Shown one piece after another: positions 1-64,000 of a DNA stretch of 64,000 nt. The stretch is from Candidatus Methylomirabilota bacterium. GTDB lineage: Bacteria; Methylomirabilota; Methylomirabilia; Methylomirabilales; Methylomirabilaceae. The translations under genes and the position numbers were made by a program. Under the pieces are notes generated by a model, which made no database searches, was not told the origin of the DNA, and saw nothing but the letters and a program-made list of their open reading frames with translations. How positions within the stretch are numbered: the stretch's first letter is position 1; every line of letters starts with the position of its first letter. The stretch covers positions 1 to 64,000 of the forward strand of contig PQAM01000006.1 of the NCBI GenBank assembly GCA_003104975.1. The letters are read 5' to 3'.

Positions 1-99
1 AAGCTCGGCTACCGGGCGACACCCGTGACAGTCATCGACGGCGAGGTCGTCGTCGGTTTCGATCGAGGGAAACTTCAGCGACTGCTCGGGCTCAGCTAA
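1..99 (+). CDS. Glutaredoxin-like protein, C-terminal end (partial)
   Basis: Only the last 32 residues are inside the window; the gene starts upstream. The segment ATPVTVIDGEVVVGFD followed by a short helix (KLQRLLGL) matches the end of glutaredoxin/NrdH-type thioredoxin folds, where the TxP stretch holds the cis-proline that faces the active site. It ends in TAA 29 bases before the next gene and points the same way as the zinc ribbon, merT and merP genes, so it is probably the first visible gene of that operon and may supply reducing power to it. The active-site CxxC (or UxxC) lies outside the window and cannot be judged. Confidence 0.7.
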   Translation, partial: KLGYRATPVTVIDGEVVVGFDRGKLQRLLGLS

Positions 100-128
100 G
101 GCCATTGCGGTCAGGTCTTGGAGGCAGG

Positions 129-413
129 ATGGTTACAGTCCATTGCAATGGATGCGGGCAGGAGATCGAGCTTCCGGCGGGGACGCGCTCAGGCGACATC
201 ATCGCCTGTCCTAACTGAGCGGGCCTCTCGCTCCGGGTGAGCGAGCAAGACGGTAACTGGTCAGCCGTGGTGCTCAAGACCGCGAGTTGCGCCGTCGGAG
301 ATGAAGTCGTCGTCCTTCCTGATGACGTGCGGCCCGGCGATATCGTTGAGTGCCACGGGATCACGCAACGGGTGACCTATGCTTACGGCGCCTATGCGCT
401 TGAGAAGATGTGA
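129..413 (+). CDS. Small zinc-ribbon-like protein with in-frame UGA (CPNU), candidate selenoprotein
   Basis: Reading ATG 129 to TGA 411 gives 94 residues if the UGA at 216-218 is decoded. The protein begins MVTVHCNGCGQEIELP and continues to IIACPNUAGLSLRV, so metal-ligand pairs are CxxC (residues 6 and 9) and CxxU (27 and 30), the layout of a zinc ribbon in which the last cysteine is selenocysteine. Coding character is unchanged after the UGA, with a sensible C-terminal half (SCAVGDEVVVLPDDVRPGDI) that runs to within 3 bases of the merT start. A 7-bp hairpin follows the UGA. Its function is unknown; position directly upstream of merT and merP suggests a role in metal handling. The alternative, a pseudogene broken by one nonsense mutation, is less likely given the same pattern in six other genes here. 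Confidence 0.75.
227..245 (+). promoter_or_regulatory. Putative bacterial SECIS hairpin for the zinc-ribbon UGA
   Basis: A perfect 7-bp stem CTCGCTC/GAGCGAG encloses loop CGGGT. The loop begins 15 nt after the UGA at 216-218, near the usual spacing for SelB-binding elements, and contains G residues. Confidence 0.6.
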
Positions 414-416
414 GGT

Positions 417-857
417 GTGAGAGACATGCGAATACCAGATGTGAAGTCCGGCTTTTTTGGGATGGTGTCCGCGGCCATCGCTTCACTCTGCTGTCTCCTG
501 CCGCTTGCGGTGATTGTGCTGGGGCTGGGCAGCGGGGCCTTCATGATGACCACCATGCAGTACCGGGCCATCTTCATCCCGGCGGGGATCATCGGGGTCA
601 GTCTCGGCTGGGCCTTTTATCTTCGTGAGCGCAAGCGATGCAATGCGCTTAGTTGCAGGATGTCAGGTGGACGATTGAATCTGGTATTCCTCCTGCTTGC
701 AACTGTTATTGTGGCCGGAGCCGTCGCACTGGACCAACTCCCGAACTTCACCGCCGACCTGCTGATGCGCGTCACATCCGGTGGGTCGGATACCATGCCG
801 ATGTCCGGCTCCGCAGTGGAGCATTCCAACATGAACCATGGAGGTGGGACCCAATGA
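417..857 (+). CDS. merT: MerT-like mercuric ion transport membrane protein
   Basis: Small inner-membrane protein of 146 residues if the GTG at 417 is used (ATG at 426 is the alternative). It has a first transmembrane helix containing the vicinal pair SLCCLLP (C25-C26), a second helix, then a cytoplasmic loop with CNALSC (C75 and C80) and a third helix. MerT proteins carry exactly such a CC pair in helix 1 and a second cysteine pair in the cytoplasmic loop, which relay Hg(II) from periplasm to cytoplasm. The C-terminal tail after helix 3 is longer than usual and rich in Met and His (MPMSGS, HSNMNHGGG), which could bind metal. Its stop overlaps the merP start (ATGA). It keeps cysteine while its partner MerP uses UGA. 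Confidence 0.8.
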   Translation: MRDMRIPDVKSGFFGMVSAAIASLCCLLPLAVIVLGLGSGAFMMTTMQYRAIFIPAGIIGVSLGWAFYLRERKRCNALSCRMSGGRLNLVFLLLATVIVAGAVALDQLPNFTADLLMRVTSGGSDTMPMSGSAVEHSNMNHGGGTQ

Positions 858-1162
858 AGGCTACGCGTGAGTACGATCGACGCACCTTCCTTTTCTGGGG
901 AATGGGAGCATCGCTTCTTCTGCTTCTGAGGGAGGCGACGGCCTCAGAGACCGCCGTCGTACGCCTGCGGATTGACGGCATGACGTGAGGCGCCTGACCC
1001 CTCGTGGTCAAGAAGGCCCTGGAAGGGCTGAAGGGCGTCACAAGCGCAGAGGTAAGTTTTAAGGACAAGCTCGCGCGCGTCACGTATGAGCAAGGCGTCG
1101 TGACCATCGAGCAAATGATCGAAGCGGTACGCAAGGCCGGGTTCCAGGCTAGCTTACAGTAA
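854..1162 (+). CDS. merP: MerP-like periplasmic HMA protein with UxxU motif, candidate double-selenocysteine protein
   Basis: ATG 854 to TAA 1160 gives 102 residues if two UGA codons (986-988 and 995-997, residues 45 and 48) are read through. The N-terminus has an RRTFLFWG stretch before a hydrophobic core, resembling a twin-arginine signal, and AxA-like sites before the mature part. The mature part is a complete heavy-metal-associated domain: VVRLRIDGMTUGAUPLV, then KKALEGLKGV, SAEVSFKDKLARVTYE and MIEAVRKAGFQA. In MerP and other HMA domains the motif is GMTCxxC, so both metal-binding cysteines are replaced by UGA, giving UxxU. Replacement of exactly these two residues and intact coding before, between and after them argue strongly for selenocysteine. 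Selenolates bind soft metals such as Hg(II) or Cu(I) more tightly than thiolates. Translationally coupled to merT. Confidence 0.85.
1015..1029 (+). promoter_or_regulatory. Putative SECIS hairpin for merP
   Basis: Stem GGCCCT/AGGGCT (five Watson-Crick pairs plus a terminal G-U) with loop GGA. The loop begins 23 nt after the second UGA and 32 nt after the first, so one element could serve both codons. Confidence 0.45.
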
Positions 1163-1190
1163 ACCCCTTGCAGAAGCCGCCAATGCCGGC

Positions 1191-1350
1191 CTAGTACTTG
1201 ATTGCAATAATACCCGTAACGTCATTCCCGCAGTCCTTAAGCGGGAATCCATTGTTTTTACTGGATACCCGCTCCCCGCTTTAAGCCTGCGGGGACAAGC
1301 TTCGCGGGTATGACGGTTTATGTGCGCTAACTTTCGCAAGTAAGCACTAG
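1191..1350 (+). repeat. MITE-like repeat, left copy (160 bp)
   Basis: The element starts CTAGTACTTGATTGCAATAA and ends with CTTTCGCAAGTAAGCACTAG. Its reverse complement matches the element at 15061-15193 almost base for base, apart from about 27 extra bases inside one internal hairpin. It contains two GTCATTCCCGC/GCGGGAAT-type hairpins. There is no coding content. It lies between the end of merP and the end of the barrel gene on the other strand. Confidence 0.85.
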
Positions 1351-1410
1351 ACTCGTGCCGGTTCAATGGGATTAAGATAAGTCTGTGCAGGATGCGCCAA
1401 GAAGGTCTGC

Positions 1411-2316
1411 TCAGAACACACCCCGAAATCCCCAGATTACGATCACGTCGGGCTTCAGGCCCAAGGGCCGCTCGAGGCCTCGGCTGATGGGGAGTTCTAC
1501 GGCTGCTTCAATGAGCCACTGTGGACCGAGAAAATACTGGAAGCCCGGGGCCAGGAAGAACTCGGTCCCGCCGGACTCGGACACGGAGGTGCCCCCAACT
1601 CTGTCCTCGGTTGCCGTCGTCCCCACCAGCTCCAGGCCCACATTAAACTGGGAGAGGTCCGGGATCGGCCAGTCGGGAAAGAGCTGATATTGAACAGTGA
1701 GGTCATAGGATACCATATCCCCCGCCTTGAACCCTCGTGCCGCGCTGTTGACCTTGCCCAACGCCCCGAGGTACAGTCCCCACCGCCGGCTGATCGAACC
1801 CAGATTGAGCCCCACCAGGCCATCGACCGAGCCTGACCCTGGCTGCAGGGCAGGCGGAAGCCTTCCTTGCGCATCGCGACGCCCGCTGTCACCCGTTGGA
1901 AGCTTCAGGCCGCCCAGCAGCGTGGCCTCAATGGTTCCATGGGGCCTGTCCTGCCGGAAGAAGCGGTAGAGGCCGAAGAGGCGAAGATCCCCGACCCCCT
2001 CGGCGCCACGCTGGCGGCCGTCCTCCAGCGTGAGATTTTTTGAGACATAGGGGAGACTCAACGCTACGTTGAGATCGCGGCGAGGGGAATAGAGCGCCAA
2101 GACTGGGGCCTCCCAGATGGTGAGGCGATTGCCTCCGTCACTCAGACGGGTGTACACCCCGAGACCCCGCACGGCTGTTCCAAGGGAAAAGAGCGTGGTA
2201 GGCCCGACGCCGACAATCGGATCAGCGAAGCTCGGGTCCGGCCCTGACACCCAGCAAACAGCAACCCATCCGAGAACGCGGATCCACCGACCTCTCCTTC
2301 CGTTTTTCGTTGCCAT
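1411..2316 (-). CDS. Outer-membrane beta-barrel protein, MetA/phenol-degradation transporter-like
   Basis: 301 residues with an N-terminal signal peptide (hydrophobic stretch to about residue 31, ending in SFADP). The rest alternates short polar turns and amphipathic strands (for example LSLPYVSKNLTLEDG, LYLGALGKVNSAARG, IEAAVELPISRG) and ends in an aromatic F, all typical of an outer-membrane barrel. It resembles the family annotated as transporter or putative MetA-pathway of phenol degradation. The start codon overlaps the stop of the HMA selenoprotein gene (TAATGG), so it is translationally coupled to it and to the upstream P1B ATPase. A plausible inference is the outer-membrane step of a metal export route. 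The substrate cannot be read from the sequence. Confidence 0.65.
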   Translation of the reverse strand: MATKNGRRGRWIRVLGWVAVCWVSGPDPSFADPIVGVGPTTLFSLGTAVRGLGVYTRLSDGGNRLTIWEAPVLALYSPRRDLNVALSLPYVSKNLTLEDGRQRGAEGVGDLRLFGLYRFFRQDRPHGTIEATLLGGLKLPTGDSGRRDAQGRLPPALQPGSGSVDGLVGLNLGSISRRWGLYLGALGKVNSAARGFKAGDMVSYDLTVQYQLFPDWPIPDLSQFNVGLELVGTTATEDRVGGTSVSESGGTEFFLAPGFQYFLGPQWLIEAAVELPISRGLERPLGLKPDVIVIWGFRGVF

Positions 2317-2825
2317 TACTGGACCTCAAATCGCTCAACCTGCGCCCACTCCTTCTCTTTCGGGATCATCCCTACGATGCTCACGCGCCTGCCATCCAAC
2401 TTCGCGGCCTTCCGCAGTGTCTCAAACTGCTCATCGGCCACAAGCGGGATGACTTGCTCCGTTCCCCGCACTTCGAATGCCGGACTGCCGTCTCGGGTAG
2501 TAAGCCGACCTACCGCCTCGAACCGGATCCAGGTCGGCGTAAACCCTGCATCCACGACGAGCTTCCTGAGCTTCTCCACCTCGAGTCGCTGGCCTTCCTT
2601 GAGCTTAATCTCTACCTGCGCCAACTCCAAGCTGACCTTTACCTTGTCCACGCCATCCAGGCGTGTTAGGGCCTTTCGGACCCCGTATGCTCAGGTGGCT
2701 CAGACCATCCCATCGACACCCATCTGGACCTGCTTGATCTCAGCCACGGTCAACGCGGGAAACGCTAACGCCAGGACCACAGCCAATCCGATCACAGCGG
2801 AGACCTGCGTTATTCGCTTTCCCAT
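2316..2825 (-). CDS. Exported HMA-domain protein with UxxU motif, candidate double-selenocysteine protein
   Basis: From ATG at 2825 (RBS GGAGGAGCGGT) to TAA at 2316 the frame encodes 169 residues if UGAs at 2700-2702 and 2691-2693 are decoded (residues 42 and 45). A normal signal peptide (MGKRITQVSAVIGLAVVLAL to about residue 30) precedes an HMA segment VQMGVDGMVUATUAYGVRKAL, then TRLDGVDKVKVSLE. This is the GMxCxxC motif of metallochaperones with both cysteines as UGA. After the HMA domain comes a second domain of about 80 residues (IRFEAVGRLTTRDG, EVRGTEQVIPLV, LDGRRVSIVGMIP) that looks OB-fold-like. It lies between the P1B ATPase and the barrel gene in one operon, so it may be a periplasmic acceptor of metal exported by the ATPase. 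The family of the C-terminal domain was not recognised. Confidence 0.82.
2649..2665 (-). promoter_or_regulatory. Putative SECIS hairpin for the HMA-Sec gene
   Basis: Stem CACGCC/GGCGTG (6 bp) with loop TGGAT, loop starting 31 nt after the second UGA, which is at the long end of the accepted spacing. A weaker alternative closer to the UGA (GGG-T-CC, loop GAAA, around 2672-2684) is also possible, so the true element is uncertain. Confidence 0.35.
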
Positions 2826-2864
2826 ACCGCTCCTCCTTTCTTAAGCCTCTACGCTGGAAGACAT

Positions 2865-5294
2865 CTACGAGTGATGCCCGACCCCCTTGATGGCCTCGAA
2901 GAAGTAGGCGCCTCGGCCCCACAGGGAATTGATGAAGATCGACGTCACGCTGGCCGCCATGGCCACCATGCCCCAGATGGGGTAGATCAATCCTGTCGCG
3001 GCGGCCGGAATCCCGACACCGTTGAACAGGAATGCGAGGAAGACGTTTTGCACCATCTTTCGGTAGCTGTACCGGCTGACCTCGTAGGCGTCGAGCACGG
3101 CGCCCAGCCGCTGGTTGAGGATGATCACATCGGCGGATTCGATGGCGATGTCGGCGCCGCTGCCGAAGGCGATGCCGACCTCGGCCTGCATGAGCGCCGG
3201 CGCGTCGTTGATCCCATCGCCAACCATGGCCGTACGGGCGCCCTGCTGAAGCGTGCGGATCATCGTCGCTTTCTCGGCCGGCAGCACGCGCGCATGCACG
3301 TCCGCGATGCCGGCGGCGCGGGCGAAATAACGCGCCGCCTCCTCGTTGTCGCCGGTGATCAAGCTTGTTCCGATGCCGAGCGCATGCAGGCGGCGCACCG
3401 TCTCCACTGCGTCGGGCCGCAGACCGTCGCCGAGCGCCAGCAGGCCCAGCAGTTCGTCTCCCCGCGCCACGCCGATCACGGTCAGCCCTTCCGCTTCGAT
3501 CGCCTTGATACGTCCGTCCTGCGGCTGCAGATTGACGGCGTGGCTCGCGAGAAAATCCGGGCTGCCGACCAGCACCCGCGAATGGTTAAGACGCGCCCGG
3601 ACGCCCTGACCCGCCACAGCCTCGAATTCCTGTACCTCCGGAAGCGCGATGCCGCGTTTGGTCGCCGCATCTACCACGGCGCGAGCCAGCGGGTGTTCAG
3701 ACCCGACCTCTGCAGCCCCAGCCAGCACGAGCAGTTCCTCTTCCGAGCACGCCAGCGGAACGATCGCCCGTAACGCGGGGCGACCCTCGGTCAGCGTCCC
3801 GGTCTTGTCGAAGACCACGCACTGCACCCGTCGCAGGGCTTGAAACGCCTCACCCGTGCGCATCAGCACGCCGCGTTCGGCCGCCTGACCTGCGCCCCGC
3901 ACGATCGACAGCGGCGCCGAGATCCCCACCGCGCAGGGATAGCCCATGACCAGCACACTCAGGCCGGCAAACATCGCTCGGCGCAGATCGGGGGCGGATC
4001 CGACGACCAGCGGGCCGAGCGCCCACACGAGGGTCGCGCCGGCCGCGGTGAGCAGCACCATCGGGGTGTAGACGCGCAGCACACGGTCCACCAGGTGCAG
4101 CAGGCCTGGCTTCAGCGCCCGCGCGCCTTCGACACTGCGGATCACCTGCCGGAGGAAACTCTCCTCACCCACCGCCGCGACCCGCACCAGCAGCGTGCCG
4201 CGACCGTTGAGGGAACCGCTCACCGTCCGGTCGCCCGGGCGCTTCTCCACGGGGAGCGGCTCGCCGGTGACGAGGGATTCGTCCACATCCGATTCACCCG
4301 ACTCGACCTGACCGTCCACCGGGACCCGCCCGCCCGGTCGAATGCGGACCACGTCCCCGATGCGCACCGCTTCGAGCGGCACTTCTTGCTCCGTACCATC
4401 CTTGACGATAGAGGCCACGTCAGGCTCCAGGTCCAGCAGCTTCTTGACCGCCTGCGAACTGCGGGTTTTCACGATCAGCGACAGCCATTCTGAGAAGATG
4501 TGATAGGCAAGGACCATCACGGCCACCGAGAAAAACGCGGTCGTCGGATAATCCGGCAGGTCGAAAGTCAAGCCGACCACGCCGCCGATCAGTCCTGCGA
4601 AGGCCCCGGCCTCAACGAGCACGTGCTGGTTCAGGATGCCGCGCCGCAGCGCCATGAAGCCCATGCGCGCAATGTGCCCACCCACGCCGAAGATGACGGT
4701 CAGGGCGAGCGCGCCGGCGAGCCACGGCGTGGCGCCGCCGAACGCGCCGCGCAACTGGAGAGCGTAGGTGCCTGCCCCGAATGCAGCGAGCAGGGCCGAG
4801 CCCGACAGCGCCCACCGCACGCCATAGCTGCGCAGGACCACGAAGGAGAACCCCACCATGCTCGCGATCGAAAACACACAGAGCACGAACCACGCGCTAT
4901 CGATCGGGTACCCGGCCAACCCCATCGCGGCGATGCTCATGGCCAACGCGGCGAGGAAACGCTCGCGCTCGCGCACCAGCGCGCGCTCTTCTTCCTCACA
5001 CGCACGCAGCTTGCGCGGATCGGAGATGGTGTAGCCGATATCCTTGAGCGTCTGCAACAGCTCCTCGGCTCTGGCAAGCGCGGGGTCGTACTCGATAAGC
5101 GCTTGTTCATGGGTCAGGCTCACCGCGACCTTGTCCACCCCGGTCTGCTTGCCCAGTGCCCGCTCGATGGTGCCGGTACACAACGAACAGTGCAGCCCGC
5201 CAATATGGGCGCGGATTCGCCGGTGGCCTGGTCGTTTCGAAGGCTCGTCGCTCCAGAAGCGCTGTGTAGATTCAACGGTCATTTCCATGCTCAT
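2865..5294 (-). CDS. P1B-type heavy-metal-translocating ATPase (Cu-like) with YPC motif
   Basis: 809 residues from ATG 5294, chosen because GGGAGG precedes it and it lies just after the merR stop. The N-terminal HMA domain has GLHCSLCTG (C36, C39), here with normal cysteines. P-type signatures are all present: [12 protein letters not shown] (actuator), [11 protein letters not shown] (phosphorylated Asp), SEHPLARAV (HP motif of the nucleotide domain) and [13 protein letters not shown]. The transmembrane metal motif reads MGYPCAVGI, so the usual CPC of Cu ATPases is YPC. The last helices contain LFNGVGIP and [12 protein letters not shown], which resemble the Cu/Ag group, and the protein ends GVGHHS. 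Expected to export a soft metal ion from the cytoplasm. It shares an operon with merR upstream and the UxxU protein and barrel downstream. The exact metal is not certain. Confidence 0.88.
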
Positions 5295-5305
5295 GTGTGC
5301 CTCCC

Positions 5306-5719
5306 TTACTGCTTTCTCCCATCCGATGCGAGGGTCTCCAGGATCGGACACTCGCTGGTGGGGCCGCGACCTCGACAGGCGGCAGCCAGCTTCATCAGCG
5401 CCGTCTTCATCTGTTCCAGGTCGCGAACCTTTGCGTCGATATCGGCGATTTTGGCTTGCGCTCGCCTTTTAATGTCTGCGCTCGTCGTCTCGGGATCGAT
5501 ACGCAGAGACAGGAGTTCCACGATTTCTTTCAACGAGAACCCCAACTCCTGCGCGCGCCTGATGAACCGGATCCGCTCGACGGCCTCGAGGGGATACTGA
5601 CGGTACCCGGATTCGCGTCGAGGCGGCTCGGGTATGAGCCTTCGCCGCTCGTAGTAGCGAATCGTTTCGATATGCACATGGGCTTGCTTCGCCAACTGCC
5701 CTATGGTCAATGTCTGCAT
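5306..5719 (-). CDS. MerR-family metal-responsive transcriptional regulator
   Basis: 137 residues with the MerR winged-helix start ([35 protein letters not shown]) and a long dimerisation helix. The effector end has AACRGRGP and SECPILETL, corresponding to the two C-terminal Hg ligands of MerR (Cys117 and Cys126). The position of the third ligand, Cys82, is Ser in PETTSADI, so the classical three-cysteine Hg site is incomplete. It could therefore sense another ion or bind metal differently. It is the first gene of the operon with the P1B ATPase, 11 bases upstream of that gene, and a MerR-type operator precedes it. Confidence 0.85.
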
Positions 5720-5741
5720 GTCCTCACCTCAACTCAATTAT

Positions 5742-5773
5742 AAGATAGACCCTGCACCTAGGTACGGAGTCAA
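5742..5773 (-). promoter_or_regulatory. MerR-type promoter/operator upstream of merR
   Basis: On the minus strand TTGACT (5773-5768) and TATCTT (5747-5742) are separated by 20 bases, the overlong spacer typical of MerR-controlled promoters. The spacer holds a dyad centred on CCTAGG: GACTCCGTACCTA against TAGGTGCAGGGTC, matching at 10 of 13 positions. The left arm TTGACTCCGTAC is very close to the classical mer operator as I remember it. It lies 23 bases upstream of the merR start, so the regulator should control its own operon. Confidence 0.75.
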
Positions 5774-5858
5774 GGGGTATGGAGAACTTTTTATGGATCT
5801 CCGGTTTGCACTGAACTCAGAAAGACTATTAACCAGGCGGGAGCGTAACCCTAGGACC

Positions 5859-6968
5859 TCACGGTTGGAAGTGCGAAGGGATGGGTGATGAAGCCCGCCA
5901 GAGTTGGGTCTGGGGATAAAACCCCTTCCACGCAAACCAGAAGGCCCTGGTGGTTGGGAGCTGGCGTAGCCGGCTGCCGCTGAGCTGACCTTTGATGGCC
6001 GTGCCGGTGAGCGCCTGCCACGTTGAACCGGTTTGCCGGTCCTCCATCACCAGGTCGCCGTTCACCTCACGCAAGCTCGTAAACTCCAGGACCCGCTCCC
6101 CCATTCGCCTCGCGAAGGCCACCGCCGTCGCCTCTTTCGCCGAGAAGGCCACCAGGATCGGTTCGCCGCTCACCATATCCTGCACGAGGGGCTGGCGGTT
6201 CAGATCGCGATAGGGATAGGCGACTCGCGTGTCGCCCAGACTCAATCCCAGGACGAACTCCTTGCCGGGGAGGACGGCGTCCGGATTCCTGGTTCTGAAG
6301 ATCCCCAGCTTCGCCTGGTCTTCGAAGTAACGCTGGTAGGTGTTACGGGTTCCCTCGACCCCGAAGGCGCTCTGCTTCGAGAGGACGAGGGTATCAGGAT
6401 GGAGCCGTCTCCACTGCTTCCAGGTGGTGTGGGAAGCCGGATAGGGTGTCAAGGTCTGCCCTCTCAGCGGCCCGACAATGGCGCTTCCTGTGACGTGGCT
6501 CCAGAGGCTGTCGGTTTCGCGATCATACATGACCAAGGCGTCCTTCCAAAGCCGTCCACTGACCCCGAAGGTGATCGGCTTGCCCTGGTGCGTCGGCCGG
6601 ACATACACGATGCCCGTAAAGCAGAGGGGTCACCAGGTCACGGCAATGGGGAGGGTCCCGAGCTGGTCGTTCACAATCTCATGGTGGTTGAGTTGCCAGA
6701 GTGAGTAGGCCTTGGCGACCTTCCCATCGGTGAGGCCGAGGACCGGCTCCTCCGGCTGCATGACCCGGTCGCCCTCGGTAGCGGAGACGAACGTGGGATG
6801 ATCAATGGCGGGGATCGCGTCTTTCGGTAACACGGTCATGATGGGTGCGCCGTTCACAACCTCACTGAAAGGCCCCGCCGTCCCCGCCAAGGCCGGACCC
6901 GAACCCCCCATCGAAGCCGCGAAGGCCACTAAGCCCACGAAAAGCCACTTCCACGTTCTCCGTACCAT
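5859..6968 (-). CDS. DUF3179 protein with in-frame UGA in the TxCPLC motif, candidate selenoprotein
   Basis: 369 residues from ATG 6968 (preceded by GGAGGATGAA) to TGA 5859 if the UGA at 6630-6632 (residue 113) is decoded. It has an N-terminal signal peptide with a hydrophobic core, ending about GPALAG. The central signature reads LPIAVTWUPLCFTGIVY; the DUF3179 family has VTYCPLC at this place, so the first cysteine is UGA. The rest carries family features: FGVSGRLWKDALVMYDRET, SLWSHVTGSAIVGPLRG, and the DAVLPGKEFVLGL and DRQTGSTWQALTG repeats. The function of DUF3179 is unknown; a CPLC or UPLC pair suggests a redox or metal-binding site in the periplasm. It is the last gene of the long minus-strand series that starts at arsM. 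A 7-bp hairpin follows the UGA. Confidence 0.82.
6598..6616 (-). promoter_or_regulatory. Putative SECIS hairpin for DUF3179
   Basis: Stem CGGGCAT/ATGTCCG (seven pairs, one G-U) with loop CGTGT containing GU. The loop begins 20 nt after the UGA at 6630-6632. Confidence 0.5.
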
Positions 6969-7018
6969 TTCATCCTCCAACCTGTGGGCCGTTTCGACCA
7001 TCTCTTCCTGGTGTCCTG

Positions 7019-7190
7019 TTTCTGAAATTCGTTGCATATTTCTGGCCGTCATTCCGCCCCCGATCAGGTCGGGGGCCGCATAGCGGGCGCGAGCCGGAAT
7101 CCAGGAAAATACGCGAGTTCTGGATTCCCGCTTTGGCGGGAATGACGATACAGAGAGCCCCGACCTCTTCATCGAACTTCTGACCCAGGA
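7019..7190. repeat. Dispersed repeat, copy A (about 170 bp)
   Basis: The sequence runs from TTTCTGAAATTCG through two GTCATTCC/GGAATGAC-bounded hairpins to AACTTCTGACCCAGGACA. The reverse complement aligns along its length with 50719-50876, including the outer ends TCAGAAGT and CGAATTTCAGA. It fills the gap between the DUF3179 and MerA-like genes. Confidence 0.7.
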
Positions 7191-7192
7191 CA

Positions 7193-8611
7193 CTAGCCAA
7201 GACGCATGAGCAACTGAAGGAACCCCTTGAGCGGCCCACTGAACAGCTTTTCCCGGTAGTACTGATCGGCCGCCCGGCGCACGCCCTCGGCGAGGGTGGG
7301 GTAGGTATGGATGGTCTGTGCGAGCGCGCCGACCGGGAGCCCCTTCCGCATCGCGAGGATCACCTCCTGGATGAGGTCGCCGGCCTGAGGGCCCAGGATA
7401 TGGGCTCCCATGATCTTCCCCTTCGGCGTACAGACAAGCTTTATCAGGCCTACCGCCTCCCCGTCGCAGAGGGCTCGGTCCAGGTCTCCAAAGCTGTACC
7501 GATAGACCTTCACATTTCCGAACTGCTCCCCGGCTTCGACCTCGGTTAAGCCGACCCTGGCCACCTCGGGATCGGTGAAGGTGCACCAGGGGACGGCTGA
7601 ATAGTTCGCCTTGCTCTTGAACGGAAACAGCGCATTGCGGACGACCAGACGGGCCTGATACTCTGCCACGTGGGTAAAGAGGAGCTTCCCTGTGATGTCG
7701 CCACAGGCCCAGATGTTCCGAGCGGTGGTCCGTAACGTTTCGTCCACAATGATCCCCTTACTGTTATAGCTCACCCCTGCCGCCTCGAGGTTCAACCCCT
7801 CCACATTCGGCCGCCTGCCGGTCGCCAGGAAGATCTCCTCGGCCCTAAAGGTCACCGCTACACCGCTGCACTCTCCGTGGACAAGCTTCTGAGTTCCATC
7901 CTTCTCTACTCGAAATGCCTTGGTGCAGGTGTGGATGTCGATCCCCTCAGTCCGGAGGATCGCCTCCAGCGCCTGGGCGATCTCTTGCTCTTCCCGAGGC
8001 AGGATCTGCCCCACCACCTCCAAGACTATTACCCGGACGCCAAAGCGCGCGAAGAGCTGGGCGAACTCGATTCCAATGGGCCCTGCCCCCAGGATTACGA
8101 CCGATCGAGGGAGATGCGAAAGCGTCAAAGCGCTGACGTGGTCTAGGAAGCCGACCTCCTCCAACCCCTCAATCGGAGGGACAGCAGTCCTTGAGCCGGT
8201 GGCGATGACGACCTTCTTGGCGGCAATCCGCTCCCCTCCAACCTTGAGCTCTGTAGGGGAGAAGAAGCTCGCCTGGTCGGAAAAGAGCGTGACACCGAGC
8301 CCCTTAAACCGCTCCGGGGAGTCGTGCTTTCCTACCTGCTGTTGCACCTGTCGCATCCGGTCCATCACCTTCACAAAATCGAAGGAGACCTCGGGCGTAT
8401 TCAGGCCAAAATCGGCTGCCCGGCGCATCAGGTGCAGGACTTTCGCGGAGCGGATCAGGGCCTTGGAGGGGACGCAGCCCGTGTGTAGGCATTCGCCCCC
8501 AAGCCGGTCGCGCTCGATGAGCGCGACCTTGACGCCGAGGGACGCAGCGCCGGCAGCAGTCACAAGCCCCGCCGTACCGCCCCCGATCACGGCAAGATCA
8601 AAGGTGTCCAT
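7193..8611 (-). CDS. MerA/dihydrolipoamide-dehydrogenase-like flavoprotein disulfide reductase
   Basis: 472 residues of the class I pyridine nucleotide-disulfide oxidoreductase family. It has an N-terminal FAD site (LAVIGGGTAGLVTAAGAA), redox-active pair GGECLHTGCVPSKAL (C41 and C46), an NAD(P)H site (VVILGAGPIGIEFAQ), second FAD motif (NIWACGDITG) and C-terminal dimer motif HTYPTLAEGV. It lacks the N-terminal HMA domain and the C-terminal vicinal cysteine pair that define mercuric reductase, and ends in FLQLLMRLG. It is therefore a MerA-related reductase of unproven substrate; another disulfide, selenide or metal compound is possible. Its start overlaps the stop of the glycosyltransferase gene (TGATG). 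Confidence 0.85.
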   Translation of the reverse strand: MDTFDLAVIGGGTAGLVTAAGAASLGVKVALIERDRLGGECLHTGCVPSKALIRSAKVLHLMRRAADFGLNTPEVSFDFVKVMDRMRQVQQQVGKHDSPERFKGLGVTLFSDQASFFSPTELKVGGERIAAKKVVIATGSRTAVPPIEGLEEVGFLDHVSALTLSHLPRSVVILGAGPIGIEFAQLFARFGVRVIVLEVVGQILPREEQEIAQALEAILRTEGIDIHTCTKAFRVEKDGTQKLVHGECSGVAVTFRAEEIFLATGRRPNVEGLNLEAAGVSYNSKGIIVDETLRTTARNIWACGDITGKLLFTHVAEYQARLVVRNALFPFKSKANYSAVPWCTFTDPEVARVGLTEVEAGEQFGNVKVYRYSFGDLDRALCDGEAVGLIKLVCTPKGKIMGAHILGPQAGDLIQEVILAMRKGLPVGALAQTIHTYPTLAEGVRRAADQYYREKLFSGPLKGFLQLLMRLG

Positions 8612-9336
8612 CAGATCCTCCTTGCGCTTGAAGCGGGCCGTTTAACATCCGATGAAGGCGCGTGGCCGTAGTAGAGCCGGTAGAGTAGATCAGAGCCCAC
8701 ACCGACGAAATAGAGAAAACGAAGAGTCCACATCAGCAGGATGATCCGGAAGATTCCCTCCCGCTCCCACTTCCGCGCCGATGTCGTGACCTTCGAGCGA
8801 AGACATGCCATCCTCCCCATCTTTTTCAGCCGTTTCGTCAGCTCCACATCTTCCATCAAAGGGATGTCAGGATACCCTTCCAACTCTTCGAATGTCTGCC
8901 GTCTCACAAAGAGGGCCTGATCACCGGTGCAGATCTTCGTGAGGCGCGAGCGAAGGTTGATAAAAAAGGCGATGACCGTGAAGACCGGGCGAGGATTATC
9001 AAATCGGATGTCGAAGCGTCCAGACACAATATCGGGATTGCTCACGGCTTCAAGGATCGCCGCTTCTGCCCCGGCAGGCAGGAGCGTATCAGCATGGAGG
9101 AAGAGCAGGCTCTGCCCCTTCGCCACCTTCGTGCCTGCGTTCATTTGCCTGGCCCTCCCCCGCTCGCTCGAGAAGAGCCTCACATGGGGAAACCGGCGCA
9201 CAACCGCGCTGGTCTCATCCTCACTTCCCCCGTCCACGACAATGACTTCGACCCCGGGGCAAACCACCCGGAGATGCGGAAGCAGGCGCTCAAGATTCTC
9301 TGCCTCGTTGAGGACCGGAATGATCACGCTTAGCAT
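8611..9336 (-). CDS. Family 2 glycosyltransferase, TIGR04283 type (rSAM/selenodomain-associated)
   Basis: 241 residues. The GT-A start MLSVIIPVLNEAENLERLLP, the nucleotide-sugar part VEVIVVDGGSEDET, and ERGRARQMNAG and LLFLHADTLLP identify the short glycosyltransferase group named transferase 2, rSAM/selenodomain-associated (TIGR04283). The motif YPDIPLMEDVELTKRL and a C-terminal membrane-contacting stretch (IFRIILLMWTLRFLYFVGVG) complete it. That family is named for co-occurring with radical SAM proteins and selenium-containing domains, which agrees with the selenoproteins and ArsS in this operon. Substrate unknown; arsenosugar or envelope glycan modification is a guess. Confidence 0.85.
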   Translation of the reverse strand: MLSVIIPVLNEAENLERLLPHLRVVCPGVEVIVVDGGSEDETSAVVRRFPHVRLFSSERGRARQMNAGTKVAKGQSLLFLHADTLLPAGAEAAILEAVSNPDIVSGRFDIRFDNPRPVFTVIAFFINLRSRLTKICTGDQALFVRRQTFEELEGYPDIPLMEDVELTKRLKKMGRMACLRSKVTTSARKWEREGIFRIILLMWTLRFLYFVGVGSDLLYRLYYGHAPSSDVKRPASSARRI

Positions 9337-9348
9337 CTCTCCTGCCTC

Positions 9349-10113
9349 CTAACGGTCCCCGCTTTCCACCGACCGGAGCACAATGTCGTCGTAGTACGCC
9401 ACAGCGGACTCACCGGTATTGTCGGTGTCGGTCATCAGCGCGATACCGGCGATCCGAGGAGGTTCTGCGCCGAAGAGGCGCTTATAATCGGCATAGAGGT
9501 TTCGCTCCTCGAGCACCCACCGCCCCACGTTTTCCGCCCTACTCTCCACAGCGATCATCTTCGCCCGATCGGTGTAGGCGTTATCGATGGCCGTTCCCCT
9601 GGGGAGTCGGTTGTCCCAGATGTAGTTAATGACATGCTTTGGCGGGTACTCGCCATAGATGAGCTTGTAAGTCCCATAGCTGGTCCTCTCCCAGAGTGTG
9701 GCGTTTCGAGCGTCATACTGGAAGGCCACGTACACGCGAGCTGGGTAGTCGTCGCCTTCTTTGCGGCGGGCATCTCCCTTGGCGAGGATATTCTCCACCT
9801 TCCATCGCCAGGAGAGGATCTGGTAGACCTTTGGATCGAGGTCCAGCGCCTTGTACAGGCCAGAAGCCGATGCATGGCTTTCCGCTTTCACGATGTAGTT
9901 GTCACCCTCCTGAATCACGGTGTAACGGGTCTTCGCAGGGATCTTCCGGAATGTCAACGATGTCCAGCCGTGGGGTAGGCCCCCTGGATCGGTTGGAGGG
10001 CCGAATCGGTCCACCACCAGCAGTTCCCCGCCAAGACCCCAGGCGACCGCACAGAGCGAGAGTACGGCGACAAAGGCGGAGGTGTAGATGATGCTCCGTT
10101 GTGCTCTTCTCAT
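9349..10113 (-). CDS. DUF3047 exported protein
   Basis: 254 residues from ATG 10113 (ATG 10137 is also possible but would overlap the TVP38 stop by 17 bases). It has an N-terminal signal or anchor (IIYTSAFVAVLSLCAVAWGL). The body matches DUF3047 in pattern: VVDRFGPPTDPGGLPHGW, then SASGLYKALDLDPKVY, ILSWRWKVENIL, YPARVYVAFQYD and IAGIALMTDTDNTGESA, ending with YYDDIVLRS. The fold is likely a carbohydrate-binding-like beta sandwich; no enzyme function is known. Located between TVP38 and the glycosyltransferase in the same operon. Confidence 0.75.
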   Translation of the reverse strand: MRRAQRSIIYTSAFVAVLSLCAVAWGLGGELLVVDRFGPPTDPGGLPHGWTSLTFRKIPAKTRYTVIQEGDNYIVKAESHASASGLYKALDLDPKVYQILSWRWKVENILAKGDARRKEGDDYPARVYVAFQYDARNATLWERTSYGTYKLIYGEYPPKHVINYIWDNRLPRGTAIDNAYTDRAKMIAVESRAENVGRWVLEERNLYADYKRLFGAEPPRIAGIALMTDTDNTGESAVAYYDDIVLRSVESGDR

Positions 10114-10120
10114 CACCGGT

Positions 10121-10831
10121 TCACCGCAGCAGGTCATCCGTGGCTGGGCTGGTTTTGTTCAGCCATCGGGGAATAAGCGTAACCAAGACCAGCAAGGCCC
10201 CCGCAATCCCCAGGTAAAGCAAAGTCCGCTGTATGTCCCCGCCCCCTTCTGAGAGGGCGCCACCGGCGAAGGTGTAGGCCGCTGTCCCTGGCAGCATGCA
10301 AGGCCAGGAGGTCAGGAGATGGCTCCAGAAGCCGATCCGGGTTAGACCGTAGGCGTAGTTTTGAAGGTTGAAGGGAAACAGGGGGACGAGACGGGTAATC
10401 ATGACAATCTGCCAGCCGTACCGGGCCACCGCCTGGTCGATCTTCGCGAGCCGGCGGTTCTCCGATACCCACCGCTCCACCATCCCCCTCGCGCCATAGC
10501 GGGCGATGAGGAAGGTGAGCGCCACGCCGATAGTGGAGGCGATGGAGACATAGACGGTTCCCCAGATGGGACCGAAGGCGACGCCACCCAGGACCGTGAT
10601 CGGGAGGCCAGGCACGAAGAAGATGACCGCCAGGATGTAGCCCGTGATGAAGACGAGGGGAGCTAACGATCCAAAACTGTCGATCCACACCTTTAGATAG
10701 GCAAGATTTTTCAGGCTGAGGATCTCCTGGAGGCCGAAGGCCCTGGCCAGGAACGCCCCTGCCAGGACGATCCCCGCCAGCAGGAGCAACCGTTCCCACG
10801 GTCTTTTTGACCTGTGAACGACTTCACTCAA
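10121..10831 (-). CDS. TVP38/TMEM64 family membrane protein
   Basis: 236 residues with about five to six membrane segments. The signature VMITRLVPLFPFNLQNYAYGL, then GFWSHLLTSWPCMLPGTAAY, is the conserved region of the TVP38/TMEM64 (SNARE-associated, DedA-related) family. Members are thought to act in lipid or small-molecule movement across the inner membrane, but the substrate is not known. Its ATG overlaps the last codons of the GrdB-like selenoprotein gene, so the two are translationally coupled. Confidence 0.85.
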   Translation of the reverse strand: MSEVVHRSKRPWERLLLLAGIVLAGAFLARAFGLQEILSLKNLAYLKVWIDSFGSLAPLVFITGYILAVIFFVPGLPITVLGGVAFGPIWGTVYVSIASTIGVALTFLIARYGARGMVERWVSENRRLAKIDQAVARYGWQIVMITRLVPLFPFNLQNYAYGLTRIGFWSHLLTSWPCMLPGTAAYTFAGGALSEGGGDIQRTLLYLGIAGALLVLVTLIPRWLNKTSPATDDLLR

Positions 10832-11621
10832 AGCGATGCCTCCTCCACCGATACCCCGGCTCCAGGATGGTCCCCGGTTCGGTCATGGTCTCCAGGGCCT
10901 GCAGCGCATCAAGCAGGATCGTGCGCTGCTGCTTGACAGCAAAGGCTTCGCCGAGGGGATGGCCGAAAGGGTAGTGAAGGTAAAGGGCCCGTGGCGGCTT
11001 CACCTTCTTCGTCACCTCTTTCTGGAGCGTGATCCCGATCGTCGGAATCCCTTCCGCCTCGATGGCACGCTGCAGCAGGCCCACGGCCTGGTTGCAGAGC
11101 CCTCAGGCCGGGGTGAGGACCACAGCCTCTGCCCCGTCGCGCCGCAGGCGACGCGCTACCTCAGGTGCGGTCTGCTGTACCAGCGTCTTCACGTGCGGGC
11201 CGTCAATATGCCCCATGAAGCCATAGACAAAGGGGGCGATCCCCCCGATCAGCCCTTCGGCCTTGAGCTCCTTCAGTCGGTCCAAGGGCAGGACCACATT
11301 GAGATCTTTGTCTGCCGCTGAGTGGTCATAGTATTTGTGGGTGATCGTCAGCTCTTGTGGCTTTGTGTCCGCCGAAATGACTCGAAAGCTGGGATCGCCG
11401 TTCGGATCGTCCATGTCAAAAGGGGGTTGAGCCTTCAGGTGGACCCCCGCCGTAGTCACGAGGCCGATCACACTCTCTCGAATCGGCTTCTTCACAAGCG
11501 TCCACGGGATCCCTTCCGTCTCCACGAAACGATGGCGCCTGGCCCAGCGCTCGGAAAGCCAGGGCAGACGCTTGTAGAGCTGCACCATCAGCACGTTGGT
11601 CAGATCCTGAAGCCGTCCCAT
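10824..11621 (-). CDS. Short GrdB-like (glycine/sarcosine/betaine reductase family) protein with in-frame UGA, candidate selenoprotein
   Basis: 265 residues from ATG 11621 if the UGA at 11103-11105 (residue 173) is decoded. The region VARRLRRDGAEAVVLTPAUG followed by LCNQAVGLLQRAIEAEGIPT matches the selenocysteine region of selenoprotein B (GrdB/PrdB), where a UxxC pair follows a strand ending in T. Other family features are RVISADTKPQELTITHKYYD, LPLDRLKELKAEGLIGGIAP and YPFGHPLGEAF. It is much shorter than classical GrdB (over 400 residues), matching the group annotated as glycine/betaine/sarcosine/D-proline reductase family selenoprotein B. It lies between the PiT transporter and TVP38, so reductive cleavage of a C-As, C-Se or C-N bond in an arsenic- or selenium-linked pathway is possible; this is inference. 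Confidence 0.85.
11070..11097 (-). promoter_or_regulatory. Strong putative SECIS hairpin for the GrdB-like gene
   Basis: Lower stem CTGCA/TGCAG (5 bp), a small internal loop (AC against C), upper stem CAGGCC/GGCCTG (6 bp) and apical loop GTG. The loop starts 18 nt after the UGA at 11103-11105. This is the best bipartite SECIS-like structure in the window. Confidence 0.7.
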
Positions 11622-11643
11622 CAGTGAGCTCGCATGTGCGCCT

Positions 11644-12771
11644 TCAGGCGACCCGTTGCAACAGGACGTAGATGCCTGCCGCCACTAACGCCGCGACCGG
11701 AAGCGTGATAACCCAGGCCAGCACGATATTCCGGACCACACCCCATTGAGCCTTGCCGTTGCTGGCGCCAATCCCGAACAGCGCCCCGCACGAGACGTGG
11801 GTGGTCGAGACCGGCAGACCCCACCTGGAGGCGAAGATGACCAGAAAGCTCGTCACGAGATTCGCGATGACCCCCTGGTCGGCGTCCATCGCGGTGATCC
11901 GTGTGCTCACGGTCTCGGCCACGCTCCGCGCATGCAGCAGCCCGCCCAAAGCCATGAACAACGCGACCAGAGACGCCCCCCACGTGAGGTCAACACTTCC
12001 CGCTGCAACACCCAGCGCGACGATCTTCGGGGTATCGTTGAGCCCTCTGGCAAAGCTCACCGCCCCTGCGCTCAGGTAATGGACGCCGTCGAGGACGGTC
12101 TGGGCACTTACGCCCATCATCGTACCGGTATAGCGCCGCCGGCACCCCTCCGCTTCATCCAGGACGACACGAAGGGGCGTTGTCCCAATGGGCAGGTGAC
12201 GCCCTTCAGCGGTCGTGGCGACGGCAACGGGCACAAATTCCTCCCCTACACAGAGACAGGCCTCTTTTGTGATGCCTGTCCAATTGGCCGCAAGCCTGAA
12301 CAGGGGGTACGCGAGCAACGCCAATCCCACGGCCAGTAATGGGCTCACCATGAGCGGTTTCAAAAAGTTGGTCCACAGCGTCGAGAAACCCAAATCGAAT
12401 CCCACTGCCACAAGGCCGGTCCCGATCATGGCGCCGGTCAGACTGTGGGTGGTCGAGATGGGCGCCCCAATCTTGGTTGCCAGGGCCACGGTGAAGGCCG
12501 CACCCAGGATGACGGCCACGAGAAACGGCTTCGACCCTGCGAGGGCGGCGGGGATCAGACCACGTCCCCCAAACGTCTGGATCAGCGTTGTGGCAACAAA
12601 CGCGGCGGCCACTGAACCGGTAAGCGTTGCCCCCGTCGCCAACCAGAGGGCCTTTCTGTAGGTCGTCGTGCCGCTCCCAAAGAGGGTGGCCACCCCCTTA
12701 AAATTGTCATTGGCCCCGTTGGCATAGGCAACGAACATCGACGCCGCGAATAGCAGTACCGTCCAAGGCAT
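11644..12771 (-). CDS. PiT-family inorganic phosphate transporter
   Basis: 375 residues from ATG 12771, preceded by AAGGAGCACGCAT. The two PiT signatures occur as an inverted pair: YANGANDNFKGVATLFG near the N-terminus and SFARGLNDTPKIVALGVAAG in the second half, each followed by the GxPxSTTH motif (GAPISTTHSLTGAM and GLPVSTTHVSCGAL). About ten membrane helices with a central hydrophilic loop around residues 180-240. It imports phosphate by cation symport. Placed between arsS and the GrdB-like gene, it could matter for discriminating phosphate from arsenate, but this is not shown. Confidence 0.9.
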   Translation of the reverse strand: MPWTVLLFAASMFVAYANGANDNFKGVATLFGSGTTTYRKALWLATGATLTGSVAAAFVATTLIQTFGGRGLIPAALAGSKPFLVAVILGAAFTVALATKIGAPISTTHSLTGAMIGTGLVAVGFDLGFSTLWTNFLKPLMVSPLLAVGLALLAYPLFRLAANWTGITKEACLCVGEEFVPVAVATTAEGRHLPIGTTPLRVVLDEAEGCRRRYTGTMMGVSAQTVLDGVHYLSAGAVSFARGLNDTPKIVALGVAAGSVDLTWGASLVALFMALGGLLHARSVAETVSTRITAMDADQGVIANLVTSFLVIFASRWGLPVSTTHVSCGALFGIGASNGKAQWGVVRNIVLAWVITLPVAALVAAGIYVLLQRVA

Positions 12772-12782
12772 ATGCGTGCTCC

Positions 12783-13763
12783 TTATGAGATTATGGCCCC
12801 ACCGCAACTGCTCCCTGCCCCAGCGGTACAGGCATAGCAGTGGTTCCCGACCAGGATCTGGCGGCCCTCGACTGCATCTGCAGCCAGTTCCCAGATCTTC
12901 AGCGGCCGTCCTTTTCCATCTTGCAGCGGCATGTTAAGTGCCTGATTGAAATCACAATCGTACACCGACCCTTCCCAGCCCACGCTCAACAGGTTCCTGC
13001 ACATCACACGGTCCAAGGTTGCCGGGTTGAAGGCCGACTCCAGGAGACCCATGTAGCGGTCGTACTCCCGGCGCAGCGTCAGGAACTTCTCGAAGCGTGT
13101 GATCGGCACGTTCGTGAGGCAGTAGAGGCGGTTAAACACAATGCCATATTTCTCGTGAAGGACGCGCTTGTAGTCGGCTTCCAGCCCGGCCTGCGGCGGC
13201 GGCAAGTGCGCGCCCAGCGGATTGTAGACCAGGTGCAACTCCAGCCCTGTTCCCGGCATGCTGTAGCCCAGACGGTTCAACATCTGGAGGGCTCGGATGC
13301 TCAACTCGAATGTCCCGTCTCCTCGCTGGCGATCCACGTTCGCTTCGAGATAGCAAGGCAGCGAAGCGATCAACTCAACCCGATTCTCCCTGAAGAACTC
13401 CGGCAGGTAGTATTTCCCAGGCTCAAAGAGAACGGTGAGGTTGCACCGATCGATGACATGGCGCTTGAGCCGCACGCAGGACTTCACAAGGTACTCGAAG
13501 TTTGGATTCAGTTCAGGCGCGCCGCCCGTGATGTCTACAGTGGGGATCGCCGAGCTCTCTACAAACTGGAGAACGGCCTCGACGGTTTCACGCCCCATGA
13601 TCTCCTTGCGTCCCGGCCCCGCCTCCACATGGCAGTGGATGCAGGCCTGGTTGCAGTATCTCCCCATGTTCACCTGGAGCACATCGATCTGACGCTTGCG
13701 AAAGCCGTCACCGGCCTCCTTAATCCTCTGAGCAAAGTGTTGCATGGTTCGCTCGTCACTCAC
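12783..13763 (-). CDS. arsS: Arsenosugar biosynthesis radical SAM protein ArsS-like (rSAM/SeCys, TIGR04167 type)
   Basis: 326 residues from a GTG that overlaps the arsM stop (GTGA); ATG at 13745 is an alternative. The radical SAM cluster motif is GRYCNQACIHCHVEAGP (C37, C41, C44). It also has TVDITGGAPELNPNF, and a cysteine-rich C-terminus GNHCYACTAGAGSSCGGA typical of TIGR04167. This family is called radical SAM/SeCys because some members have selenocysteine in the C-terminal motif; here all positions are cysteine. ArsS makes dimethylarsinoyl-adenosine derivatives from dimethylarsenite and SAM, next to ArsM. The C-terminal part (YDCDFNQALNMPL) binds further iron-sulfur clusters in relatives. 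Confidence 0.88.
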   Translation of the reverse strand: MSDERTMQHFAQRIKEAGDGFRKRQIDVLQVNMGRYCNQACIHCHVEAGPGRKEIMGRETVEAVLQFVESSAIPTVDITGGAPELNPNFEYLVKSCVRLKRHVIDRCNLTVLFEPGKYYLPEFFRENRVELIASLPCYLEANVDRQRGDGTFELSIRALQMLNRLGYSMPGTGLELHLVYNPLGAHLPPPQAGLEADYKRVLHEKYGIVFNRLYCLTNVPITRFEKFLTLRREYDRYMGLLESAFNPATLDRVMCRNLLSVGWEGSVYDCDFNQALNMPLQDGKGRPLKIWELAADAVEGRQILVGNHCYACTAGAGSSCGGAIIS

Positions 13764-14986
13764 GGACAGCAGGCGCTTCCAGGACCGCAGACATTGGGCG
13801 AGGTCTGCGTGGCCTTGTAGTCCATTCCCTTGGTCTCGCGGGGATGGCGCCGCTCCGTCCGCCTGCAGTCAAACACTTCGGCCTCCTCCAGCGGGATCTC
13901 TTCTCTGGGCGGCACAGGGATAACCTGATCCTGATATGGGGGCTTGGCATAGAGCTGGTAGGTCTTGTCGCAGACCGCGACCCGTACCCCACGCGGCAGA
14001 ACGTGGTTGTCATCGTCGACTACCTGTTTCCACGGGCCACGATAGATCACCGCCTGGTTTCGCTCAATGCAGGGTCCTTCCTTTCCCTTGTAGGCCGTGA
14101 GCGTGATCGAGCGAAACTCGATCCCCTCGATCGTCTGATACGGTTCCGCCCTCATCTCCTCGATATGCATCCCGTAGAACTTAGCCTCCTCAAAGGCGCG
14201 GAGTAACTCTTCTTCCTGGAAGGCGCCTGAGACGCAGCCGCTCCAGAGCTCGGGATCGTGCTTCAGGTGGTCCGGAACAGGTTCATCGCTCACGATATCG
14301 GCAATGGCGACCCGTCCGCCTTTCTTGAGAACGCGATACATCTCGGAAAAAAGCTGCCGCTTGTCCTCGGACCGGACCAGATTCAGGACACAGTTGGAGA
14401 CAATCACATCGATCGATTCATCAGGAATCAGCGGGTGCGTCTGCGAGATTCGCTCCTCGAATTCGCGCAGTTTGAAAAGATCAGCGGTGCGATGCACAGG
14501 GTGACGCGTCAGATATTCTTCCACGAGATCCAGATTGAGCTTGAGATTTTGAATCCTGCCTCGGCGAAACTCCACGTTGTGATAACCAAGCCGCTGTCCT
14601 ACAGCGTCCTGATACTTACGGGCCAGCACCAGCATCTCCTCATTGAAGTCGACGCCGATGACCTTCCCCTTCGGCCCGACGATCTGGCAAATGATGTAAC
14701 AGGCCTTCCCACTCCCGGAACCGAGATCGAGAACGGTCTCCCCTTCCCTCACGTATCGTGACGGGTCTCCACACCCGTAATCCTTCCTGATGATCTCCTC
14801 GGGGATGACTTCCAGGAGAGATCGGTCGTAGTTGACCGGGACACACAAGCCGGCCTCAACCTCCCGGGCCGCTTGCTCATACCGCTCCAACACCGCCTCT
14901 TCAACACCGGCCCTTCGAGCATTACCGTTGTTCTTCCCGTTATTTGTTCGTTGCCTCTCGCCACTCACAGGCGTTTCTTCCCTCAT
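13760..14986 (-). CDS. arsM: Arsenite S-adenosylmethionine methyltransferase ArsM-like with long C-terminal extension
   Basis: 408 residues from ATG 14986 (RBS GGGAGGTGGAC). SAM-binding motif I is VLDLGSGSGKACYI, followed by VIGVDFNEEML. Three cysteines line up with the arsenite ligands of ArsM: DYGCGDP (about residue 72), SNCVLNL (about 199) and SGCVSGAF (about 251). It is longer than most ArsM; an extra region of about 130 residues (VIYRGPWKQVVDDDNH, VRVAVCDKTYQLYAKPP) ends in NVCGPGSACCP, which could bind arsenic. Its function would be sequential methylation of As(III), feeding ArsS. First gene of the long minus-strand series, with a repeat element and a hairpin upstream. Confidence 0.88.
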   Translation of the reverse strand: MREETPVSGERQRTNNGKNNGNARRAGVEEAVLERYEQAAREVEAGLCVPVNYDRSLLEVIPEEIIRKDYGCGDPSRYVREGETVLDLGSGSGKACYIICQIVGPKGKVIGVDFNEEMLVLARKYQDAVGQRLGYHNVEFRRGRIQNLKLNLDLVEEYLTRHPVHRTADLFKLREFEERISQTHPLIPDESIDVIVSNCVLNLVRSEDKRQLFSEMYRVLKKGGRVAIADIVSDEPVPDHLKHDPELWSGCVSGAFQEEELLRAFEEAKFYGMHIEEMRAEPYQTIEGIEFRSITLTAYKGKEGPCIERNQAVIYRGPWKQVVDDDNHVLPRGVRVAVCDKTYQLYAKPPYQDQVIPVPPREEIPLEEAEVFDCRRTERRHPRETKGMDYKATQTSPNVCGPGSACCP

Positions 14987-15009
14987 GTCCACCTCCCGCG
15001 AAAAACATT

Positions 15010-15026
15010 CCGGCTTTTTCAGCCGG
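15010..15026. other. Perfect hairpin in the arsM leader
   Basis: CCGGCT and AGCCGG (6 bp) flank loop TTTTC, 24 bases upstream of the arsM start. It lacks a U-run in either direction, so it is not a clear terminator. Confidence 0.4.
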
Positions 15027-15060
15027 CCCCAAGGTCAGCCTGATCTACAAAAGATCGGGC

Positions 15061-15193
15061 CTAGTACTTACTTGCGAAAGTTAGCGCACATAAGCCGTCA
15101 TACCCGCGAAAGCGGGTATCCAGTAACATCAATGGATTCCCGCTTAAGGACTGCGGGAATGACGTTACGGGTATTATTGCAATCAAGTACTAG
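15061..15193 (-). repeat. MITE-like repeat, right copy (133 bp), inverted relative to the left copy
   Basis: It starts CTAGTACTTACTTGCGAAAG and ends CAATCAAGTACTAG, so both ends carry the inverted terminal sequence CTAGTACTT. Apart from a shortened central hairpin and a few changes it is the reverse complement of 1191-1350. It lies upstream of arsM. Together with the left copy it brackets a block in which all genes are on the minus strand. Confidence 0.85.
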
Positions 15194-15276
15194 TCCTCCC
15201 CCGTGTCACTTGCTGTTAAGATGAGTATAGCGAAGAAAACGATTCGCCTCCCTATAGGAATTCACAGTTCAAGCCA

Positions 15277-15984
15277 TCAGGATTCCTCCCCGTCTACTGG
15301 GTGCTGAGCGGTGACGCGACGTTTGACCAAGGGCCCCAGCAGGGCCGTGAGGATCCCGATCGCGAAGAGGGAACTGAGAACAAAGAACGCCGCCCGTAGC
15401 GATCTCCCCGCCTGGTGGCCCAGGTAACTGTAAAAGAGGGTAGCGGGAAGCTGACCAACACCAGTCATGCTCCAGAAGCCCCAGAATCCCATCGGGGTCA
15501 ACCCCGCCCCATAGCTTATCAGATCAAAGGAGATCCAGGGGAGGAGACGGGCAACGAGGACGGCGCGTTTGCCATAGCGAGCAAAGAAGGCATCGGATCG
15601 AGTTAATGCGGAGGGGCTGACCAATCTTTCTACCAAGCGGCGACCGAAAAGCCTGCTGAGGCCGAAGCAGAGAGCCGCCCCCGCCATGGCGCTTCCCCAG
15701 GACAGCACACCCCCCCAGAAGGCGCCGAAGAGGAGGCCGTTGGTGAGGGTAAGAACAAAAGCTGGGAGGGGAGCGATGACGGACTGGAGGACCATGAGCA
15801 GGAACGAGATGACAGGCGCCCAAACCCCGAAGGAAAGGAGAAACACCTTGAGCGCCTCAACATCCCCCTGGCCGAGGAGGCGAACCGCTTGCTGAAGAAA
15901 TACTAGGACGGCAGGGAGGAACAGGGACAGCCCGAGGCTCGCGCCCACAGCAACCAGGAGGAGCTTCTTGCCCAGCTTAGACAC
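15277..15984 (-). CDS. TVP38/TMEM64 family membrane protein (second copy)
   Basis: 235 residues, with an N-terminal membrane anchor and several helices. The conserved region is AVLVARLLPWISFDLISYGA followed by GLTPMGFWGFWSMTGVGQLP, clearly the same family as the protein at 10121-10831, although the two are not close copies. It lies just outside the right MITE-like repeat and is transcribed toward it. Function in the family is not settled. Confidence 0.85.
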   Translation of the reverse strand: MSKLGKKLLLVAVGASLGLSLFLPAVLVFLQQAVRLLGQGDVEALKVFLLSFGVWAPVISFLLMVLQSVIAPLPAFVLTLTNGLLFGAFWGGVLSWGSAMAGAALCFGLSRLFGRRLVERLVSPSALTRSDAFFARYGKRAVLVARLLPWISFDLISYGAGLTPMGFWGFWSMTGVGQLPATLFYSYLGHQAGRSLRAAFFVLSSLFAIGILTALLGPLVKRRVTAQHPVDGEES

Positions 15985-16444
15985 TTGTATGCCTCTTCCC
16001 AGGATCGGGCTTCTCCTCAGACGGTCTTCGCAAAATTGAGGGCTGAACGGTCACCTCGTAGTTGCCTCCACCCCAACGCCCGTCCCCGTCCAAAAGAAGG
16101 TAAAGCGAACCGGGGCCTACCGGCCAGGAAGGGTCGGAATCCTTATCTGTGGCGTGGTGATGAGAGGAATGCGCAGGCCTTTTACCGATTCGAGCATGAC
16201 ACTGTCCTTCCCCTTACTCAATCTCCCGCGCTGTTGTGTTTTGCGATTCAATCGTTGAGATGCAAAGAACCGCGTAAGCGATTCGCTGTTCAATCGAGCG
16301 GGTACACCGAGGCGGGTGATCTCTCTTGGATGAAACGCGGGCAGGTGCAGTTGGGGGTGAGCCGGAGTCATGTGCAAATCGCAATCCCAATCGCGCGCAT
16401 CTCAGATACTTGCGCTGCCATCTAAAAAATGGAAGGAGACAGAC
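15985..16444. other. Intergenic region without a recognisable gene (460 bp)
   Basis: Open frames exist on both strands but have no RBS, family resemblance or consistent composition. The region separates divergent genes (15984 minus, 16445 plus) and should contain their promoters; I could not point to convincing promoter boxes. Confidence 0.4.
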
Positions 16445-16726
16445 ATGAGTGCACCGTCGTTTACGCGTCTGCTTAAGCTGCTATTTCAGGATCCCAGCGT
16501 CCACCGGCAGGCAAAAGATCGGCTGAGCGACTGGATTCTTGATCAGCATGCCTTGGGATTGCCGCTCGATGGCCAGAGCCTTTTGGAGCACCTGCATACC
16601 GTCCATCCCCAAATCTTTGAGCGACTGAGGAGCCATCCGCGGGTCAAAGACGAGATTGACCGTGTCCTGGCTGCCCAGCATCCTCTTGCGAGCCGCCCAC
16701 ACGAGGCCACGCCATCCCGTGCCTGA
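16445..16726 (+). CDS. Small hypothetical protein
   Basis: 93 residues from ATG 16445, preceded by GGAGACAGAC. It is soluble and mainly helical (FTRLLKLLFQDPSVHRQAKD, RLSDWILDQHALGLPLDGQS, LEHLHTVHPQIFERLRSHP, DEIDRVLAAQHP). There are no cysteines, signal peptide or membrane segment. I do not recognise the family. It stands alone on the plus strand in a region of minus-strand genes. Confidence 0.5.
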   Translation: MSAPSFTRLLKLLFQDPSVHRQAKDRLSDWILDQHALGLPLDGQSLLEHLHTVHPQIFERLRSHPRVKDEIDRVLAAQHPLASRPHEATPSRA

Positions 16727-16836
16727 GGTGGTCTGTATGCCATGCCAAGTGCGCCGCTTCGGGATGAGCTCGTCATGGCGCTGAGCCGGCACATACCTGC
16801 TGCCTGGTTAAACGTAATACGAGTCAATATTATACT

Positions 16837-17247
16837 TCACCTACCCTTGACTTCCGCCGTCCGCTTGTCTTTTTGCGCTTGCCGCCCCGACTCGAGTGTA
16901 CGCTGGATCACTGAACGCAGCAGCCAGCTTCGCTGCGTGCCATCCAAAAGCGCCGTCAAATCCTCATAGAGGGTCGGATCGACCAGAAATCCTCCCAGGA
17001 TTCCTTCGCCTCGGGCGATCTTCTCGCTGATCTCGTTGAGGTGCTGGGAGGCCTCCGTAAGATTCTTCACCAGATGCCTGGACTCCTCGATCAGTTTGCC
17101 GCCCTCCGAGTCATACACCATGGCCATGGGCCAAGCCTTGGCCTCATTAATGTACGTGTGGCCCAGGATCTGACCAGCCGCGCACGCCGTCAGCGAGAGC
17201 CCGAGAGCCAGAAGGCAAAACTGGACATGTCGCACGGGAGGCCGCAA
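16837..17247 (-). CDS. Putative lipoprotein, MCE/MlaD C-terminal-like
   Basis: 136 residues from TTG 17247 (no clear RBS; an internal GTG at 17235 is an alternative). The N-terminus carries a lipoprotein signal with lipobox LSLTACAAG. The body has HLVKNLTEASQHLNEISEKI and ARGEGILGGFLVDPTLYEDL, a pattern I know from the C-terminal helical part of MCE/MlaD lipid-transfer proteins, then GTQRSWLLRSVIQRTLE. The MCE domain itself is absent, so it may be a separate lipoprotein subunit or a remnant. It lies 13 bases after the Gly/His-rich protein gene on the same strand. Confidence 0.5.
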   Translation of the reverse strand: MRPPVRHVQFCLLALGLSLTACAAGQILGHTYINEAKAWPMAMVYDSEGGKLIEESRHLVKNLTEASQHLNEISEKIARGEGILGGFLVDPTLYEDLTALLDGTQRSWLLRSVIQRTLESGRQAQKDKRTAEVKGR

Positions 17248-17260
17248 GGGCTATTCCGCA

Positions 17261-17647
17261 TCAGTAGGGGTAGTAACCGCCAGTAGGTGCATAGCCCACG
17301 CAACGGCCGTAGGCGTCATAGCCATAGCAGGAGCCGTAATAGGGATACCCGTACGATGGATAGAAACGATAGGAGAAGTACGGATAACTGTAGTAGCTGA
17401 ACTCCCCGTGTGAACCGTGATGACCGAAGCCGCCGTGCAGTCCATGACCGCCGAAACCCCTATGGAAGCCGTGATGGCCGAAGCTGCCATGCGATCCCCC
17501 GTGAAACCCACCACGTGCTCCCCCGTGAAACCCTCTGGCCTCTGCCGTCCCAACCTCGAACAAGACCATGACGCCAAGAGTGAAAAGGATCGCCGTCATC
17601 AAGCTAAGGAACCGCTGTTGCCATGTCACGCTCACATGTGTACTCAT
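17261..17647 (-). CDS. Gly/His/Tyr-rich exported hypothetical protein
   Basis: 128 residues from ATG 17647 (RBS AAAGGAAGTAGAGACA). A membrane or signal segment (LMTAILFTLGVMVLFEVGTA, cleaved near AEARG) is followed by tandem Gly-His repeats (GFHGGARGGFHGGSHG and similar) to about residue 80, then a Tyr/Pro-rich tail (YPYFSYRFYPSYGYPYY) with two cysteines. Such proteins are common near metal-stress genes and may bind metal, but no function is established. Low complexity limits homology inference. Confidence 0.65.
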   Translation of the reverse strand: MSTHVSVTWQQRFLSLMTAILFTLGVMVLFEVGTAEARGFHGGARGGFHGGSHGSFGHHGFHRGFGGHGLHGGFGHHGSHGEFSYYSYPYFSYRFYPSYGYPYYGSCYGYDAYGRCVGYAPTGGYYPY

Positions 17648-17713
17648 TGTCTCTACTTCCTTTGCCCCTACTCTCTTTCGACCTCGCGTTTAGAATCCTT
17701 CTCATCCGGGACA

Positions 17714-17728
17714 CCCCCCTCCGGGGGG
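17714..17728 (-). terminator. GC hairpin after the minus-strand genes at 17740-18281
   Basis: Perfect stem CCCCCC/GGGGGG with 3-base loop, 12 bases downstream of the small ORF stop. There is no U-tract, so termination is only suggested. Confidence 0.35.
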
Positions 17729-17739
17729 CATGACGTCCC

Positions 17740-17814
17740 TCAGGTCGAGCCGCTTTTACTGGCAAGCCAGTACACGATTCCGATCACGGCTAACAATCCT
17801 ATAAGGCCTTCCAT
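17740..17814 (-). CDS. Tiny single-helix membrane peptide (24 aa)
   Basis: From ATG 17814, preceded by GAGGGGAAGACG, to TGA. The peptide is MEGLIGLLAVIGIVYWLASK plus four residues: one hydrophobic helix with a basic end. It begins 12 bases after the stop of the upstream gene on the same strand, so it could be co-transcribed. Very short ORFs arise by chance, but the RBS and position support it. Confidence 0.35.
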   Translation of the reverse strand: MEGLIGLLAVIGIVYWLASKSGST

Positions 17815-17825
17815 CGTCTTCCCCT

Positions 17826-18281
17826 CTAAAAGTGCAGACGAGCGGGCCGCTCATCAACGCTTGGCCTGTAGCCCAGGTCCATCACCAAGACCTTCGCCAG
17901 CTCTTTCGCATCAGGGTCTGTCAGGTTCTTGTCTTGAGCCACCCTCACCTGCCCCCCTTCATCGGACCAGGTGATCTCCAGGAGGTCGCCCGCGAAGTTG
18001 TAGGTCTCCACGTAGTTCCCCATGCCCTGGCTTTTTGGGTTGTTGTAGATGATCAGGATCACCCCATGTTTGCCGGCCGGGGTTTCAGCCGTGATGCTCT
18101 GCATGCCGAGCAGGCTGAACGCCTGTTTGTCCGGGACGTCGCCGGGAACGGTCACTACTTCTCCTTTGAGATTGGTGAGGCTCCTTTTCTCCTGTATCTC
18201 CTCTGCGCCTCCCGGCCTTGCGAGCAGAAGGACCCCCACGAGGAGCAATAGCGCTAACTTCCTGATCTTGTGGCGCTTCAT
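17826..18281 (-). CDS. Exported hypothetical protein
   Basis: 151 residues from ATG 18281, chosen because GGAGGGAAGGCAG precedes it; longer starts lack an RBS. The signal peptide KLALLLLVGVLLLARPGGAE is followed by SLTNLKGEVVTVPGDVPDKQ, HGVILIIYNNPKSQGMGNYV and LLEITWSDEGGQVRVAQDK. The composition and strand pattern suggest a small periplasmic domain; no family was recognised. Confidence 0.6.
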   Translation of the reverse strand: MKRHKIRKLALLLLVGVLLLARPGGAEEIQEKRSLTNLKGEVVTVPGDVPDKQAFSLLGMQSITAETPAGKHGVILIIYNNPKSQGMGNYVETYNFAGDLLEITWSDEGGQVRVAQDKNLTDPDAKELAKVLVMDLGYRPSVDERPARLHF

Positions 18282-18506
18282 CTGCCTTCCCTCCATCCAG
18301 CCGACCATTCCACCTATCCTGTTCACGCTACTTCTATAGATGAGGCAGAAAGCGGAAAGGATGCGCGACATGGGATGCGCCGTCTTTCCACGCTTCGGCG
18401 TATCCTTGGGCTGCGCTGCCGCATCTAATAGATGTGAGCGTGTAAGGTGTCAGCGATGCAATGCTCTGCAGCCCTTCGATTACCCTTTGTTTGGTTGAAG
18501 GAGATT

Positions 18507-19316
18507 ATGAAGCAGGCGGTCACGCGTCGCCTCAACCGAGCGGTTAGCACGTATGACATCAAGGTCCCCAACAGCATGGAGCGGCTCTATAAGCATATCC
18601 GGAAAGGGGATGTGGTCCTCATCGAGGGGATGCTCGGAATCAGCCAACTCATCAAGTACACCACCCAGAGCCAGTGGAGCCATTGTGCCCTCTACGTGGG
18701 AGATGCACTGCTGCGCCGGGGGGGAACAGTGCGCGAGCAGGCGGTGAGCCAGTTCGGCCAGCTTGCGGACCGCCTGCTCATTGAGGCGCTGACCGATCAC
18801 GGGGTGGTGGCCTCGCCACTCGCCAAGTATCGGTGGCACAACCTCCGGATCTGCAAGCCCTTCAAGCTCGACCCTGCCGATCTGGATCGCGTGATCGACG
18901 CTGTCCTGGCGGACCTCGGCAAGGCGTACGACCACCGTAATTTCCTGGATCTGACCCTGATGCTCCTCAGCCCGGTGGAGTTCGGCTTCCTGAAGCGGCG
19001 GACCATCCAGACCTGCCTGGGCAACTGCACCGAGCACCAGGTGATCTGTTCAGGGATGATCGCCCAGGCCTTCCAGCGGGTCGGCTACCCGATCCTGCCG
19101 GTGGTCGATATCGGCAATCCACCTGACGACATGCTGCTCGAGGCCGTCCCATACGCCTACCCCTTGACGATGCGCCACTACTCGCAGATTTTGCCGCGCG
19201 ACTTCGACCTGAGCCCCAACTTCCAGATCATCAAATTCAACCTCATCGAGGAGGGTGACTTCGACTACAAGCACCTGACCTGGACGACCACGAGCAGAGA
19301 GGGCGGGTGCCAGTGA
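18507..19316 (+). CDS. YiiX/YebB-like NlpC/P60-superfamily cysteine hydrolase
   Basis: 269 residues from ATG 18507 (RBS GAAGGAGATT). The pattern IRKGDVVLIEGMLGISQLIK followed by TTQSQWSHCALYVGD is the YiiX-like start, with the His of SH serving as part of the permuted papain-type catalytic site; EHQVICSGMIAQAFQRVGYP contains the catalytic Cys. In this permuted family His precedes Cys, as here. It probably cleaves amide bonds in a lipid, peptidoglycan or peptide substrate at the membrane. No clear signal peptide. It is convergent with the AhpD-like gene. Confidence 0.7.
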   Translation: MKQAVTRRLNRAVSTYDIKVPNSMERLYKHIRKGDVVLIEGMLGISQLIKYTTQSQWSHCALYVGDALLRRGGTVREQAVSQFGQLADRLLIEALTDHGVVASPLAKYRWHNLRICKPFKLDPADLDRVIDAVLADLGKAYDHRNFLDLTLMLLSPVEFGFLKRRTIQTCLGNCTEHQVICSGMIAQAFQRVGYPILPVVDIGNPPDDMLLEAVPYAYPLTMRHYSQILPRDFDLSPNFQIIKFNLIEEGDFDYKHLTWTTTSREGGCQ

Positions 19317-19330
19317 TCGGCGTGGAACAA

Positions 19331-19876
19331 TCACGCCCCCCACTCAGATTCCAGCTCCACCCCCAAGGCATCGGTGACACGGTTGATATAGTTGAAATAG
19401 CTGGCGATCTCCACCGTATGGAGGATCTCTTCATCGGATACCCCTTTTTCCCGGAGTCGTTGGATCTCGGTTCGAGTCATCGAAGCGGCATCCCGGGTAA
19501 TCCGCTCGGTGTACTCCAGGAGCGCCAATGTCTTCGGGTCGAGGATCGCCTTCCGATAGTCCTCAGCAAGCTGCTTGACCAGCGTGTCGTCCTTCGTCTC
19601 CTGACGGAGAGCCTCTCCGTGGTGGACGATTCAGTAGTGGCACCGATTGATGGATGAGACGACGAGGGCGATCATCTCCCGCTGGGCACGGCCCAATGCC
19701 GCTGGGCCATACATCAGGACCTGGAACATCTGCAGGGTAGCCCCCATCGCCTCCGGATGGAGACTGAAGACCTTCATGATATTGGGGACCATCCCCGTCT
19801 GTTTCCGGAGTCCTTCGTAGAGGCTCTTGAGATTCCCCTGGGCCTCGCGTTCCTCTATCACGTTGATCCATGTCAT
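19331..19876 (-). CDS. AhpD-like carboxymuconolactone decarboxylase-family peroxidase with CxxU, candidate selenoprotein
   Basis: 181 residues from ATG 19876 (RBS AAAGGAGGAGAGGA) if the UGA at 19631-19633 is decoded as residue 82. Before the UGA is REMIALVVSSINRCHY and after it IVHHGEALRQETKDD. AhpD proteins have CxxC followed by xxHH/H here; the second cysteine is UGA, giving CHYU. After it the helical fold continues normally (ALLEYTERITRDAASMTRTE, DEEILHTVEIASYFNYINRV). AhpD-like selenoproteins are an established group. Expected role: thiol/selenol peroxidase reducing hydroperoxides or disulfides. Confidence 0.88.
19604..19620 (-). promoter_or_regulatory. Putative SECIS hairpin for the AhpD-like gene
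   Basis: Perfect 7-bp stem ACGGAGA/TCTCCGT with loop GGC, loop beginning 17 nt after the UGA. It has the same geometry as the TlpA element. Confidence 0.65.
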
Positions 19877-19927
19877 TCCTCTCCTCCTTTGGCGCTCACC
19901 GCGAAACGTGGCCAACTTCACGCCTCC

Positions 19928-20557
19928 TTACACGCTCGTCGCAGATCCATATCGGCGACGCCGATGGGATTTCATGAGCAGATACAGAAGAGCAACGAGA
20001 AGGACGCTGAGCAGGACAAAGCCATAGTACCAGCGGTAGCCGGCCAGAAGCCGTTCCCAACGGCTTCCGAAGAGATACCCGGCGATCGTCACCAGTGCTG
20101 CCCAGAGCACCGCCCCCAACGCATCGTAGGCCAGGAAACGAGGATAGGCCATCCTGGTGGAGCCCGCCATGGGAGCAGCGAAGGTCCTGACGCCCACCAC
20201 AAAACGGGCGAAGGCGACCGTCAGGCCTCCGCCACGCCTCGTGAAGTAGTCATGCGTCTTCTGGGCGCACTCGGTTGAGCCCAGCGTGATCCTGCAGTAC
20301 AGCCGCGACAGGCGCTCTCCACCCAGACGGCCCATGAGGTAGCCGAGACTATCGCCCCCCACGGCGCCGGCCGCCCCCAATGCAATGACCACGAAAAGTT
20401 TGAAGTGTGAAGGAGCCGTGGAGGCTAAAAAGCCCGCGGCAAAGAGGACGACCTCACCGGGGAGGGGCAGCCCAGCATTCTCCATGGCGATCCCGAGGAA
20501 GAGGATCGCATAACCGTATCTGATGAAGAAGGGCCAGAGGCTAATCGCCACATCCAT
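19928..20557 (-). CDS. DedA family membrane protein
   Basis: 209 residues from ATG 20557 (RBS CCGGAGTGAACGTG; ATG 20587 is possible). Family features: YGYAILFLGIAMENAGLPLP, GEVVLFAAGFLAS, GGDSLGYLMGRLGGERL and FARFVVGVRTFAAPMAGSTR, ending with two membrane helices. DedA proteins are inner-membrane transporters or flippases linked to lipid recycling and membrane potential. The ERLSRLYCRITLGSTECAQK segment carries a Cys pair common in the group. Its substrate is not known. Confidence 0.88.
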   Translation of the reverse strand: MDVAISLWPFFIRYGYAILFLGIAMENAGLPLPGEVVLFAAGFLASTAPSHFKLFVVIALGAAGAVGGDSLGYLMGRLGGERLSRLYCRITLGSTECAQKTHDYFTRRGGGLTVAFARFVVGVRTFAAPMAGSTRMAYPRFLAYDALGAVLWAALVTIAGYLFGSRWERLLAGYRWYYGFVLLSVLLVALLYLLMKSHRRRRYGSATSV

Positions 20558-20788
20558 CACGTTCACTCCGGCAAGCCGTTTACCCATCCCAGTAAGAGGT
20601 AAGGCTTCCGTTCTCGGTAACGCCGTACTCGTCCACGATGTCCCCTTGTCATCACAGCTTGGAAAAGCCTCCGACCTTCCTTACCTTCTCACAGGCTCGA
20701 CCACCATTGAACAAGGGTGGGTCGTTTTTGCTCGATCAAGGCGAGTCTCTTTTGCGTTGTCAAAACGACGGCGCCGTTGGTGAAGACA

Positions 20789-21406
20789 TCATCTTGTGTT
20801 TCCGAGCTGACACGTTATATCCTCAACCCTTGGACTCGATTCGGGGTTGTGGCTTCCCACGCAGTCCTTCGCGCGGTACACCGCCCCAACGACGACACCG
20901 TAGAGCAAGTGGGCCATCAGACTCATCCCTGCCATGAGCATTGCACTTGGCGCGGTTCCCGCGCCTGGCGTCACCGCTGCACAGGGGTTCGCAGTAACCA
21001 CCGCTGCACATGGGTTCGCGACGACTACCGGGCCGCAGGGATTCATGGCCGGTACGGCGGCGGACCCAGCCAAGAGGGAATGCAGCACCGCCAGGGCCGG
21101 CGCCAGCGCTACCATCGCGACGATCCAGGGGAGGATGGAATAAAGAGCGCCCTTGAGGGGCCGTGGGCCGGGAAGCCACGTGGCGAACGCCACGGCATAG
21201 ATAATCGCAAGAACGACCCCGTTGAACAGATGAACCAGGCTTCCTGTAAGGTAGGTCGGTAGGCCGATGGGCAGCGCTTGCCCCAGGGCCCCGATCAGAT
21301 CCATCTTGGGGAGTCCCATGAGCGAGGCCATATACATCAGGGCCGTCATCGCAAGCGTGCCCAGGAACCCCGCCATGACTGCTGAACCGATACTGAAGCG
21401 TTTCAT
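20789..21406 (-). CDS. Membrane protein with NPCAAV-type repeats
   Basis: 205 residues from ATG 21406, chosen because GGAGGAGAAGACC precedes it. Four or so membrane helices (VMAGFLGTLAMTALMYMASL, LFNGVVLAIIYAVAFATWLP, LPWIVAMVALAPALAVLHSL, LMAGMSLMAHLLYGVVVGAV) resemble the DUF6789-like small membrane proteins. An unusual insert before the last helix repeats NPCGPVVVA, NPCAAVVTA and NPCAAVTPG, giving evenly spaced cysteines. These could bind metal or form disulfides. The function is unknown. The preceding 200 bases (20588-20788 in window order) contain no gene. Confidence 0.6.
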   Translation of the reverse strand: MKRFSIGSAVMAGFLGTLAMTALMYMASLMGLPKMDLIGALGQALPIGLPTYLTGSLVHLFNGVVLAIIYAVAFATWLPGPRPLKGALYSILPWIVAMVALAPALAVLHSLLAGSAAVPAMNPCGPVVVANPCAAVVTANPCAAVTPGAGTAPSAMLMAGMSLMAHLLYGVVVGAVYRAKDCVGSHNPESSPRVEDITCQLGNTR

Positions 21407-21821
21407 GGTCTTCTCCTCCATTGCTGTGCATGTGGGTCTTGGCTGACCCTGTCTTCGTTGATATCCTCGGCAGTTCTATTGCGTCGTGATCCAACGGGCG
21501 GAGTTGTCGGCCCGCCCCTTCTCCGTCCTTTAGATGCAGGGGCAGCCCGGAGGATTCACGGTCGCGCTGAAGTATGAGGCTGGAAGGATTCGCCAGTCTT
21601 TTCCTGAAGACCGATGACCAGCAGCGGCCTTGGCAAGCAGGCAATGAGACGGCTCGATTGAATATCAGGGAGAGACTACAGAAGCAGAAGCGGGAGCGGT
21701 GCTGTATGATGACTCGGAAATATCACGGGGAAATCTACCAGCTTGAGGCATATCTATCCACGGGTGTGACCGGTCTTCCGACAGAAAGGACAGACATGGT
21801 GTGAAAGCCGGAAGGTGGTGC
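21407..21821. other. Intergenic region without a recognisable gene
   Basis: About 415 bases between the NPCAAV membrane protein and the anti-sigma gene. Small frames are present but none has an RBS or recognisable sequence. It should hold the promoter of the 21406 minus gene. Confidence 0.4.
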
Positions 21822-22139
21822 TCATGGGTGCTGCTCGCCTATATTCTCCTGGCGAATCTTCGCCTTGAGGAAGCTCGTCAATCGGATGGTCAATTCCTCG
21901 GGCATCTCTTCGCAGGTGATCTCCCTAACCCAGGTATTCGTAGCCTGATAGGTCTTGATAAAGTTGAGGCACTCCGGACATCCCTCCAGATGCTGCTCTA
22001 GCGCACGAGCGGTCTCGGGATGAAGGGTTCCCTCAAGGTAATCAGCAAGGAGTTCAACCTGCTCCTGACAGGTCAGCATCTTTGCGCTTCCTCTAAACAG
22101 CTTCCGAGCCCAACGTGTCAAACGCCCCCACAGGATCAT
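21822..22139 (-). CDS. Anti-sigma factor with zinc-finger (zf-HC2) domain
   Basis: 105 residues from ATG 22139, which overlaps the sigma factor stop; ATG 22079 (MLTCQEQ) is the alternative. The motif CQEQVELLADYLEGTL, then ALEQHLEGCPECLNFIKTY, has the HxxxCxxC zinc site of ZAS/zf-HC2 anti-sigma factors. No membrane helix follows, so it is a soluble, short anti-sigma that would bind and hold the ECF sigma until a redox or metal signal releases it. Being next to AhpD-Sec and metal genes, zinc-thiol sensing is plausible. Confidence 0.75.
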   Translation of the reverse strand: MILWGRLTRWARKLFRGSAKMLTCQEQVELLADYLEGTLHPETARALEQHLEGCPECLNFIKTYQATNTWVREITCEEMPEELTIRLTSFLKAKIRQENIGEQHP

Positions 22140-22741
22140 GATTGTGCTCCAGATGCCGTTACGTACCGTTCGAGCCTCCCACGAAGGACCAGGCGGGCCC
22201 GATGCAGGCGGGCCTTGATGGCCAACACGCTGGCGCCTACGATCTCCGCCACCTCTTCGTTCGAGAGTCCTTCGAGGTCCCGCAGAACGAGGACGACCTT
22301 GTAGTCAGGCGGAAGAGCCTCGATGGCCTCCCGAAGGACCTGCTCTCGCTCCTTCCGAAGGAGCAGTTTCTCCGGTCCCTGAGTAAAGTCCACAACCATG
22401 CGGGCATGCCGTCCGTCCTTGGTGAACTGGGGCAGGTACTCGTCGATCGATTCTTGGACAGGCCCTCGGCTCCGGAGCTTCATGAGGGCTGTATTGACGG
22501 TGATCCGATAGAGCCAGGTGCTGAAGGACGATCGGTGCTCAAAGCTGGCGATCTTCCGAAAGACCGTCAGAAAGACGTCCTGGAGGACCTCCTCGGCATC
22601 CGCCGGGTTCTTAGTGAACGATACGACGAGCCGATACACCCTGTCCCGATAGCGCTCTAGGAGCGCCTCGAAGGGCGCATCTTCTCCTGCCTTTATCTGC
22701 TCGACGAGGTCCTGATCCGAGAGGCTCAACGCATCCCTCAA
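22136..22741 (-). CDS. ECF RNA polymerase sigma factor
   Basis: 201 residues. Region 2 has FEALLERYRDRVYRLVVSFT, NPADAEEVLQDVFLTVFRKI and FSTWLYRITVNTALMKLRS; region 4 has EAIEALPPDYKVVLVLRDLE and GLSNEEVAEIVGASVLAIKA. It is a sigma-70 family extracytoplasmic-function factor. It overlaps the zf-HC2 anti-sigma gene by four bases, a classic pair. Targets cannot be read from the sequence; candidate promoters would need a motif search. Confidence 0.9.
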   Translation of the reverse strand: MRDALSLSDQDLVEQIKAGEDAPFEALLERYRDRVYRLVVSFTKNPADAEEVLQDVFLTVFRKIASFEHRSSFSTWLYRITVNTALMKLRSRGPVQESIDEYLPQFTKDGRHARMVVDFTQGPEKLLLRKEREQVLREAIEALPPDYKVVLVLRDLEGLSNEEVAEIVGASVLAIKARLHRARLVLRGRLERYVTASGAQS

Positions 22742-22853
22742 TGCAGTGTTAGATGCCGTGAGGCTGCGAAGGGATTCGGAACTTGAAGTCCCTGCACGGG
22801 AGAAGCGCGTTCAGCCAATCATGAGTAGCCCACCCAGAGACGATGAAGCATCG

Positions 22854-24065
22854 CTACTCGACGTAGACGATAAGCTGAACCCCCATGAGAATCACGAACA
22901 AAGCCGGCACCAATCCCCACCACCGCTGCTTCATGATCCCCAGGCTGCCCAACAGGTAGGTCATCCCGGCCAGGATGGCGGTGATCCCCTCGGTCGTATG
23001 GGGCGAATTGGCGCGCCCGAGGTAGTTGAAGTTGCTGATGGGGTGCAGATGAAACAACAGCGTCGTCCCGCCCATGATGGCCAGTAAGGGAAAGATCATC
23101 CCCCAGACCCAATGATTGAAGGTCCCGCGCGCCCTCAGCCATTCGACAGAGCCCATAGCGAGTACGATGACGCCGGACAGCTTGTGTTCAATCGCCTCGC
23201 GATCGCCCAGCAGTTCGGTCAGCGTCCTGGGGCCGAACGGCCAATACTCCGGGTCGCTGCGGTACAGGATAAACAGCGCTACAGCCAGCGTCAGCACGGG
23301 CCACAGGTGGGCGAATCGGGATTCCTTACTGCCCCACAGGGCGGCGCCGGTCATCGCCATTCCCATGACGAGCACCAACCATCCCGAGAAGTGATGGTTG
23401 AAGTTTGAAAACTCCGTATGCGCCTTCCAGGTGTCCCAGCTCCCGGCCTCATCCGGCGGGATGGTGTGATCATCGAATGGCGCCAGCAGAGGATTCATGC
23501 CGGCGAACAGTCCGTACGGATTCGGATACCAGATCCAGAGACTGATCGACCATGTATCCGGATACCAGGCGGTCAATGCGCTCTGGGTTTCAGGATGAGC
23601 CTGAGGGCACCCTTCTCGGGTCGTGGATCGATACTCCTGCCAGTCGGCATAGCGACAGATCGCCAGATTCCGTTCCCAGTCAATGCCCTGAAACGGGCTC
23701 TCGTCGGGACGGCTACCGGAGGCCGTATACTTCAGGGCGACCAGTTGCCAGCGCCCCTGCCGTTCGGTGTACAGCAGCATCGGGGGGTGGGTATAGTCAA
23801 AGGGTGTCAGCCCAGCCTTCTGAAAGTGATAGCCTTCCAGCGGCACATTCCCCGAGATCTGTACATATCCGTCCGCCTTGGCCTGCTCCAGGTCCTGATA
23901 GCGCTGCGTGGCCAACCGGATATCGGCGATGAGCCTCGCGAGGGCGAAATCTTTTTCCGGTTCCTTGGCATACCAGTGATCGTGGCTCATGTACCATTCG
24001 GATGCCAGCGCCAGCCCAGCCGCCAACCCGGTCACAACGAAAAATGCGATGACTTGCCTCTTCAC
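22854..24065 (-). CDS. Unknown membrane protein with periplasmic N-terminal domain
   Basis: 403 residues from a GTG that overlaps the hpnR stop (GTGA). After an N-terminal membrane anchor (VIAFFVVTGLAAGLALASEW) come about 200 residues outside the membrane containing MLLYTERQGRWQLVALKYTA and a His/Trp-rich part (HTIPPDEAGSWDTWKAHTE). At least six membrane helices follow, with several buried His residues (FNHHFSGWLVLVMGMA, GTTLLFHLHPISNFNYLG). The His-rich helices resemble heme- or copper-binding membrane proteins such as CopD-like ones, but no family was identified. Coupling to hpnR suggests a role in the envelope. Confidence 0.6.
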   Translation of the reverse strand: MKRQVIAFFVVTGLAAGLALASEWYMSHDHWYAKEPEKDFALARLIADIRLATQRYQDLEQAKADGYVQISGNVPLEGYHFQKAGLTPFDYTHPPMLLYTERQGRWQLVALKYTASGSRPDESPFQGIDWERNLAICRYADWQEYRSTTREGCPQAHPETQSALTAWYPDTWSISLWIWYPNPYGLFAGMNPLLAPFDDHTIPPDEAGSWDTWKAHTEFSNFNHHFSGWLVLVMGMAMTGAALWGSKESRFAHLWPVLTLAVALFILYRSDPEYWPFGPRTLTELLGDREAIEHKLSGVIVLAMGSVEWLRARGTFNHWVWGMIFPLLAIMGGTTLLFHLHPISNFNYLGRANSPHTTEGITAILAGMTYLLGSLGIMKQRWWGLVPALFVILMGVQLIVYVE

Positions 24066-25603
24066 TGCACCTTCTCCTTTTCAGCCTGTTGAAACATTGC
24101 AACGTCGGCCTGGGCCCTTCGGTGCTCAGCCGCCCCTGGAGCATGGACAAAGAGCTTGGCCGGCGTCGGCTTGACCTCCTGTTTATCCGGCGGCGGGGTC
24201 AGCGTATATTTCACCTCTTTCAAATGATCGCCATATTGCCGGTCCGGATTATAGACCTGTGAGAACTTCCAGAGCATTCGGACAAAGTTGGTCTGCCCCT
24301 GCAACAGCAGTCTGGAGGCTGTCGCAAAGGTCCCTCGAACCGCCGCCCAGCCCAGGTGCTTGCGATTCAAGACCGCCTGGGTCTTCACTAACTCTTCGTA
24401 AAATCGTTTCAGCGGAAGCGTTGTGGGCAGTACGGCATGCTGGACATCGAAGAGGCGGTAATCGAGCGACGTCAGCCGCCTTGACTCGGTGAGCCAGGTC
24501 TCCGTACCCGGATACGGCGTGTTGACGGTCAGGTGGACGATCTCGGGGACGCCCGCGGCCCACTCCCGAATGATCCGAAACCGCTCCTCATCCCAGCCCG
24601 AGTCGGCGATAATGTTGAGCGCCACCGTAAATCCCATGGTCCGCGCCACTTCCAGGGCCTTGAAGTTGTCGCTGGGCGTTGCGCGCTTCCGAATCGCCTT
24701 CAGGCCCTCCTCGTCCAGGGCCTCCAATCCGAGGAACATATACCGAAGCCCCAGCCGCTTCCAGTACGCAAAGATCTCCTGATTGCGGAGCAAGACATCG
24801 CACCGGGTCTCCAGGTAATATTGCTTACGGATCCCCCGACGCTCGATCTCGCGGCCGATCGCCATCCCATCCTCCGGATGAATGAACGCCACATCGTCCA
24901 CGATGAAGGCGTTCGGCTCCTGCATCCGGGTCAGGTCCTCCCCGATCACCTCCGGGGAGATCTTGCGGTAGCTTCGACCGTAAAACGTCCACGCGCTGCA
25001 AAAGGAGCAGTCCCATGGGCAGCCACGAGTAAACTCGATTGAGGCGCAGGGATCCAGGACTCCGATGAAATATTTGTGCCGTCGGCGCGCCAGGTCCCGG
25101 GCCGGTAATGTGCGATCAAGGTCGTGCAGCATCATCGGCGGGGGACCGACGGCATCTGCCGTGACGATGCCGGGTAGTCGTTCGATCCCGCCATCCGGGA
25201 TCGCTTCGAGGAGGAGCGGAGCAATCGGCTCCCCTTCACCGCGCACGATGCAGTCGAGGGCACCCCGCGCATGCGCCAGCAGCTCTTGTGGGATGAAGGA
25301 GGCGCTGTGGCCGCCGGCAAAGACAAAACAGTCCGGCAGCAGGCGCTTGGTCTCTTTCGCCAGGTCCAGCACCTCCGGTACATTCGCCAGAAAACTCAGT
25401 GAGAATCCGACGGTCTGGGGGCGGAACTCCTGAAGTTCCCGCAGGTAGTCCTGGCGATCAAATACCTGCAGGTCAAACAGCCGCACCTCATGACCCGCCA
25501 ATCTGGCGGCCTGAGCAACCCGCTCTAACCCGAGCGGCTCCAGCCGCAGGAACAGCTCCGAATACATCAGGCAGCTTGGGTGCACAAATAGGACCTTCAC
25601 CAT
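24062..25603 (-). CDS. hpnR: Hopanoid C-3 methylase (radical SAM, B12-binding)
   Basis: 513 residues from ATG 25603 (RBS GGAGGAGT). It starts MVKVLFVHPSCLMYSELFLR and LEPLGLERVAQAARLAG, and has an N-terminal cobalamin-binding domain (VGFSLSFLANVPEV, VFAGGHSASF). The radical SAM motif is RGCPWDCSFCSAWTFYG (CxxxCxxC). The C-terminal domain has VHLTVNTPYPGTETWL and LPLKRFYEELVKTQ. These match HpnR, which methylates hopanoids at C-3 using SAM and methylcobalamin and is typical of aerobic methanotrophs, acetic acid bacteria and NC10 methane oxidisers. This gene is the best taxonomic clue in the window. A GTGA overlap links it to the unknown membrane protein downstream. Confidence 0.88.
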   Translation of the reverse strand: MVKVLFVHPSCLMYSELFLRLEPLGLERVAQAARLAGHEVRLFDLQVFDRQDYLRELQEFRPQTVGFSLSFLANVPEVLDLAKETKRLLPDCFVFAGGHSASFIPQELLAHARGALDCIVRGEGEPIAPLLLEAIPDGGIERLPGIVTADAVGPPPMMLHDLDRTLPARDLARRRHKYFIGVLDPCASIEFTRGCPWDCSFCSAWTFYGRSYRKISPEVIGEDLTRMQEPNAFIVDDVAFIHPEDGMAIGREIERRGIRKQYYLETRCDVLLRNQEIFAYWKRLGLRYMFLGLEALDEEGLKAIRKRATPSDNFKALEVARTMGFTVALNIIADSGWDEERFRIIREWAAGVPEIVHLTVNTPYPGTETWLTESRRLTSLDYRLFDVQHAVLPTTLPLKRFYEELVKTQAVLNRKHLGWAAVRGTFATASRLLLQGQTNFVRMLWKFSQVYNPDRQYGDHLKEVKYTLTPPPDKQEVKPTPAKLFVHAPGAAEHRRAQADVAMFQQAEKEKVQ

Positions 25604-25656
25604 ACTCCTCCACTACTCATCAGCCATCGGGCGGCAGCTCTCAGCAATCGGCTATG

Positions 25657-26979
25657 TTACGAGACTGTGATGTCCTCTGTGTAGAGGAGAAAGGATCGCG
25701 CTCGCCCCTCGCGCATAGCCTGCTCCAGCAGCGCCCTGGCCTCCTTCGTTTTAGCCTTCGGCGCCGTGGCTTCGTAGAACCGGATATAGAAATCGTCCGG
25801 CACGATGATGATGGACCCGCGCAGCGTCAGCCCCGCCTGATCGATCGCTCTGGCATAACGAACCGTACGGCTTTCGCCAGGCGCTAACCTGGTGTCAAAC
25901 AGCTCCCGGGTCAGGTCGAGCGTGACCTCCCGACCGATCCGTTCCTCTTGCGCGCTCTGCGCCACCGGCTTTCCATCCGTATCGACCAACTCAAACCGGA
26001 CAACGATCTTCGGTGTGACGTAGGTCGGAAAATAATGCCCAACCCCGGTGTTGACCAGCGTGATCTCAGCGTGAAGTTGTTCCCCGACCCGATACCGCTT
26101 TTTGTCCAATGAAAGGCTGACGGAGACGCCTTGCTTCACCATCTCGGGATCGTGGATCCCTCGCCACAGGTGCCGACGCTCCGGCATATGGCAGCCCTGG
26201 CAGCTTTTCCCTTCCCGCGCATACGACCCCGCTTTCCATTCGTTGTAGGTATCTTCCAGCAGCTTGCCGTTCAGCGCATAGCCGTTCGGCTCGAATTGAT
26301 GGCATCCTTTGCAAAACTCGCTGCGTTCAAAGGCCGCCGTCCTGATGGCGCCGCCGTGCGGCAGTTGCGTCGCCGGAGCGGAGTTCTCGAATGAGCCGTC
26401 TCGCTTCGGCGGTCCGAAACGCTGGTGGCCCCGCACATGGCATCCGGCGCAGCTCAGACCTTTTTGCTGAAGCGAGGTCGAAAAGGCATGGTTGGTCTGG
26501 TATTTGGCGCCGGCGCTCTCCGACCCGCCGGCGCTCTCCCCCAAGCCTGGAGCCTGGCGCCTCTTCTTCACTCGAGACGGTGGACGGCCCTCCTTCTTGA
26601 CGCGCTTTTCCTGCTGCTCACTCAGCGGGGCATGGCAACTGTAGCACAAGAGTGCGGTCTTGGGATCGTCATGGATCAACTCCATGGTCTGTCCCGTCAC
26701 CCCAGGCCCCATGCTCCGACTGTGCAGGCTGCCGCTCCACTCCTCGTACTGGGTTCGATGACAGACGCCGCAGCTTTCCGGCTCCAGCGAACGCTCGATC
26801 GACGAAAAATGCGCCGGGGCCTTGCCTTGAGATGGAACTGGTGTCTGCCAATGATCTTTGAGAAACTCGATGTCCGCATGGTCGTTAACAACCGATCGCG
26901 GGCCGTCGACGGCCCATGCGCCAACCGAATATCCCAGGCAGCCGTTGATCACGACGGCGGCCAGGAGCAACCGTTTCAT
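25657..26979 (-). CDS. Exported pentaheme c-type cytochrome
   Basis: 440 residues from ATG 26979, with signal peptide (LLLAAVVINGCLGYSVGAWA). Five CxxCH heme sites: ESCGVCHRT, LLCYSCHAP, LSCAGCHVRG, EFCKGCHQF and KSCQGCHMPE. The second half (about residues 280-410) is a beta-sandwich-like domain (VSVSLSLDKKRYRVGEQLHA, LVNTGVGHYFPTYVTPK), seen in multiheme cytochromes of the cytochrome c554/hydroxylamine-oxidoreductase-like group. Periplasmic electron carrier or oxidoreductase; substrate unknown. The downstream TlpA-Sec protein could act in heme attachment or cysteine reduction for it. Confidence 0.82.
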   Translation of the reverse strand: MKRLLLAAVVINGCLGYSVGAWAVDGPRSVVNDHADIEFLKDHWQTPVPSQGKAPAHFSSIERSLEPESCGVCHRTQYEEWSGSLHSRSMGPGVTGQTMELIHDDPKTALLCYSCHAPLSEQQEKRVKKEGRPPSRVKKRRQAPGLGESAGGSESAGAKYQTNHAFSTSLQQKGLSCAGCHVRGHQRFGPPKRDGSFENSAPATQLPHGGAIRTAAFERSEFCKGCHQFEPNGYALNGKLLEDTYNEWKAGSYAREGKSCQGCHMPERRHLWRGIHDPEMVKQGVSVSLSLDKKRYRVGEQLHAEITLVNTGVGHYFPTYVTPKIVVRFELVDTDGKPVAQSAQEERIGREVTLDLTRELFDTRLAPGESRTVRYARAIDQAGLTLRGSIIIVPDDFYIRFYEATAPKAKTKEARALLEQAMREGRARSFLLYTEDITVS

Positions 26980-27063
26980 ATTCCTCTGACTCTCGGGGTT
27001 TCCATACGGATGGCCGGCATCAGATCCCCTCATCGGAATCACAGGAGGCTGTTACCTGCGCCG

Positions 27064-27690
27064 TTACTCCTTTCGCGGCGTCCGACTGCCGTCCAGCAGG
27101 ATTTCGATCAAACGCTGAGCCTCCCCACTCGTCCAGTCTCTGGGCCCTATGCTTCCGGCAATCACCTTTCCTTCGCGTGTAATCACGAACCGCGTCGGCG
27201 TAGCCCGAACACTATAGCGATCGGCGACCTGAGATTTCAGATCGACCAGAGTTGGGAAGGTCAACTTGTGCGTGAGCATGTAGCTGCGGATCTGATCGGC
27301 CGGCTCACCCATATTCACCGCCAGGACGATAAAATCCCTCGTCTTGAACTGTTGGTACAGCCGTTCAAGTGAGGGAAACTCCCTCAGGCAGTACCCTCAC
27401 CAAGTAGTCCAGAAGGTGAGAAAAACGACCTTCCCTCGCTGATCGGCCAGTCGGATCGATTGTCCGAAAGGATCCTGGAGCGTAAAGTCGGGGGCGCTTA
27501 GGTCGTTCTTGAGCACGATGAACCCGAGGGCCTCCAACGCACCCTCCAAGCTGACGGGCGCTCGGCCTGCCCAGGCGTGGGGGGCCGATATGGCGGCAAG
27601 GGTGAAGCCGACCGAGAGCATACCGAGCACAGCCAGGCGCTTCACAAGGCGGACGCCGACAGACCCTCTGGTGCCCCTTACCCGGATCAT
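27064..27690 (-). CDS. TlpA/ResA-like thioredoxin with UxxC active site, candidate selenoprotein
   Basis: 208 residues from ATG 27690 if the UGA at 27397-27399 (residue 98) is decoded. A signal peptide (LGMLSVGFTLAAISAPHAWA) precedes the fold: APDFTLQDPFGQSIRL, then GKVVFLTFWTTWUGYCLREF, and PTRFVITREGKVIAGSIGP with the cis-proline. TlpA-like proteins have WCxxC; here the first cysteine is UGA, giving WUGYC. Thioredoxin-fold selenoproteins of this kind are known. It lies upstream of the pentaheme cytochrome in transcription, where apocytochrome thiol reduction is a natural role (inference). A perfect hairpin follows the UGA. Confidence 0.9.
27370..27386 (-). promoter_or_regulatory. Putative SECIS hairpin for the TlpA-like gene
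   Basis: Perfect 7-bp stem TGAGGGA/TCCCTCA with loop GTT, loop beginning 17 nt after the UGA. Confidence 0.7.
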
Positions 27691-27698
27691 CTGTCACC

Positions 27699-27863
27699 TC
27701 AGCTCTTGCGCGAGGTTTTTGCAAAAAAGGGGGTAAAGATCGCCTCTGGTTTTCCGGCGCCGCATTTCGGGCATTTCAATCGCTTAGTCCCCCGCTCCTT
27801 AATCCCCATGGTCAGTGAGAACTTCTTGCGACACTCCACACACCTGAAATCGTAGCTTGGCAT
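27699..27863 (-). CDS. FmdB-family zinc ribbon protein
   Basis: 54 residues, MPSYDFRCVECRKKFSLTMG and so on, with two CxxC pairs (CVEC and CPKC) of the FmdB/putative regulatory protein zinc ribbon. It ends FTPFFAKTSRKS. Its stop lies 8 bases before the TlpA-like start, so the two are likely co-transcribed. The function is unsettled; FmdB was linked to regulation of formamidase genes. All four ligands are cysteine. Confidence 0.75.
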   Translation of the reverse strand: MPSYDFRCVECRKKFSLTMGIKERGTKRLKCPKCGAGKPEAIFTPFFAKTSRKS

Positions 27864-28003
27864 CGACCTACCCCTCCCCTCGCCTGGTCGTGACTCCGCG
27901 TTATTCTACCGAGACCTCACTGTGGCACCTCGACGGAATAGACGCTCGAGGTCGTGCTTCAACGCCGACTCCCTATGCCGGAGTGCCACGAAAAGCGACG
28001 CCA

Positions 28004-28203
28004 TTATATGGCGGGTAGCGTCAGGAAATCAATGCGGAAAGTATCCCGGGACGGAGTCGACGGCATTTGATTCTCTTCCAGTTGACCTGTGGTCTGCGAC
28101 ATAAGTCTGGCGACGGTCTGCAGAAACAGCGACATATCGAGAGGTTTGGCAAGGAAGTCGTAACCGGCCGCGAGCGTTTGTATCCGGCCCCGCAACGAAT
28201 GGC
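28004..28203 (-). pseudogene. Remnant of a response-regulator receiver domain
   Basis: Immediately after the queF stop one minus-strand frame reads IQTLAAGYDFLAKPLDMSLF and LQTVARLMSQT. This is the end of a receiver domain (AAGA-D-FL-KP-D-L, with the conserved Lys-Pro), about 35 residues, with no upstream phosphoacceptor region. The frame stays open to 28004 but shows no HTH. I read it as a decayed fragment. The stretch 27864-28003 holds nothing recognisable. Confidence 0.5.
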
Positions 28204-28590
28204 CTATCGTCCCGGTCGGCGCCGGCCGGTCGTCCGATGCGTGACCGTGATGACCGTATGGATGCCGCCCCGGACGTAGAAGTCGGCGACGAGCTTCATG
28301 AAGCGCGGCCGGCACGCCTTGACGAGGTCGTCCATGATTCGATTGGTCACGGCCTCATGAAAGTGGCCCTCATGTCTGAACGACCAGAGGTAGAGCTTGA
28401 GCGACTTTAACTCGATGCACAACCGGTTGGGAATATACGTGAGGGTCAAGGTTGCAAAATCCGGCTGGCCGGTTTTTGGACAGAGACAGGTAAACTCGGG
28501 GCAGGTCATTTGAATCTCGTAATCACGCCCCGGCTCCGGATTCGGGAACGTCTCAAGTGCTTTTGGCGGCTGTGTGGGCATAGCTGTCAT
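28204..28590 (-). CDS. queF: 7-cyano-7-deazaguanine reductase (preQ0 reductase)
   Basis: 128 residues (ATG 28590; ATG 28581 also possible). It shows the QueF signature: [20 protein letters not shown] with the nucleophilic Cys, [20 protein letters not shown] and a C-terminal [16 protein letters not shown]. It is the short, type I form. The enzyme reduces preQ0 to preQ1 with NADPH in queuosine biosynthesis in the cytoplasm. No other que genes are nearby. The C-terminal GRRRPGR abuts the receiver-domain remnant. Confidence 0.92.
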
Positions 28591-28704
28591 CTGTCATTAT
28601 AGAAAGTTTACACACAACCGCAAAGGATTTTGTCGGCGCCTCGCATCTGACAACGCAAGGTATCAGGCACGGGGTTTGGGGCGGCAAAGCATAGATCCTC
28701 ATTA

Positions 28705-28740
28705 ACACCCTAACCCCTATACCCTAAACCCTCTACCCTG
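28705..28740. repeat. Telomere-like G-rich repeat (C-rich on plus strand)
   Basis: ACACCCTAACCCCTATACCC and further units of CCCTAAA/CCCTCTA; on the minus strand this is a GGGTATAGGGGTTAGGG-type array. It lies just downstream of the small regulator gene. Confidence 0.75.
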
Positions 28741-28752
28741 CCCTTGGCGCCT

Positions 28753-29040
28753 CTACTCGATTCGAAAGCGCTGAGGGAGAAGATGTTCGTTCTTACACCG
28801 TGGGCAGCGAGACGGATCGCTGAACCGCGCTCGATCCTTGAAGCGATAGCCACACGCATCACAGGTCGGCGGATGGATGAGCAGCCGCGCTGGTCGCGGC
28901 ACTGATCGCGCGATATGCTCAAGGTCATCGATAATAATCTTCTTCGAGACGACAAAATTCCTGGCCAACTCCTCCAGCGTCCATTCCCGGTCCCTCAGCA
29001 TGGCCATGATCTCCTGCCGCCGCGTCAGTTCCATTTCCAC
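28753..29040 (-). CDS. Small HTH regulator with zinc ribbon
   Basis: 95 residues. An N-terminal winged-helix-like part (MELTRRQEIMAMLRDREWTL, EELARNFVVSKKIIIDDLEH) is followed by a C-terminal ribbon (PPTCDACGYRFKDRARFSDP, SRCPRCKNEHLLP) with CxxC pairs. This arrangement is known from predicted transcriptional regulators in archaea and bacteria. Targets are unknown. Bounded on both sides by the G-rich repeats. Confidence 0.75.
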   Translation of the reverse strand: MEMELTRRQEIMAMLRDREWTLEELARNFVVSKKIIIDDLEHIARSVPRPARLLIHPPTCDACGYRFKDRARFSDPSRCPRCKNEHLLPQRFRIE

Positions 29041-29052
29041 ACCTCATAACAC

Positions 29053-29123
29053 AGGGTATAGGGTATAGCGGGTGGGGTATAAGGATTGAATACAATCTGT
29101 CTACCTCCACACCCTACACCCTG
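29053..29123. repeat. G-rich telomere-like repeat pair around the RND gene end
   Basis: 29053-29080 reads AGGGTATAGGGTATAGCGGG and continues; 29106-29123 is the C-rich complement (CCACACCCTACACCCTGT). The C-rich arm supplies the last codons and the TAG stop of the RND gene. Confidence 0.7.
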
Positions 29124-32100
29124 TCTTTGCCGTCCGCGACCTTTGATAAAGCGGACGACGGCTTGGGCCGCAGCCATGCCCACACACGAAACTCATACAA
29201 CCGCGAAACGATCCCAAGTCCACGAAGATCGTCAAAGTACGAGTAGATGACCGGCGTCACCAACAGCGTAATCAGAAGGCATAAGGTCTGGCCGCCGACC
29301 ACCGCCGTCGCCAGCGAAGCCCGGGAGGCTGCCCCATCGCCTTTGCCCAAGGCGACCGGCAGCATCCCGGCGATGATGGCAAGGGTCGTCATCAGAATCG
29401 GCCGAAGCCGAGCGCGGTCCGCCTCCAGTTGCGCCTCGTAGCGCGGCCGGCCGCGGGCGCGCAGCACATTGGTAAAATCCACCTGGAGGATCGCGTTTTT
29501 CTTGACCACCCCCATCAGCAGAAACAACCCCATGACCGCATAAATATTCAGGGTCTGGCCTGTCACCAGAAGGCTGACCAGACCGAATGGAATCGACAGG
29601 AACATCGAGGCCATGATCGTAACCGGGTGGATAAAACTCTCGAACTGAGCGGCAAGGACCATATAGATAAACGTGATAGAAAGGACGAAGGCGATGGCGA
29701 AATTGTAGAACGCCTCGGCCATCAACTTACCGCGGCCGAGATAGGCGGTTGAGTAGCCGGGCGACAGCCCGATCGCCTTGACGGCCGCGTCGGCCTGCTC
29801 GGTCGCCTCCCCCAGCGCCGTCCGGTAGAGGTTCGCCTGAACGGTGATCTGTCGCTCCTGCGCATACCGGTCGATCTGGGCCGGCGCCCGCCCGGACTGC
29901 AGCGTCACGATGTTGTTCAGCTTGACCAGAGCCCCGCCGGCGGCGGGAACCGTCAAGGCCGAAATGACGGAGGCATCTTTCCGGTAATCCTCTTTCAGCC
30001 GTAGACGGACGTCGTACTGTTCACCCCCTTCCCGGTAGAATCCGATCTTCTCCCCACCCACCATCGTCCGGAGCGCAACCGCGATATCCTCGGCCCTGAT
30101 CCCAAGATCCGATGCCTTCTGCCGATCGATCCGGACCTGCACCTCCGGCCGCCGCTGGGCCTGTCCGGTATCGACATCCACAAACCCGGGGATCGCCGTC
30201 AGACGCTTGATAAGCTGTTGGGCGTAACTGTCGAGCTGTTGCAGGTCGGGACCGCGCAGCACCAGGTTGAACGGCGTCTGCTTGAAACCGCCCCCCGAAA
30301 TCAGGTTGATCTGTTGCACGCTGATTCTCAGATCCGGGTAGTTCTTGAACACCTGCCGCGCCTCCTGCATGATCGCCTGCTGCGAGCGTGTCCGCTGTCG
30401 CAGGTGTTGCAGCCCCACATAGATCGAGGCATCCGTGATATTGGCCCGATCTTTGCCTTGCACACCGATCGTGGTGAACAGGTGCTCAACCTCCGGGATC
30501 GCTCTGAGATCGGCCTCCAATTGACGAAGGATCTCGTCGCTGCGGATCAGTGAGGAACCGGGTGGCGTCTCAACGATGACCTCGAATTCGCTCATGTCGT
30601 CATCGACGACAAAATCCGGCTTCATCTGTCTGCCGATCAGGACGGTGGAGAACAGGAGGAGGCCCGCCAGCAGCAGGACTATCGTCCGGTGGTCCAGGCA
30701 CCAGACCAGCAGGCGGTCGTAGTGATGCTCGAACCGCGCGTAGAAGCCGGTCAACTTGGATCCACGATCCGGATGAAGACCGCCGCCGGCGGTCTGTTCC
30801 GGGTGCAACATGCGAGCCGCCAGCATCGGGGTGAGCGTAAACGCCACCAGCAGCGACACCAGGATCGCAAAGGTCGCCGTCAGCCCAAAACTGTTCCAGA
30901 ACCGTCCCACAACCCCCCCCATGAAGGCGACCGGCAGAAAGATCACCACCAGCGAAAGGGTTGTCGCCAACACCGCCAGGACAATCTCCTTGGCGCCGGT
31001 CATCGCCGCCTCCATCGGAGGTCGCCGCTCTTCCTCAATATGGCGGAAGATATTCTCCAATACGATGATGGCGTCGTCGATCACGATTCCGGTGGAGAGG
31101 GAGAGGCCCAGCATCGTCAGGTTGTTCAGGGTGAATCCGGCGATTCGCATGATGGTAAAGGTGGCAATGATCGAGGCGGGGATCGAGATGGCGGCAATGA
31201 AAGCGGGCCGAAGCCGCGGGACCAAGAGAAAGAGGGCCAGGGTGACGACAATCGAGCCGACGACGACCGCACGCAACAGGCCGGAATCGCCGTAGACAAA
31301 CGCCGCAGACAGAACCGCCAGCAGCCCGCCCAAGGCGGCCTGCTCCCGCCGCGTCAGTCGGCCGATGAAGAAGGCCACGATCAGACTGGCCAGCAGCCCG
31401 CCCATCATCAGGTGCTCCTCCACCTCCTCGATCGAGCGCCTGATGAATCGCGACGTGTCGCGCACCACCTGGAACTGGACGTCCGGCGGCAGGCTCGCCT
31501 GAATCTCCTGCAACGTCGCCTTGACCCGCTCGACAACAGCCACCGTATTGGTTCCGGACTGTTTCTGGATCAGCAGGGAGACGGCGTTTCGGCCGTCAAG
31601 ACGCGAGAGGGTACGCGGTTCCTCCTCGCTGTCCAGCGCGGCGCCGACGTCTCGAATCCGGACGGGGGCGCCCTTGTAATCGGCGACAATCAGGTCACTG
31701 AAGTCTCCGGCTCGTTCGATCCGCCCCAGCGTCCGGAGCCCCTGTTCGTGCGTCTGCCATGTGAGGTTGCCGCCGGGAACCTCGACGTTCTGGCGTTCGA
31801 CCGCGCTCTTGACCTGTTGGATCGACAGGTTATACGCCTCCAAACGGTGCGGATCGACGACAAGCTGGATCTCTCGCTTGCGGTCGCCCACCAGGGTGAC
31901 CGCCCCGATATCCTTGACGGTTTCAAGCTGCCGCTTGATCTTTTTGTCGGCAAGCTCCGTAATCTCCCGATCCGAGCGCTTCCCTGACACGACGATCGCC
32001 ATGATCGGAGCGGAGTCGGGGTCAAACTTCTCGATGGCCGGCGCCTCGGTGCCCTGGGGAAACGATGAGACGACCGTCCCCACCTTCTCCCGAACATCGT

Positions 32101-32416
32101 TGGCCGCCTCATCGATATTGCGCTCCAGGACAAACGTCACAAAGACCTGCGACTGCCCCTCAATCGTGGTAGACCGCAACTCGTCGATCCCATTGAGGGT
32201 ATTCACGACCTCCTCGATCCGCTTCGTGATGTTGCTCTCGATCTCCTCAGGGCTGGCCCCCTCCAGCCTCGTGGTAATGGTGACGGTGGGTAGATCGACC
32301 TTCGGGAAGACATCGAGCCCCAGATCCCAAAACGACACCAGCCCCATAACGACGAGTGAGACGATCAACATCGTCGCAAACACCGGCCGTTTGATGCAGA
32401 TCTCGATCAGTGACAT
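29114..32416 (-). CDS. RND-family efflux permease (HAE1 type)
   Basis: 1100 residues, the usual size for AcrB/MexB-like pumps. It begins MSLIEICIKRPVFATMLIVS and has the two large periplasmic loops and twelve helices; motifs include EIESNITKRIEEVVNTLNGI, GIVIDDAIIVLENIFRHIEE (helix 4 proton-relay Asp pair), GAKEIVLAVLATTLSLVVIF and GLFLLMGVVKKNAILQVDF. It would pump hydrophobic drugs, solvents or other compounds out of the inner membrane/periplasm with a MFP partner and an outer-membrane channel not found here. It is the last gene of the tetR-MFP-RND unit, 177 bases after the MFP gene; that gap has no gene. Confidence 0.93.
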   Translation of the reverse strand: MSLIEICIKRPVFATMLIVSLVVMGLVSFWDLGLDVFPKVDLPTVTITTRLEGASPEEIESNITKRIEEVVNTLNGIDELRSTTIEGQSQVFVTFVLERNIDEAANDVREKVGTVVSSFPQGTEAPAIEKFDPDSAPIMAIVVSGKRSDREITELADKKIKRQLETVKDIGAVTLVGDRKREIQLVVDPHRLEAYNLSIQQVKSAVERQNVEVPGGNLTWQTHEQGLRTLGRIERAGDFSDLIVADYKGAPVRIRDVGAALDSEEEPRTLSRLDGRNAVSLLIQKQSGTNTVAVVERVKATLQEIQASLPPDVQFQVVRDTSRFIRRSIEEVEEHLMMGGLLASLIVAFFIGRLTRREQAALGGLLAVLSAAFVYGDSGLLRAVVVGSIVVTLALFLLVPRLRPAFIAAISIPASIIATFTIMRIAGFTLNNLTMLGLSLSTGIVIDDAIIVLENIFRHIEEERRPPMEAAMTGAKEIVLAVLATTLSLVVIFLPVAFMGGVVGRFWNSFGLTATFAILVSLLVAFTLTPMLAARMLHPEQTAGGGLHPDRGSKLTGFYARFEHHYDRLLVWCLDHRTIVLLLAGLLLFSTVLIGRQMKPDFVVDDDMSEFEVIVETPPGSSLIRSDEILRQLEADLRAIPEVEHLFTTIGVQGKDRANITDASIYVGLQHLRQRTRSQQAIMQEARQVFKNYPDLRISVQQINLISGGGFKQTPFNLVLRGPDLQQLDSYAQQLIKRLTAIPGFVDVDTGQAQRRPEVQVRIDRQKASDLGIRAEDIAVALRTMVGGEKIGFYREGGEQYDVRLRLKEDYRKDASVISALTVPAAGGALVKLNNIVTLQSGRAPAQIDRYAQERQITVQANLYRTALGEATEQADAAVKAIGLSPGYSTAYLGRGKLMAEAFYNFAIAFVLSITFIYMVLAAQFESFIHPVTIMASMFLSIPFGLVSLLVTGQTLNIYAVMGLFLLMGVVKKNAILQVDFTNVLRARGRPRYEAQLEADRARLRPILMTTLAIIAGMLPVALGKGDGAASRASLATAVVGGQTLCLLITLLVTPVIYSYFDDLRGLGIVSRLYEFRVWAWLRPKPSSALSKVADGKDRV

Positions 32417-32593
32417 GGCTTATCGTTCAAGGTTCGACGTTCACAGTTTGAAGTTGGGGTGGACGGCGGGTGATGACGCGTCGTCGACGGCAGGCGGAGC
32501 ACGGACAGCGAAGCCTGCCGGCGCCGATTCGAGCCGTACACAGACGTACGGCGAGATTAAGCGGAGTCACCTGCCGTCCGCCCACCTGCCCGA

Positions 32594-33826
32594 TCATGGC
32601 TTTGCGATCACCTGGACGGGGGCGCCGCCGAACAGTTGACTCAACCGCGAGGTCGCGACCCGCTCGCCGGCCGCCAGCCCCTCAACGATCTCAACCAGTC
32701 CATCCTGGCGCTCGCCCACTGAAACCTGGCGCTCCTCAACAACGCCGTCCTTGACCACGAACGCCTTGGTGATCCCGACGTAGTAGTAGACGGCCTCCTC
32801 GGGGACAAAGGGTACCCCGTGGTCGACCCGGATCTGCAGTTGTGCCTTGCCGAACGAACCCGGCTTCAACAACCCCTCGTGGTTCGGCACCCTGGCCTCA
32901 ATCGGAAATGTCCGGGTATCGGTGAAGACCGCCGGACCGATCCGCCTGACTGTCCCGCTGAACGCTCGGCCGGGGTAGGCCTCAACCTGCACCGTGACCT
33001 CCTGCCCCGGTCGGATCTGCCCCTGGAACCGTTCCGGCACCGACGCCTTCAGTTTCAAGGGATCGAGGCGAACGAGGGTCAGCAGCTTCGTATTCTGCAT
33101 ACTGCCGCCGGCGACATACTGACCGACCGCTACATCCCGCGCCTTAATAGAACCGTCAATGGGCGCCCGGATCACCGCATACTGAAGGTTCCGACGCGCG
33201 AGATCCAATACCGCCTGTTGCTCCCGAAGCTGGTCCCGAAGCGCCCGCACCTGATCCAGGGCATTGTCAAGCGCGGCCTTCAAGGCGTCGCGTTTCGCCT
33301 GTGCCGTATCGACATCGTTACGCGACACGGCCCCTTCCTTGTACAGGCTCTGCATCCGCTCATGCCATAAGGCGGCGTCGTCATAGTTGGCCCTGGCCTG
33401 CCGGACGACCGCCTGTTGATCGTCCGCTACGAGCTCTCCGCCGTTCAGCGCCCCCAGTCGCGTCCGCGTCTGCTGCAGGATCGCCTCAGCCTTCTGAACC
33501 TGCAACAGAAAATCGGTCCGGTTGATCTGCAGCAACGGCTGGCCTGCCCTCACCCGGTCCCCCAGGTCGACCATGATCTTTTCCAGATACCCTGAGACCT
33601 GCGCATAGACCGCTACCTCTTCGTCGGCCTCGAGGGTCCCGACGGCCTCTACGCGACGTGTAACATCCCTCGCCTCGACGGCGCTCGCTGTGATCGCGAC
33701 ACTCTGGTCCTTTGCGTTGGGGGCGCTGTTCGCCGCCTGATCCCGCGAACACCCCAAGAGCGACAGCAGCAACGCCAATAGCAACAGCGGTACGGCGAGC
33801 CCGCCTGAGCGCACCGCGCGTCTCAT
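32594..33826 (-). CDS. RND efflux periplasmic adaptor (membrane fusion protein)
   Basis: 410 residues with lipoprotein signal LLLALLLSLLGCSRDQAA. The lipoyl-like half motifs VAVYAQVSGYLEKIMVDLGD and VIRAPIDGSIKARDVAVGQY flank a long coiled-coil hairpin (about residues 110-200), followed by a beta-barrel and membrane-proximal part. It connects the RND permease to an outer-membrane channel. Its start overlaps the end of the TetR gene. Confidence 0.92.
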   Translation of the reverse strand: MRRAVRSGGLAVPLLLLALLLSLLGCSRDQAANSAPNAKDQSVAITASAVEARDVTRRVEAVGTLEADEEVAVYAQVSGYLEKIMVDLGDRVRAGQPLLQINRTDFLLQVQKAEAILQQTRTRLGALNGGELVADDQQAVVRQARANYDDAALWHERMQSLYKEGAVSRNDVDTAQAKRDALKAALDNALDQVRALRDQLREQQAVLDLARRNLQYAVIRAPIDGSIKARDVAVGQYVAGGSMQNTKLLTLVRLDPLKLKASVPERFQGQIRPGQEVTVQVEAYPGRAFSGTVRRIGPAVFTDTRTFPIEARVPNHEGLLKPGSFGKAQLQIRVDHGVPFVPEEAVYYYVGITKAFVVKDGVVEERQVSVGERQDGLVEIVEGLAAGERVATSRLSQLFGGAPVQVIAKP

Positions 33827-34437
33827 CGTTCGATTCCCTTCAAAAAGATGGAGACAAACTGCTCCACGACCTCTTCCGGCGAGGAGCGGGGAGGCCGTTT
33901 GACCCCGAACAGTTCGTGGATTAACAAATAATGGACGACCATTCCGAGAAACCCACGTGCGGTCACCAGCGCATTCATCGATCGGACACGTTTCTCCTTG
34001 ATCCGTTTTTCAATATAGCTGCTCAAAAACTCATGCAGGGTTTTGACGCGGGATTCGAAAAAGATATCGGACAGTTCATGGCCTTCGAGGGCGCTGAACA
34101 GCAGCAATCGCATCAGGCTCGGGTCGGCCTCCGTCTGTTCGATCATCTTGAGGCCGACTGCCCGCAGGACACCCGCATCGTCATTTTTCTGCGCCGCGAC
34201 CGCCGCGCTCGCCAGCAACTCCTCAGTGACGGACTTGGCCTCGAGGATCGCGGCGTACAACTCCCGCTTGGTGGCAAAGTGCTTGAAGATCATCGCCTCA
34301 CTGATCCCGGCCGCCTCGGCAATCTCGCGCGTCCTGGTGCCGCGGAAGCCCTTGCGCGAGAAGAGGTCGACTGCAACCTCGACGATCTGCCGGCGGCGCT
34401 CGTCGGCGGTCAAGCGTTCCTTCATCCTGCTCCTCAC
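33823..34437 (-). CDS. TetR/AcrR-family transcriptional regulator
   Basis: 204 residues. The HTH is FSRKGFRGTRTREIAEAAGI followed by SEAMIFKHFATKRELYAAIL; the C-terminal ligand domain is helical. It is the first gene of the efflux operon and probably represses it until a pump substrate binds. Its stop overlaps the adaptor start. Operator position was not identified with confidence. Confidence 0.9.
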   Translation of the reverse strand: MRSRMKERLTADERRRQIVEVAVDLFSRKGFRGTRTREIAEAAGISEAMIFKHFATKRELYAAILEAKSVTEELLASAAVAAQKNDDAGVLRAVGLKMIEQTEADPSLMRLLLFSALEGHELSDIFFESRVKTLHEFLSSYIEKRIKEKRVRSMNALVTARGFLGMVVHYLLIHELFGVKRPPRSSPEEVVEQFVSIFLKGIER

Positions 34438-34548
34438 GTATCGTGTCCCAACCGATTGGCCCTTTCAGATATCACAAGTAAGCACTTACATACTTACGCG
34501 ATCCAAAACAATTGTCAAGAACGATTGACACTCACCTCTGTTCGCTGA

Positions 34549-34800
34549 GTTCGTCATTCCGGGCTTGACCCCGGATCAGGTCCGGGGCAGGCTCCGGAAT
34601 CCAGGCGATCTCGCCAGGTCGGAATTCCTGCTTTGGCAGCACCACCGCTTGCGCCACTGGTGCGCCCATGCGGATGAAAGTCCGAGGTGAGGTCTCCCCG
34701 CGCCGCGATCGTCATTGCGAGCAACCACCGGGAGCGCGGCAATCTCACCGCAGGTACCACGAACGACTGTGAGATTACTTCGGCTTCGCCTCGCAATGAC
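34549..34800. repeat. Intergenic repeat block (GTCATTCC and GTCATTGCGAG families)
   Basis: 34549-34606 resembles half of a GTCATTCC-type repeat (CGTCATTCCGGGCTTGACCC). 34711-34800 is a full unit starting GTCATTGCGAGCAACCACCG and ending TCGCCTCGCAATGAC, an imperfect inverted repeat of about 90 bp also found at 47011-47107. The rest of the 400-base gap holds no gene. Confidence 0.75.
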
Positions 34801-34837
34801 ACGGAAGACCTCCTGACCAACTAATGAGTTGCGGCCC

Positions 34838-35095
34838 CTACTCGGTGACCTTGAAGACCTGATCGTGCTGGCGGACCCGCTCGCGGACCTTGATGCCGAT
34901 CAACTGACCGGGCTCTGCGTGTTCGAGGGCCTGGTGTTCAAGTTGGATCGAGTCGACCCGCTGGATCAGTTCAGTGGTGTGGCCCTTGATGTGAATGGTG
35001 TCCCCTACCGCCAATCGGCCGTCGGTCAGCTCAATTGCCGCCACCCCCACCTTCGCGAAATAGTCTTTGACGTAACCCACTTTTGCCTCTGACAT
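34838..35095 (-). CDS. Small EF-Tu domain II-like (translation elongation factor-like) protein
   Basis: 85 residues from ATG 35095 (RBS GGAGGGAGCC). The protein VGYVKDYFAKVGVAAIELTD, then GRLAVGDTIHIKGHTTELIQ, VDSIQLEHQALEHAEPGQLI and GIKVRERVRQHD, is a beta-barrel like EF-Tu domain II, without any GTPase. Such stand-alone proteins are often annotated translation elongation factor-like protein and are linked to U32 peptidases in some genomes. The function is unknown. No neighbours on the same strand. Confidence 0.75.
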   Translation of the reverse strand: MSEAKVGYVKDYFAKVGVAAIELTDGRLAVGDTIHIKGHTTELIQRVDSIQLEHQALEHAEPGQLIGIKVRERVRQHDQVFKVTE

Positions 35096-35419
35096 GGCTC
35101 CCTCCTTCCCCTTCAACGATGAATCCGGGATCTCCTTGGCCGGGTACCCATGAATGTAAGGCCATTCGTGCGTGCACAGGGTCGTCTCTGAACTGCGAAC
35201 ATTTTTTATCCTATCGCGACACAGTAAGAGAGTCAAATGGTTAAAGAGCGGTCCACTCGTATTGAGCATGGCGCGCAGAATCGTCTCGGAAGCGTAAGAA
35301 AATTACTTGACCTTGTACCAGAGAAAGCGTAGGTTTACCTGAGTTGTCTGCAGGAGCGAATATCGTGGTAATACTTTGCGCTGTGGACCGGTCGACCGTA
35401 AGGAGGGAACAGCAGCGTT
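35096..35419. other. Divergent intergenic region (324 bp)
   Basis: It lies between the EF-Tu-like gene (minus) and the phosphorylase gene (plus). No gene or clear operator was seen; it should contain both promoters. Confidence 0.4.
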
Positions 35420-37123
35420 ATGAAGGTTGAGAGGTCGGCACCGCCGACGATCGCGTACTTCTCGATGGAGGTCGCACTCGAAAGCCCGCTGCCGACATAC
35501 AGCGGAGGGCTTGGCGTGTTGGCGGGTGACATGTTGCGCAGCGCCGCCGACCTGGGCCTGTCTATGGTCGGTGTCATGCTGCTGCACCGAAAGGGTTACT
35601 TTCTTCAGCAACTCGATGAAGACGGGCGGCAATCTGAGGAGCCGGCCACGTGGCCCGTCGACCGATTCTTACACCTCACGGACGGTATATGCCGGGTAGA
35701 GGTTGAAGGACGGTCGGTCACTGTCCGCGCATGGCAATACCTGATCACCGGCGCATCAGGCACCGTCGTTCCGGTGCTGCTGCTGGATACCGATCTCCCC
35801 TGCAACGACCCCTATGATCGGACACTGACCGACCACCTGTACGGCGGTGATCAGCGGTATCGCCTGTGTCAGGAGGTCATCCTTGGGGTGGGCGGGGTAC
35901 GCATGCTGCGGGCGATGGGTTACATCCGCATTATCAGGTTCCATATGAACGAAGGGCATGCCGCGCTCCTTGCGCTGGAGCTGTTTGCCGAGAGGTTCAA
36001 ACATCGGCCGCAGCGGCGGGAGGATGCCGTCGACCTGGTGAAGCGTCTGTGCGTCTTCACCACCCATACTCCCCTGCCCGCCGGCCACGATGAGTTTCCC
36101 CTTGAGCTGGCCGAACATGTCCTGAGCGCGGATCACTGGCAGGCGTTACAGGCGCTTCATTGCTGCAACGGCGCTCTGAACATGACCCATGTGGGACTGC
36201 ATTTGAGCGATTACGTCAACGGCGTGACCAAGCGGCACAGCGAGGTGTCGCGCGCGATGTTTCCGAACCGCGCCATCGGCTCCATCACGAACGGCGTGCA
36301 CTCCACGACCTGGGCCGCCCCGGCATTTCGCGCCCTGTATGACCGCTACACCCCGGATTGGCGAGACGACAGCCTCTTCCTGCGGTACGCCCTCGGGATC
36401 CCTCTCGACGCCATTCAACGGGCGCATGACGAGGCGAAGCAGGCGCTCATCCAAGAGGTCAATAGAACGACTCATATCGCCTTCGATCTCCATACCTTTA
36501 CGATCGGCTTCGCGCGGAGAGCAACAGCCTACAAGCGCCCGGATCTCCTGTTTTACGATATCGAACGACTCAGGCAGATATCGGTCCGGCGCGGCCCGTT
36601 GCAGGTGATCTTTTCCGGAAAGGCGCATCCGAAGGATGAAGAGGGCAAGGTGTTGATTCAGACAATCTATCGTCGGGCGAAGGAGCTGGCGCCCGAGGTC
36701 AAGGTTGCGTACCTGCCCAACTACGATATGGATCTGGGCCTGTTGCTCACCTCCGGGACCGACCTGTGGCTGAACACGCCGCAGCCGCCCTATGAGGCCT
36801 CCGGCACCAGCGGGATGAAGGCGGCCCACAACGGCGTACCAAGCCTCAGCGTACTCGACGGTTGGTGGCTTGAGGTCCCCGTAGAAGGGGTCACCGGCTG
36901 GGCTATCGGTTCCCGAGATAACGGGACCCATTTCGAGCGGCGGGACGACAAGGACGCCGAAGAGCTGTACTGCAAGCTGGAGAACACCATCCTGCCGCTC
37001 TACTACAATGAGCCGCTCCGATGGGCAGAGCTAATGCGGTTTACCATCGCATTAAACGCCTCGTTCTTCAATACGGATCGGATGCTTCACGAGTACGTCA
37101 CGCACGCCTACCGCGACCGGTAG
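35420..37123 (+). CDS. Alpha-glucan (glycogen) phosphorylase, short form
   Basis: 567 residues. It starts MKVERSAPPTIAYFSMEVAL and ESPLPTYSGGLGVLAGDMLR, as in the TIGR02094 alpha-glucan phosphorylase group, but lacks the N-terminal DUF3417 domain usual there. RFHMNEGHAALLALELFAER, SITNGVHSTTWAAPAFR and VIFSGKAHPKDEEGK follow. The PLP-binding part is ASGTSGMKAAHNGVPSLSVL followed by DGWW, with Lys as the PLP ligand. It releases glucose-1-phosphate from glycogen or related glucans in the cytoplasm. RBS GGAGGGAACAG is a little far from the ATG. The next gene (bioF-like) follows after 89 bases. Confidence 0.88.
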   Translation: MKVERSAPPTIAYFSMEVALESPLPTYSGGLGVLAGDMLRSAADLGLSMVGVMLLHRKGYFLQQLDEDGRQSEEPATWPVDRFLHLTDGICRVEVEGRSVTVRAWQYLITGASGTVVPVLLLDTDLPCNDPYDRTLTDHLYGGDQRYRLCQEVILGVGGVRMLRAMGYIRIIRFHMNEGHAALLALELFAERFKHRPQRREDAVDLVKRLCVFTTHTPLPAGHDEFPLELAEHVLSADHWQALQALHCCNGALNMTHVGLHLSDYVNGVTKRHSEVSRAMFPNRAIGSITNGVHSTTWAAPAFRALYDRYTPDWRDDSLFLRYALGIPLDAIQRAHDEAKQALIQEVNRTTHIAFDLHTFTIGFARRATAYKRPDLLFYDIERLRQISVRRGPLQVIFSGKAHPKDEEGKVLIQTIYRRAKELAPEVKVAYLPNYDMDLGLLLTSGTDLWLNTPQPPYEASGTSGMKAAHNGVPSLSVLDGWWLEVPVEGVTGWAIGSRDNGTHFERRDDKDAEELYCKLENTILPLYYNEPLRWAELMRFTIALNASFFNTDRMLHEYVTHAYRDR

Positions 37124-37212
37124 CCACGGGCTCTTGATCGCCGGTTCCAGTTGCTCACCCTCCACCGTTCCTCTATAATCCACAGACAATGATCGCATCT
37201 GAGGGTGTGGCG

Positions 37213-38421
37213 ATGTCTGCTGTTCGCAACGGTGTCTCTCTCAAGAATACGTGTATTCGGTCGCTTCAGCGCGAGTTGGACGACCTGAAGACCGCGGGCC
37301 TGTACCGATGGCTTCGTCGGATCGATGGTCCGCATGGCCCACAGATTCATGTCGATGGGCGATCAGCGGTGCACTTCTCGGGAAGCGACTACCTCGGCCT
37401 GGCCGCTCATCCGCGAGTGAAACAGGCCGCCTGTGAGGCGACGCTTCGGTACGGCTGCGGCGTCGCCGCGGCCAGACTGATCTCAGGCAACCATGATCTC
37501 TATCCTCAACTGGAAGGGCGGGTCGCCCGCTTCAAACAGGCCGAGGCCGCCCTCCTCTACAGTACGGGGTATCAGGCAAACCTGGGCGTCATCTCCTCGC
37601 TGACCGATTTACAGGACATCGTATTCAGCGACGCGCTGAATCATGCCAGTATCGTCGACGGCTGTCGGCTGTCGCGCGCCAGGCTCAAGATCTTCCCGCA
37701 CAACGACCTCATCGTCCTTGAACGGCTGCTGAAACGGGCGCAGTCCGCGAGACGTCGACTGATCGTGGTTGATGGGCTCTATAGTATGGATGGGGATATG
37801 GCGCCGCTCAACGCGATCGTCGATCTCGCGGAACGCTACGACTGCCTGACCATGGTAGACGACTCGCACGGCATCGGGGTTCTCGGTGAGAACGGGCGAG
37901 GGACGGCTGAGGCGACGGGCGTGTCGGGCCGAATCGACATCGAGACCGGAAGCCTCGCCAAGGCGCTGGGCGGCTTTGGCGCCTATGTCGTCGGCAGCCG
38001 CACCGTCATCGACTACCTGATCAATCGATCCAGACCCTTTATCTTCACCTGCGCGATGCCGCCCGCTGTGCTGGCCACGGTGCTTGAGGCGCTCGCCATC
38101 GTCGAAGGCGAGCCGGAGCGAAGGCAGCGGCTGTGGGAAAATGCCCGGTACATGAGGGCGGGTCTGTGCGACATCGGATTTGACGTCGACCCGGGGGGGA
38201 CTCAGATCATCCCGCTGATCGTGGGAGGGGCCGATCGAACCATGCATTTCTGCGACGAGTTGTTGAACCGCGGTGTTTTTGCCCAGGGGATCCGCTATCC
38301 TTCGGTCCGGCGAGGAACGGAACGGATCCGGCTCACCGTCACCGCCTCGCACAGCCGGACCGACCTGGACACCGCGCTTACGGCCCTGGCTGAGGCCGGG
38401 CGGGCGCTCCAACTCATCTAA
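37213..38421 (+). CDS. BioF/Kbl-type alpha-oxoamine synthase (8-amino-7-oxononanoate synthase-like)
   Basis: 402 residues from ATG 37213 (RBS GAGGGTGTGGCG). Class II PLP aminotransferase-fold features: FSGSDYLGLAAHPRVKQAA, YGCGVAAARLISGNHDLYPQ, FSDALNHASIVDGCRLSRAR, VDDSHGIGVLGENGRG, and PLP lysine in GSLAKALGGFGAYVVGS. The group contains AONS (BioF), glycine C-acetyltransferase and serine palmitoyltransferase; BioF is the most likely but no other bio gene is present here. It would condense an acyl-CoA with an amino acid, releasing CO2. Confidence 0.8.
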   Translation: MSAVRNGVSLKNTCIRSLQRELDDLKTAGLYRWLRRIDGPHGPQIHVDGRSAVHFSGSDYLGLAAHPRVKQAACEATLRYGCGVAAARLISGNHDLYPQLEGRVARFKQAEAALLYSTGYQANLGVISSLTDLQDIVFSDALNHASIVDGCRLSRARLKIFPHNDLIVLERLLKRAQSARRRLIVVDGLYSMDGDMAPLNAIVDLAERYDCLTMVDDSHGIGVLGENGRGTAEATGVSGRIDIETGSLAKALGGFGAYVVGSRTVIDYLINRSRPFIFTCAMPPAVLATVLEALAIVEGEPERRQRLWENARYMRAGLCDIGFDVDPGGTQIIPLIVGGADRTMHFCDELLNRGVFAQGIRYPSVRRGTERIRLTVTASHSRTDLDTALTALAEAGRALQLI

Positions 38422-38445
38422 ACCTGACTGGGACGGGGAGGCGCG

Positions 38446-41160
38446 ATGGCGCAGTATAACGGTACCGCCGGTGATTTCAAGGGGAGGCAGATTGCGCTTC
38501 TGCTGCTCCTGCTGATCGTCTTGACGATCGGCGGTCAGACGGTCCCTCTCTATGTCGACTGGCTCTGGTTTCAGGAGATCAAACTCACCAAGGTATTCGT
38601 CACGATCATCACGACGCAGTTGACGCTGGCGGTCGCATTCGGTACAACCTTTGCGGTCCTATCGTACGTCAATCTCTACCTGGCCAGTCGATTGACCACC
38701 ACCGATGTCCTGTTAGAGGTAGAGGATCGATTCAGTCTCCCCAGCCGCCTGGTGATCGAACCGTATTTCCGCCGACTGTTGATCCCCGGCGTCCTCGGGC
38801 TCGGTGTCCTGTCGGCATTCCAGGCGGCCGGCGCGTTGGACCGTTACATCCGTTTTGCCAATGCCCAACCCTTCGGCATCGCCGACCCGATCTTTCAACA
38901 GGATGTCGGGTTCTATGTCTTTCAGTTGCCCTTCTTCTCCTTCCTGTACGGGTGGCTGATGACCTCGGTCGTCCTGACCCTTCTGGCGACAGCCGTCACC
39001 TACATACTATTCCGGGGTATCCAGCTTACAACCCGCGGTCCCGTCATTACCAGGCTGGCACGGGCCCACCTGCTCATCCTCGGCGCCCTGCTGTTTTTGA
39101 TCAAGGCGGTCGGGTATCGGCTCGATACCTATGAGCTCCTCTTCTCGCCCACCGGCGTGGTATTCGGCGCCGGCTACAGCGCTATCAACGCCCATCTTCC
39201 GGTCCTCACCTTTCTGACGACCCTGGCCGTATTTGTCGCCCTTCTCTGCCTGGCCCAGATCTTTTACCGCGGCTGGCGGCTGGTCCTGATCGGGATCGGT
39301 ATGCTGGTGATCGGCAGCATCGTCGGGCTGGGACTCTATCCCGGTTTCATCCAGCGTTTCCGCGTCGTCCCGAATGAAATCGCGGCCGAGAGCCCCTATA
39401 TCACCCACAATATCCTGTTTACCCGACGGGCCTATGGCCTGGACCGCATCGATGAACGGGAGTTTCCGGCCGCGGAAACCCTGACCCGGGAGGACCTGCG
39501 ACGCAACAATGCGACCATCAAAAACATTCGACTCTGGGATCACCGTCCGTTGCTGACGACATACGGCCAGACCCAGGAGATCCGGACCTACTACAAGTTC
39601 GTGGACGTCGACAACGATCGCTATCAGATCGACGGGGAGTACCGGCAGGTCATGCTCTCGGCCAGGGAGTTATCACATCAGCATCTGCCAAGCCGGAGTT
39701 GGATCAATGAGCACTTGGTCTTTACCCACGGCTATGGAGCTGTCCTCGGCCCCGTAAACAGAATCACCGAGGAAGGGCTTCCGGAGCATCTGATTAAAGA
39801 TATCCCGCCCGTCGCAACCGGGGCGCTCACAATTACGCGCCCGGAAATCTACTTCGGCGAGGTCGCCAACGACTATGTCATCGTCAGAACGCAGGCCCAG
39901 GAGCTGGACTACCCCGCCGGCGAAAAAAACGTGTATACCACCTACACCGGGGAAGGGGGGGTACCGCTTAGCTCCCTCGGACGTAAGCTGCTCTTCGCCT
40001 CCCGATTCGGAACGCTCAAGATCCTCCTCTCGCAAGACCTGACGCCCGAGAGCCGGATCATGTACCACCGGCAGGTTGCCGAGCGAGTCAAGAAGGCGGC
40101 GCCCTTCTTGACGTTCGATCGGGACCCGTATCTGGTCATCGCTCAGGACGGTCGTCTGTTCTGGATCGTCGACGGCTATACACTTTCAGACATGTTCCCG
40201 TACTCCGAACCGATTCGCGGGCTTGGCAACTATATTCGCAACTCGGTCAAGGCGGTGGTGGATGCCTACAACGGAAGTCTCAGCTTCTACCTGGCCGACC
40301 CCGACGACCCCGTCATCAAGGCATATGATCAGGCCTTTCCGGATCTGTTTCAGCCCCTCGACGCGATGCCCGAAGACCTCAAGGCTCACCTTCGCTATCC
40401 TCAGGGGATGTTCAGCGTCCAGGCAAGGATGTTCAGCACCTACCACATGCAAGATCCGCAGGTCTTTTACAACAAAGAGGATCTCTGGAGCGTTCCTGTC
40501 GGCGCGGAACCATACTACACCATCATGCGGATTCCCGGCGAGCCGAGGGAAGAGTTCGTCCTGCTTCTACCGTTTACGCCCAACAAGCGAGACAACATGA
40601 TCGCCTGGTTGGCGGCCCGCAGCGACCCGCCGCATTACGGTAAGCTGACAGCTTTCAACTTCCCCAAGGCCAAGCTGGTGTATGGACCGCAACAGATCAG
40701 CGCCCGCATCGACCAGGATGCGTTTATCTCGCAACAAATCGCACTCTGGAGTCAAGCGGGCTCCACCGTGATCCGGGGCAACCTGTTGGCCATCCCGATC
40801 GAGCAGTCGTTACTCTATGTCCAGCCGCTCTACCTCGCGGCCGAGAAGGGGTCGCTGCCGGAGTTGAAGCGGATTATTGCCGCCTACGGTAATCAGATCG
40901 CCATGGAAGGGAGTCTTGACGCCACCCTGGCCAGACTTTTCGGCGCCGCAGTAAGGGGACCGATTGAGGCACGGCCGCCGTCCGGTGCCCCCGGATTACC
41001 CGAGGTCGAGGTCCCGCTCAGAACGCTGGCGACGCGCGCCTACGACCATTATACGCGGGCGCAGGAGTTGCTTCGGCAGGGGAACTTCGCCGGTTACGGT
41101 GAAGAGGTCAAGCGCCTGGAGTCGGCGCTGAAAGAGTTGCGCACCCGCGCCGCCAAGTAG
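38446..41160 (+). CDS. UPF0182 family large membrane protein
   Basis: 904 residues from ATG 38446 (RBS GGGGAGGCGCG). The first about 300 residues contain seven predicted membrane helices (LLLLLIVLTIGGQTVPLYVD, FVTIITTQLTLAVAFGTTFA and so on); then a long extracytoplasmic domain with VVPNEIAAESPYITHNILFT, RLWDHRPLLTTYGQTQEIRT and VDVDNDRYQIDG, and a C-terminal helical part. Size and motifs match UPF0182, whose function is unknown. Alone in its orientation between bioF-like and fadN, 24 bases after the former. Confidence 0.9.
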   Translation: MAQYNGTAGDFKGRQIALLLLLLIVLTIGGQTVPLYVDWLWFQEIKLTKVFVTIITTQLTLAVAFGTTFAVLSYVNLYLASRLTTTDVLLEVEDRFSLPSRLVIEPYFRRLLIPGVLGLGVLSAFQAAGALDRYIRFANAQPFGIADPIFQQDVGFYVFQLPFFSFLYGWLMTSVVLTLLATAVTYILFRGIQLTTRGPVITRLARAHLLILGALLFLIKAVGYRLDTYELLFSPTGVVFGAGYSAINAHLPVLTFLTTLAVFVALLCLAQIFYRGWRLVLIGIGMLVIGSIVGLGLYPGFIQRFRVVPNEIAAESPYITHNILFTRRAYGLDRIDEREFPAAETLTREDLRRNNATIKNIRLWDHRPLLTTYGQTQEIRTYYKFVDVDNDRYQIDGEYRQVMLSARELSHQHLPSRSWINEHLVFTHGYGAVLGPVNRITEEGLPEHLIKDIPPVATGALTITRPEIYFGEVANDYVIVRTQAQELDYPAGEKNVYTTYTGEGGVPLSSLGRKLLFASRFGTLKILLSQDLTPESRIMYHRQVAERVKKAAPFLTFDRDPYLVIAQDGRLFWIVDGYTLSDMFPYSEPIRGLGNYIRNSVKAVVDAYNGSLSFYLADPDDPVIKAYDQAFPDLFQPLDAMPEDLKAHLRYPQGMFSVQARMFSTYHMQDPQVFYNKEDLWSVPVGAEPYYTIMRIPGEPREEFVLLLPFTPNKRDNMIAWLAARSDPPHYGKLTAFNFPKAKLVYGPQQISARIDQDAFISQQIALWSQAGSTVIRGNLLAIPIEQSLLYVQPLYLAAEKGSLPELKRIIAAYGNQIAMEGSLDATLARLFGAAVRGPIEARPPSGAPGLPEVEVPLRTLATRAYDHYTRAQELLRQGNFAGYGEEVKRLESALKELRTRAAK

Positions 41161-41231
41161 GCATGCCGCCCTCTTCTCCGACTCCCGCTATTCGCCTTTA
41201 CAACCTGCGGCCCGTTCAGTATGCTCAGAGT

Positions 41232-41277
41232 GTGATTCACAACGGTGAGATTGCTTCGCCTTCGGCTTGCAATGACG
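41232..41277. repeat. Partial GTCATTGCGAG-type repeat
   Basis: TGATTCACAACGGTGAGATT to TTGCAATGACGTG, matching the right half of the units at 34711-34800 and 47011-47107. Confidence 0.6.
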
Positions 41278-41316
41278 TGAAAGGACCAGCCTGCTGTCAG
41301 GTAGGGCGGAGATCGA

Positions 41317-43725
41317 ATGTCATCGGCTATCAAGCGTGCGGCGGTTCTGGGCGCGGGTGTCATGGGGAGCGGTATCGCTGCCCATCTGGCCAACGCGGGC
41401 ATCCCAACCTGCCTGCTCGATATCATCCCGCCTGAGCTGAACGAGGAAGATCGACGCAAGGGGCTCAGCACCGACAGCCCCGCATTCCGCAATCGCCTCG
41501 CGGCGAAAGGGCTTGAGGCCGCCCTTACGGTCTCCCCGCCCGCCTTTTTTTCAGCCACAGACGCCCGCCTGATCACAACCGGTAACATCGAGGATCATCT
41601 CGGATGGCTCTCCCAGGCCGACTGGATTGTCGAGGCGGCGCCGGAGCGGCTTGAGATCAAGCAGGCGCTCTTCGCCAAGGTGGAGGCCCATCGCAGGCCG
41701 GGAACGCTCACCAGCAGCAACACCTCGGGGATCCCCATCCGGCGATTGGCTGAGGGGCGATCTCCCGACTTTCAAAGGCACTTTCTCGGCACGCACTTCT
41801 TCAATCCCCCGCGGTATATGAAACTCCTGGAATTAATCCCCGGTCCGGATACCCTGCCCGATGTGATGCAGCGCGTAGCCGCGTTTGCGGAGCGGTCGCT
41901 CGGCAAGGGAATCGTCGTCGCAAAAGATACCCCCAACTTCATCGCCAACCGGATTGCCGCCTTCGGCTTTTTTACCGCCATGAGACTGATGATTGAGGGC
42001 GACTATTCAATCGAAGAGGTGGATCGGCTCACCGGACCGGCCGTCGGTCGCCCAAAGACCGCCACGTTTCGAACAGCCGATCTGGTCGGCCTCGATACCA
42101 TCGTTCAAATCGCCGCCAATATCGCAGGAGCTCTGATAAACCCGCAAGAGCGAGCGATTTATGCCGCCCCGCCGTTTTTGCTTGAGTTGGTCACACGGGG
42201 CTGGACCGGCGAGAAGGCCGGGCAGGGGTTCTACAAACGGGTCAAGGGGGCTGAAGGGAGCGAGATCCTCGTCCTCGACTATAAGACCATGGAGTACCGT
42301 TCAAGACAGCCGGTTCCGCTCCCCTCGCTCGACATGACCCAGGGCATCGAGGACCCCGCAGAACGAGTGCGAGCGCTTGCCTTTGCCGACGACCGGGCGG
42401 GGCGCTACGTGTGGCCGCTCCTGCGTGAGACCCTGCTCCACGCTGCAGACCGGATTCCCGAAATCGCCGATGACATCACCAGCGTGGACCATGCCATGAA
42501 ATGGGGCTTCGGCTGGGAGCTGGGACCGTTCGAACTCTGGAACGCGCTTGGCGTTGAGAAGGCGAGCGCCAGGATGGCGCAGGAGGGTAAGGCCCTTCCG
42601 CCACTGGTTACTACCCTGCTGCAGAGCGGCGCGCGCAGCTTCTACCGTCGCGAGACGGGACGGCAATACGTCTTCGACCTCGGTACGGCTAAAGAGATCG
42701 AAATCCCGGAACGACCCGGAATCATCCGCCTCCGGACGCTGCATGAGCGGGGGCAGGTGGTCGCGCACAATCCCGGTGCGTCGCTGCTCGACCTGGGCGA
42801 CGGGGTCGCCTGCCTGCAGTTTCACTCCAGGAACAATAGCGTCGGTCCCGATATCATCCGGATGATACGGACCAGTCTGCAGCAATGCGCTGAGCGATTT
42901 GACGCCCTTGTGATCGGGAACCAGGGACGACACTTCTGCGTCGGTGCGAACCTGATGGCTCTCCTGTTTGAAGCCCAGGAGGAGAACTGGGACGAGATCG
43001 AGCTGATGATACGAACCTTCCAGGACGCCAACATGGCGCTCAAACTCTTCGAAAAGCCGGTGGTGGCGGCCCCGTTTTCCATGACCCTTGGCGGCGGCTG
43101 CGAGATCTGTCTTCACGCTGCAAAGATTCGCGCGGCGGCCGACACCTATATGGGCCTTGTGGAGGTCGGGGTCGGGTTGATCCCGGCCGCCGGCGGCTGT
43201 AAGGAGCTGCTGCTGCGCAGTCTCGAAGGGATCCCAGAGGGGGCGGAGGTCGATCTCCTTCCGTTCTTTCGGCATGCCTTCGAGACGGTCGCCCTTGCGA
43301 AGGTGTCAACCAGCGCGAAGGACGCCCAGCGGCTTGGCTACCTGAGGCGAAGCGACAGTTTTTCGATGAATCAGGATCGCCTGCTGCACGAGGCCAAACA
43401 GGTGGCCCTCGGGATGGTTGCCGAAGGATCTGCTCCACCCCGGTCAAGAGAGGACATTAAGGTTCTGGGGACCCGCGCCATGGCCGCCGCCCGTACGCAG
43501 TTGTATAATATGAAGTGTGGTGGGTACATCAGCGATCACGACGAACTGATTGCCAGGAAGCTGGCCGGCATCTTAGCCGGCGGCGAGGTGGCACCCGGAA
43601 CCCTGGTCAGTGAAGCATATCTGCTGGATTTGGAGCGGGAGGCATTCCTCGGCCTGTGCGGCGAACGCAAGTCGCAGGCGCGTATGGAGCATATGCTGAA
43701 AACGGGTAAACCGCTTAGAAACTAG
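41317..43725 (+). CDS. fadN: 3-hydroxyacyl-CoA dehydrogenase/enoyl-CoA hydratase (FadN-like)
   Basis: 802 residues from ATG 41317 (RBS GGAGATCGA). The N-terminal NAD site is AAVLGAGVMGSGIAAHLANA; SSNTSGIPIRRLAEG, FLGTHFFNPPRYMKLLELIP and KDTPNFIANRIAAFGFF are typical of 3-hydroxyacyl-CoA dehydrogenase. The enoyl-CoA hydratase domain is C-terminal (GNQGRHFCVGANLMALL, PFSMTLGGGCEICLHAAKIR). That domain order, dehydrogenase first, is FadN rather than FadB. The gene order fadN-fadA-fadE matches the B. subtilis fadNAE operon. It carries out two middle steps of beta-oxidation. The stop codon lies in a G-rich repeat. Confidence 0.92.
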   Translation: MSSAIKRAAVLGAGVMGSGIAAHLANAGIPTCLLDIIPPELNEEDRRKGLSTDSPAFRNRLAAKGLEAALTVSPPAFFSATDARLITTGNIEDHLGWLSQADWIVEAAPERLEIKQALFAKVEAHRRPGTLTSSNTSGIPIRRLAEGRSPDFQRHFLGTHFFNPPRYMKLLELIPGPDTLPDVMQRVAAFAERSLGKGIVVAKDTPNFIANRIAAFGFFTAMRLMIEGDYSIEEVDRLTGPAVGRPKTATFRTADLVGLDTIVQIAANIAGALINPQERAIYAAPPFLLELVTRGWTGEKAGQGFYKRVKGAEGSEILVLDYKTMEYRSRQPVPLPSLDMTQGIEDPAERVRALAFADDRAGRYVWPLLRETLLHAADRIPEIADDITSVDHAMKWGFGWELGPFELWNALGVEKASARMAQEGKALPPLVTTLLQSGARSFYRRETGRQYVFDLGTAKEIEIPERPGIIRLRTLHERGQVVAHNPGASLLDLGDGVACLQFHSRNNSVGPDIIRMIRTSLQQCAERFDALVIGNQGRHFCVGANLMALLFEAQEENWDEIELMIRTFQDANMALKLFEKPVVAAPFSMTLGGGCEICLHAAKIRAAADTYMGLVEVGVGLIPAAGGCKELLLRSLEGIPEGAEVDLLPFFRHAFETVALAKVSTSAKDAQRLGYLRRSDSFSMNQDRLLHEAKQVALGMVAEGSAPPRSREDIKVLGTRAMAAARTQLYNMKCGGYISDHDELIARKLAGILAGGEVAPGTLVSEAYLLDLEREAFLGLCGERKSQARMEHMLKTGKPLRN

Positions 43726-43816
43726 GGGATAGGGTATAGGGGTTAGGGTATAGGGTAAAAGCAAAATCTCCAATTCGTGAATCTTAAACCCTGTACCCTA
43801 GACCCTAAACCCTAGC
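43723..43816. repeat. G-rich repeat pair between fadN and fadA
   Basis: The G-arm (43723-43760: TAGGGGATAGGGTATAGGGG and on) and C-arm (43786-43816: AAACCCTGTACCCTAGACCC and on) are inverted complements that could fold together. The G-arm contains the fadN stop. Confidence 0.8.
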
Positions 43817-43831
43817 CTTTGGAGTGACCAA

Positions 43832-45016
43832 ATGAGAGAGGCAGTGATTGTGGCGGCAGCGAGGACGGCGGTAGGCAAGGCGCCTCGCGGGACGCTCTGC
43901 GCCACACCACCGACAGTGATGGCAGCCGCCGTCGTCGCAGACCTGCTGAAGCGGACGCCCACCCTGGCGCCCGATGAGGTCGAGGACGTCATCCTGGGCT
44001 GTGCCTTTCCGGAGGCAGAACAGGGAATGAATATGGCCAGGGTTGCGGCGCTGCGGGCGGGACTCCCGCACACGGTCCCGGGACAGACGGTCAATCGCTT
44101 CTGCTCTTCCGGGCTCCAGACGATCGCGACCGCGGCTGAGCGGATTATGGCCGGCTTTGCCGAGGTCATCATCGCCGGCGGGGCCGAGAGCATGAGCCTG
44201 GTGCCCATGAGCGGAAACACGTATGCGCCCGATCCTCAGCTCGCCGAACACTATCCTGCCGTCTACATCTCCATGGGCAACAGCGCTGAACACCTGGCTC
44301 AAACGTATTGCGTGAGTCGGGAGGAACAGGACAGCTTTGCGCTTCACAGTCACCTCAAGGCGGCAGCCGCCATTCGAGCTGGACGATTCAAGGACGAAAT
44401 CGTTCCGCTCAGCATCCACAAGACGACATTTCTCGGAGAGGATTCGCCGCGCGTCGTTACCAACAAGATCATCTTTGACACTGATGAGGGGGTTCGATTC
44501 GATACCTCCGCCGAGGCGCTGGCCAGACTTCCATCGGTGTTCCACCGGAGCGGTACAGTAACCGCCGGCAATTCGTCGCAGACCAGCGACGGGGCGGCCG
44601 CGGTGTTAGTGATGTCGGGAGAAAAAGCACAACGATTAGGCCTGAAACCGCTTGCTCGTTTCTGTGCATTCGCCGTTGCGGGCGTCCCGCCGGAGCTGAT
44701 GGGAGTAGGACCGGTCGATGCGATCCCAAAGGCGCTCCGACTTGCAGGGCTCACCCTGGACCAGATCGACCTGATCGAGTTGAACGAGGCGTTTGCTGCG
44801 CAGGCGCTGGCCGTCATTTGCGAGGCGAAGCTGCAGACGGAGCGGGTAAACGTCAACGGCGGCGCCATTGCGCTGGGTCACCCCCTCGGCTGTACCGGCG
44901 CAAAGCTGACCGCGACATTGCTGTACGAGATGCAGCGACGAAGCGTTCGCTACGGAATGGTCACGATGTGCATCGGCGGAGGAATGGGCGCTGCCGGCAT
45001 TTTCGAGCGGGTGTAG
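43832..45016 (+). CDS. fadA: Acetyl-CoA acyltransferase (3-ketoacyl-CoA thiolase)
   Basis: 394 residues from ATG 43832 (RBS GGAGTGACCAA). The thiolase motifs are complete: the nucleophile [20 protein letters not shown] (about C91), [17 protein letters not shown] with the catalytic His, and the second Cys in [17 protein letters not shown]. It cleaves 3-ketoacyl-CoA to acetyl-CoA and a shortened acyl-CoA. It is between fadN and fadE. Its TAG stop comes from a GTGTAGGG repeat unit. Confidence 0.95.
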
Positions 45017-45110
45017 GGTGTTGGGTGTAGGGTGTAGAACCGGTCGGAGGCTCTGAGAAATGCGCTATACGCCAAAAGGCGTATTGACAGCAGCGGGCTA
45101 AGGGTATAGG
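45010..45110. repeat. G-rich repeats downstream of fadA
   Basis: 45010-45038 (GGTGTAGGGTGTTGGGTGTA and on) and a shorter unit at 45098-45110 (CTAAGGGTATAGG). The stop of fadA lies in the first. Between them is an imperfect hairpin CGCCAAAAGGCG (45070-45081). Confidence 0.65.
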
Positions 45111-45171
45111 AAACGCTGCACAATCCTCTATTCACCACGCGCTCGATACCTTGGTCTTACGAGAGAGCTAC

Positions 45172-46962
45172 ATGACGATGGCAAACGATGAGTTCGTTCC
45201 AGGCGGGAGCTTCCTCCTTCGGGAGATATCGGCGTCGGAGGTCTTCACACCTGAAGATCTGAGCGAGGAGCAGCAGATGATGCGAAAGCTGACTCGCGAG
45301 TTCATTGAAGCCGAGGTCACGCCCCATGTCGAGCAGCTTGAGCATCAGGACTGGGATCTGACGCGCACCCTCATCAGGAAGGCCGGCGAGTTGGGGCTGT
45401 TGTCGGTAGACATCCCGGCCCGGTATGGCGGCCTGGAACTGGATATCCCGACCTCCACGGTCATTGCCGAAGCGATGATTCAGGGCGGCTCGTTCGCCAT
45501 CTCGCTGTTGGATCACACCGGGATCGGATCGCTCCCGATTGCCTGGTTCGGCAACACGGAACAGAAGGCGCGTTATCTGCCCCTCCTCGCCGCCGGGGCC
45601 AAAATCGGCTCCTACGCGCTCACCGAACCGGGCTCCGGCTCCGATGCCCTCAGCGCCAGAACCAAGGCGGTCCTCTCGCCTGACGGGCAGCTCTACATCT
45701 TGAATGGAACCAAGCAGTTCATCACCAACGCTGCCTTTGCCGATCTCTATATCACCTACGCCAAGGTGGACGGCGACAAGTTTACCGCGTTTATCATCGA
45801 CAAAGAGACCCCCGGCGTGACCTTGGGATCGGAAGAAGAAAAGATGGGGATCAAGGGCACCTCCACACGAAGCGTGATCCTTGAGAACGCCAAGGTCCCG
45901 GTAGAGAACCTCCTCTATGAGATCGGCAGGGGTCACAAGGTCGCCTTCGACCTCTTGAACATCGGTCGATTTAAACTGGGGGCCGGCTGTGTCGGTCTCT
46001 GCAAACTGGCGCTGCGCGAAGCGATCAGGTACGCGAAGCAGCGAATCCAGTTCGGTCAGCCGATCGCTTCGTTCGGCCTGATCCAGAAAAAGCTGGCCGA
46101 GATGGCGATTCGGACCTATGTCGCCGAGTCGATGGTCTATCGGACGGCCGGCCTGATTGAACGACGTGTATCACGCATCGACCGGCAGGATGAACGAGCA
46201 GGGCTTGAAACCGCCAAGGGGGTCGAGGAGTATGCCGTTGAGTGCTCAATCAACAAGATCTATGCCTCTGAGGCCCTCGACTACGTAGCCGACGAGACCG
46301 TCCAGATCTTCGGCGGCTACGGCTATATCGCCGACTTTCCGGCCGAGCGGATCTATCGGGACGCCCGAATCAATCGGCTGTTCGAGGGGACCAACGAGAT
46401 CAACCGGCTGTTGATTCCGACAACACTCTTTCGGCGGGCACTGCAGGGGCGGCTGCCGCTTTTCGCCGCAACCCAGAAACTGCTCGCTGATCTGCTTGCC
46501 TATAGCAGCAGCCAGGAAGCGACCGATGAGGGTCTGCTCGGCGAGCAGACCCGGCTGCTGCGGTCGGCAAAGAAGATCGCGTTGATGGTTTCGGGAGTCG
46601 CCGTGCAGCGGTATCGCGAGCGACTTCAGGACGAGCAGGAGATCCTCGGAATATTGAGCGACATGGTGATAGAACTATTTGCCATGGAAAGCGCGCTGCT
46701 TCGAGCGCTCAAATCTGCGCGGCGGGATAGCGAGAGCGTCGCCGTCTCGAAATCCGACATGGTCACGGTCTACGCCAACGATGCCTTCCTCCGGATCGAA
46801 CTCCTGGCCAAGGAGGGCCTGGCCGCGATGGAGGAAGGGGATGCCCTCTGGACGCAACTCAGCGCCCTCAAGAAGTTGACCCGCTACATACCGATCAACA
46901 CCACCCGCCTACGGCGGGCGATCGCTCAACGTATGATCGACGCCGAGGACTATCAGGCCTGA
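45172..46962 (+). CDS. fadE: Acyl-CoA dehydrogenase (FadE-like)
   Basis: 596 residues from ATG 45172 (ATG 45178 also possible). Acyl-CoA dehydrogenase features: TREFIEAEVTPHVEQLE, GSYALTEPGSGSDALSARTK (FAD/substrate region), LNGTKQFITNAAFADLYI, FGQPIASFGLIQKKLAEMAI and QIFGGYGYIADFPAERIYRD with FEGTNEINRLLI. About 170 extra C-terminal helical residues are typical of the FadE/VLCAD-like group in the fadNAE operon. It catalyses the first step of beta-oxidation, passing electrons to an ETF that is not in this window. Confidence 0.93.
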   Translation: MTMANDEFVPGGSFLLREISASEVFTPEDLSEEQQMMRKLTREFIEAEVTPHVEQLEHQDWDLTRTLIRKAGELGLLSVDIPARYGGLELDIPTSTVIAEAMIQGGSFAISLLDHTGIGSLPIAWFGNTEQKARYLPLLAAGAKIGSYALTEPGSGSDALSARTKAVLSPDGQLYILNGTKQFITNAAFADLYITYAKVDGDKFTAFIIDKETPGVTLGSEEEKMGIKGTSTRSVILENAKVPVENLLYEIGRGHKVAFDLLNIGRFKLGAGCVGLCKLALREAIRYAKQRIQFGQPIASFGLIQKKLAEMAIRTYVAESMVYRTAGLIERRVSRIDRQDERAGLETAKGVEEYAVECSINKIYASEALDYVADETVQIFGGYGYIADFPAERIYRDARINRLFEGTNEINRLLIPTTLFRRALQGRLPLFAATQKLLADLLAYSSSQEATDEGLLGEQTRLLRSAKKIALMVSGVAVQRYRERLQDEQEILGILSDMVIELFAMESALLRALKSARRDSESVAVSKSDMVTVYANDAFLRIELLAKEGLAAMEEGDALWTQLSALKKLTRYIPINTTRLRRAIAQRMIDAEDYQA

Positions 46963-47010
46963 CAGCGCCAGTAGCGAACACAGGCCATGATCCACAAAGT
47001 CCCCTCAGGC

Positions 47011-47107
47011 GTCATTGCGAGCGACCAGCGGGAGCGTGGCAATCTCATCGTGTTTGAATGTGCGAAGAACGGTGAGATTGCTTCGTCGCAGCGCTCCTCG
47101 CAATGAC
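47011..47107. repeat. GTCATTGCGAG-type inverted repeat
   Basis: Starts GTCATTGCGAGCGACCAGCG and ends GCGCTCCTCGCAATGAC; similar to 34711-34800. It lies between the convergent fadE and moaE genes and may act as a bidirectional transcript end. Confidence 0.8.
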
Positions 47108-47114
47108 CGATGGT

Positions 47115-47537
47115 TCAGTGGTGCGTACAGCCGCCTGGGCCCACCCACTCTTCGCCGTCCGTCCAGACCTCCTTCTTCCAGATCGGGACCATCTCTTTCA
47201 GGCGATCGATCGCATAGGCGCAGGCGGCAAGCGCCTCGCGGCGGTGGGGCGCGGATACGGCGATGACGACGCTCGCCTCACCGATCTGTAGACGGCCGAT
47301 CCGATGTGTCATGGCGATTTCGTCCACCTTCCACTTCAGGCGGATCTCCTCGGCGATCTTCCGCATTTTGGGAATCGCCATTTCCTGGTATGCTTCGTAC
47401 TCCAGGTAACGAACCTGTCGGCCGCGCGTCTGTTCCCGCACCACGCCTAAGAAGGTCGCAACGGCGCCGGAGCTTGATCGTTTCACGGCAGCGACAAGAG
47501 GCTCCAGCGAAAGCGGTTGATCGGTGATTTCAAACAC
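47115..47537 (-). CDS. moaE: Molybdopterin synthase catalytic subunit
   Basis: 140 residues from GTG 47537 (GGGGGGAGCG before it). It has GAVATFLGVVREQTRGRQVR, LEYEAYQEMAIPKMRKIAEE, MTHRIGRLQIGEASVVIAVS and CAYAIDRLKEMVPIWKKEVW, which contain the conserved substrate and active-site Lys residues. It converts precursor Z to molybdopterin with sulfur from MoaD. The start overlaps the moaD end by 8 bases in another frame. Confidence 0.92.
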   Translation of the reverse strand: MFEITDQPLSLEPLVAAVKRSSSGAVATFLGVVREQTRGRQVRYLEYEAYQEMAIPKMRKIAEEIRLKWKVDEIAMTHRIGRLQIGEASVVIAVSAPHRREALAACAYAIDRLKEMVPIWKKEVWTDGEEWVGPGGCTHH

Positions 47538-47784
47538 CGCTCCCCCCGCTCACAGGTGGAATAAACGCGACCTCATCCCCTGCCGCCAACTGTGTCTCAA
47601 CTGATGCATATTCCCGATTGACAGAAAAGAGGACTGACCCGGCCAGCGATTGCAGTCGCGGAAACCGACTGGAGAGCTGCTGCACAAGGTGACCCAACGT
47701 ACTCCCCTCCGGTAGCTCCACTATCAGTTCGCCGGCGCCCACGATATCACGGACGGCGGCAAAACATCGCACTCGGATCTTCAT
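47530..47784 (-). CDS. moaD: Molybdopterin synthase sulfur carrier subunit (MoaD) with extra C-terminal residues
   Basis: 84 residues from ATG 47784 (RBS GGAGGACTTAGC). The ubiquitin-like fold is MKIRVRCFAAVRDIVGAGEL, LPEGSTLGHLVQQLSSRFP and AAGDEVAFIPPVSGG. MoaD normally ends in the Gly-Gly that receives the thiocarboxylate, but here the frame continues with SGV before TGA. The GG codons lie in a run of six G. The extension would have to be removed for activity, or the annotated frame differs in the cell (see findings). Its start overlaps the stop of the upstream hypothetical gene. Confidence 0.85.
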   Translation of the reverse strand: MKIRVRCFAAVRDIVGAGELIVELPEGSTLGHLVQQLSSRFPRLQSLAGSVLFSVNREYASVETQLAAGDEVAFIPPVSGGSGV

Positions 47785-48155
47785 GCTAAGTCCTCCGCCA
47801 CTCGGTAGCACCGCTCCACATCGGTATGATGCCACGCCCCCACGGCTTCTCTCTGGATAATGAGGGACTGGTGGGCGAGATGGGCGCGCTGACGAAGCAC
47901 CCCGATGTCGCCAACCAGCTTGGCATGCATAGATCGAAGCTTGCTCGCCGCCTCAACCGAATTTCCACCCTGCCGAAGACGACGCTCGACCTCATCAAGG
48001 GCCGTCCACGCCTGCCTAAGGGCTGCCAATGCCTCATCCAATCGCACCCCGGCCCGGCCCAGCACACTCGATTTCTCCTGTACGATTTGGGTCTCAACCG
48101 CGCGTAAGGCGTCCCCTTTTCGACGCACTCCCACCACTCTTCTCAACTCATCCAT
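47781..48155 (-). CDS. Hypothetical coiled-coil protein upstream of moaD
   Basis: 124 residues from ATG 48155 (ATG 48176 possible). It is charged and nearly all helical (DALRAVETQIVQEKSSVLGR, LDEALAALRQAWTALDEVER, EAASKLRSMHAKLVGDIGVL), similar in appearance to FliJ-like coiled coils, without cysteine pairs or membrane segments. It ends with HHTDVERCYRVAEDLA. Its stop overlaps the moaD start (ATGA), so it is the first gene of this operon. No function recognised. Confidence 0.5.
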   Translation of the reverse strand: MDELRRVVGVRRKGDALRAVETQIVQEKSSVLGRAGVRLDEALAALRQAWTALDEVERRLRQGGNSVEAASKLRSMHAKLVGDIGVLRQRAHLAHQSLIIQREAVGAWHHTDVERCYRVAEDLA

Positions 48156-48213
48156 ACCGCACCGCCATATGTCCAATAGGTACCTTGTATATCATTGAGT
48201 TATGCTACATCAG

Positions 48214-48230
48214 GTTATGTACTGCATAAC
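48214..48230. promoter_or_regulatory. Palindrome upstream of the moaD/moaE operon
   Basis: GTTATG and CATAAC flank TACTG, 59 bases upstream of the hypothetical-moaD-moaE start; another GTTATG occurs at 48199-48204. It looks like the binding site of a dimeric regulator. Its arms resemble the TATAAC half-sites of ModE boxes, but spacing differs from the ModE consensus, so the assignment is open. The surrounding 259-base gap is AT-rich and contains no gene. Confidence 0.4.
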
Positions 48231-48414
48231 GTATTTTACCGCATCTCTACGCCTGTTACATACTATGATCGCCCCGCACTTGTCAACCTCGGATGACTCC
48301 AAGCCAGCCTATAGCAACAAAAGAACTTCCAACTTGACCCTGGTCTCTCCTTATGCTAAAAAATAAAAAAAGGCCACGCTCCGGGGACCTACTGTGTGAG
48401 GAGGGTTGTGAAGG

Positions 48415-50187
48415 GTGACACCAAAACAGCCAAGGACCATCGCGAAATCGTCTCCTGAGGCGATAGGTATGAAGATCCTGGCTGGATCAAATAAGGAGAA
48501 GACACTCGCCTTAGCGCAGCTCACAGAGGATCTTCTTGATGAGTTAGGTTATACCGAGTTTCATTCGACACTGTCCCCCGCTCGTCTCGCCGTTGATCTG
48601 AGGGCTCGCCACCGTTCCGCCGGTCAACGCCTGCACTGTCACGGGTGTACGATCGCTCACGAAATTCGTCCGCGGGAACTGCAAGAGGTCCATAAACGCT
48701 ACTTATTAGCGCGACGCCGCGATAAGGAACTGAGCGGGATCTTTTTCTCATTCTCCGGCTTCCATCCAACCACCAAAAGCTGGTTTGCCCGATTGGACAG
48801 CTCCGAGAGGGGCGACTATCACCTGCTCGGGGTAGATAAGATCTGCGCCTTGCTTCGGCGCGCCAAGCTGGTCGCATCTCCGGATCAAATCATTCACTCA
48901 ATAGAAAGTCGAACCAGGGCGCAGCTTGAGGCGGGGCACCTGGCTTTTGCGGCGGGGAGATTCTACTGGATATTTCGAGTAGCAGCGAAGCGAGGCGCGG
49001 CATATGTGGTCCTCGATGCCTACGGTTCCCCGGTCTCCCTTCGCATTGCCGGTACCCTGAAGCGGCTGGACGGCTCCTTGAAGGGAAAGCACCTTCTGAA
49101 TCTGCAAGCCATGGAAAAGGTTCTCCTCGCCCTGGCGGAATCCGGACAGAAGGACATCGAGTTCCTGTCGCGGGAGACGAAAGAACCCCTGAATGATCTT
49201 CGGGAGGTGTTGCAGGAGCTTGTCGATGAAGGGTTCCTGGTCGCAGAGGCGGCCGGGCAGCCGCGATGGCGGTGTAATCGATATTCCATTAAACCGGAGT
49301 TTGATATCTTCCTCAGTCTCGCTCGCCTGTTTCTGGACAGTCCCCAGCGGTTTAAGTTTCTTCGCTCGAATTTTGCCGTCCAGACGCTGGTCGCCGGTCT
49401 GCGATCGTATGTGGAGGGGCGCTTCCGCCTGAAACTCTCCGAGGAAGAGCGGTCCTGGTTACCGCGATTTCTGGCGATCTCTCCTTCCGCCCTCGCATAT
49501 GCTCTCTTTTCATCCTCCGATGCGTTTATCGCAACGTCGGAGGAGTTGGAACACAGCCCGTTGCCCGCTCAGGAAAAAGAGCGACTCCGCGGCCAACACC
49601 TGAGCACGCTCTACTCCAACCTGCTGCTTCGGTATGCAACCGATGTCCAGGACAGCCGATTTGATGAGATGCTTCGCCATAAAGGGGTTCGAGGTCACCT
49701 CTATCGGATCACGGCAAAGGCCGCAAGCGCGGAGGAGCCGTTTTTTTTCCTGAAGGGAGAATCGTATCTAACGCTGGCCGTACCCTCTGTGACCGGGACC
49801 GCTGACCAGAAGGCATCCGGACCACAGGGCGCGATGAACGGCGACCTGCTGTTGAATAACGCGAAGGCGCTGATGCATATCCAGGAGTCCGACTACGCCA
49901 TCGAGTTATTCGACCGCGCCATCAAAGAGCTGAAAGATCCGGCCAAACTCCTGGAGGCGTGGTACTGCAAGGGGACCTGTCTGTCCAGCCAGAAACGCTA
50001 CGCCGCGGCGATCAGTTGTCTGAACGAAGCACTTCGATACGACAGCAATTACAAGGAGGCATGGCTTCACAAGGCCCTCTGTCTGAGGGGACTAGGTGAC
50101 GGCAGTGGAGCCGCTCATTGCGCCAAGCGAGCCCTTGAAATCGATCCGGCCTACGAAGACGCACGCGATTTCTTGAAGAGTACGTAA
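48415..50187 (+). CDS. Degenerate Mrr/RecB-like N-terminal domain with winged helix and TPR repeats
   Basis: 590 residues from GTG 48415 (GAGGAGGG upstream; ATG 48469 is an alternative). The first about 150 residues resemble restriction-endonuclease-like domains (LTEDLLDELGYTEFHSTLSP, LAVDLRARHRSAGQRL, GIFFSFSGFHPTTKSWF), yet the expected catalytic ExK strand reads LHCHGCTIAHEI, so activity is probably lost. A winged-helix-like section follows (LLALAESGQKDIEFLSRETK, LREVLQELVDEGFLVAEAAG). The C-terminus has three TPR units (LNNAKALMHIQESDYAIELF, EAWYCKGTCLSSQKRYAAAI, EAWLHKALCLRGLGDGSGAA). Function unknown. No toxin or methylase neighbour. Confidence 0.65.
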   Translation: MTPKQPRTIAKSSPEAIGMKILAGSNKEKTLALAQLTEDLLDELGYTEFHSTLSPARLAVDLRARHRSAGQRLHCHGCTIAHEIRPRELQEVHKRYLLARRRDKELSGIFFSFSGFHPTTKSWFARLDSSERGDYHLLGVDKICALLRRAKLVASPDQIIHSIESRTRAQLEAGHLAFAAGRFYWIFRVAAKRGAAYVVLDAYGSPVSLRIAGTLKRLDGSLKGKHLLNLQAMEKVLLALAESGQKDIEFLSRETKEPLNDLREVLQELVDEGFLVAEAAGQPRWRCNRYSIKPEFDIFLSLARLFLDSPQRFKFLRSNFAVQTLVAGLRSYVEGRFRLKLSEEERSWLPRFLAISPSALAYALFSSSDAFIATSEELEHSPLPAQEKERLRGQHLSTLYSNLLLRYATDVQDSRFDEMLRHKGVRGHLYRITAKAASAEEPFFFLKGESYLTLAVPSVTGTADQKASGPQGAMNGDLLLNNAKALMHIQESDYAIELFDRAIKELKDPAKLLEAWYCKGTCLSSQKRYAAAISCLNEALRYDSNYKEAWLHKALCLRGLGDGSGAAHCAKRALEIDPAYEDARDFLKST

Positions 50188-50237
50188 GCACCCCACACCG
50201 GAATCCATCATGCCGACAGAGCCCACAAGGAGACAAC

Positions 50238-50714
50238 ATGCACGGACATCTGCAGATCATTGAGCTGTTGAACAACGTGCTCCGGATGGAGTTGACCGGG
50301 ATTAATCAGTACTTCTTACATGCCAAGATGTGCGACGGTTGGGGGTATCAGGTCCTGACCAAGGCGATCATGGAGGAATCGATCGAGGAGATGAAACACG
50401 CCGACAAGCTCATCGAGCGCATCCTCTTCCTTGACGGGCGTCCGAACATATCGGCGTGCGATCCTATCGCCGTCGGCACCAATGTCCGGCAGCAGCTTGA
50501 GAACGATCTCGCGCTGGAGATAGCCGCGCTCCAGGTGCTGAATCCGGGTATTCAGCTCTGTATTGAGCTTCAGGATACCGGGAGCCGTGAGTTGTTGGAG
50601 CGCATTACGACCGATGAGGAACGCCACGTCGGGTGGATCGAGGCGCAGCTTCACACGATCAACGAACTGGGGTACGAGAACTACCTGGCCGAACAAATCC
50701 ACGAAAAAAGCTAG
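50238..50714 (+). CDS. bfr: Bacterioferritin
   Basis: 158 residues from ATG 50238 (RBS AAGGAGACAAC). Ferroxidase residues are in MELTGINQYFLHAKMCDGWG, ESIEEMKHADKLIERILFLD (with heme-ligand Met in EEMKHAD) and TTDEERHVGWIEAQLHTINE. Ordinary length for Bfr. It stores iron as a 24-mer with interfacial heme. It lies 50 bases after the TPR gene and just before a dispersed repeat. Confidence 0.93.
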   Translation: MHGHLQIIELLNNVLRMELTGINQYFLHAKMCDGWGYQVLTKAIMEESIEEMKHADKLIERILFLDGRPNISACDPIAVGTNVRQQLENDLALEIAALQVLNPGIQLCIELQDTGSRELLERITTDEERHVGWIEAQLHTINELGYENYLAEQIHEKS

Positions 50715-50718
50715 CGTT

Positions 50719-50876
50719 CTGAGTCAGAAGTGCGGCGTAGAAGTAGGTGCCCCATGTGTCGTCATTCCCGCAAAAGCGGGAATCCAGAACTCACGCTACT
50801 CCCTGGATGCCGGCTCGCGCCCGGTGGGCGGGCTTGGCCGGAATGACGTCTGGAAATATGTAGCGAATTTCAGAAG
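50719..50876. repeat. Dispersed repeat, copy B (about 158 bp)
   Basis: CTGAGTCAGAAGTGCGGCG to AGCGAATTTCAGAAG, enclosing GTCATTCCCGCAAAAGCGGG and GGCCGGAATGACG hairpins. It matches the reverse complement of 7019-7190. Confidence 0.7.
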
Positions 50877-50883
50877 CACGACG

Positions 50884-52254
50884 CTAAAACCTATAGTTCA
50901 ACTGGGCCGCGATGACATCCACATGGTCGTCATAGTGCCCCCGCAAGGTTCCCGCCCCCGCTACCGCATCGTTGCTTGACGCATCCTTAACGAAGAGGTG
51001 GGCGTACGAGAAGTCCAGAGAGCTTGCGGGCGACAACTTCACATTTGTCCCCACCGACAGCCATACACGATCCTCGTCGGGGATCCGCGGGGTGCGGAAT
51101 CTATCCTTCACCGGGGTCGGGTCGTAGGCCCAGCCGGCCCGCAGCTTCCAGGCGTCGGTGGCCTGATAGTTGACGGCCAGCGCAAGGCGAACAGTGTCGC
51201 GCCAGTTCTCTTGAGTCACGCTGTCCGGGGCACCGTTGCTGAAGCGGATCCGTAACTCATCGAGGCGACTCCAGTTGGTCCAGGTGATATCACCCAACAC
51301 CGACCATTTCGGATTGATCTGGGTGACGGAGCTGATCGACAGCGTTTCGGGCAAGGTCAGGCTCGCCTGGGCGGCATTGTTGGTCGTAACCGGCGTAGAC
51401 GTCAGTGCGGCAAATGGGCCGGGCAAAGTGGGCTTCCTGAATGTCGCCGTACCGCTGATCACGTGGGTGATCTTGGAGCGATAGGTCAGGCCCACGCGTG
51501 TCGAGGGAACGACCTGGATGAGCGCGCCGAGACTGAACCCGAAACCCCAGTCCTCGCCTTCCACCTTGGCCCGACCATCCTTCGTCTGAGGCAGGATCCC
51601 CGCCGCGGTACAGGCCGCCGGCCCGAATGCGGACCCGAAGCAGGCGGAACCAAAATCAATCGCCTTCGTCAGCTCCGCCTTCGCCCATTCTGCGATGAAC
51701 CCGACCCCCAGCGACAGCCTGTCGTTCACCTTCAGCGCCAGCGCTGGTGTCATACTGATGGTCTTTAACTCCGATTTGATCGCATGATAGCGTCCCACCC
51801 AGTCGTGGTCATACTTTGTCTTCAAGCCGAACGGCGCGTTGAGTCCCATCCCGAACTTCAGTCCAGGCGCCAGGTCCATCGCATAAAATGTCGCCGGCAC
51901 AAACGCCCAACTTCCCGCGTCGCCGCCGTCGCCGCCGGTCAGCGGAATCGACGGAATCGCGGATGTAGACGGGTGAGCACGAGAGTTTGCAAAATTGGCC
52001 GACGGCCCGACGCCGGAGCCCACCATCGAAAGCTGCCGACCTTCCAGTCTGGTCAAGCCGGCGGGATTAAAAAAGACCGTCGTGGCATCCTCGGCCAGCG
52101 CGGCGCCGCCGGCCTGCGCATTTCCCACTGCCGCTGCACCACTCTCCACAAACAGGGAAAACCCACCGGCGGCAGCGGAGTCCGGCTCGGCCGTGTGAAT
52201 CAGACCGAACAGCGCAGTCCACATCGCAGTCCATATGAGCCCACGTCTCTTCAT
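50884..52254 (-). CDS. OmpP1/FadL-family outer-membrane transport protein
   Basis: 456 residues. The signal peptide is followed by the FadL N-terminal plug pattern (AAAGGFSLFVESGAAAVGNA, QAGGAALAEDATTVFFNPAG) and LEGRQLSMVG. The rest is beta-barrel with a terminal aromatic (IAAQLNYRF). FadL proteins take up long-chain fatty acids or hydrophobic compounds, which fits fadNAE 4-9 kb away. Two cysteines in GSACFGSAFGPAACTAA are in an extracellular loop. Confidence 0.9.
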   Translation of the reverse strand: MKRRGLIWTAMWTALFGLIHTAEPDSAAAGGFSLFVESGAAAVGNAQAGGAALAEDATTVFFNPAGLTRLEGRQLSMVGSGVGPSANFANSRAHPSTSAIPSIPLTGGDGGDAGSWAFVPATFYAMDLAPGLKFGMGLNAPFGLKTKYDHDWVGRYHAIKSELKTISMTPALALKVNDRLSLGVGFIAEWAKAELTKAIDFGSACFGSAFGPAACTAAGILPQTKDGRAKVEGEDWGFGFSLGALIQVVPSTRVGLTYRSKITHVISGTATFRKPTLPGPFAALTSTPVTTNNAAQASLTLPETLSISSVTQINPKWSVLGDITWTNWSRLDELRIRFSNGAPDSVTQENWRDTVRLALAVNYQATDAWKLRAGWAYDPTPVKDRFRTPRIPDEDRVWLSVGTNVKLSPASSLDFSYAHLFVKDASSNDAVAGAGTLRGHYDDHVDVIAAQLNYRF

Positions 52255-52381
52255 AGATTTTCTCGGAATAAGCAGGGGCGTGTAGTCGACATCTACGCAG
52301 CAGAAGGATGCTCGACTATATTCGCTTGTATCGTTAGTTGTCTAGAGCTTTTTAGTCATCAGTTACAGACGGACACGACGC

Positions 52382-54325
52382 TTATCGAATTCGAAAGGCG
52401 CGAATCTCGCTCTTCGCGCCTAATCCCAATGTCCCGCTCTTCACAACGAGCGCCAGAAGACGACGTCCGAACTTTTCTCCGAGATCTGCAACGGCGTAAT
52501 CCGCCAGCGCTCCATCAGCGACAGGTATCTGCCGCACCTCATGTAATCCGGCGTCGTCCCACTTCAGGACAACAAGACGCGCTGCCTTGTCGCCGGTCCA
52601 TCGACCCAGCAATGAGCCCTCACCCTTCTGCTCGCCTCGCAAGATAATCTGCGATCTCTCTGCCTCACTTTGCTTATCAACCAGTATCCGAGGGCCCGCT
52701 CCGTCCGTCGAACCTGTCTGCACTTCGCCCACTCTGTAGCTACCAATAAGCGCTCCGGTTTGCGAGCCGATCTCAAGAGTCGTACCTCCCAGGAAGGTCA
52801 TCAGGCGCACGGCTCCGTCCCCGGCAAGATCGGCCATCGTAAATTGCAGCAGCGAAAGGCCCGACGGAACATCGAGGGTCGGTCCCGCATGGAAGCGTTG
52901 TCCGTCCCACATATACCGATGAATCGGTTTGGCACCGCGATCTCCAGGAACTACCGCCTGACCAAAGAGCTGAACGGTTTTCCCGTCGGAGGAGAGCGGC
53001 CGAAGGATCAGATCGGGCGTCTCCCACAGCAATCTCAGCTTACCTTCGGCCCACTGAACGATCAACGCGTGAACACGTCCCCTGCGCGAGAGGGTCATGA
53101 TGATCTCCGCCCCTCCATCACCGGTCACATCCGTTGCCTCCAGTGTTACCACCGGGTCTTTCCCGTCTAACGGGTACTCCCCAAGCCACCTCAGATGGGC
53201 GTTGTCGAATCGAAAAACCGCAAGCCGACCTGACCCGACCAACAACAGTTCGCTTTTCCCGTCCCCGTTCAGGTCGGCGGCACCCATGGCCGTCATGACG
53301 CCTTCGAATGCCGGTTCGAGGACGATGGGCTCAGACACCCCAGAGGGCATCGAGGCAACCGAAAGCCTGCCGGATTCTTGCGGAGTCGCGGGAGCCGTCT
53401 TACCGCTTTGTGGCGGTGCAATCGCCGACCGGGCTGCCGGTGTCGGCTGCGGTGTACGGGATGGCGTATCCGGAGCAGGCAGACCGGACTGAATCTGCGC
53501 ACTGGCCAGCACAATCGCGTGACCGGTCAGCGTTGAATAGGCCTGGACGTCGAGCGATACCCCATCGGTCAATGGGGTTAGACGGCTCAGCAAGAGCACC
53601 TGGATCTTGCCCTTATCGGCGAGTTGCTTGAGCACTCGAGGATCGGCCAACTCCACGGCCTTCAGCTCCTTGTCGGCCATCAACAAGGAGCGCAACTGGC
53701 GCTCGTCGATCAGCTCGAAGCGTCCTGTCCGAACCAGGGCCGCCGCCAGATCCTTCGTCACGGATCGTACGCCTATCCCGCCGACCTCTTCCGTATCGAC
53801 ATTCGGATACGCCACAATCATCCGCGCCATGGAGACCCTCACCCGGTCGCCTTTGCGAAACCCCGTCTTCTCCGCCTTTTTGATGATCGCCGCCTCGGCA
53901 TAGCGCTCGCGGACATGGAGGATGCGGATGGTTCCGAGATCCTTGTCCAGCCTGCCAAGCACCTCCCCCGTAAACGGGTGCTTAAACTCCTCCCCTTCGC
54001 GGAAGACGTCCAGTTCCATTCCCTGAACAACACCCTCCGCAGATCCACGGTCAATCAGAACCAGATCGCCCTCAAAGCCGATGATCAGGCCCTGAACGCG
54101 AGGAAAGGCGGCGGCGAGTCGTTCGGCCACAACCCTGGCGGCTTCAGCGACCCCGCCTTGCTGTTCCCGAGCCAAGGCCGCGCCTCGGCTGCGGACAGCA
54201 GGCCGCTCTTGACCGAACGCCGATCCGCCGGGTACGGTGACGACCGATATGGAAGAGAGGAAAAGAAAGAAGAGGAGAGTAAGCGGAGCGAACAGAACCG
54301 ACCGAATAGATCGTGAACAACCCAT
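52382..54325 (-). CDS. Exported VCBS/FG-GAP repeat protein with CsgG-like N-terminal part
   Basis: 647 residues from ATG 54325, chosen because AGGAGGAACGCG precedes it. Signal peptide FAPLTLLFFLFLSSISVVTV. Residues about 60-260 (EAARVVAERLAAAFPRVQGL, GDRVRVSMARMIVAYP, KDLAAALVRTGRFELIDER, LKQLADKGKIQVLLLSRLTP) resemble CsgG/FlgT-like domains; a Pro-rich linker follows, then VCBS repeats (MGAADLNGDGKSELLLVGSG, EATDVTGDGGAEIIMTLSRR, FTMADLAGDGAVRLMTFLGG) that bind Ca2+ in blades of a propeller. Likely periplasmic or outer-membrane-bound. Function unknown. Confidence 0.75.
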   Translation of the reverse strand: MGCSRSIRSVLFAPLTLLFFLFLSSISVVTVPGGSAFGQERPAVRSRGAALAREQQGGVAEAARVVAERLAAAFPRVQGLIIGFEGDLVLIDRGSAEGVVQGMELDVFREGEEFKHPFTGEVLGRLDKDLGTIRILHVRERYAEAAIIKKAEKTGFRKGDRVRVSMARMIVAYPNVDTEEVGGIGVRSVTKDLAAALVRTGRFELIDERQLRSLLMADKELKAVELADPRVLKQLADKGKIQVLLLSRLTPLTDGVSLDVQAYSTLTGHAIVLASAQIQSGLPAPDTPSRTPQPTPAARSAIAPPQSGKTAPATPQESGRLSVASMPSGVSEPIVLEPAFEGVMTAMGAADLNGDGKSELLLVGSGRLAVFRFDNAHLRWLGEYPLDGKDPVVTLEATDVTGDGGAEIIMTLSRRGRVHALIVQWAEGKLRLLWETPDLILRPLSSDGKTVQLFGQAVVPGDRGAKPIHRYMWDGQRFHAGPTLDVPSGLSLLQFTMADLAGDGAVRLMTFLGGTTLEIGSQTGALIGSYRVGEVQTGSTDGAGPRILVDKQSEAERSQIILRGEQKGEGSLLGRWTGDKAARLVVLKWDDAGLHEVRQIPVADGALADYAVADLGEKFGRRLLALVVKSGTLGLGAKSEIRAFRIR

Positions 54326-54341
54326 CGCGTTCCTCCTGTGG

Positions 54342-54752
54342 CTATGCGCTGTTGGGTTGCTCAACCAGCTCTACCAGAACACCATGGCATCCCCGTGGAT
54401 GCACAAAGGCCACTTTGGTTCCGCGGGATCCCGTCCTGGGGACATTGTTGATCAGAGGGAATCCCGCTGCATGAAGTTGCTTCAACGTCTCGCAGAGATC
54501 GTCGACCTCAAAACAGATATGGTGGAGTCCCTCGCCACGTCTCTCGATAAATGTGCTCATCGGGTTGTCGGCGCCGATCCCCTGCACCAGTTCGAGGCGA
54601 CCTTCCCCAAGTTCGAAGAATGCGACCCTCACCCGCTCATTAGGCAATGTCTCGATCTCGCTCCCGTTGAGACCCAGAAGGATCTCAAACAGCCTGGTTG
54701 AGGCCTCGAGATCCTTCACCGCAACCGCAATGTGCTCAATTCGATGTACCAT
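54342..54752 (-). CDS. mce: Methylmalonyl-CoA epimerase
   Basis: 136 residues of the glyoxalase/VOC fold: IEHIAVAVKDLEASTRLFEI, RVAFFELGEGRLELVQ, IERRGEGLHHICFEVDDL and VAFVHPRGCHGVLVELVE. The metal ligands His, Glu and His of the epimerase group are in place. It interconverts (S)- and (R)-methylmalonyl-CoA. It is downstream of the mutase gene, separated by a G-rich repeat. Confidence 0.92.
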   Translation of the reverse strand: MVHRIEHIAVAVKDLEASTRLFEILLGLNGSEIETLPNERVRVAFFELGEGRLELVQGIGADNPMSTFIERRGEGLHHICFEVDDLCETLKQLHAAGFPLINNVPRTGSRGTKVAFVHPRGCHGVLVELVEQPNSA

Positions 54753-54761
54753 CTCACAAAC

Positions 54762-54839
54762 AGGGATCAGGGGTCAGGGGTTAGGGGTTAGCCCATTTCT
54801 GCTCCACCCCATCCCCCAACCCCCATCCCCCAACCCCCG
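54762..54839. repeat. G-rich repeat pair between mce and the mutase gene
   Basis: G-arm GGGATCAGGGGTCAGGGGTT and on (54762-54791), C-arm CCACCCCATCCCCCAACCCC and on (54804-54839), ending directly at the mutase stop. Confidence 0.75.
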
Positions 54840-56519
54840 TCATAGTGCCACCGATTCGCGATGCTGGCCGAAGACACGCCGCAGTACGGCGCACATCTCC
54901 CCGATGGTCGCGTAGCTCTCCACCGCCTCGAGTAAGATCGGTAGCAGGTTCACATCGGTCCTTGCCGCCTCCCCTAACCGATGGAGCGCCCGCGCTACCC
55001 GGTCGTTATCCCGACTGCGGCGAAGCTGAGCCAGCTTAGCCCGCTGTTCCATTTCAAGCCCGGGGTCCACAGCAAAGACGGGAAAGTGGACCGGCTCGTC
55101 GCTGGTAAACTCATTGACCCCGACGACGATACGCTGCCGCTCCTCAGTGGCCCGCTGCTCCCGGTACGCAGCCTCCTGGATCTCCCGCTGAACAAACCCG
55201 CGCTCGATGGCGCCACGCATCCCACCCATCGCGTCGATCTTCTCGATGTAGGCCGACGCCTCGCCTTCGATCCGATCGGTCAGCGCCTCCACACAGTAGG
55301 ATCCGCCAAGCGGGTCGACCATATTCGCCGCCCCGCTCTCATAGGCGATGATCTGTTGGGTTCTGAGCGCGAGACGAACTGCGTCTTCGGTGGGAAGCCC
55401 CAGCGCCTCGTCGCGCGAGTTGGTATGCAACGACTGGACCCCGCCCAGAACGGCCGCGAGGGCCTGCAACGCCACGCGGACCAGATTATTCTCGGCCTGC
55501 TGCGCCGTCAGACTTACGCCGGAGGTCTGCACATGAAAGCGCAGCATCCACGACCGCGGATCGTGCGCCAAAAAGCGCTTTCGCATGATAGTGGCCCAGA
55601 GACGACGGGCCGCGCGGAACTTGGCGATCTCTTCCAGGAAATCGTTATGGGCATTGAAAAAGAACGAGAGCTGCGAGCCGATCCGATCGACGTCGAGTCC
55701 GGCCGCCGTCGCCGCCTCGACATAGGCAATGCCGTTCGCCAGCGTAAAGGCTACCTCCTGGACCGCCGTTGAGCCGGCCTCCCGAATGTGATACCCGCTG
55801 ACGCTGATCGCATTCCAGCGCGGCAAATGCTCGGCGCAGTAGACCACCGTGTCGGTCACCAGGCGCATGGAAGGCCCTGGCGGGAAGATGTAGGTCCCTC
55901 TGGCGATATACTCCTTGAGGATATCGTTCTGAATGGTGCCTGCAAGCCGTTCCGGCGCGATACCCGCCCGCCTGGCCACCACCACATACATTGCCAGCAG
56001 GATGGCCGCCGTCGCATTAATCGTCATGGAGACACTGACCCCGTCAAGGGGAATATCCTGCAACAGAGTTTCCATATCGGCCAGCGAGTCGATGGCGACG
56101 CCCACCCTGCCCACCTCGCCGACAGCCAGCGGATCGTCGGCGTCATAGCCGAGTTGGGTAGGCAGATCAAAGGCTACCGACAGCCCCGTCTGGCCCTGTT
56201 CAAGCAGAAAGTGAAACCGCCGATTGGTCTCCGCTGCGGTCCCGTAGCCCGCATATTCCCGCATGGTCCAGAGACGACCTCGATACATCGTCGGTCTCAC
56301 CCCGCGGGTGTAGGGATAACTGCCGGGAAAACCCAACCGCGTCAGATAGTCCTGGTCGGCGAGATTGAGCGGGGTGTAGAGGCGCTCTACCTCGATGTCG
56401 GAACTCGTTCGACACCCCTGTTGTCGCTCCGGGGTGCGGACAAGAGCCGGCTCCAGCACGTTCGTCCGCCAGCGATCGAATCCGCGCCTCAATTGTGTGA
56501 CCTCTTCCTCGGCGTCCAT
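54840..56519 (-). CDS. Methylmalonyl-CoA mutase, large (substrate-binding) subunit
   Basis: 559 residues. It contains the TIM-barrel part of the mutase: [80 protein letters not shown] and VNVNSRDEA-like [20 protein letters not shown]. The C-terminal B12-binding domain is not in this protein, so a separate small B12-binding subunit must be encoded elsewhere. It rearranges (R)-methylmalonyl-CoA to succinyl-CoA. Grouped with epimerase and the carboxylase. Confidence 0.92.
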
Positions 56520-56523
56520 ATGC

Positions 56524-57030
56524 CTACTCGATCACCACCAGGACGTCACCCCCGCCCACAGCAGATCCCTCCTGGACCTTGATCTCTTTGATCACTCCAG
56601 GCCTCGATGCCTTCAACTCGTTTTCCATCTTCATCGCCTCGATGACGATGATCCCCTGACCGGCGGTCACCTCCTGGTCCGGGGAAACGAGCACCGCCAC
56701 GACCTTCCCCGGCATTGGGGCCGTAATCGTCTGGCGACCGACGGCGCCATGACCTGCGATGCCGGCGCTCCGCCTGCGACGACGTCCCTCCGCCTCATAT
56801 TCGATTCGGTACGTTTCGCCCTCAACCCAGACCGTCAGGACACCCTCCGCCTCCTCGACGACATCAGCCTCGTACGACCGGCCCATCACGAGCAGCGACA
56901 GGAGGCTCCCGTCGGCAGCGCTGAAATCGACCTCGTAGATGTCCCCATTCACCTGAACCGGCACCTGTGATCCCTTTCCCTTCACGACCAGTCTATGCGT
57001 TCTGCCTTGCAACTCAGCCGAATAGATCAT
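56524..57030 (-). CDS. Biotin carboxyl carrier protein of acyl-CoA carboxylase
   Basis: 168 residues from ATG 57030, which overlaps the stop of the carboxylase gene (ATGA). The C-terminal biotinyl domain has [20 protein letters not shown] and the biotinylation site [17 protein letters not shown]. The N-terminal about 80 residues are a small beta domain ([20 protein letters not shown]). It carries carboxybiotin between the biotin carboxylase and the carboxyltransferase. Confidence 0.9.
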
Positions 57031-58529
57031 CGTCGTCGCAGCGCGTCCTGACGTGCGGCCAACTTCCATGAACTGTCCCTTTGACCGCCCTGCGAAACGG
57101 GTGATGGGGCCGTGCGCCTCTTCGTGTGCAGATAGAGCGCGCCGGCGATCAACGCGATCTCTGCAAAGGCGCCCGTCTCCGTCGATAGCCCCTTGGCGAG
57201 CCAGCTCTCCAGAAACTCCGTATTGATCTGACTCGTCACGAACTGCGGAAGCTCAAGGACCTGCCGATGAAACGGGATGTTCGTCTTCACGCCAAGGATG
57301 ACATATTCGGCCAGGGCGCGGCGCAGCCGCCCTATCGCCTCCCTACGATCAGATCCCCAAGCGATCAACTTTGCGATCATGGGATCGTAATGAATCGGCA
57401 CATCGCATCCTTCATAGATCGCGCTTTCGATGCGAAGACCCGGTCCGCCAGGTGTGCGCAGCGCCCGGATTCGTCCGGGCGAGGGGATAAAGTTGTTGAA
57501 CGGGTCCTCGGCGTAGATGCGACACTCGATCGCGTGCCCGTGCAGCCGAATCTCATCCTGCCGCACCGAGAGCGCCTCGCCCACCGCGATTCGGATCTGC
57601 TCTTTCACCAGGTCGAACCCGGTCACCATCTCCGTGATCGGATGCTCCACCTGCAGTCGGGTATTCATCTCCAGGAAATAGAAGTTCTTGGAGGGGTCGA
57701 CCAGAAACTCCATGGTCCCGGCATTCGTGTAGCCGACAGCCCTGGCCAGACTGACCGCCGCCTCCCCCATTCGATGTCTCAACTCTGCATCCACAAATGG
57801 CGACGGCGCCTCCTCGATGACCTTCTGGTGACGCCGCTGCAGCGAGCACTCGCGCTCCCCCATGTACACCACATTCCCCCGCGTATCGGCCATAACCTGG
57901 ATCTCGATATGACGGGCGGCGCCCACATACCGCTCGACATAGATGGCGGGATTACCGAATGCGGCGGACGCCTCGGAGCGGGTTGCGCGGATGGCGCTCT
58001 GGAGCAGCGCTTCATCCTCGACGATCCGCATCCCCTTTCCGCCGCCTCCGGCAGACGCCTTAATGACCACAGGCAGACCGATCTCTCGAACGGCGTCAAG
58101 CACCTCCCGGTCGGTGAGGTCTCGGGTCGTCCCCGGGACCACGGGAACCCCGGCCTGACCGGCGTAATTCCGGGCAGAGGTCTTTCCGCCCACCGCACGG
58201 ATGGCGCGAGAGGATGGGCCGATGAAGACCAGCCCCGCTTCTTCACACCGCAGCGCGAAATCCGCATTTTCCGATAAGAAACCGTATCCGGGATGGATCG
58301 CCTTGACGCCAGTCCGCTTCGCGGTCTCAATAATACGGTCGATCCTCAGATAACTCTCTGGGGACGGCGCGGGGCCGATGAGATACGCCTCGTCCGCCAA
58401 CCGGACGTGAAGCGCCGCGCGGTCCGCCTCCGAGTAGACGGCGACGGTGCGGATGCCCATCTCACGACAGGCACGGATCACTCGAACGGCAATTTCGCCG
58501 CGATTCGCAATCAGGATCTTATCGAACAT
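57027..58529 (-). CDS. Biotin carboxylase subunit of acetyl/propionyl-CoA carboxylase
   Basis: 500 residues. MFDKILIANRGEIAVRVIRA, then YLRIDRIIETAKRTGVKAIH and PGYGFLSENADFALRCEEAG, ATP-grasp parts VVIKASAGGGGKGMRIVEDE, NTRLQVEHPITEMVTGFDLV and ECRIYAEDP identify biotin carboxylase. A C-terminal extension of about 50 residues is present. It carboxylates biotin with ATP and bicarbonate. Propionyl-CoA is the likely final acceptor, given mce and mutase. Confidence 0.93.
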   Translation of the reverse strand: MFDKILIANRGEIAVRVIRACREMGIRTVAVYSEADRAALHVRLADEAYLIGPAPSPESYLRIDRIIETAKRTGVKAIHPGYGFLSENADFALRCEEAGLVFIGPSSRAIRAVGGKTSARNYAGQAGVPVVPGTTRDLTDREVLDAVREIGLPVVIKASAGGGGKGMRIVEDEALLQSAIRATRSEASAAFGNPAIYVERYVGAARHIEIQVMADTRGNVVYMGERECSLQRRHQKVIEEAPSPFVDAELRHRMGEAAVSLARAVGYTNAGTMEFLVDPSKNFYFLEMNTRLQVEHPITEMVTGFDLVKEQIRIAVGEALSVRQDEIRLHGHAIECRIYAEDPFNNFIPSPGRIRALRTPGGPGLRIESAIYEGCDVPIHYDPMIAKLIAWGSDRREAIGRLRRALAEYVILGVKTNIPFHRQVLELPQFVTSQINTEFLESWLAKGLSTETGAFAEIALIAGALYLHTKRRTAPSPVSQGGQRDSSWKLAARQDALRRR

Positions 58530-58539
58530 GGTAAAGACC

Positions 58540-58651
58540 AGGGTATAGGGGTTAGGGTATAGGGGTTAGGGTATAGGGGTTAGGGTAAATACAAAGAGAC
58601 AACATATTGCTCCTATTCTGTCTTTTACTCACCCCCTATACCCTATCCCCT
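58540..58651. repeat. Telomere-like 14-mer tandem repeat and complementary arm
   Basis: 58540-58587 is AGGGTATAGGGGTTAGGGTA and on: a 14-base unit GGGTATAGGGGTTA repeated about three and a half times. 58631-58651 is the C-rich complement (ACCCCCTATACCCTATCCCC). The best preserved copy in the window. Confidence 0.85.
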
Positions 58652-58655
58652 GTTC

Positions 58656-60215
58656 TTACAGTGGAATGTTCCCATGTTTCTTGGGCGGATTGGTCTCGCG
58701 TTTGGTCCTGAGCGACCTGAGCGCCCGGATCAGTTTCGGACGGGTCTCTTTCGGCTCGATGACCTCGTCGATATAGCCGCGCTCCGCCGCAATGTACGGA
58801 TTGGCAAACTTATCACGGAACTCCGCCACCTTTTCGGCACGGAACGACTCAACATTAATCTCTTCGGCCATCTTCCGTTTGTGCAGGATATTGACCGCGC
58901 CCTCTGGTCCCATCACCGCGATCTCCGCCGTCGGATAGGCGAAGTTGATATCGGCCCGCATGTGCTTGCTCCCCATCACGCAGTAGGCGCCCCCATACGC
59001 CTTTCGCACAATGATGGTGATTTTCGGCACGGTCGCCTCTCCGTAGGCGTACAGCAGTTTCGCGCCGTGCTTAATGATCCCGCCATGCTCCTGAGCCGTG
59101 CCGGGAAGATAGCCTGGGACATCCTCCAGGGTAATGATGGGGATGTTGAACGCATCGCAAAAACGAATGAACCGAGCCGCCTTGACGGATGAGCCGATGT
59201 CGAGGCATCCGGCCAGGACCGCAGGCTGGTTCGCGATAAACCCGACCGACTGTCCATCCAGACGTCCGAATCCGACGACCATATTCTGGGCGAAGTGTTC
59301 CTGGACCTCGAGAAAGTCGCCGTCGTCCACGACCATATGGATCAGTTCCTTTATATCGTACGGCCTGTTGGGGTTGTCGGGAACAAGGGTATTGAGCGAC
59401 TCCTCGTACCGCTCCGGATCGTCTCGGGCCTCAGCGCGCGGCGGGTCTTCCAGATTGTTCTGCGGAAGATACGACAACAGTTCTCTGATCGAGGCCAGAC
59501 ACTCAGCTTCCGAATCGACGACGAAGTGGGCGACGCCCGACGTCGCGTTATGGGTCATCGCGCCGCCAAGCCCTTCAAAGTCGACCTCCTCATGCAGCAC
59601 CGTCTTGATGACGTCCGGTCCGGTCACGAACATATGGCTGGTGTGACGCACCATCAGGACGAAATCCATTAGGGCCGGCGAATAGACCGCCCCGCCCGCG
59701 CACGGCCCCATAATGGCCGCGATCTGCGGGATCACGCCGGAGGCCAGGGTGTTGCGGAGAAAGATATCGGCATAGCCCGCGAGTGAGACGACCCCCTCCT
59801 GGATTCTCGCCCCGCCCGAATCGCTCAGGCCGATAATCGGCGCCCCCATCTTGACGGCCAGATCCAGGACTTTACAGATCTTTGCGGCGTGCGCCGCGCC
59901 GAGGCTTCCGCCAAAAACGGTAAAGTCCTGGGCAAAGACGTAGACCTGTCGTCCGTCGATCGTCCCGTATCCGATGACGACCCCGTCGCCGGGGATCCGT
60001 TGCTGGTCCATGTCAAAGTCGTGGCACTGATGGGCGACCAAGGCATCCAGCTCGGTGAAGCTCCCGGGGTCAAGGAGCAGGTCGATCCGCTCGCGCGCCG
60101 TGAGCTTCCCGGACTGGTGATGCCGATCGACGCGTTCCTGCCCGCCGCCCTGCAGAGCGGCCTCACGTCGACGGCGCAACTCTTTCAACTTGTCCTTGTG
60201 GCGCTCATTCAACAT
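58656..60215 (-). CDS. pccB: Propionyl-CoA carboxylase beta (carboxyltransferase) subunit
   Basis: 519 residues, the usual length. Carboxyltransferase features: GKLTARERIDLLLDPGSFTE, RQVYVFAQDFTVFGGSLGAA, GAPIIGLSDSGGARIQEGV, MGPCAGGAVYSPALMDFVLM, ITLEDVPGYLPGTAQEHGGI and KAYGGAYCVMGSKHM. It transfers CO2 from carboxybiotin to propionyl-CoA (or another short acyl-CoA), giving methylmalonyl-CoA. Separated from the biotin carboxylase by the repeat. Confidence 0.93.
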   Translation of the reverse strand: MLNERHKDKLKELRRRREAALQGGGQERVDRHHQSGKLTARERIDLLLDPGSFTELDALVAHQCHDFDMDQQRIPGDGVVIGYGTIDGRQVYVFAQDFTVFGGSLGAAHAAKICKVLDLAVKMGAPIIGLSDSGGARIQEGVVSLAGYADIFLRNTLASGVIPQIAAIMGPCAGGAVYSPALMDFVLMVRHTSHMFVTGPDVIKTVLHEEVDFEGLGGAMTHNATSGVAHFVVDSEAECLASIRELLSYLPQNNLEDPPRAEARDDPERYEESLNTLVPDNPNRPYDIKELIHMVVDDGDFLEVQEHFAQNMVVGFGRLDGQSVGFIANQPAVLAGCLDIGSSVKAARFIRFCDAFNIPIITLEDVPGYLPGTAQEHGGIIKHGAKLLYAYGEATVPKITIIVRKAYGGAYCVMGSKHMRADINFAYPTAEIAVMGPEGAVNILHKRKMAEEINVESFRAEKVAEFRDKFANPYIAAERGYIDEVIEPKETRPKLIRALRSLRTKRETNPPKKHGNIPL

Positions 60216-60233
60216 CCTGTTCTCCCCTTCGAC

Positions 60234-61142
60234 CTACAGGTCTTCGAAATGCGCGAGGTGCTTGAACAGCTTATATCGCGCCTCGATTTCCGGATAGGTC
60301 AACCGTCGCAGACGATCAAGCGAAAACGCCTCAACGTTAAAGGAGGCCATCACCGATCCCATGACGATCGCCTTCCGGATATTGACCTCTTCAAAATTCA
60401 TCGTGTTGGCCAGATAACCGATAAAGCCGCCGGCAAAGCAGTCGCCCGCGCCTGTCGGGTCGAACACCGAATCGAGCGGCAGCGCGGGGGCGGCAAACCA
60501 GCCGTCCTTGCGGACCATCAGCGCGCCGTACTCGCCCCGCTTGATGGCCAGCGAGGTCGGCCCCCAACCGAGGATCTTCTGGGCGGCACGGACCAGATTC
60601 GGCTCGCCGGCAAGCTGGCGCGTCTCGGCGTCATTGATCAGCAGAATATCCACCGATTTCAGCGTCTCCCGCAAGGCATCGGGCTTTCCGGTGATCCAGT
60701 AGTTCATCGTATCGGCCGCCACCAGCTTCGGTGACCGCACCTGGCCCAGGACCTTCCGCTGCAGCTCGGGATCGATGTTGGCCAGGAAGACCAGGTCGCT
60801 CTCCGTATACGCCGTCGGGATCTCCGGCTGAAATGTCGCAAAGACATTAAGCTGCGTCTCCAGCGTCTTCGCGTCGTTGAGATCGAACCCGTACTCTCCG
60901 GTCCACCGGAAGGTCCGTCCCGGAACCCGCACCAACCCCTCGAGATCGATCGACCGGCTCTTCAGAAACGCCAGGTGCTCCTCGGGAAAATCCTCCCCCA
61001 CCACCGCCACGACCCGGACATCGGCGAAGAAGCTGGCCGCCACGGAGAAGTAGGTGGCCGATCCCCCCAGCGCCTCTTTCATGTCGCCGAATGGCGTTCG
61101 AACCGAATCAAGTGCGACAGAACCCACAACCAGGATACTCAT
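60234..61142 (-). CDS. PfkB-family sugar/nucleoside kinase
   Basis: 302 residues. The PfkB start is ILVVGSVALDSVRTPFGDMK and ALGGSATYFSVAASFFADV; the C-terminal signature is FDPTGAGDCFAGGFIGYL with the catalytic Asp. Substrate cannot be told; as neighbour of MTA phosphorylase a nucleoside or methylthioribose-linked role is possible. Confidence 0.88.
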   Translation of the reverse strand: MSILVVGSVALDSVRTPFGDMKEALGGSATYFSVAASFFADVRVVAVVGEDFPEEHLAFLKSRSIDLEGLVRVPGRTFRWTGEYGFDLNDAKTLETQLNVFATFQPEIPTAYTESDLVFLANIDPELQRKVLGQVRSPKLVAADTMNYWITGKPDALRETLKSVDILLINDAETRQLAGEPNLVRAAQKILGWGPTSLAIKRGEYGALMVRKDGWFAAPALPLDSVFDPTGAGDCFAGGFIGYLANTMNFEEVNIRKAIVMGSVMASFNVEAFSLDRLRRLTYPEIEARYKLFKHLAHFEDL

Positions 61143-61228
61143 ATCTGCTCCGCGTAGTTGCCAGTTTTTTGTTTTTAGTTTCGGGTTCTGGGTTCTTACT
61201 CAATACTTGAAACTCGAAACTTGACACT

Positions 61229-62095
61229 TTACTTAAGGTACTTGCCGATAATCGGCTGCAGCCGCTCCCGAACATCGGCCGGAATCGCGTCGCGGGCGGT
61301 GATGATCGCGTCCCGCATCGCGCTCCCGCACATGCAGTCCTCCCTGGCGGCCGGAAATGACGCGACCGTTGCCTTGATGATGGCCTTCGCCGTTTCAGCA
61401 TTGTGCTTGAGGATCGCCACCACCGCCTCGACCGACACATCCTCCTCGGTCTCATGCCACACATCATAATCGGTCACCAGGGCCATCGTCGCATAACAGA
61501 TCTCGGCCTCGCGACAGAGCTTGGCCTCCTGCAGATTGGTCATACCGATGACATCGACCCCCCATTGTCGATAGATCCGCGATTCGGCCCTTGTTGAAAA
61601 CTGCGGCCCCTCGATGCACAGGTAGGTGCCGCCATGATGGATGCGGGCCCCGACCGCCCGCCCGGCGGCGAACAGGAGCTTACCCAGCGCCGGACAGGTG
61701 GGGTCGGCCAGGCTCACATGCCCGACGACCCCGCCGCCAAAGAAGGTACTCACCCGCCCTTTCGTTCGATCAAAGAACTGATCGGGGATCACAATATCCA
61801 AAGGTGGCAGTTCCTCACGCATGCTGCCGACGGCCGAGGCGGAAATCACCCACTCCGCCCCCAGAACCTTAAACCCGAAGATGTTGGCGCGAAAATTTAA
61901 CTCGGACGGCATCAGGCGATGGCCGCGTCCATGCCGCGCGAGAAACGCCACCCGCCGCCCTTCCAGCGATCCGACGATATAGGCGTCAGACGGCGCTCCA
62001 AAGGGGGTCTCGATCTGCCGCTCCTCAACCCCTTCGAGCCCCTCCATATCGTACAATCCGCTTCCACCGATGATACCGATCAGCCCTTGGGTCAT
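61229..62095 (-). CDS. mtnP: S-methyl-5'-thioadenosine phosphorylase
   Basis: 288 residues from ATG 62095 (RBS GGAGGGAAG). IGIIGGSGLYDMEGLEGVEE, RHGRGHRLMPSELNFRANIF, DQFFDRTKGRVSTFF, YLCIEGPQFSTRAESRIY and DVIGMTNLQEAKLCREAEI match the MTAP group. It splits methylthioadenosine into adenine and methylthioribose-1-phosphate, recycling the by-product of polyamine synthesis and of some radical SAM reactions. The gap to the kinase (61143-61228) has only short A/T-rich direct repeats. Confidence 0.93.
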   Translation of the reverse strand: MTQGLIGIIGGSGLYDMEGLEGVEERQIETPFGAPSDAYIVGSLEGRRVAFLARHGRGHRLMPSELNFRANIFGFKVLGAEWVISASAVGSMREELPPLDIVIPDQFFDRTKGRVSTFFGGGVVGHVSLADPTCPALGKLLFAAGRAVGARIHHGGTYLCIEGPQFSTRAESRIYRQWGVDVIGMTNLQEAKLCREAEICYATMALVTDYDVWHETEEDVSVEAVVAILKHNAETAKAIIKATVASFPAAREDCMCGSAMRDAIITARDAIPADVRERLQPIIGKYLK

Positions 62096-62111
62096 CTTCC
62101 CTCCAAGAAAA

Positions 62112-62183
62112 CGGGGTGTAGGGGGTAGAAAAGCTACGCCACTTGAGGACGGTTGCGTTTTTCTTCCACCCTACGCCCTACAC
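62112..62183. repeat. G-rich repeat pair at the mtaB end
   Basis: 62112-62129 (CGGGGTGTAGGGGGTAGA) and 62167-62183 (ACCCTACGCCCTACACC). The second arm lies inside the mtaB frame and encodes GVGRRV near its C-terminus. Confidence 0.65.
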
Positions 62184-63501
62184 CTTTTCTTTCGTCCCCG
62201 CATATCAACCGACCAAAGGTCTCTCGACCCGCGACGGCGTCGATGGTCAGATCGACCGTGCGGCCGATTGCCCCCTCAGCGTTGTCGAGCCGTACCGTGA
62301 TGTAGTTATCGGTCAGCGCCTGAAGCCGCCCTGTCTGCGCATCCCGCCCCTCCAGGACGACGGCCGTCAGCGACTGCCCCACCTGCGTCTGTCGGAACCG
62401 TTCCCACTTCGCGTCGCCCAGCGCCCGGAGCGCCGCGCTTCTCGCCGCCCTTTCCCCCTTGGGGACCTGGTCAGGCATGGAGGCCGCAATCGTGCCCCTG
62501 CGCGGCGAGTAGGTAAACACGTGCAGATAGGCAATCGGCAGACGGTCGAGCAGGCTGTAGGTGGCCTCAAATTCGGCGTCTCCTTCACCCGGAAAACCGA
62601 CAATCACATCGGTCCCGATGGCGATTCCGGGAACCGCCTCCGCAAGCCGGTCCACCAACCGTCGAAACTCGTCGGCGGTATGCGCCCGTCGCATCCACTT
62701 GAGGACGTCTTCGTCGCCGCTCTGCACCGGCAGGTGCAGGTGACGGCAGAGGTTGTCAAAGCGATCAAAACAGCCGATCAGTTCCTCCCCCACCTCATGC
62801 GGATCAAGAGAGCTCAGACGCAGTCGCGCCGGCGTAGCCGCTTCGAGCATCGCCGCTACCAGTCCGCTGATCGAGCCGTCGATCGGCAGGTCGCGCCCGT
62901 AGGTCCCCAGGTGCGTCCCGGTCAGGACCACCTCCGGATAACCGGCCTCGACGAGTGTCCGCACATCGCGCAATGCCGCCTCTATCGTCTGGCTTCGGCT
63001 GGGTCCGCGGGTATCCGGGACGATACAGAAGGTACAGCGATAGCTGCACCCATCCTGAATCTTGAGGAGGGCCCGACTGCGGGTTGCATTCACCGCAGGC
63101 AACAGCGGCGCAAAGCGGTGCGATCGCTGGATATCCGATACGGCGATACGCGGAGGCGCCTGGTCGCACAGCCCCGCGATCAACTCCGGCAGACGCGTCT
63201 TCTCGCCGTTGCCTGTAATCAAGGCCACTCCGGGAATCGCCGCGATCTCTTCGGCGCCCACCTGTGCATAGCAGCCGGTCACGACAACACGCGCCGATGG
63301 GTTACGGCGAACCGCCCGACGGATCATCTGTCGCGAGTCGGCGTCCGCCTCATTCGTCACGCTGCACGTGTTGATGATACACAGATCGGCCGCCTCGTCC
63401 GGGCCGACCGGGGTATACCCGTCGCGTCCCAGCGCCTCCTGGAGCGCCTCGCTCTCGCACTGATTTTGCCGGCATCCCAAGGTCTTAATCGCGACGCGCA
63501 T
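62134..63501 (-). CDS. mtaB: tRNA (N6-threonylcarbamoyladenosine-37-C2)-methylthiotransferase
   Basis: 455 residues. N-terminal UPF0004 domain with cluster cysteines (IKTLGCRQNQCESEALQEAL, INTCSVTNEADADSRQMIRR, VVVTGCYAQVGAEEI), radical SAM motif DGCSYRCTFCIVPDTRGPSR, LSSLDPHEVGEELIGCFDRF and a C-terminal TRAM domain. MtaB adds the methylthio group to t6A37 in tRNA-Lys. The last about 20 residues are encoded by a repeat arm and may be non-native. It overlaps the exonuclease gene by 17 bases. Confidence 0.92.
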   Translation of the reverse strand: MRVAIKTLGCRQNQCESEALQEALGRDGYTPVGPDEAADLCIINTCSVTNEADADSRQMIRRAVRRNPSARVVVTGCYAQVGAEEIAAIPGVALITGNGEKTRLPELIAGLCDQAPPRIAVSDIQRSHRFAPLLPAVNATRSRALLKIQDGCSYRCTFCIVPDTRGPSRSQTIEAALRDVRTLVEAGYPEVVLTGTHLGTYGRDLPIDGSISGLVAAMLEAATPARLRLSSLDPHEVGEELIGCFDRFDNLCRHLHLPVQSGDEDVLKWMRRAHTADEFRRLVDRLAEAVPGIAIGTDVIVGFPGEGDAEFEATYSLLDRLPIAYLHVFTYSPRRGTIAASMPDQVPKGERAARSAALRALGDAKWERFRQTQVGQSLTAVVLEGRDAQTGRLQALTDNYITVRLDNAEGAIGRTVDLTIDAVAGRETFGRLICGDERKGVGRRVEEKRNRPQVA

Positions 63502-63973
63502 CTATACTCTCACGCTCCATCAGCCGCGCTTCGAGAACCGGAAGGTTCAGAACGTCCTCCCTGTTATAGGTCAGCAGCGTCCGCAACGCCTCCTTGTCAT
63601 GACCATCCTCGTAGCGGGACCACAGCCGCATGGCCTCCATGCCGTCAATTCCCTTCAAATCACGCGGAATACCCAGTTGTTCCTCCACCCGTTTCAGCCC
63701 ACCGAACAGGCCATGCCGCCAGCACGTATACATCAGATCGTGGGATTGAAACGTCACTCCCAGGTCGAGGCCCAGTCGGCGACGGATCACCGGAAGATCG
63801 AAGCGGCTGCCGTTATAGGTACAGATCGTCGCCACGCCCTCAAGCGCCCGCCAGACTGTGACATCGCTGATCTGCGGATCGATCAACTGGATCAGACCGC
63901 GGTCGGCAGCATACAAGCCTACCACCGTGATGGCGCCTTCGAACGAGGTTTCGATATCCAGGTAGGCCTTCAT
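63485..63973 (-). CDS. Ribonuclease-H-like (YprB-type) 3'-5' exonuclease
   Basis: 162 residues. DEDD-type motifs: KAYLDIETSFEGAITVVGLY, ICTYNGSRFDLPVIRRRLG, SHDLMYTCWRHGLFGGLKRV and TLLTYNREDVLNLPVLEARL. All four acidic positions are visible (D, E, D, D). It is the RNase_H_2/YprB family of putative nucleic acid exonucleases. The TTTGAA-like promoter, if any, lies right of the window end; 27 bases remain. Confidence 0.85.
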   Translation of the reverse strand: MKAYLDIETSFEGAITVVGLYAADRGLIQLIDPQISDVTVWRALEGVATICTYNGSRFDLPVIRRRLGLDLGVTFQSHDLMYTCWRHGLFGGLKRVEEQLGIPRDLKGIDGMEAMRLWSRYEDGHDKEALRTLLTYNREDVLNLPVLEARLMERESIDARRD

Positions 63974-64000
63974 CGGTACTTGAGCTTACCACAGGTCGTG

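Follow-up and report, generated by a model that had tools for sequence, protein, structure and literature searches.

An island of probable selenoprotein genes among mer-type and arsenosugar genes of a Methylomirabilota bacterium

Are the in-frame UGA codons that crowd one end of a contig from a Methylomirabilota (NC10) bacterium read as selenocysteine (Sec), and do the genes that carry them belong together? The window analysed here is a 64,000-nt stretch of a draft genome of 19 contigs. Between positions 129 and 27690 it holds nine in-frame UGAs across seven neighbouring genes, in an island that begins at the contig edge. By their first base, these codons lie at 216, 986 and 995 on the forward strand and at 2702, 2693, 6632, 11105, 19633 and 27399 on the reverse strand. 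As an earlier note on this DNA had claimed, all nine are located in these genes, and every frame reads on past its UGA to a later stop. Pfam domain matches span the UGA in all seven genes, and protein similarity to relatives continues through the UGA positions. Judged from sequence, it is very likely that the island is real and that its genes encode selenoproteins, with UGA decoded as Sec. The computed basis is a full Sec machinery, the alternation of Sec and Cys, hairpins that track Sec, and a gene order kept in a second copy. Standard gene callers would miss or truncate every one of these genes.

Sec machinery and UGA columns

The search for selA, selB, selC and selD that the earlier note had proposed found all four in the genome. 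selA sits on the window's own contig (C6), selB is full length (380 bits; cut-off 242), selD carries a UGA of its own, and the tRNA-Sec has the anticodon TCA and scores 65 bits, over the family cut-off. Absence of selB or selC, which that note would have taken as evidence against Sec, is thus not what we found.

In homologues with less than 90% identity, nearly every entry in the UGA columns is UGA (U) or Cys (C). Column 216 of the LysW-like gene showed 36 U and 4 C; columns 986 and 995 of the MerP-like gene, 34 U/4 C and 36 U/4 C/1 G; columns 2693 and 2702 of the HMA gene, 18 U/3 C and 14 U/7 C; column 6632 (DUF3179), 16 U/1 C/1 S; column 11105 (PrdB-like), 38 U; column 19633 (AhpD), 11 U/2 C; and column 27399 (TlpA), 11 U/27 C, with the reservation that the homologues share kinship, so that neither these counts nor the hairpin counts below are independent. 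Alignment with Cys homologues, as the earlier note had proposed, gave Sec/Cys pairs with the UGAs conserved, and not relatives that stop at the UGA and lose conservation downstream.

We also screened 650 TGAs, in any frame, on both islands of this genome. Only 41 had columns that were at least 90% U/C, and all nine sites were among them; the others were the counterparts in the second copy, one new glutaredoxin, ordinary conserved stops and shadow frames. A tenth Sec site, in a C-terminal 'CCPU' of ArsM, was rejected as a stop because the frame runs into arsS, whose start lies directly behind. Other conserved TGAs, for example those at 10830 and 13454, are shadow frames or true stops.

The second copy, located at C10, duplicates most of the island in the same order with 77-94% protein identity. 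It also completes an eighth Sec gene that the contig end interrupts in the window. Positions 1-99 (forward strand) encode the C-terminal end of a glutaredoxin-like selenoprotein (frame 1, KLGYRATPVTVIDGEVVVGFDRGKLQRLLGLS up to the stop; Pfam Glutaredoxin, E = 5e-12) whose UGA falls beyond the contig end. The intact copy at C10 reads VYSQAGUGSCHQEKEFLS, and U occupies this position in 41 of 41 homologues.

Hairpins and other readings of UGA

According to the earlier note, a hairpin follows each UGA. In a permissive single-sequence test all nine sites passed, but Cys codons (50 of 63) and random codons (95 of 150) also did so in 63-79% of cases, which makes the test weak, and we dropped it as evidence. 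An Rfam SECIS_1 search gave no match at the sites, nor at its own controls, and is therefore uninformative; scanning window bases 1-30000 with Rfam turned up nothing relevant. Under the bacterial SECIS criterion (G in the first two loop positions, the published range of 16-37 nt after the UGA, and at most -7.5 kcal/mol), six families fell within the spacing range and the LysW-like gene, at 15 nt, was one below it.

The claim became convincing once homologues were compared. Of 122 Sec homologues, 118 had a G-loop hairpin 3' of the UGA, at a position that was mostly constant. Such a hairpin was lacking in 8 of 9 Cys homologues of the LysW-like protein and in 27 of 27 of TlpA. The strict test was passed by 18/19 U homologues of MerP (hairpin at 1015-1029, forward strand, loop TGGAA, serving both UGAs), 12/12 of HMA (2651-2663, reverse strand, loop TGGAT, 31 nt past the second UGA), 14/15 of DUF3179 (6598-6616, reverse, loop CGTGT) and 9/10 of AhpD (19605-19619, reverse). 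For the PrdB-like gene (11076-11090, reverse) it was 30/30, with a compensatory pair 19-27 (GC15/TA13/AT2), and for TlpA (27370-27386, reverse) 11/11, with compensatory TA/AT and AT/CG changes. The LysW-like hairpin (227-245, forward, loop CGGGT, 15 nt past the UGA) occurred in 28 of 29 Sec and 1 of 9 Cys homologues, and in 24/25 by the strict test. Strict controls passed at 62/400 random codons (spacing from 16 nt), 109/600 (from 12 nt) and 0/27 or 2/27 Cys TlpA genes. The hairpin evidence is thus weak one site at a time and strong when compared across homologues.

These results bear on the ways in which the UGAs might encode something else. Reading of UGA as Cys by an unusual tRNA-Cys(UCA) or an altered SelC, giving proteins with Cys in place of Sec, would fit the fact that every position is a Cys column, and other bacteria are known to recode in this way. 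We regard it as very improbable, since the sole UCA-anticodon tRNA in the stretches scanned is the tRNA-Sec, selA, selB and selD are complete, and the hairpins track the UGA. Genome-wide reassignment (of the type seen in codes 4 and 25) or a suppressor tRNA could account for 28 kb with nine in-frame UGAs and no frameshift. It is refuted, with scarcely any probability left to it, because UGA terminates many genes: the LysW-like, DUF3179, PrdB-like and AhpD genes themselves end at TGA, so simple reassignment is ruled out. Furthermore, an 809-aa ATPase and a 1100-aa RND pump nearby contain no internal UGA, the island's UGAs fall only at Cys columns, and tRNA-Sec and SelB exist. Pseudogenes or sequencing errors, for which only the draft state of the genome speaks, are refuted to the point of negligible probability, because dozens of independent genomes, as well as the second copy within this genome, have UGA at the same codons.

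A LysW-like zinc ribbon with probable Sec at a ligand position

The earlier note had assigned part of the set to unknown families. This was overstated because most are known selenoprotein families: six of the seven genes are of known kinds (two HMA/MerP-like, DUF3179, a PrdB/GrdB relative, AhpD and TlpA). The 2026 prokaryotic catalogue of Zhang et al. (PMC13188914), in its Table 1, lists DUF3179 (UxxC/T), the UxxU protein NF041115, a putative mercuric transport protein, AhpD-type CxxU, TlpA-type UxxC, GrdB/PrdB UxxC and SelD.

The exception is the CPNU protein (129-413, forward strand; UGA 216-218), which stands apart from the listed families, yet is recognisable as a tandem LysW-like zinc ribbon, a relationship overlooked earlier. 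It scores 31.0 bits against PF21344 (cut-off 27). Its AlphaFold model (pLDDT 90) best matches the fold of LysW (3vpb; rmsd 1.2 Å over 45 columns). All 40 homologues have U or C in the UGA column, and 95 genomes of the phylum gave 29 full-length matches with UGA and 11 without. Sec occupies one or two ligand positions of the tandem ribbon; all-Cys forms read CPDC..CPNC plus SCPxC..CCG.

No NCBIfam model scored above its cut-off for this protein and Table 1 of the catalogue (PMC13188914) shows no LysW-like CxxU/CPNU ribbon, for which reasons it probably represents a new selenoprotein family. The fuller proposal, to which we lend reasonable though not high confidence, is that the CPNU gene founds a family with Sec at ligand 4 (elsewhere in the order also at ligand 2; CxxU...CPNU) and a second ribbon short of two ligands, in an operon with Sec glutaredoxin, MerT and Sec-MerP, its structural zinc site having become a selenolate site for soft metals or redox chemistry. 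Its ancestor was probably a zinc protein with two ribbons. In ribbon 1, Sec would have taken the place of ligand 4 and, later, of ligand 2, and ribbon 2 would have lost two ligands when this happened. These ligand changes suggest a shift from structural zinc toward redox or soft-metal binding. Alternatively, the protein might still carry zinc or amino groups as LysW/ArgW do, Sec serving as another kind of zinc ligand. The fold match and the PF21344 score agree with this. Against it, the gene lies among mer-type genes, the NCBIfam LysW model gives 49 bits (cut-off 75), and the tails end in YALEKM and similar sequences. An EDWGE motif marks the LysW C-terminus, and no tail of that type was seen here. 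We consider a carrier role unlikely. No relatives of the LysW-like gene were found on plasmids. The LysW-like family forms a natural series that starts with an eight-Cys double ribbon and passes through a Cys/Sec to a Sec/Sec site; few cases are so clean when one asks why an organism puts Sec at a metal-ligand position.

Metal and arsenic gene context

The earlier note saw in the island a metal/metalloid defence or redox system. The flanks make this plausible, with MerT, MerP, MerR and P-type ATPase genes on one side and an ArsM/ArsS/TIGR04283 operon on the other. On the mer side, the MerT-like membrane protein (426-857, forward; without Sec, stop TGA) matches NF010314 (E = 2e-8) and reaches 29.5 bits against PF02411 (cut-off 32.9), so that we call it MerT-like only. 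Two HMA proteins carry UxxU: the MerP-like one (GMTUGAU; 854-1162, forward; UGAs 986-988 and 995-997; PF00403, E = 5e-16) and a secreted one (GMVUATU; 2316-2825, reverse; UGAs 2700-2702 and 2691-2693; E = 2e-11). With 92.1 and 47.6 bits against NF041115 (UxxU_metal_bind; cut-off 95), they are divergent members or sister families. A heavy-metal P1B-type ATPase (2865-5294, reverse; TIGR01525, 538 bits, cut-off 346) and a MerR-family regulator (5306-5719, reverse; TIGR02051, 142 bits, cut-off 151; CueR, 132 bits) follow; the MerR, MerT and MerP-like scores thus lie just below their cut-offs. Upstream of merR, the sequence TTGACTCCGTACCTAGGTGCAGGGTCTATCTT (5735-5770, reverse) resembles a MerR-type promoter/operator, presumably like the known mer operator; a search of the window gave 34 matches where 23.7 were expected, little excess besides this site. 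True MerA is absent: the MerA-like FAD oxidoreductase (7193-8611, reverse) scores 418 bits against TIGR02053 (cut-off 454) and ends in FLQLLMRLG without the C-terminal Cys pair.

The DUF3179 selenoprotein (TWUPLC; 5859-6968, reverse; UGA 6630-6632) scores 296 bits against PF11376 (cut-off 27). All on the reverse strand, the arsenosugar region holds a TIGR04283 glycosyltransferase (8614-9336; 271 bits, cut-off 182), a DUF3047 protein (9349-10110; PF11249, E = 2e-79), a VTT-domain membrane protein (10139-10822; PF09335, E = 2e-25), the PrdB/GrdB-like selenoprotein (PAUGLC; 10824-11621; UGA 11103-11105), a PiT-type phosphate/sulfate permease-like transporter (11668-12807; NF053884, E = 3e-22, below its cut-off), ArsS, a radical SAM protein with Cys and without UGA (12783-13745; TIGR04167, 440 bits, cut-off 300), and an ArsM-related methyltransferase without Sec that ends at TGA (13760-14986). 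ArsS and TIGR04283, over their cut-offs beside an ArsM-type methyltransferase, identify the operon, with the ArsM models below theirs (NF040538, 357 bits, cut-off 500; NF008823, 198, cut-off 263). The PrdB-like protein, whose UGA is kept in nearly every relative, scores 181.5 bits against D-proline reductase PrdB (TIGR04483, cut-off 300) and 41.5 against the GrdB-type domain (PF07355, cut-off 22), with the UxxC motif UGLC. Farther along the reverse strand lie the AhpD/CMD-family (CHYU; 19331-19876; UGA 19631-19633; TIGR01926, 160.8 bits, cut-off 81.8) and TlpA/ResA-like thioredoxin-fold (WUGYC; 27064-27690; UGA 27397-27399; PF00578, E = 2e-28) selenoproteins.

From this context, a role of the island products in metal/metalloid and arsenic handling seems somewhat favoured. 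SelB and tRNA-Sec very likely decode UGA at the hairpin just 3' of the codon. In the envelope, the MerP-like and HMA proteins, which carry UxxU, could bind soft metal through two selenolates before MerT takes it over. Chaperone and reductant roles in the cytosol might then fall to the LysW-like ribbon (CxxC or CxxU ... CPNU) and the glutaredoxin (UGSC), and export to the P-type ATPase under MerR control, acting together with its HMA partner. For the arsenosugar operon, the PrdB-like protein and DUF3179 may act as Sec reductases, with AhpD and TlpA supplying general redox support.

The selenoproteins could also be real without forming a system, several unrelated genes adjoining by chance in a genome rich in Sec and the metal theme being coincidental, a possibility that we take seriously while not favouring it. 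AhpD and TlpA are 4-12 kb away from the ars operon, with unrelated genes around them (HpnR, a sigma factor); relatives hold LysW-MerT-MerP, ATPase-HMA and the arsenosugar operon with PrdB separately; and the catalogue credits a Methylomirabilota MAG with 63 selenoprotein genes, its highest count for such a genome (PMC13188914). On the other hand, these three sub-operons keep Sec genes beside metal or arsenic genes across genera, and the density, which the earlier note rightly called unusual, is far over an even spread: with 63 genes spread evenly over 3 Mb, at least seven in 27.6 kb has P of about 3e-6, a rough figure because operon genes are not independent. Selenoproteins of unknown function have repeatedly been tied to mercury and arsenic by motif alone. 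The catalogue links many of the families it lists to Hg and As (PMC13188914). Here seven or eight Sec genes are grouped with metal and arsenosugar genes, in a kept order and twice in this one genome, which makes selenium's role in metal handling testable on defined genes.

The catalogue describes operonic clusters of up to four Sec genes (PMC13188914), whereas this island has seven or eight. Like NF041115 and the MerT/CopZ selenoprotein fusions (NF045683), its HMA-fold proteins replace CxxC by UxxU beside MerT. The PrdB-like protein shares the UxxC motif and fold of PrdB and GrdB, with Sec in essentially all relatives, but falls below the PrdB cut-off and sits inside an arsenosugar operon, and its host is not known to carry out Stickland fermentation. 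That operon resembles ArsM-ArsS-TIGR04283 systems in its ArsS and glycosyltransferase; its ArsS has Cys, while the PrdB-like and DUF3179 partners have Sec. With LysW/ArgW carriers (PF21344; 3vpb) the CPNU protein shares the zinc-ribbon fold and the CxxC...CPxC ligands, and it differs in its tandem ribbons, Sec at ligand 4 (ligand 2 in relatives), degenerate second ribbon, mer-type neighbours and missing LysW tail. Precedent for Sec at zinc-ribbon ligands is given by the FmdB-type regulatory ribbon in Table 1 of PMC13188914, a different family with UxxU, where the protein described here has CxxU/CPNU in a LysW fold.

Selenocysteine codons and the decoding machinery

The earlier note had claimed nine in-frame UGA codons, at or beside cysteine-type motifs, in seven genes (window 129-27690), and every one of them was recovered at its exact place. 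Its reading of these genes as selenoprotein genes was right, given a full selenocysteine (Sec, U) machinery, conserved UGA/Cys columns and hairpins that track Sec among homologues. The products are a LysW-like ribbon (window 129..413, plus strand; CPNU, UGA at 216-218), two HMA proteins with UxxU (one MerP-like, the other secreted), a DUF3179 protein, a PrdB/GrdB-like protein, an AhpD family member and a TlpA/ResA-like protein, and in all seven genes the domain match spans the UGA. An eighth Sec gene, encoding a glutaredoxin, is present as a tail only (the window's first 99 bases); its intact copy on C10, another contig of this genome, has UGSC, and the Sec column is U in 41/41 homologues.

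Homologues of less than 90% identity carried UGA or Cys at the nine sites everywhere except in two cases. Within the PrdB-like family, followed to 30% identity, nearly all relatives had exactly one TGA, the sole exception being a C-terminal fragment. When TGA triplets in any frame were screened in the two islands (these genes with their neighbours, and the C10 copy), 41 out of 650 were conserved, a group that includes all nine sites as well as the matching ones on C10. Since four of the seven genes terminate at a further UGA, recoding must be context-dependent.

The genome comprises 3.0 Mb in 19 contigs, and the window lies at the start of contig C6 (161,849 bases). We found a full-length SelB (380 bits; cut-off 242), a tRNA-Sec with anticodon TCA (65 bits), SelD (412 bits), whose own gene has an in-frame UGA, and a single SelA (591 bits, C6:134375-135739); the Sec decoding machinery is thus complete. 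The location of selA on the window's own contig is a further argument that C6 is part of this genome. The nearest 60 genomes all fall in one class. Among public genomes, most of the named DUF3179 gene relatives came from Candidatus Methylomirabilota / Methylomirabilis MAGs and four came from Neomarinimicrobiota.

SECIS-like hairpins

A hairpin had also been claimed after each UGA. As single-sequence evidence this is uninformative in 60% GC DNA, but across homologues it held under a strict rule (a stem of 4 or more contiguous pairs, a loop of 3-9, G[G/T] at loop position 1-2 and at most -7.5 kcal/mol). Results showed such hairpins in Sec homologues of MerP (18/19), PrdB (30/30), DUF3179 (14/15), HMA (12/12), AhpD (9/10) and TlpA (11/11), compared to 62/400 random codons and 0/27 Cys homologues of TlpA. 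The LysW-like genes failed the rule at spacings of at least 16; with shorter spacings allowed 24/25 passed, every time at 15 nt, the controls then giving 109/600 for random codons and 2/27 for Cys TlpA. A larger LysW-like set gave 28/29 for Sec and 1/9 for Cys forms (Fisher P 2e-6, for relatives that are not independent). Loop distance was fixed within most families, and stem pairs had changed on both sides in PrdB (pair 19-27: GC in 15, TA in 13, AT in 2) and in TlpA (pair 14-30, TA/AT; pair 16-28, AT/CG).

Organization, duplication and possible function of the island

The island contains the sub-operons Grx-U/LysW-U/MerT/MerP-UU, MerR/P-type ATPase/HMA-UU and ArsM/ArsS/PiT/PrdB-U/VTT/DUF3047/TIGR04283/MerA-like/DUF3179-U (-U and -UU, one and two Sec). 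The merR operon is preceded by a MerR-type promoter-like sequence with a long spacer, TTGACTCCGTACCTAGGTGCAGGGTCTATCTT (window 5735-5770, minus strand).

From the affinity of soft selenolates for Hg, Ag, Cu(I) and As(III) and from the neighbouring genes we infer that the island products handle metals, and the proposed defence system in a mer/ars setting is accordingly plausible, though unproven. No MerA proper was found among the island genes. For the MerR-type regulator the MerR model scored best, and because it stayed slightly below its cut-off with CueR close behind, Cu/Ag is a possible metal judging by these model scores. A reductive step on an organoarsenical would be a guess for the PrdB-like protein beside ArsS.

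Most of the island recurs in identical order on C10 (307900-328000; protein identity 77-94%), with intact Sec glutaredoxin, LysW-like, MerP, HMA, DUF3179 and PrdB-like genes. Parts of the order were also found in the relatives G012, G013, G010, G002, G007, G029 and G025. The window's LysW-like protein is 96% identical to its G012 counterpart and 84% to the C10 copy, which speaks for an old duplication, or for exchange among related genomes, and against recent copying.

Several further genes were observed. A 50.5 kb contig of a relative (G007:C48) carries about 10 Sec genes, including further HMA (UPDT, CSLU, CKGU) and TlpA (UPYC, UPHC) forms. Contig C5 (23370-24023) has a third PrdB-like gene with one UGA, of a distinct clade (43% identity) whose relatives are widespread in the phylum. 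On the minus strand of the window lie sigma-factor-like and zinc-finger anti-sigma-like proteins, recognized by eye between the AhpD and TlpA Sec genes (21827-22728), the hopanoid C-3 methylase HpnR (24067-25603; 870 bits, cut-off 650) and a multihaem cytochrome without UGA (25660-27042), whose match to the family of ExtKL (seleno)proteins is weak (68 bits against a cut-off of 250).

The LysW-like family

LysW-like genes occur in 35 of 95 phylum genomes, and 29 of the 40 full-length matches have a UGA (11 do not). In an alignment of 27 sequences, ligands 1 (C6) and 3 (C27) were invariant, ligand 4 was U in 25 and C in 2, and ligand 2 was U in 14, C in 12 and R in one. In the all-Cys forms that were additionally read, both ribbons are complete (CPDC..CPNC and SCPxC..CCG). 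Ribbon 2 lacks two of its ligands in most Sec forms, where C57 has become G and C76 has become H, and intermediates exist that combine U30 with a complete second ribbon.

No NCBIfam model matched the protein at cut-off, and no relevant combination of LysW or 'zinc ribbon' with selenoproteins was found in the literature searched, outside which key selenoprotein papers lay; the LysW-like proteins are therefore probably a new selenoprotein family, as far as that search reached. The AlphaFold model (pLDDT 90) had LysW 3vpb as its best PDB match, with probability 1.00 and an rmsd of 1.2 over 45 columns, but an E of 0.01. Together with this probable new family, the size of the island, its duplication and a Sec relative of PrdB inside an arsenosugar operon are new; the selenoprotein kinds in Table 1 of a 2026 catalogue (PMC13188914) match six of the seven genes, the LysW-like ribbon being the exception to that table.

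Follow-up and report, generated by a model that had tools for sequence, protein, structure and literature searches.

The window, a stretch of 64,000 nucleotides of Methylomirabilota DNA, encodes a selenoprotein of 169 amino acids (2319–2825, minus strand; hereafter HMA-OB) that carries a signal peptide, an HMA domain with a UxxU motif and a C-terminal domain predicted to be OB-like. We put at about even the chance that this protein works in the periplasm, where its selenolates would carry a soft metal (Hg(II) or a Cu(I)-like ion) on a route from a P1B-type ATPase through HMA-OB to the outer membrane. The case is built on a recodable gene, the Sec machinery of the source genome, constraint at the RNA level, the predicted fold and conserved operon partners.

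A reading frame with two in-frame UGA codons

Read on the minus strand from 2825 to 2316, where a TAA stop (2316–2318) ends it, the frame is open except for two TGA codons (2702–2700 and 2693–2691); its translation is MGKRITQVSAVIGLAVVLALAFPALTVAE...GVDGMVUATUAYGVRKAL... (169 aa). The original prediction of a second UxxU HMA gene with the motif GMVUATU at 2316–2825 is borne out by this frame, by the two TGAs and by the Pfam HMA profile PF00403, which matches at 44.6 bits (cut-off 24.8); the first UxxU HMA protein of the window is encoded at 854–1159 (plus strand) and reads GMTUGAU. Upstream of the HMA-OB start the DNA reads AAAGGAGGAGCGGTATG, with a Shine-Dalgarno sequence, AGGAGG, at 2832–2837 (minus strand). 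The ATPase gene ends 39 nt upstream, and the HMA-OB stop overlaps the ATG of the barrel gene (TAATG). For this region the list of standard-code open reading frames holds a 111-aa fragment alone (2651–2316), the part after the second UGA; standard gene calling thus cuts the gene, and the genome annotation misses it.

The family comprises 14 full-length members, including the window protein, from nine Methylomirabilota genomes and one Tectomicrobia genome. Ten of them read GMxUxxU and four GMQCSLU (CxxU), so that each position is Cys or Sec in all 14: the first TGA (2700–2702, minus strand) is matched by UGA or, in the four, by Cys, and the second (2691–2693, minus strand) by UGA throughout. Such conservation was one of the two points that the original prediction hinged on. 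A related HMA-only protein, in genome G010, reads GLACPFC. Outside the phylum, a scan of 84,980 species genomes, made with narrow peptide patterns that may miss other relatives, found just the one Tectomicrobia locus, and four more Tectomicrobia-group genomes yielded none.

Constraint is also seen at the nucleotide level. Among seven UxxU members, synonymous codon identity at identical residues is 0.89–0.92 at 6–17 codons past the first UGA, against about 0.60 elsewhere; for the 20-codon zone the permutation P is 0.002, and 2 of 120 sliding windows scored higher. The same silent-site protection is found in MerP(U) genes directly past their UGAs. The protected zone of HMA-OB folds as two tandem hairpins, A (GGGUCC-GAAA-GGCCC; 2669–2683, minus strand) and B (CACGCC-UGGAU-GGCGUG; 2649–2665, minus strand), the latter with three pairs changed on both sides. 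Over the 14 sequences 93.5% of cells are paired (80% when shuffled) and 13 cells have double-sided changes (3.7 when shuffled), a signal abolished by sliding the partners. As this covariation represents few independent events, between groups plus one within the third group, we regard its support for the hairpins as good but not overwhelming. In the group that has Cys first and UGA at the second position only, hairpin B is kept and hairpin A is weakened, the outcome to be expected were each UGA served by a separate signal. We read the tandem hairpins as putative bacterial SECIS elements; a comparison with Rfam gave no match to any known SECIS family.

The source genome (3.0 Mb, 99.99% complete) encodes SelA, SelB and tRNA-Sec (UCA), and tRNA-Sec scores above its cut-off in seven of the eight carrier genomes tested. 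A Methylomirabilota MAG with 63 predicted selenoprotein genes has been reported (PMC13188914). We infer that Sec is inserted in the cell at both HMA-OB UGAs. Decoding as Trp or Gly was rejected: the sole tRNA-Trp seen has a CCA anticodon, and the UGAs are confined to Cys-equivalent sites.

A second tRNA-Sec-like RNA with a UCA anticodon and U73 is encoded in the source genome (locus L010, G000:C3:50105-50202, minus strand). The loop of its variable-arm hairpin resembles a Cys anticodon loop (CUGCAAA), and near-identical copies occur in G001, G008 and G014 only, i.e. in 4 of 60 genomes including the source genome. U73 is a Cys identity base, and the RNA is a candidate tRNAReC/ReU. It is the one point in favour of UGA being read as cysteine by a tRNA-Sec-like tRNA of the tRNAReC type. 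Against this stands its absence from the UxxU carriers G007, G012 and G029, where ordinary tRNA-Sec is present; decoding as Cys by a tRNA not common to the other carriers was therefore rejected as the explanation of the UGAs and has in our estimate little probability. In this strain the RNA may supply Cys at most part of the time. The other doubt about the coding sequence, that a chance frame, a pseudogene or a sequencing error surrounds two true stops, can appeal to the truncation by standard gene calling, but it is refuted by 14 conserved copies, silent-site constraint and covariation, and we give it practically no weight. With UGA/UGA or Cys/UGA kept in all 14 members and protected silent sites, the open frame is far beyond chance.

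Fold of HMA-OB and comparison with known families

HMA-OB was modelled with AlphaFold2 from a seven-sequence alignment. Mean pLDDT is 84 and exceeds 90 over most of residues 30–169, that is, through most of both domains, in agreement with the exported Sec-containing HMA protein with an extra C-terminal OB-like domain that had been proposed. The HMA domain (residues 30–98; 2532–2738, minus strand) is supported by the Pfam match and by the model, and its closest solved structure is MerP (1osd), ranked first in a PDB search (E = 1.4e-5). In the C-terminal part (residues 96–169; 2319–2540, minus strand), which belongs to no known family, strands 96–111, 114–119 and 125–128 are followed by a helix (132–140) and by strands 147–155 and 161–168. 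Since the fold search returned only matches driven by the HMA domain, the assignment of this part as OB-like rests on the topology of the model. Searches of Pfam, NCBIfam, PDB and plasmids gave no sequence relatives of this domain, all matches covering the HMA part only. Across the family it has no conserved Cys, His or Met, which argues against a second, CusF-like metal site there and for a docking role. Most likely the domain docks to a partner, our best guess being the adjacent outer-membrane barrel.

Several known systems resemble HMA-OB in part. The NCBIfam model NF041115, the UxxU metal-binding (seleno)protein earlier called 'putative mercuric reductase' in work on the Olavius algarvensis delta-1 symbiont, shares the HMA domain with UxxU for CxxC and matches HMA-OB residues 28–74 with E = 1.3e-12. 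However, it spans 74 positions and a single domain, to which HMA-OB adds the OB-like domain and the barrel partner, and the score of 47.6 bits does not reach the cut-off of 95. MerP (TIGR02052) is likewise an exported HMA protein and the best structural match, but it has Cys for Sec and no OB domain (44.9 bits, below the cut-off of 92.55). The heavy metal transport selenoprotein NF045683, which is MerT/CopZ fusion-like, has an HMA-like domain as well; it is a membrane MerT fusion, whereas HMA-OB is exported and scores 27.5 bits against 375. With CusF and Cus tripartite export the common element is the idea of a periplasmic OB-fold metal carrier linking inner- and outer-membrane parts, yet the OB-like domain of HMA-OB has no conserved Met, His or Cys and the window operon has neither an RND pump nor a CusC-type channel.

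Sec-containing MerP has been described (PMC2398784). The original prediction knew of no described family with this arrangement. This held for the HMA-OB layout and not for the UxxU HMA domain itself, which is known from NF041115 and from selenoproteins listed as 'putative mercuric reductase' UxxU (PMC9312934, PMC13188914). Fusion to an OB-like domain, partnership with a barrel and the YPC form of the ATPase are new: our literature search found no description of a protein joining HMA and OB-like domains, of its link with a barrel or of a YPC P1B ATPase, part of which might be covered by Haft and Tolstoy (2025) on selenoprotein neighbourhoods.

Operon partners and metal context

As originally placed, HMA-OB stands between a metal ATPase upstream (2868–5351, minus strand) and an outer-membrane barrel downstream (1414–2316, minus strand). 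The barrel is probably Phenol_MetA_deg-like. The barrel protein of the window by itself has no Pfam match, so that this call rests on its homologues, 7 of 12 of which match PF13557 (best 1e-11); its structure model (pLDDT 51) was too poor for a fold search. We know of no metal-exporting PF13557 member.

The ATPase/HMA/barrel trio expected in relatives was found, since a barrel adjoins full-length HMA-OB in 12 of the 13 testable loci. Two gene orders occur, HMA-OB then barrel in the window clade and barrel then HMA-OB elsewhere. A barrel profile run over 95 genomes of the phylum gave 15 matches. The 11 best (E ≤ 1e-124) each lie next to HMA-OB, and a further two are cut off by the end of a contig. 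The remaining two come from G010 and are partial or divergent; one has the Cys-only HMA protein as its neighbour. By comparison, at 13 loci of HMA-only selenoproteins near YPC ATPases the stretches read held no barrel (Fisher P about 3e-6, a value that ignores relatedness and how far contigs reach). At one locus (G007 C48:42972) HMA-OB and the ATPase are present and no barrel was found within the stretch read; at another (G029 C64) barrel and HMA-OB are present and no ATPase was found in the 12 kb read.

The ATPase of the window has a Cys-type HMA domain and reads YPC where CopA-type enzymes read CPC. It scores above the cut-offs of both models for CopA-type P1B ATPases (TIGR01525, the P1B heavy-metal ATPase model, 538 bits, cut-off 346; TIGR01511, 433 bits, cut-off 397) and exceeds copper as well as cadmium model cut-offs, but differs from P1B-1 (CopA) enzymes, which are defined by CPC in TM6, in having MGYPCA there (3931–3947, minus strand). 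MGYPCA is found in all readable HMA-OB-linked ATPases; at other loci most P1B ATPases carry CPC, and CSC occurs in two. An exact DNA pattern for the motif matched in 18 of the 95 phylum genomes, whereas the reversed control pattern gave a single match, and the YPC ATPase is commoner in genomes with HMA-OB (6/9 versus 12/86, P = 0.001). The YPC subclass reaches beyond HMA-OB carriers, often together with a MerR regulator.

Both the regulator and the neighbours bear on the identity of the metal. A MerR-family regulator (5309–5719, minus strand; Ser80, Cys115, Cys124) has a serine at the position equivalent to CueR residue 77, together with two C-terminal cysteines, a CueR-like signature confined to the window clade, with a MerR-like spacing between the cysteines; the regulators of most relatives have Cys where the window clade has Ser. 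In CueR, Ser at that position excludes divalent ions (PMC10028694, PMC11591864). Because regulator types differ among the relatives, the metal is not fixed by them. Mercury-like genes surround the operon in the window: a MerT-like membrane protein (417–854, plus strand; below family cut-offs), the first UxxU HMA protein, which is MerP-like (NF041115, 92.1 bits, cut-off 95), and a MerA-like flavoprotein (7196–8611; 418 bits, cut-off 454). At G029 C64, MerT, MerP(U) and MerF (the last above its cut-off) directly precede the barrel and HMA-OB on the same strand, and an ArsP_1 permease is also present, instead of the ATPase. Weighing the mercury-like neighbours against the Ser regulator and the copper and cadmium scores of the ATPase, we speak of a soft metal, most likely Hg(II) or a Cu(I)-like ion.

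Other features of the region were recorded. ArsP_1 permeases of HMA-OB loci lie at L048:4253-5284, L052:5326-6351 and L049:11957-13003. The MerP-like protein at 854–1159 has a twin-arginine-like signal (DRRTFLFWG), unlike HMA-OB, and export after folding is possible. A LysW-like zinc-ribbon protein (129–413, plus strand) has a UGA at a would-be zinc ligand (CPNUAG), which is kept in the C10 copy, G012 and G029, the G029 copy having a second UGA in the first knuckle. Adjoining the MerA-like flavoprotein is a DUF3179 protein (5862–6968, minus strand; WUPLC), which belongs to a known selenoprotein family, and at 10824–11621 (minus strand) a PrdB-like protein of the D-proline reductase family, below its family cut-off, contains an in-frame UGA (PAUGLC). 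The island at 1–10788 is present twice in the source genome, the second copy (G000:C10; L047:7786-18979) being 84–89% identical at the DNA level, with a glutaredoxin-like UxxC selenoprotein at the left end of the duplicated island. An intergenic repeat occurs at 1196–1349 and 15061–15188, and also twice near the C10 copy.

Proposed function and competing explanations

In the mechanism proposed for the window operon, the MerR regulator would switch on the YPC-type P1B ATPase, HMA-OB and the barrel, and the ATPase would drive the ion, Hg(II) or a soft one like Cu(I), out of the cytoplasm and into the periplasm. There the HMA domain would grip the metal with the two selenocysteines of GMxUxxU; MerP, Atx1 and CopZ have two cysteines at the equivalent place. 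HMA-OB would bind the ion, keep or buffer it and hand it on, probably towards the outer membrane, with the OB domain bringing protein and metal to the barrel. Metal export through the barrel is plausible. A fuller version, in which a YPC class of P1B ATPases, HMA-OB docked by its OB domain and a dedicated Phenol_MetA_deg-type barrel form a selenium-dependent trans-envelope export system, a selenolate relay from the cytoplasm to the outside, is offered as tentative only, its probability being well below even.

Two rivals to the export carrier are serious. HMA-OB could be a periplasmic trap whose selenolates lock up Hg(II) or Cu(I) in a very tight complex, the barrel being a mechanistically unrelated stress-operon porin. 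Hg(II) is held more tightly by selenolates than by thiolates, which fits a sink more readily than a fast carrier, and one HMA-OB locus lacks the barrel. A pure trap, however, needs neither an OB domain nor a barrel, and nearly all loci have both, in either of two gene orders, so that we consider it unlikely, though deserving of attention. Alternatively, the barrel would admit Hg(II), HMA-OB and MerP(U) would pass it to MerT or MerF, and a MerA-like reductase would destroy it. Mer-type uptake of this kind draws on the one-strand order MerT-MerP(U)-MerF-barrel-HMA-OB in G029 and on the MerT, MerP(U) and MerA-like genes flanking the window operon; the G029 copy, with ArsP_1 and no ATPase, means that uptake or buffering is also possible. 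Yet the partner in most loci is the ATPase, an exporter, and the MerT and MerA-like proteins of the window score below NCBIfam cut-offs, which makes uptake in our view the less probable of these two. That HMA-OB is a redox protein (a diselenide protein or oxidoreductase) and not a metal carrier would agree with the view that Sec proteins are for the most part redox enzymes (PMC9312934). But the protein has an HMA fold with its motif placed in the metal-ligand loop, it resembles MerP most closely in structure and it lies among metal genes, all of which leaves this reading very improbable.

The conserved gene set suggests selenium-dependent movement of toxic soft metals (mercury, copper) across the cell envelope. 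A pair of cysteines is the basis of metal chaperones; in this lineage selenocysteine has taken the place of both, putative RNA signals for it have been kept, and the protein has become tied to a barrel of its own and to an unusual ATPase. If the export carrier is the true reading, soft metals would have an exit from bacteria with an outer membrane that needs neither RND nor TolC machinery, and what selenium does in mercury and copper handling could be tested directly.
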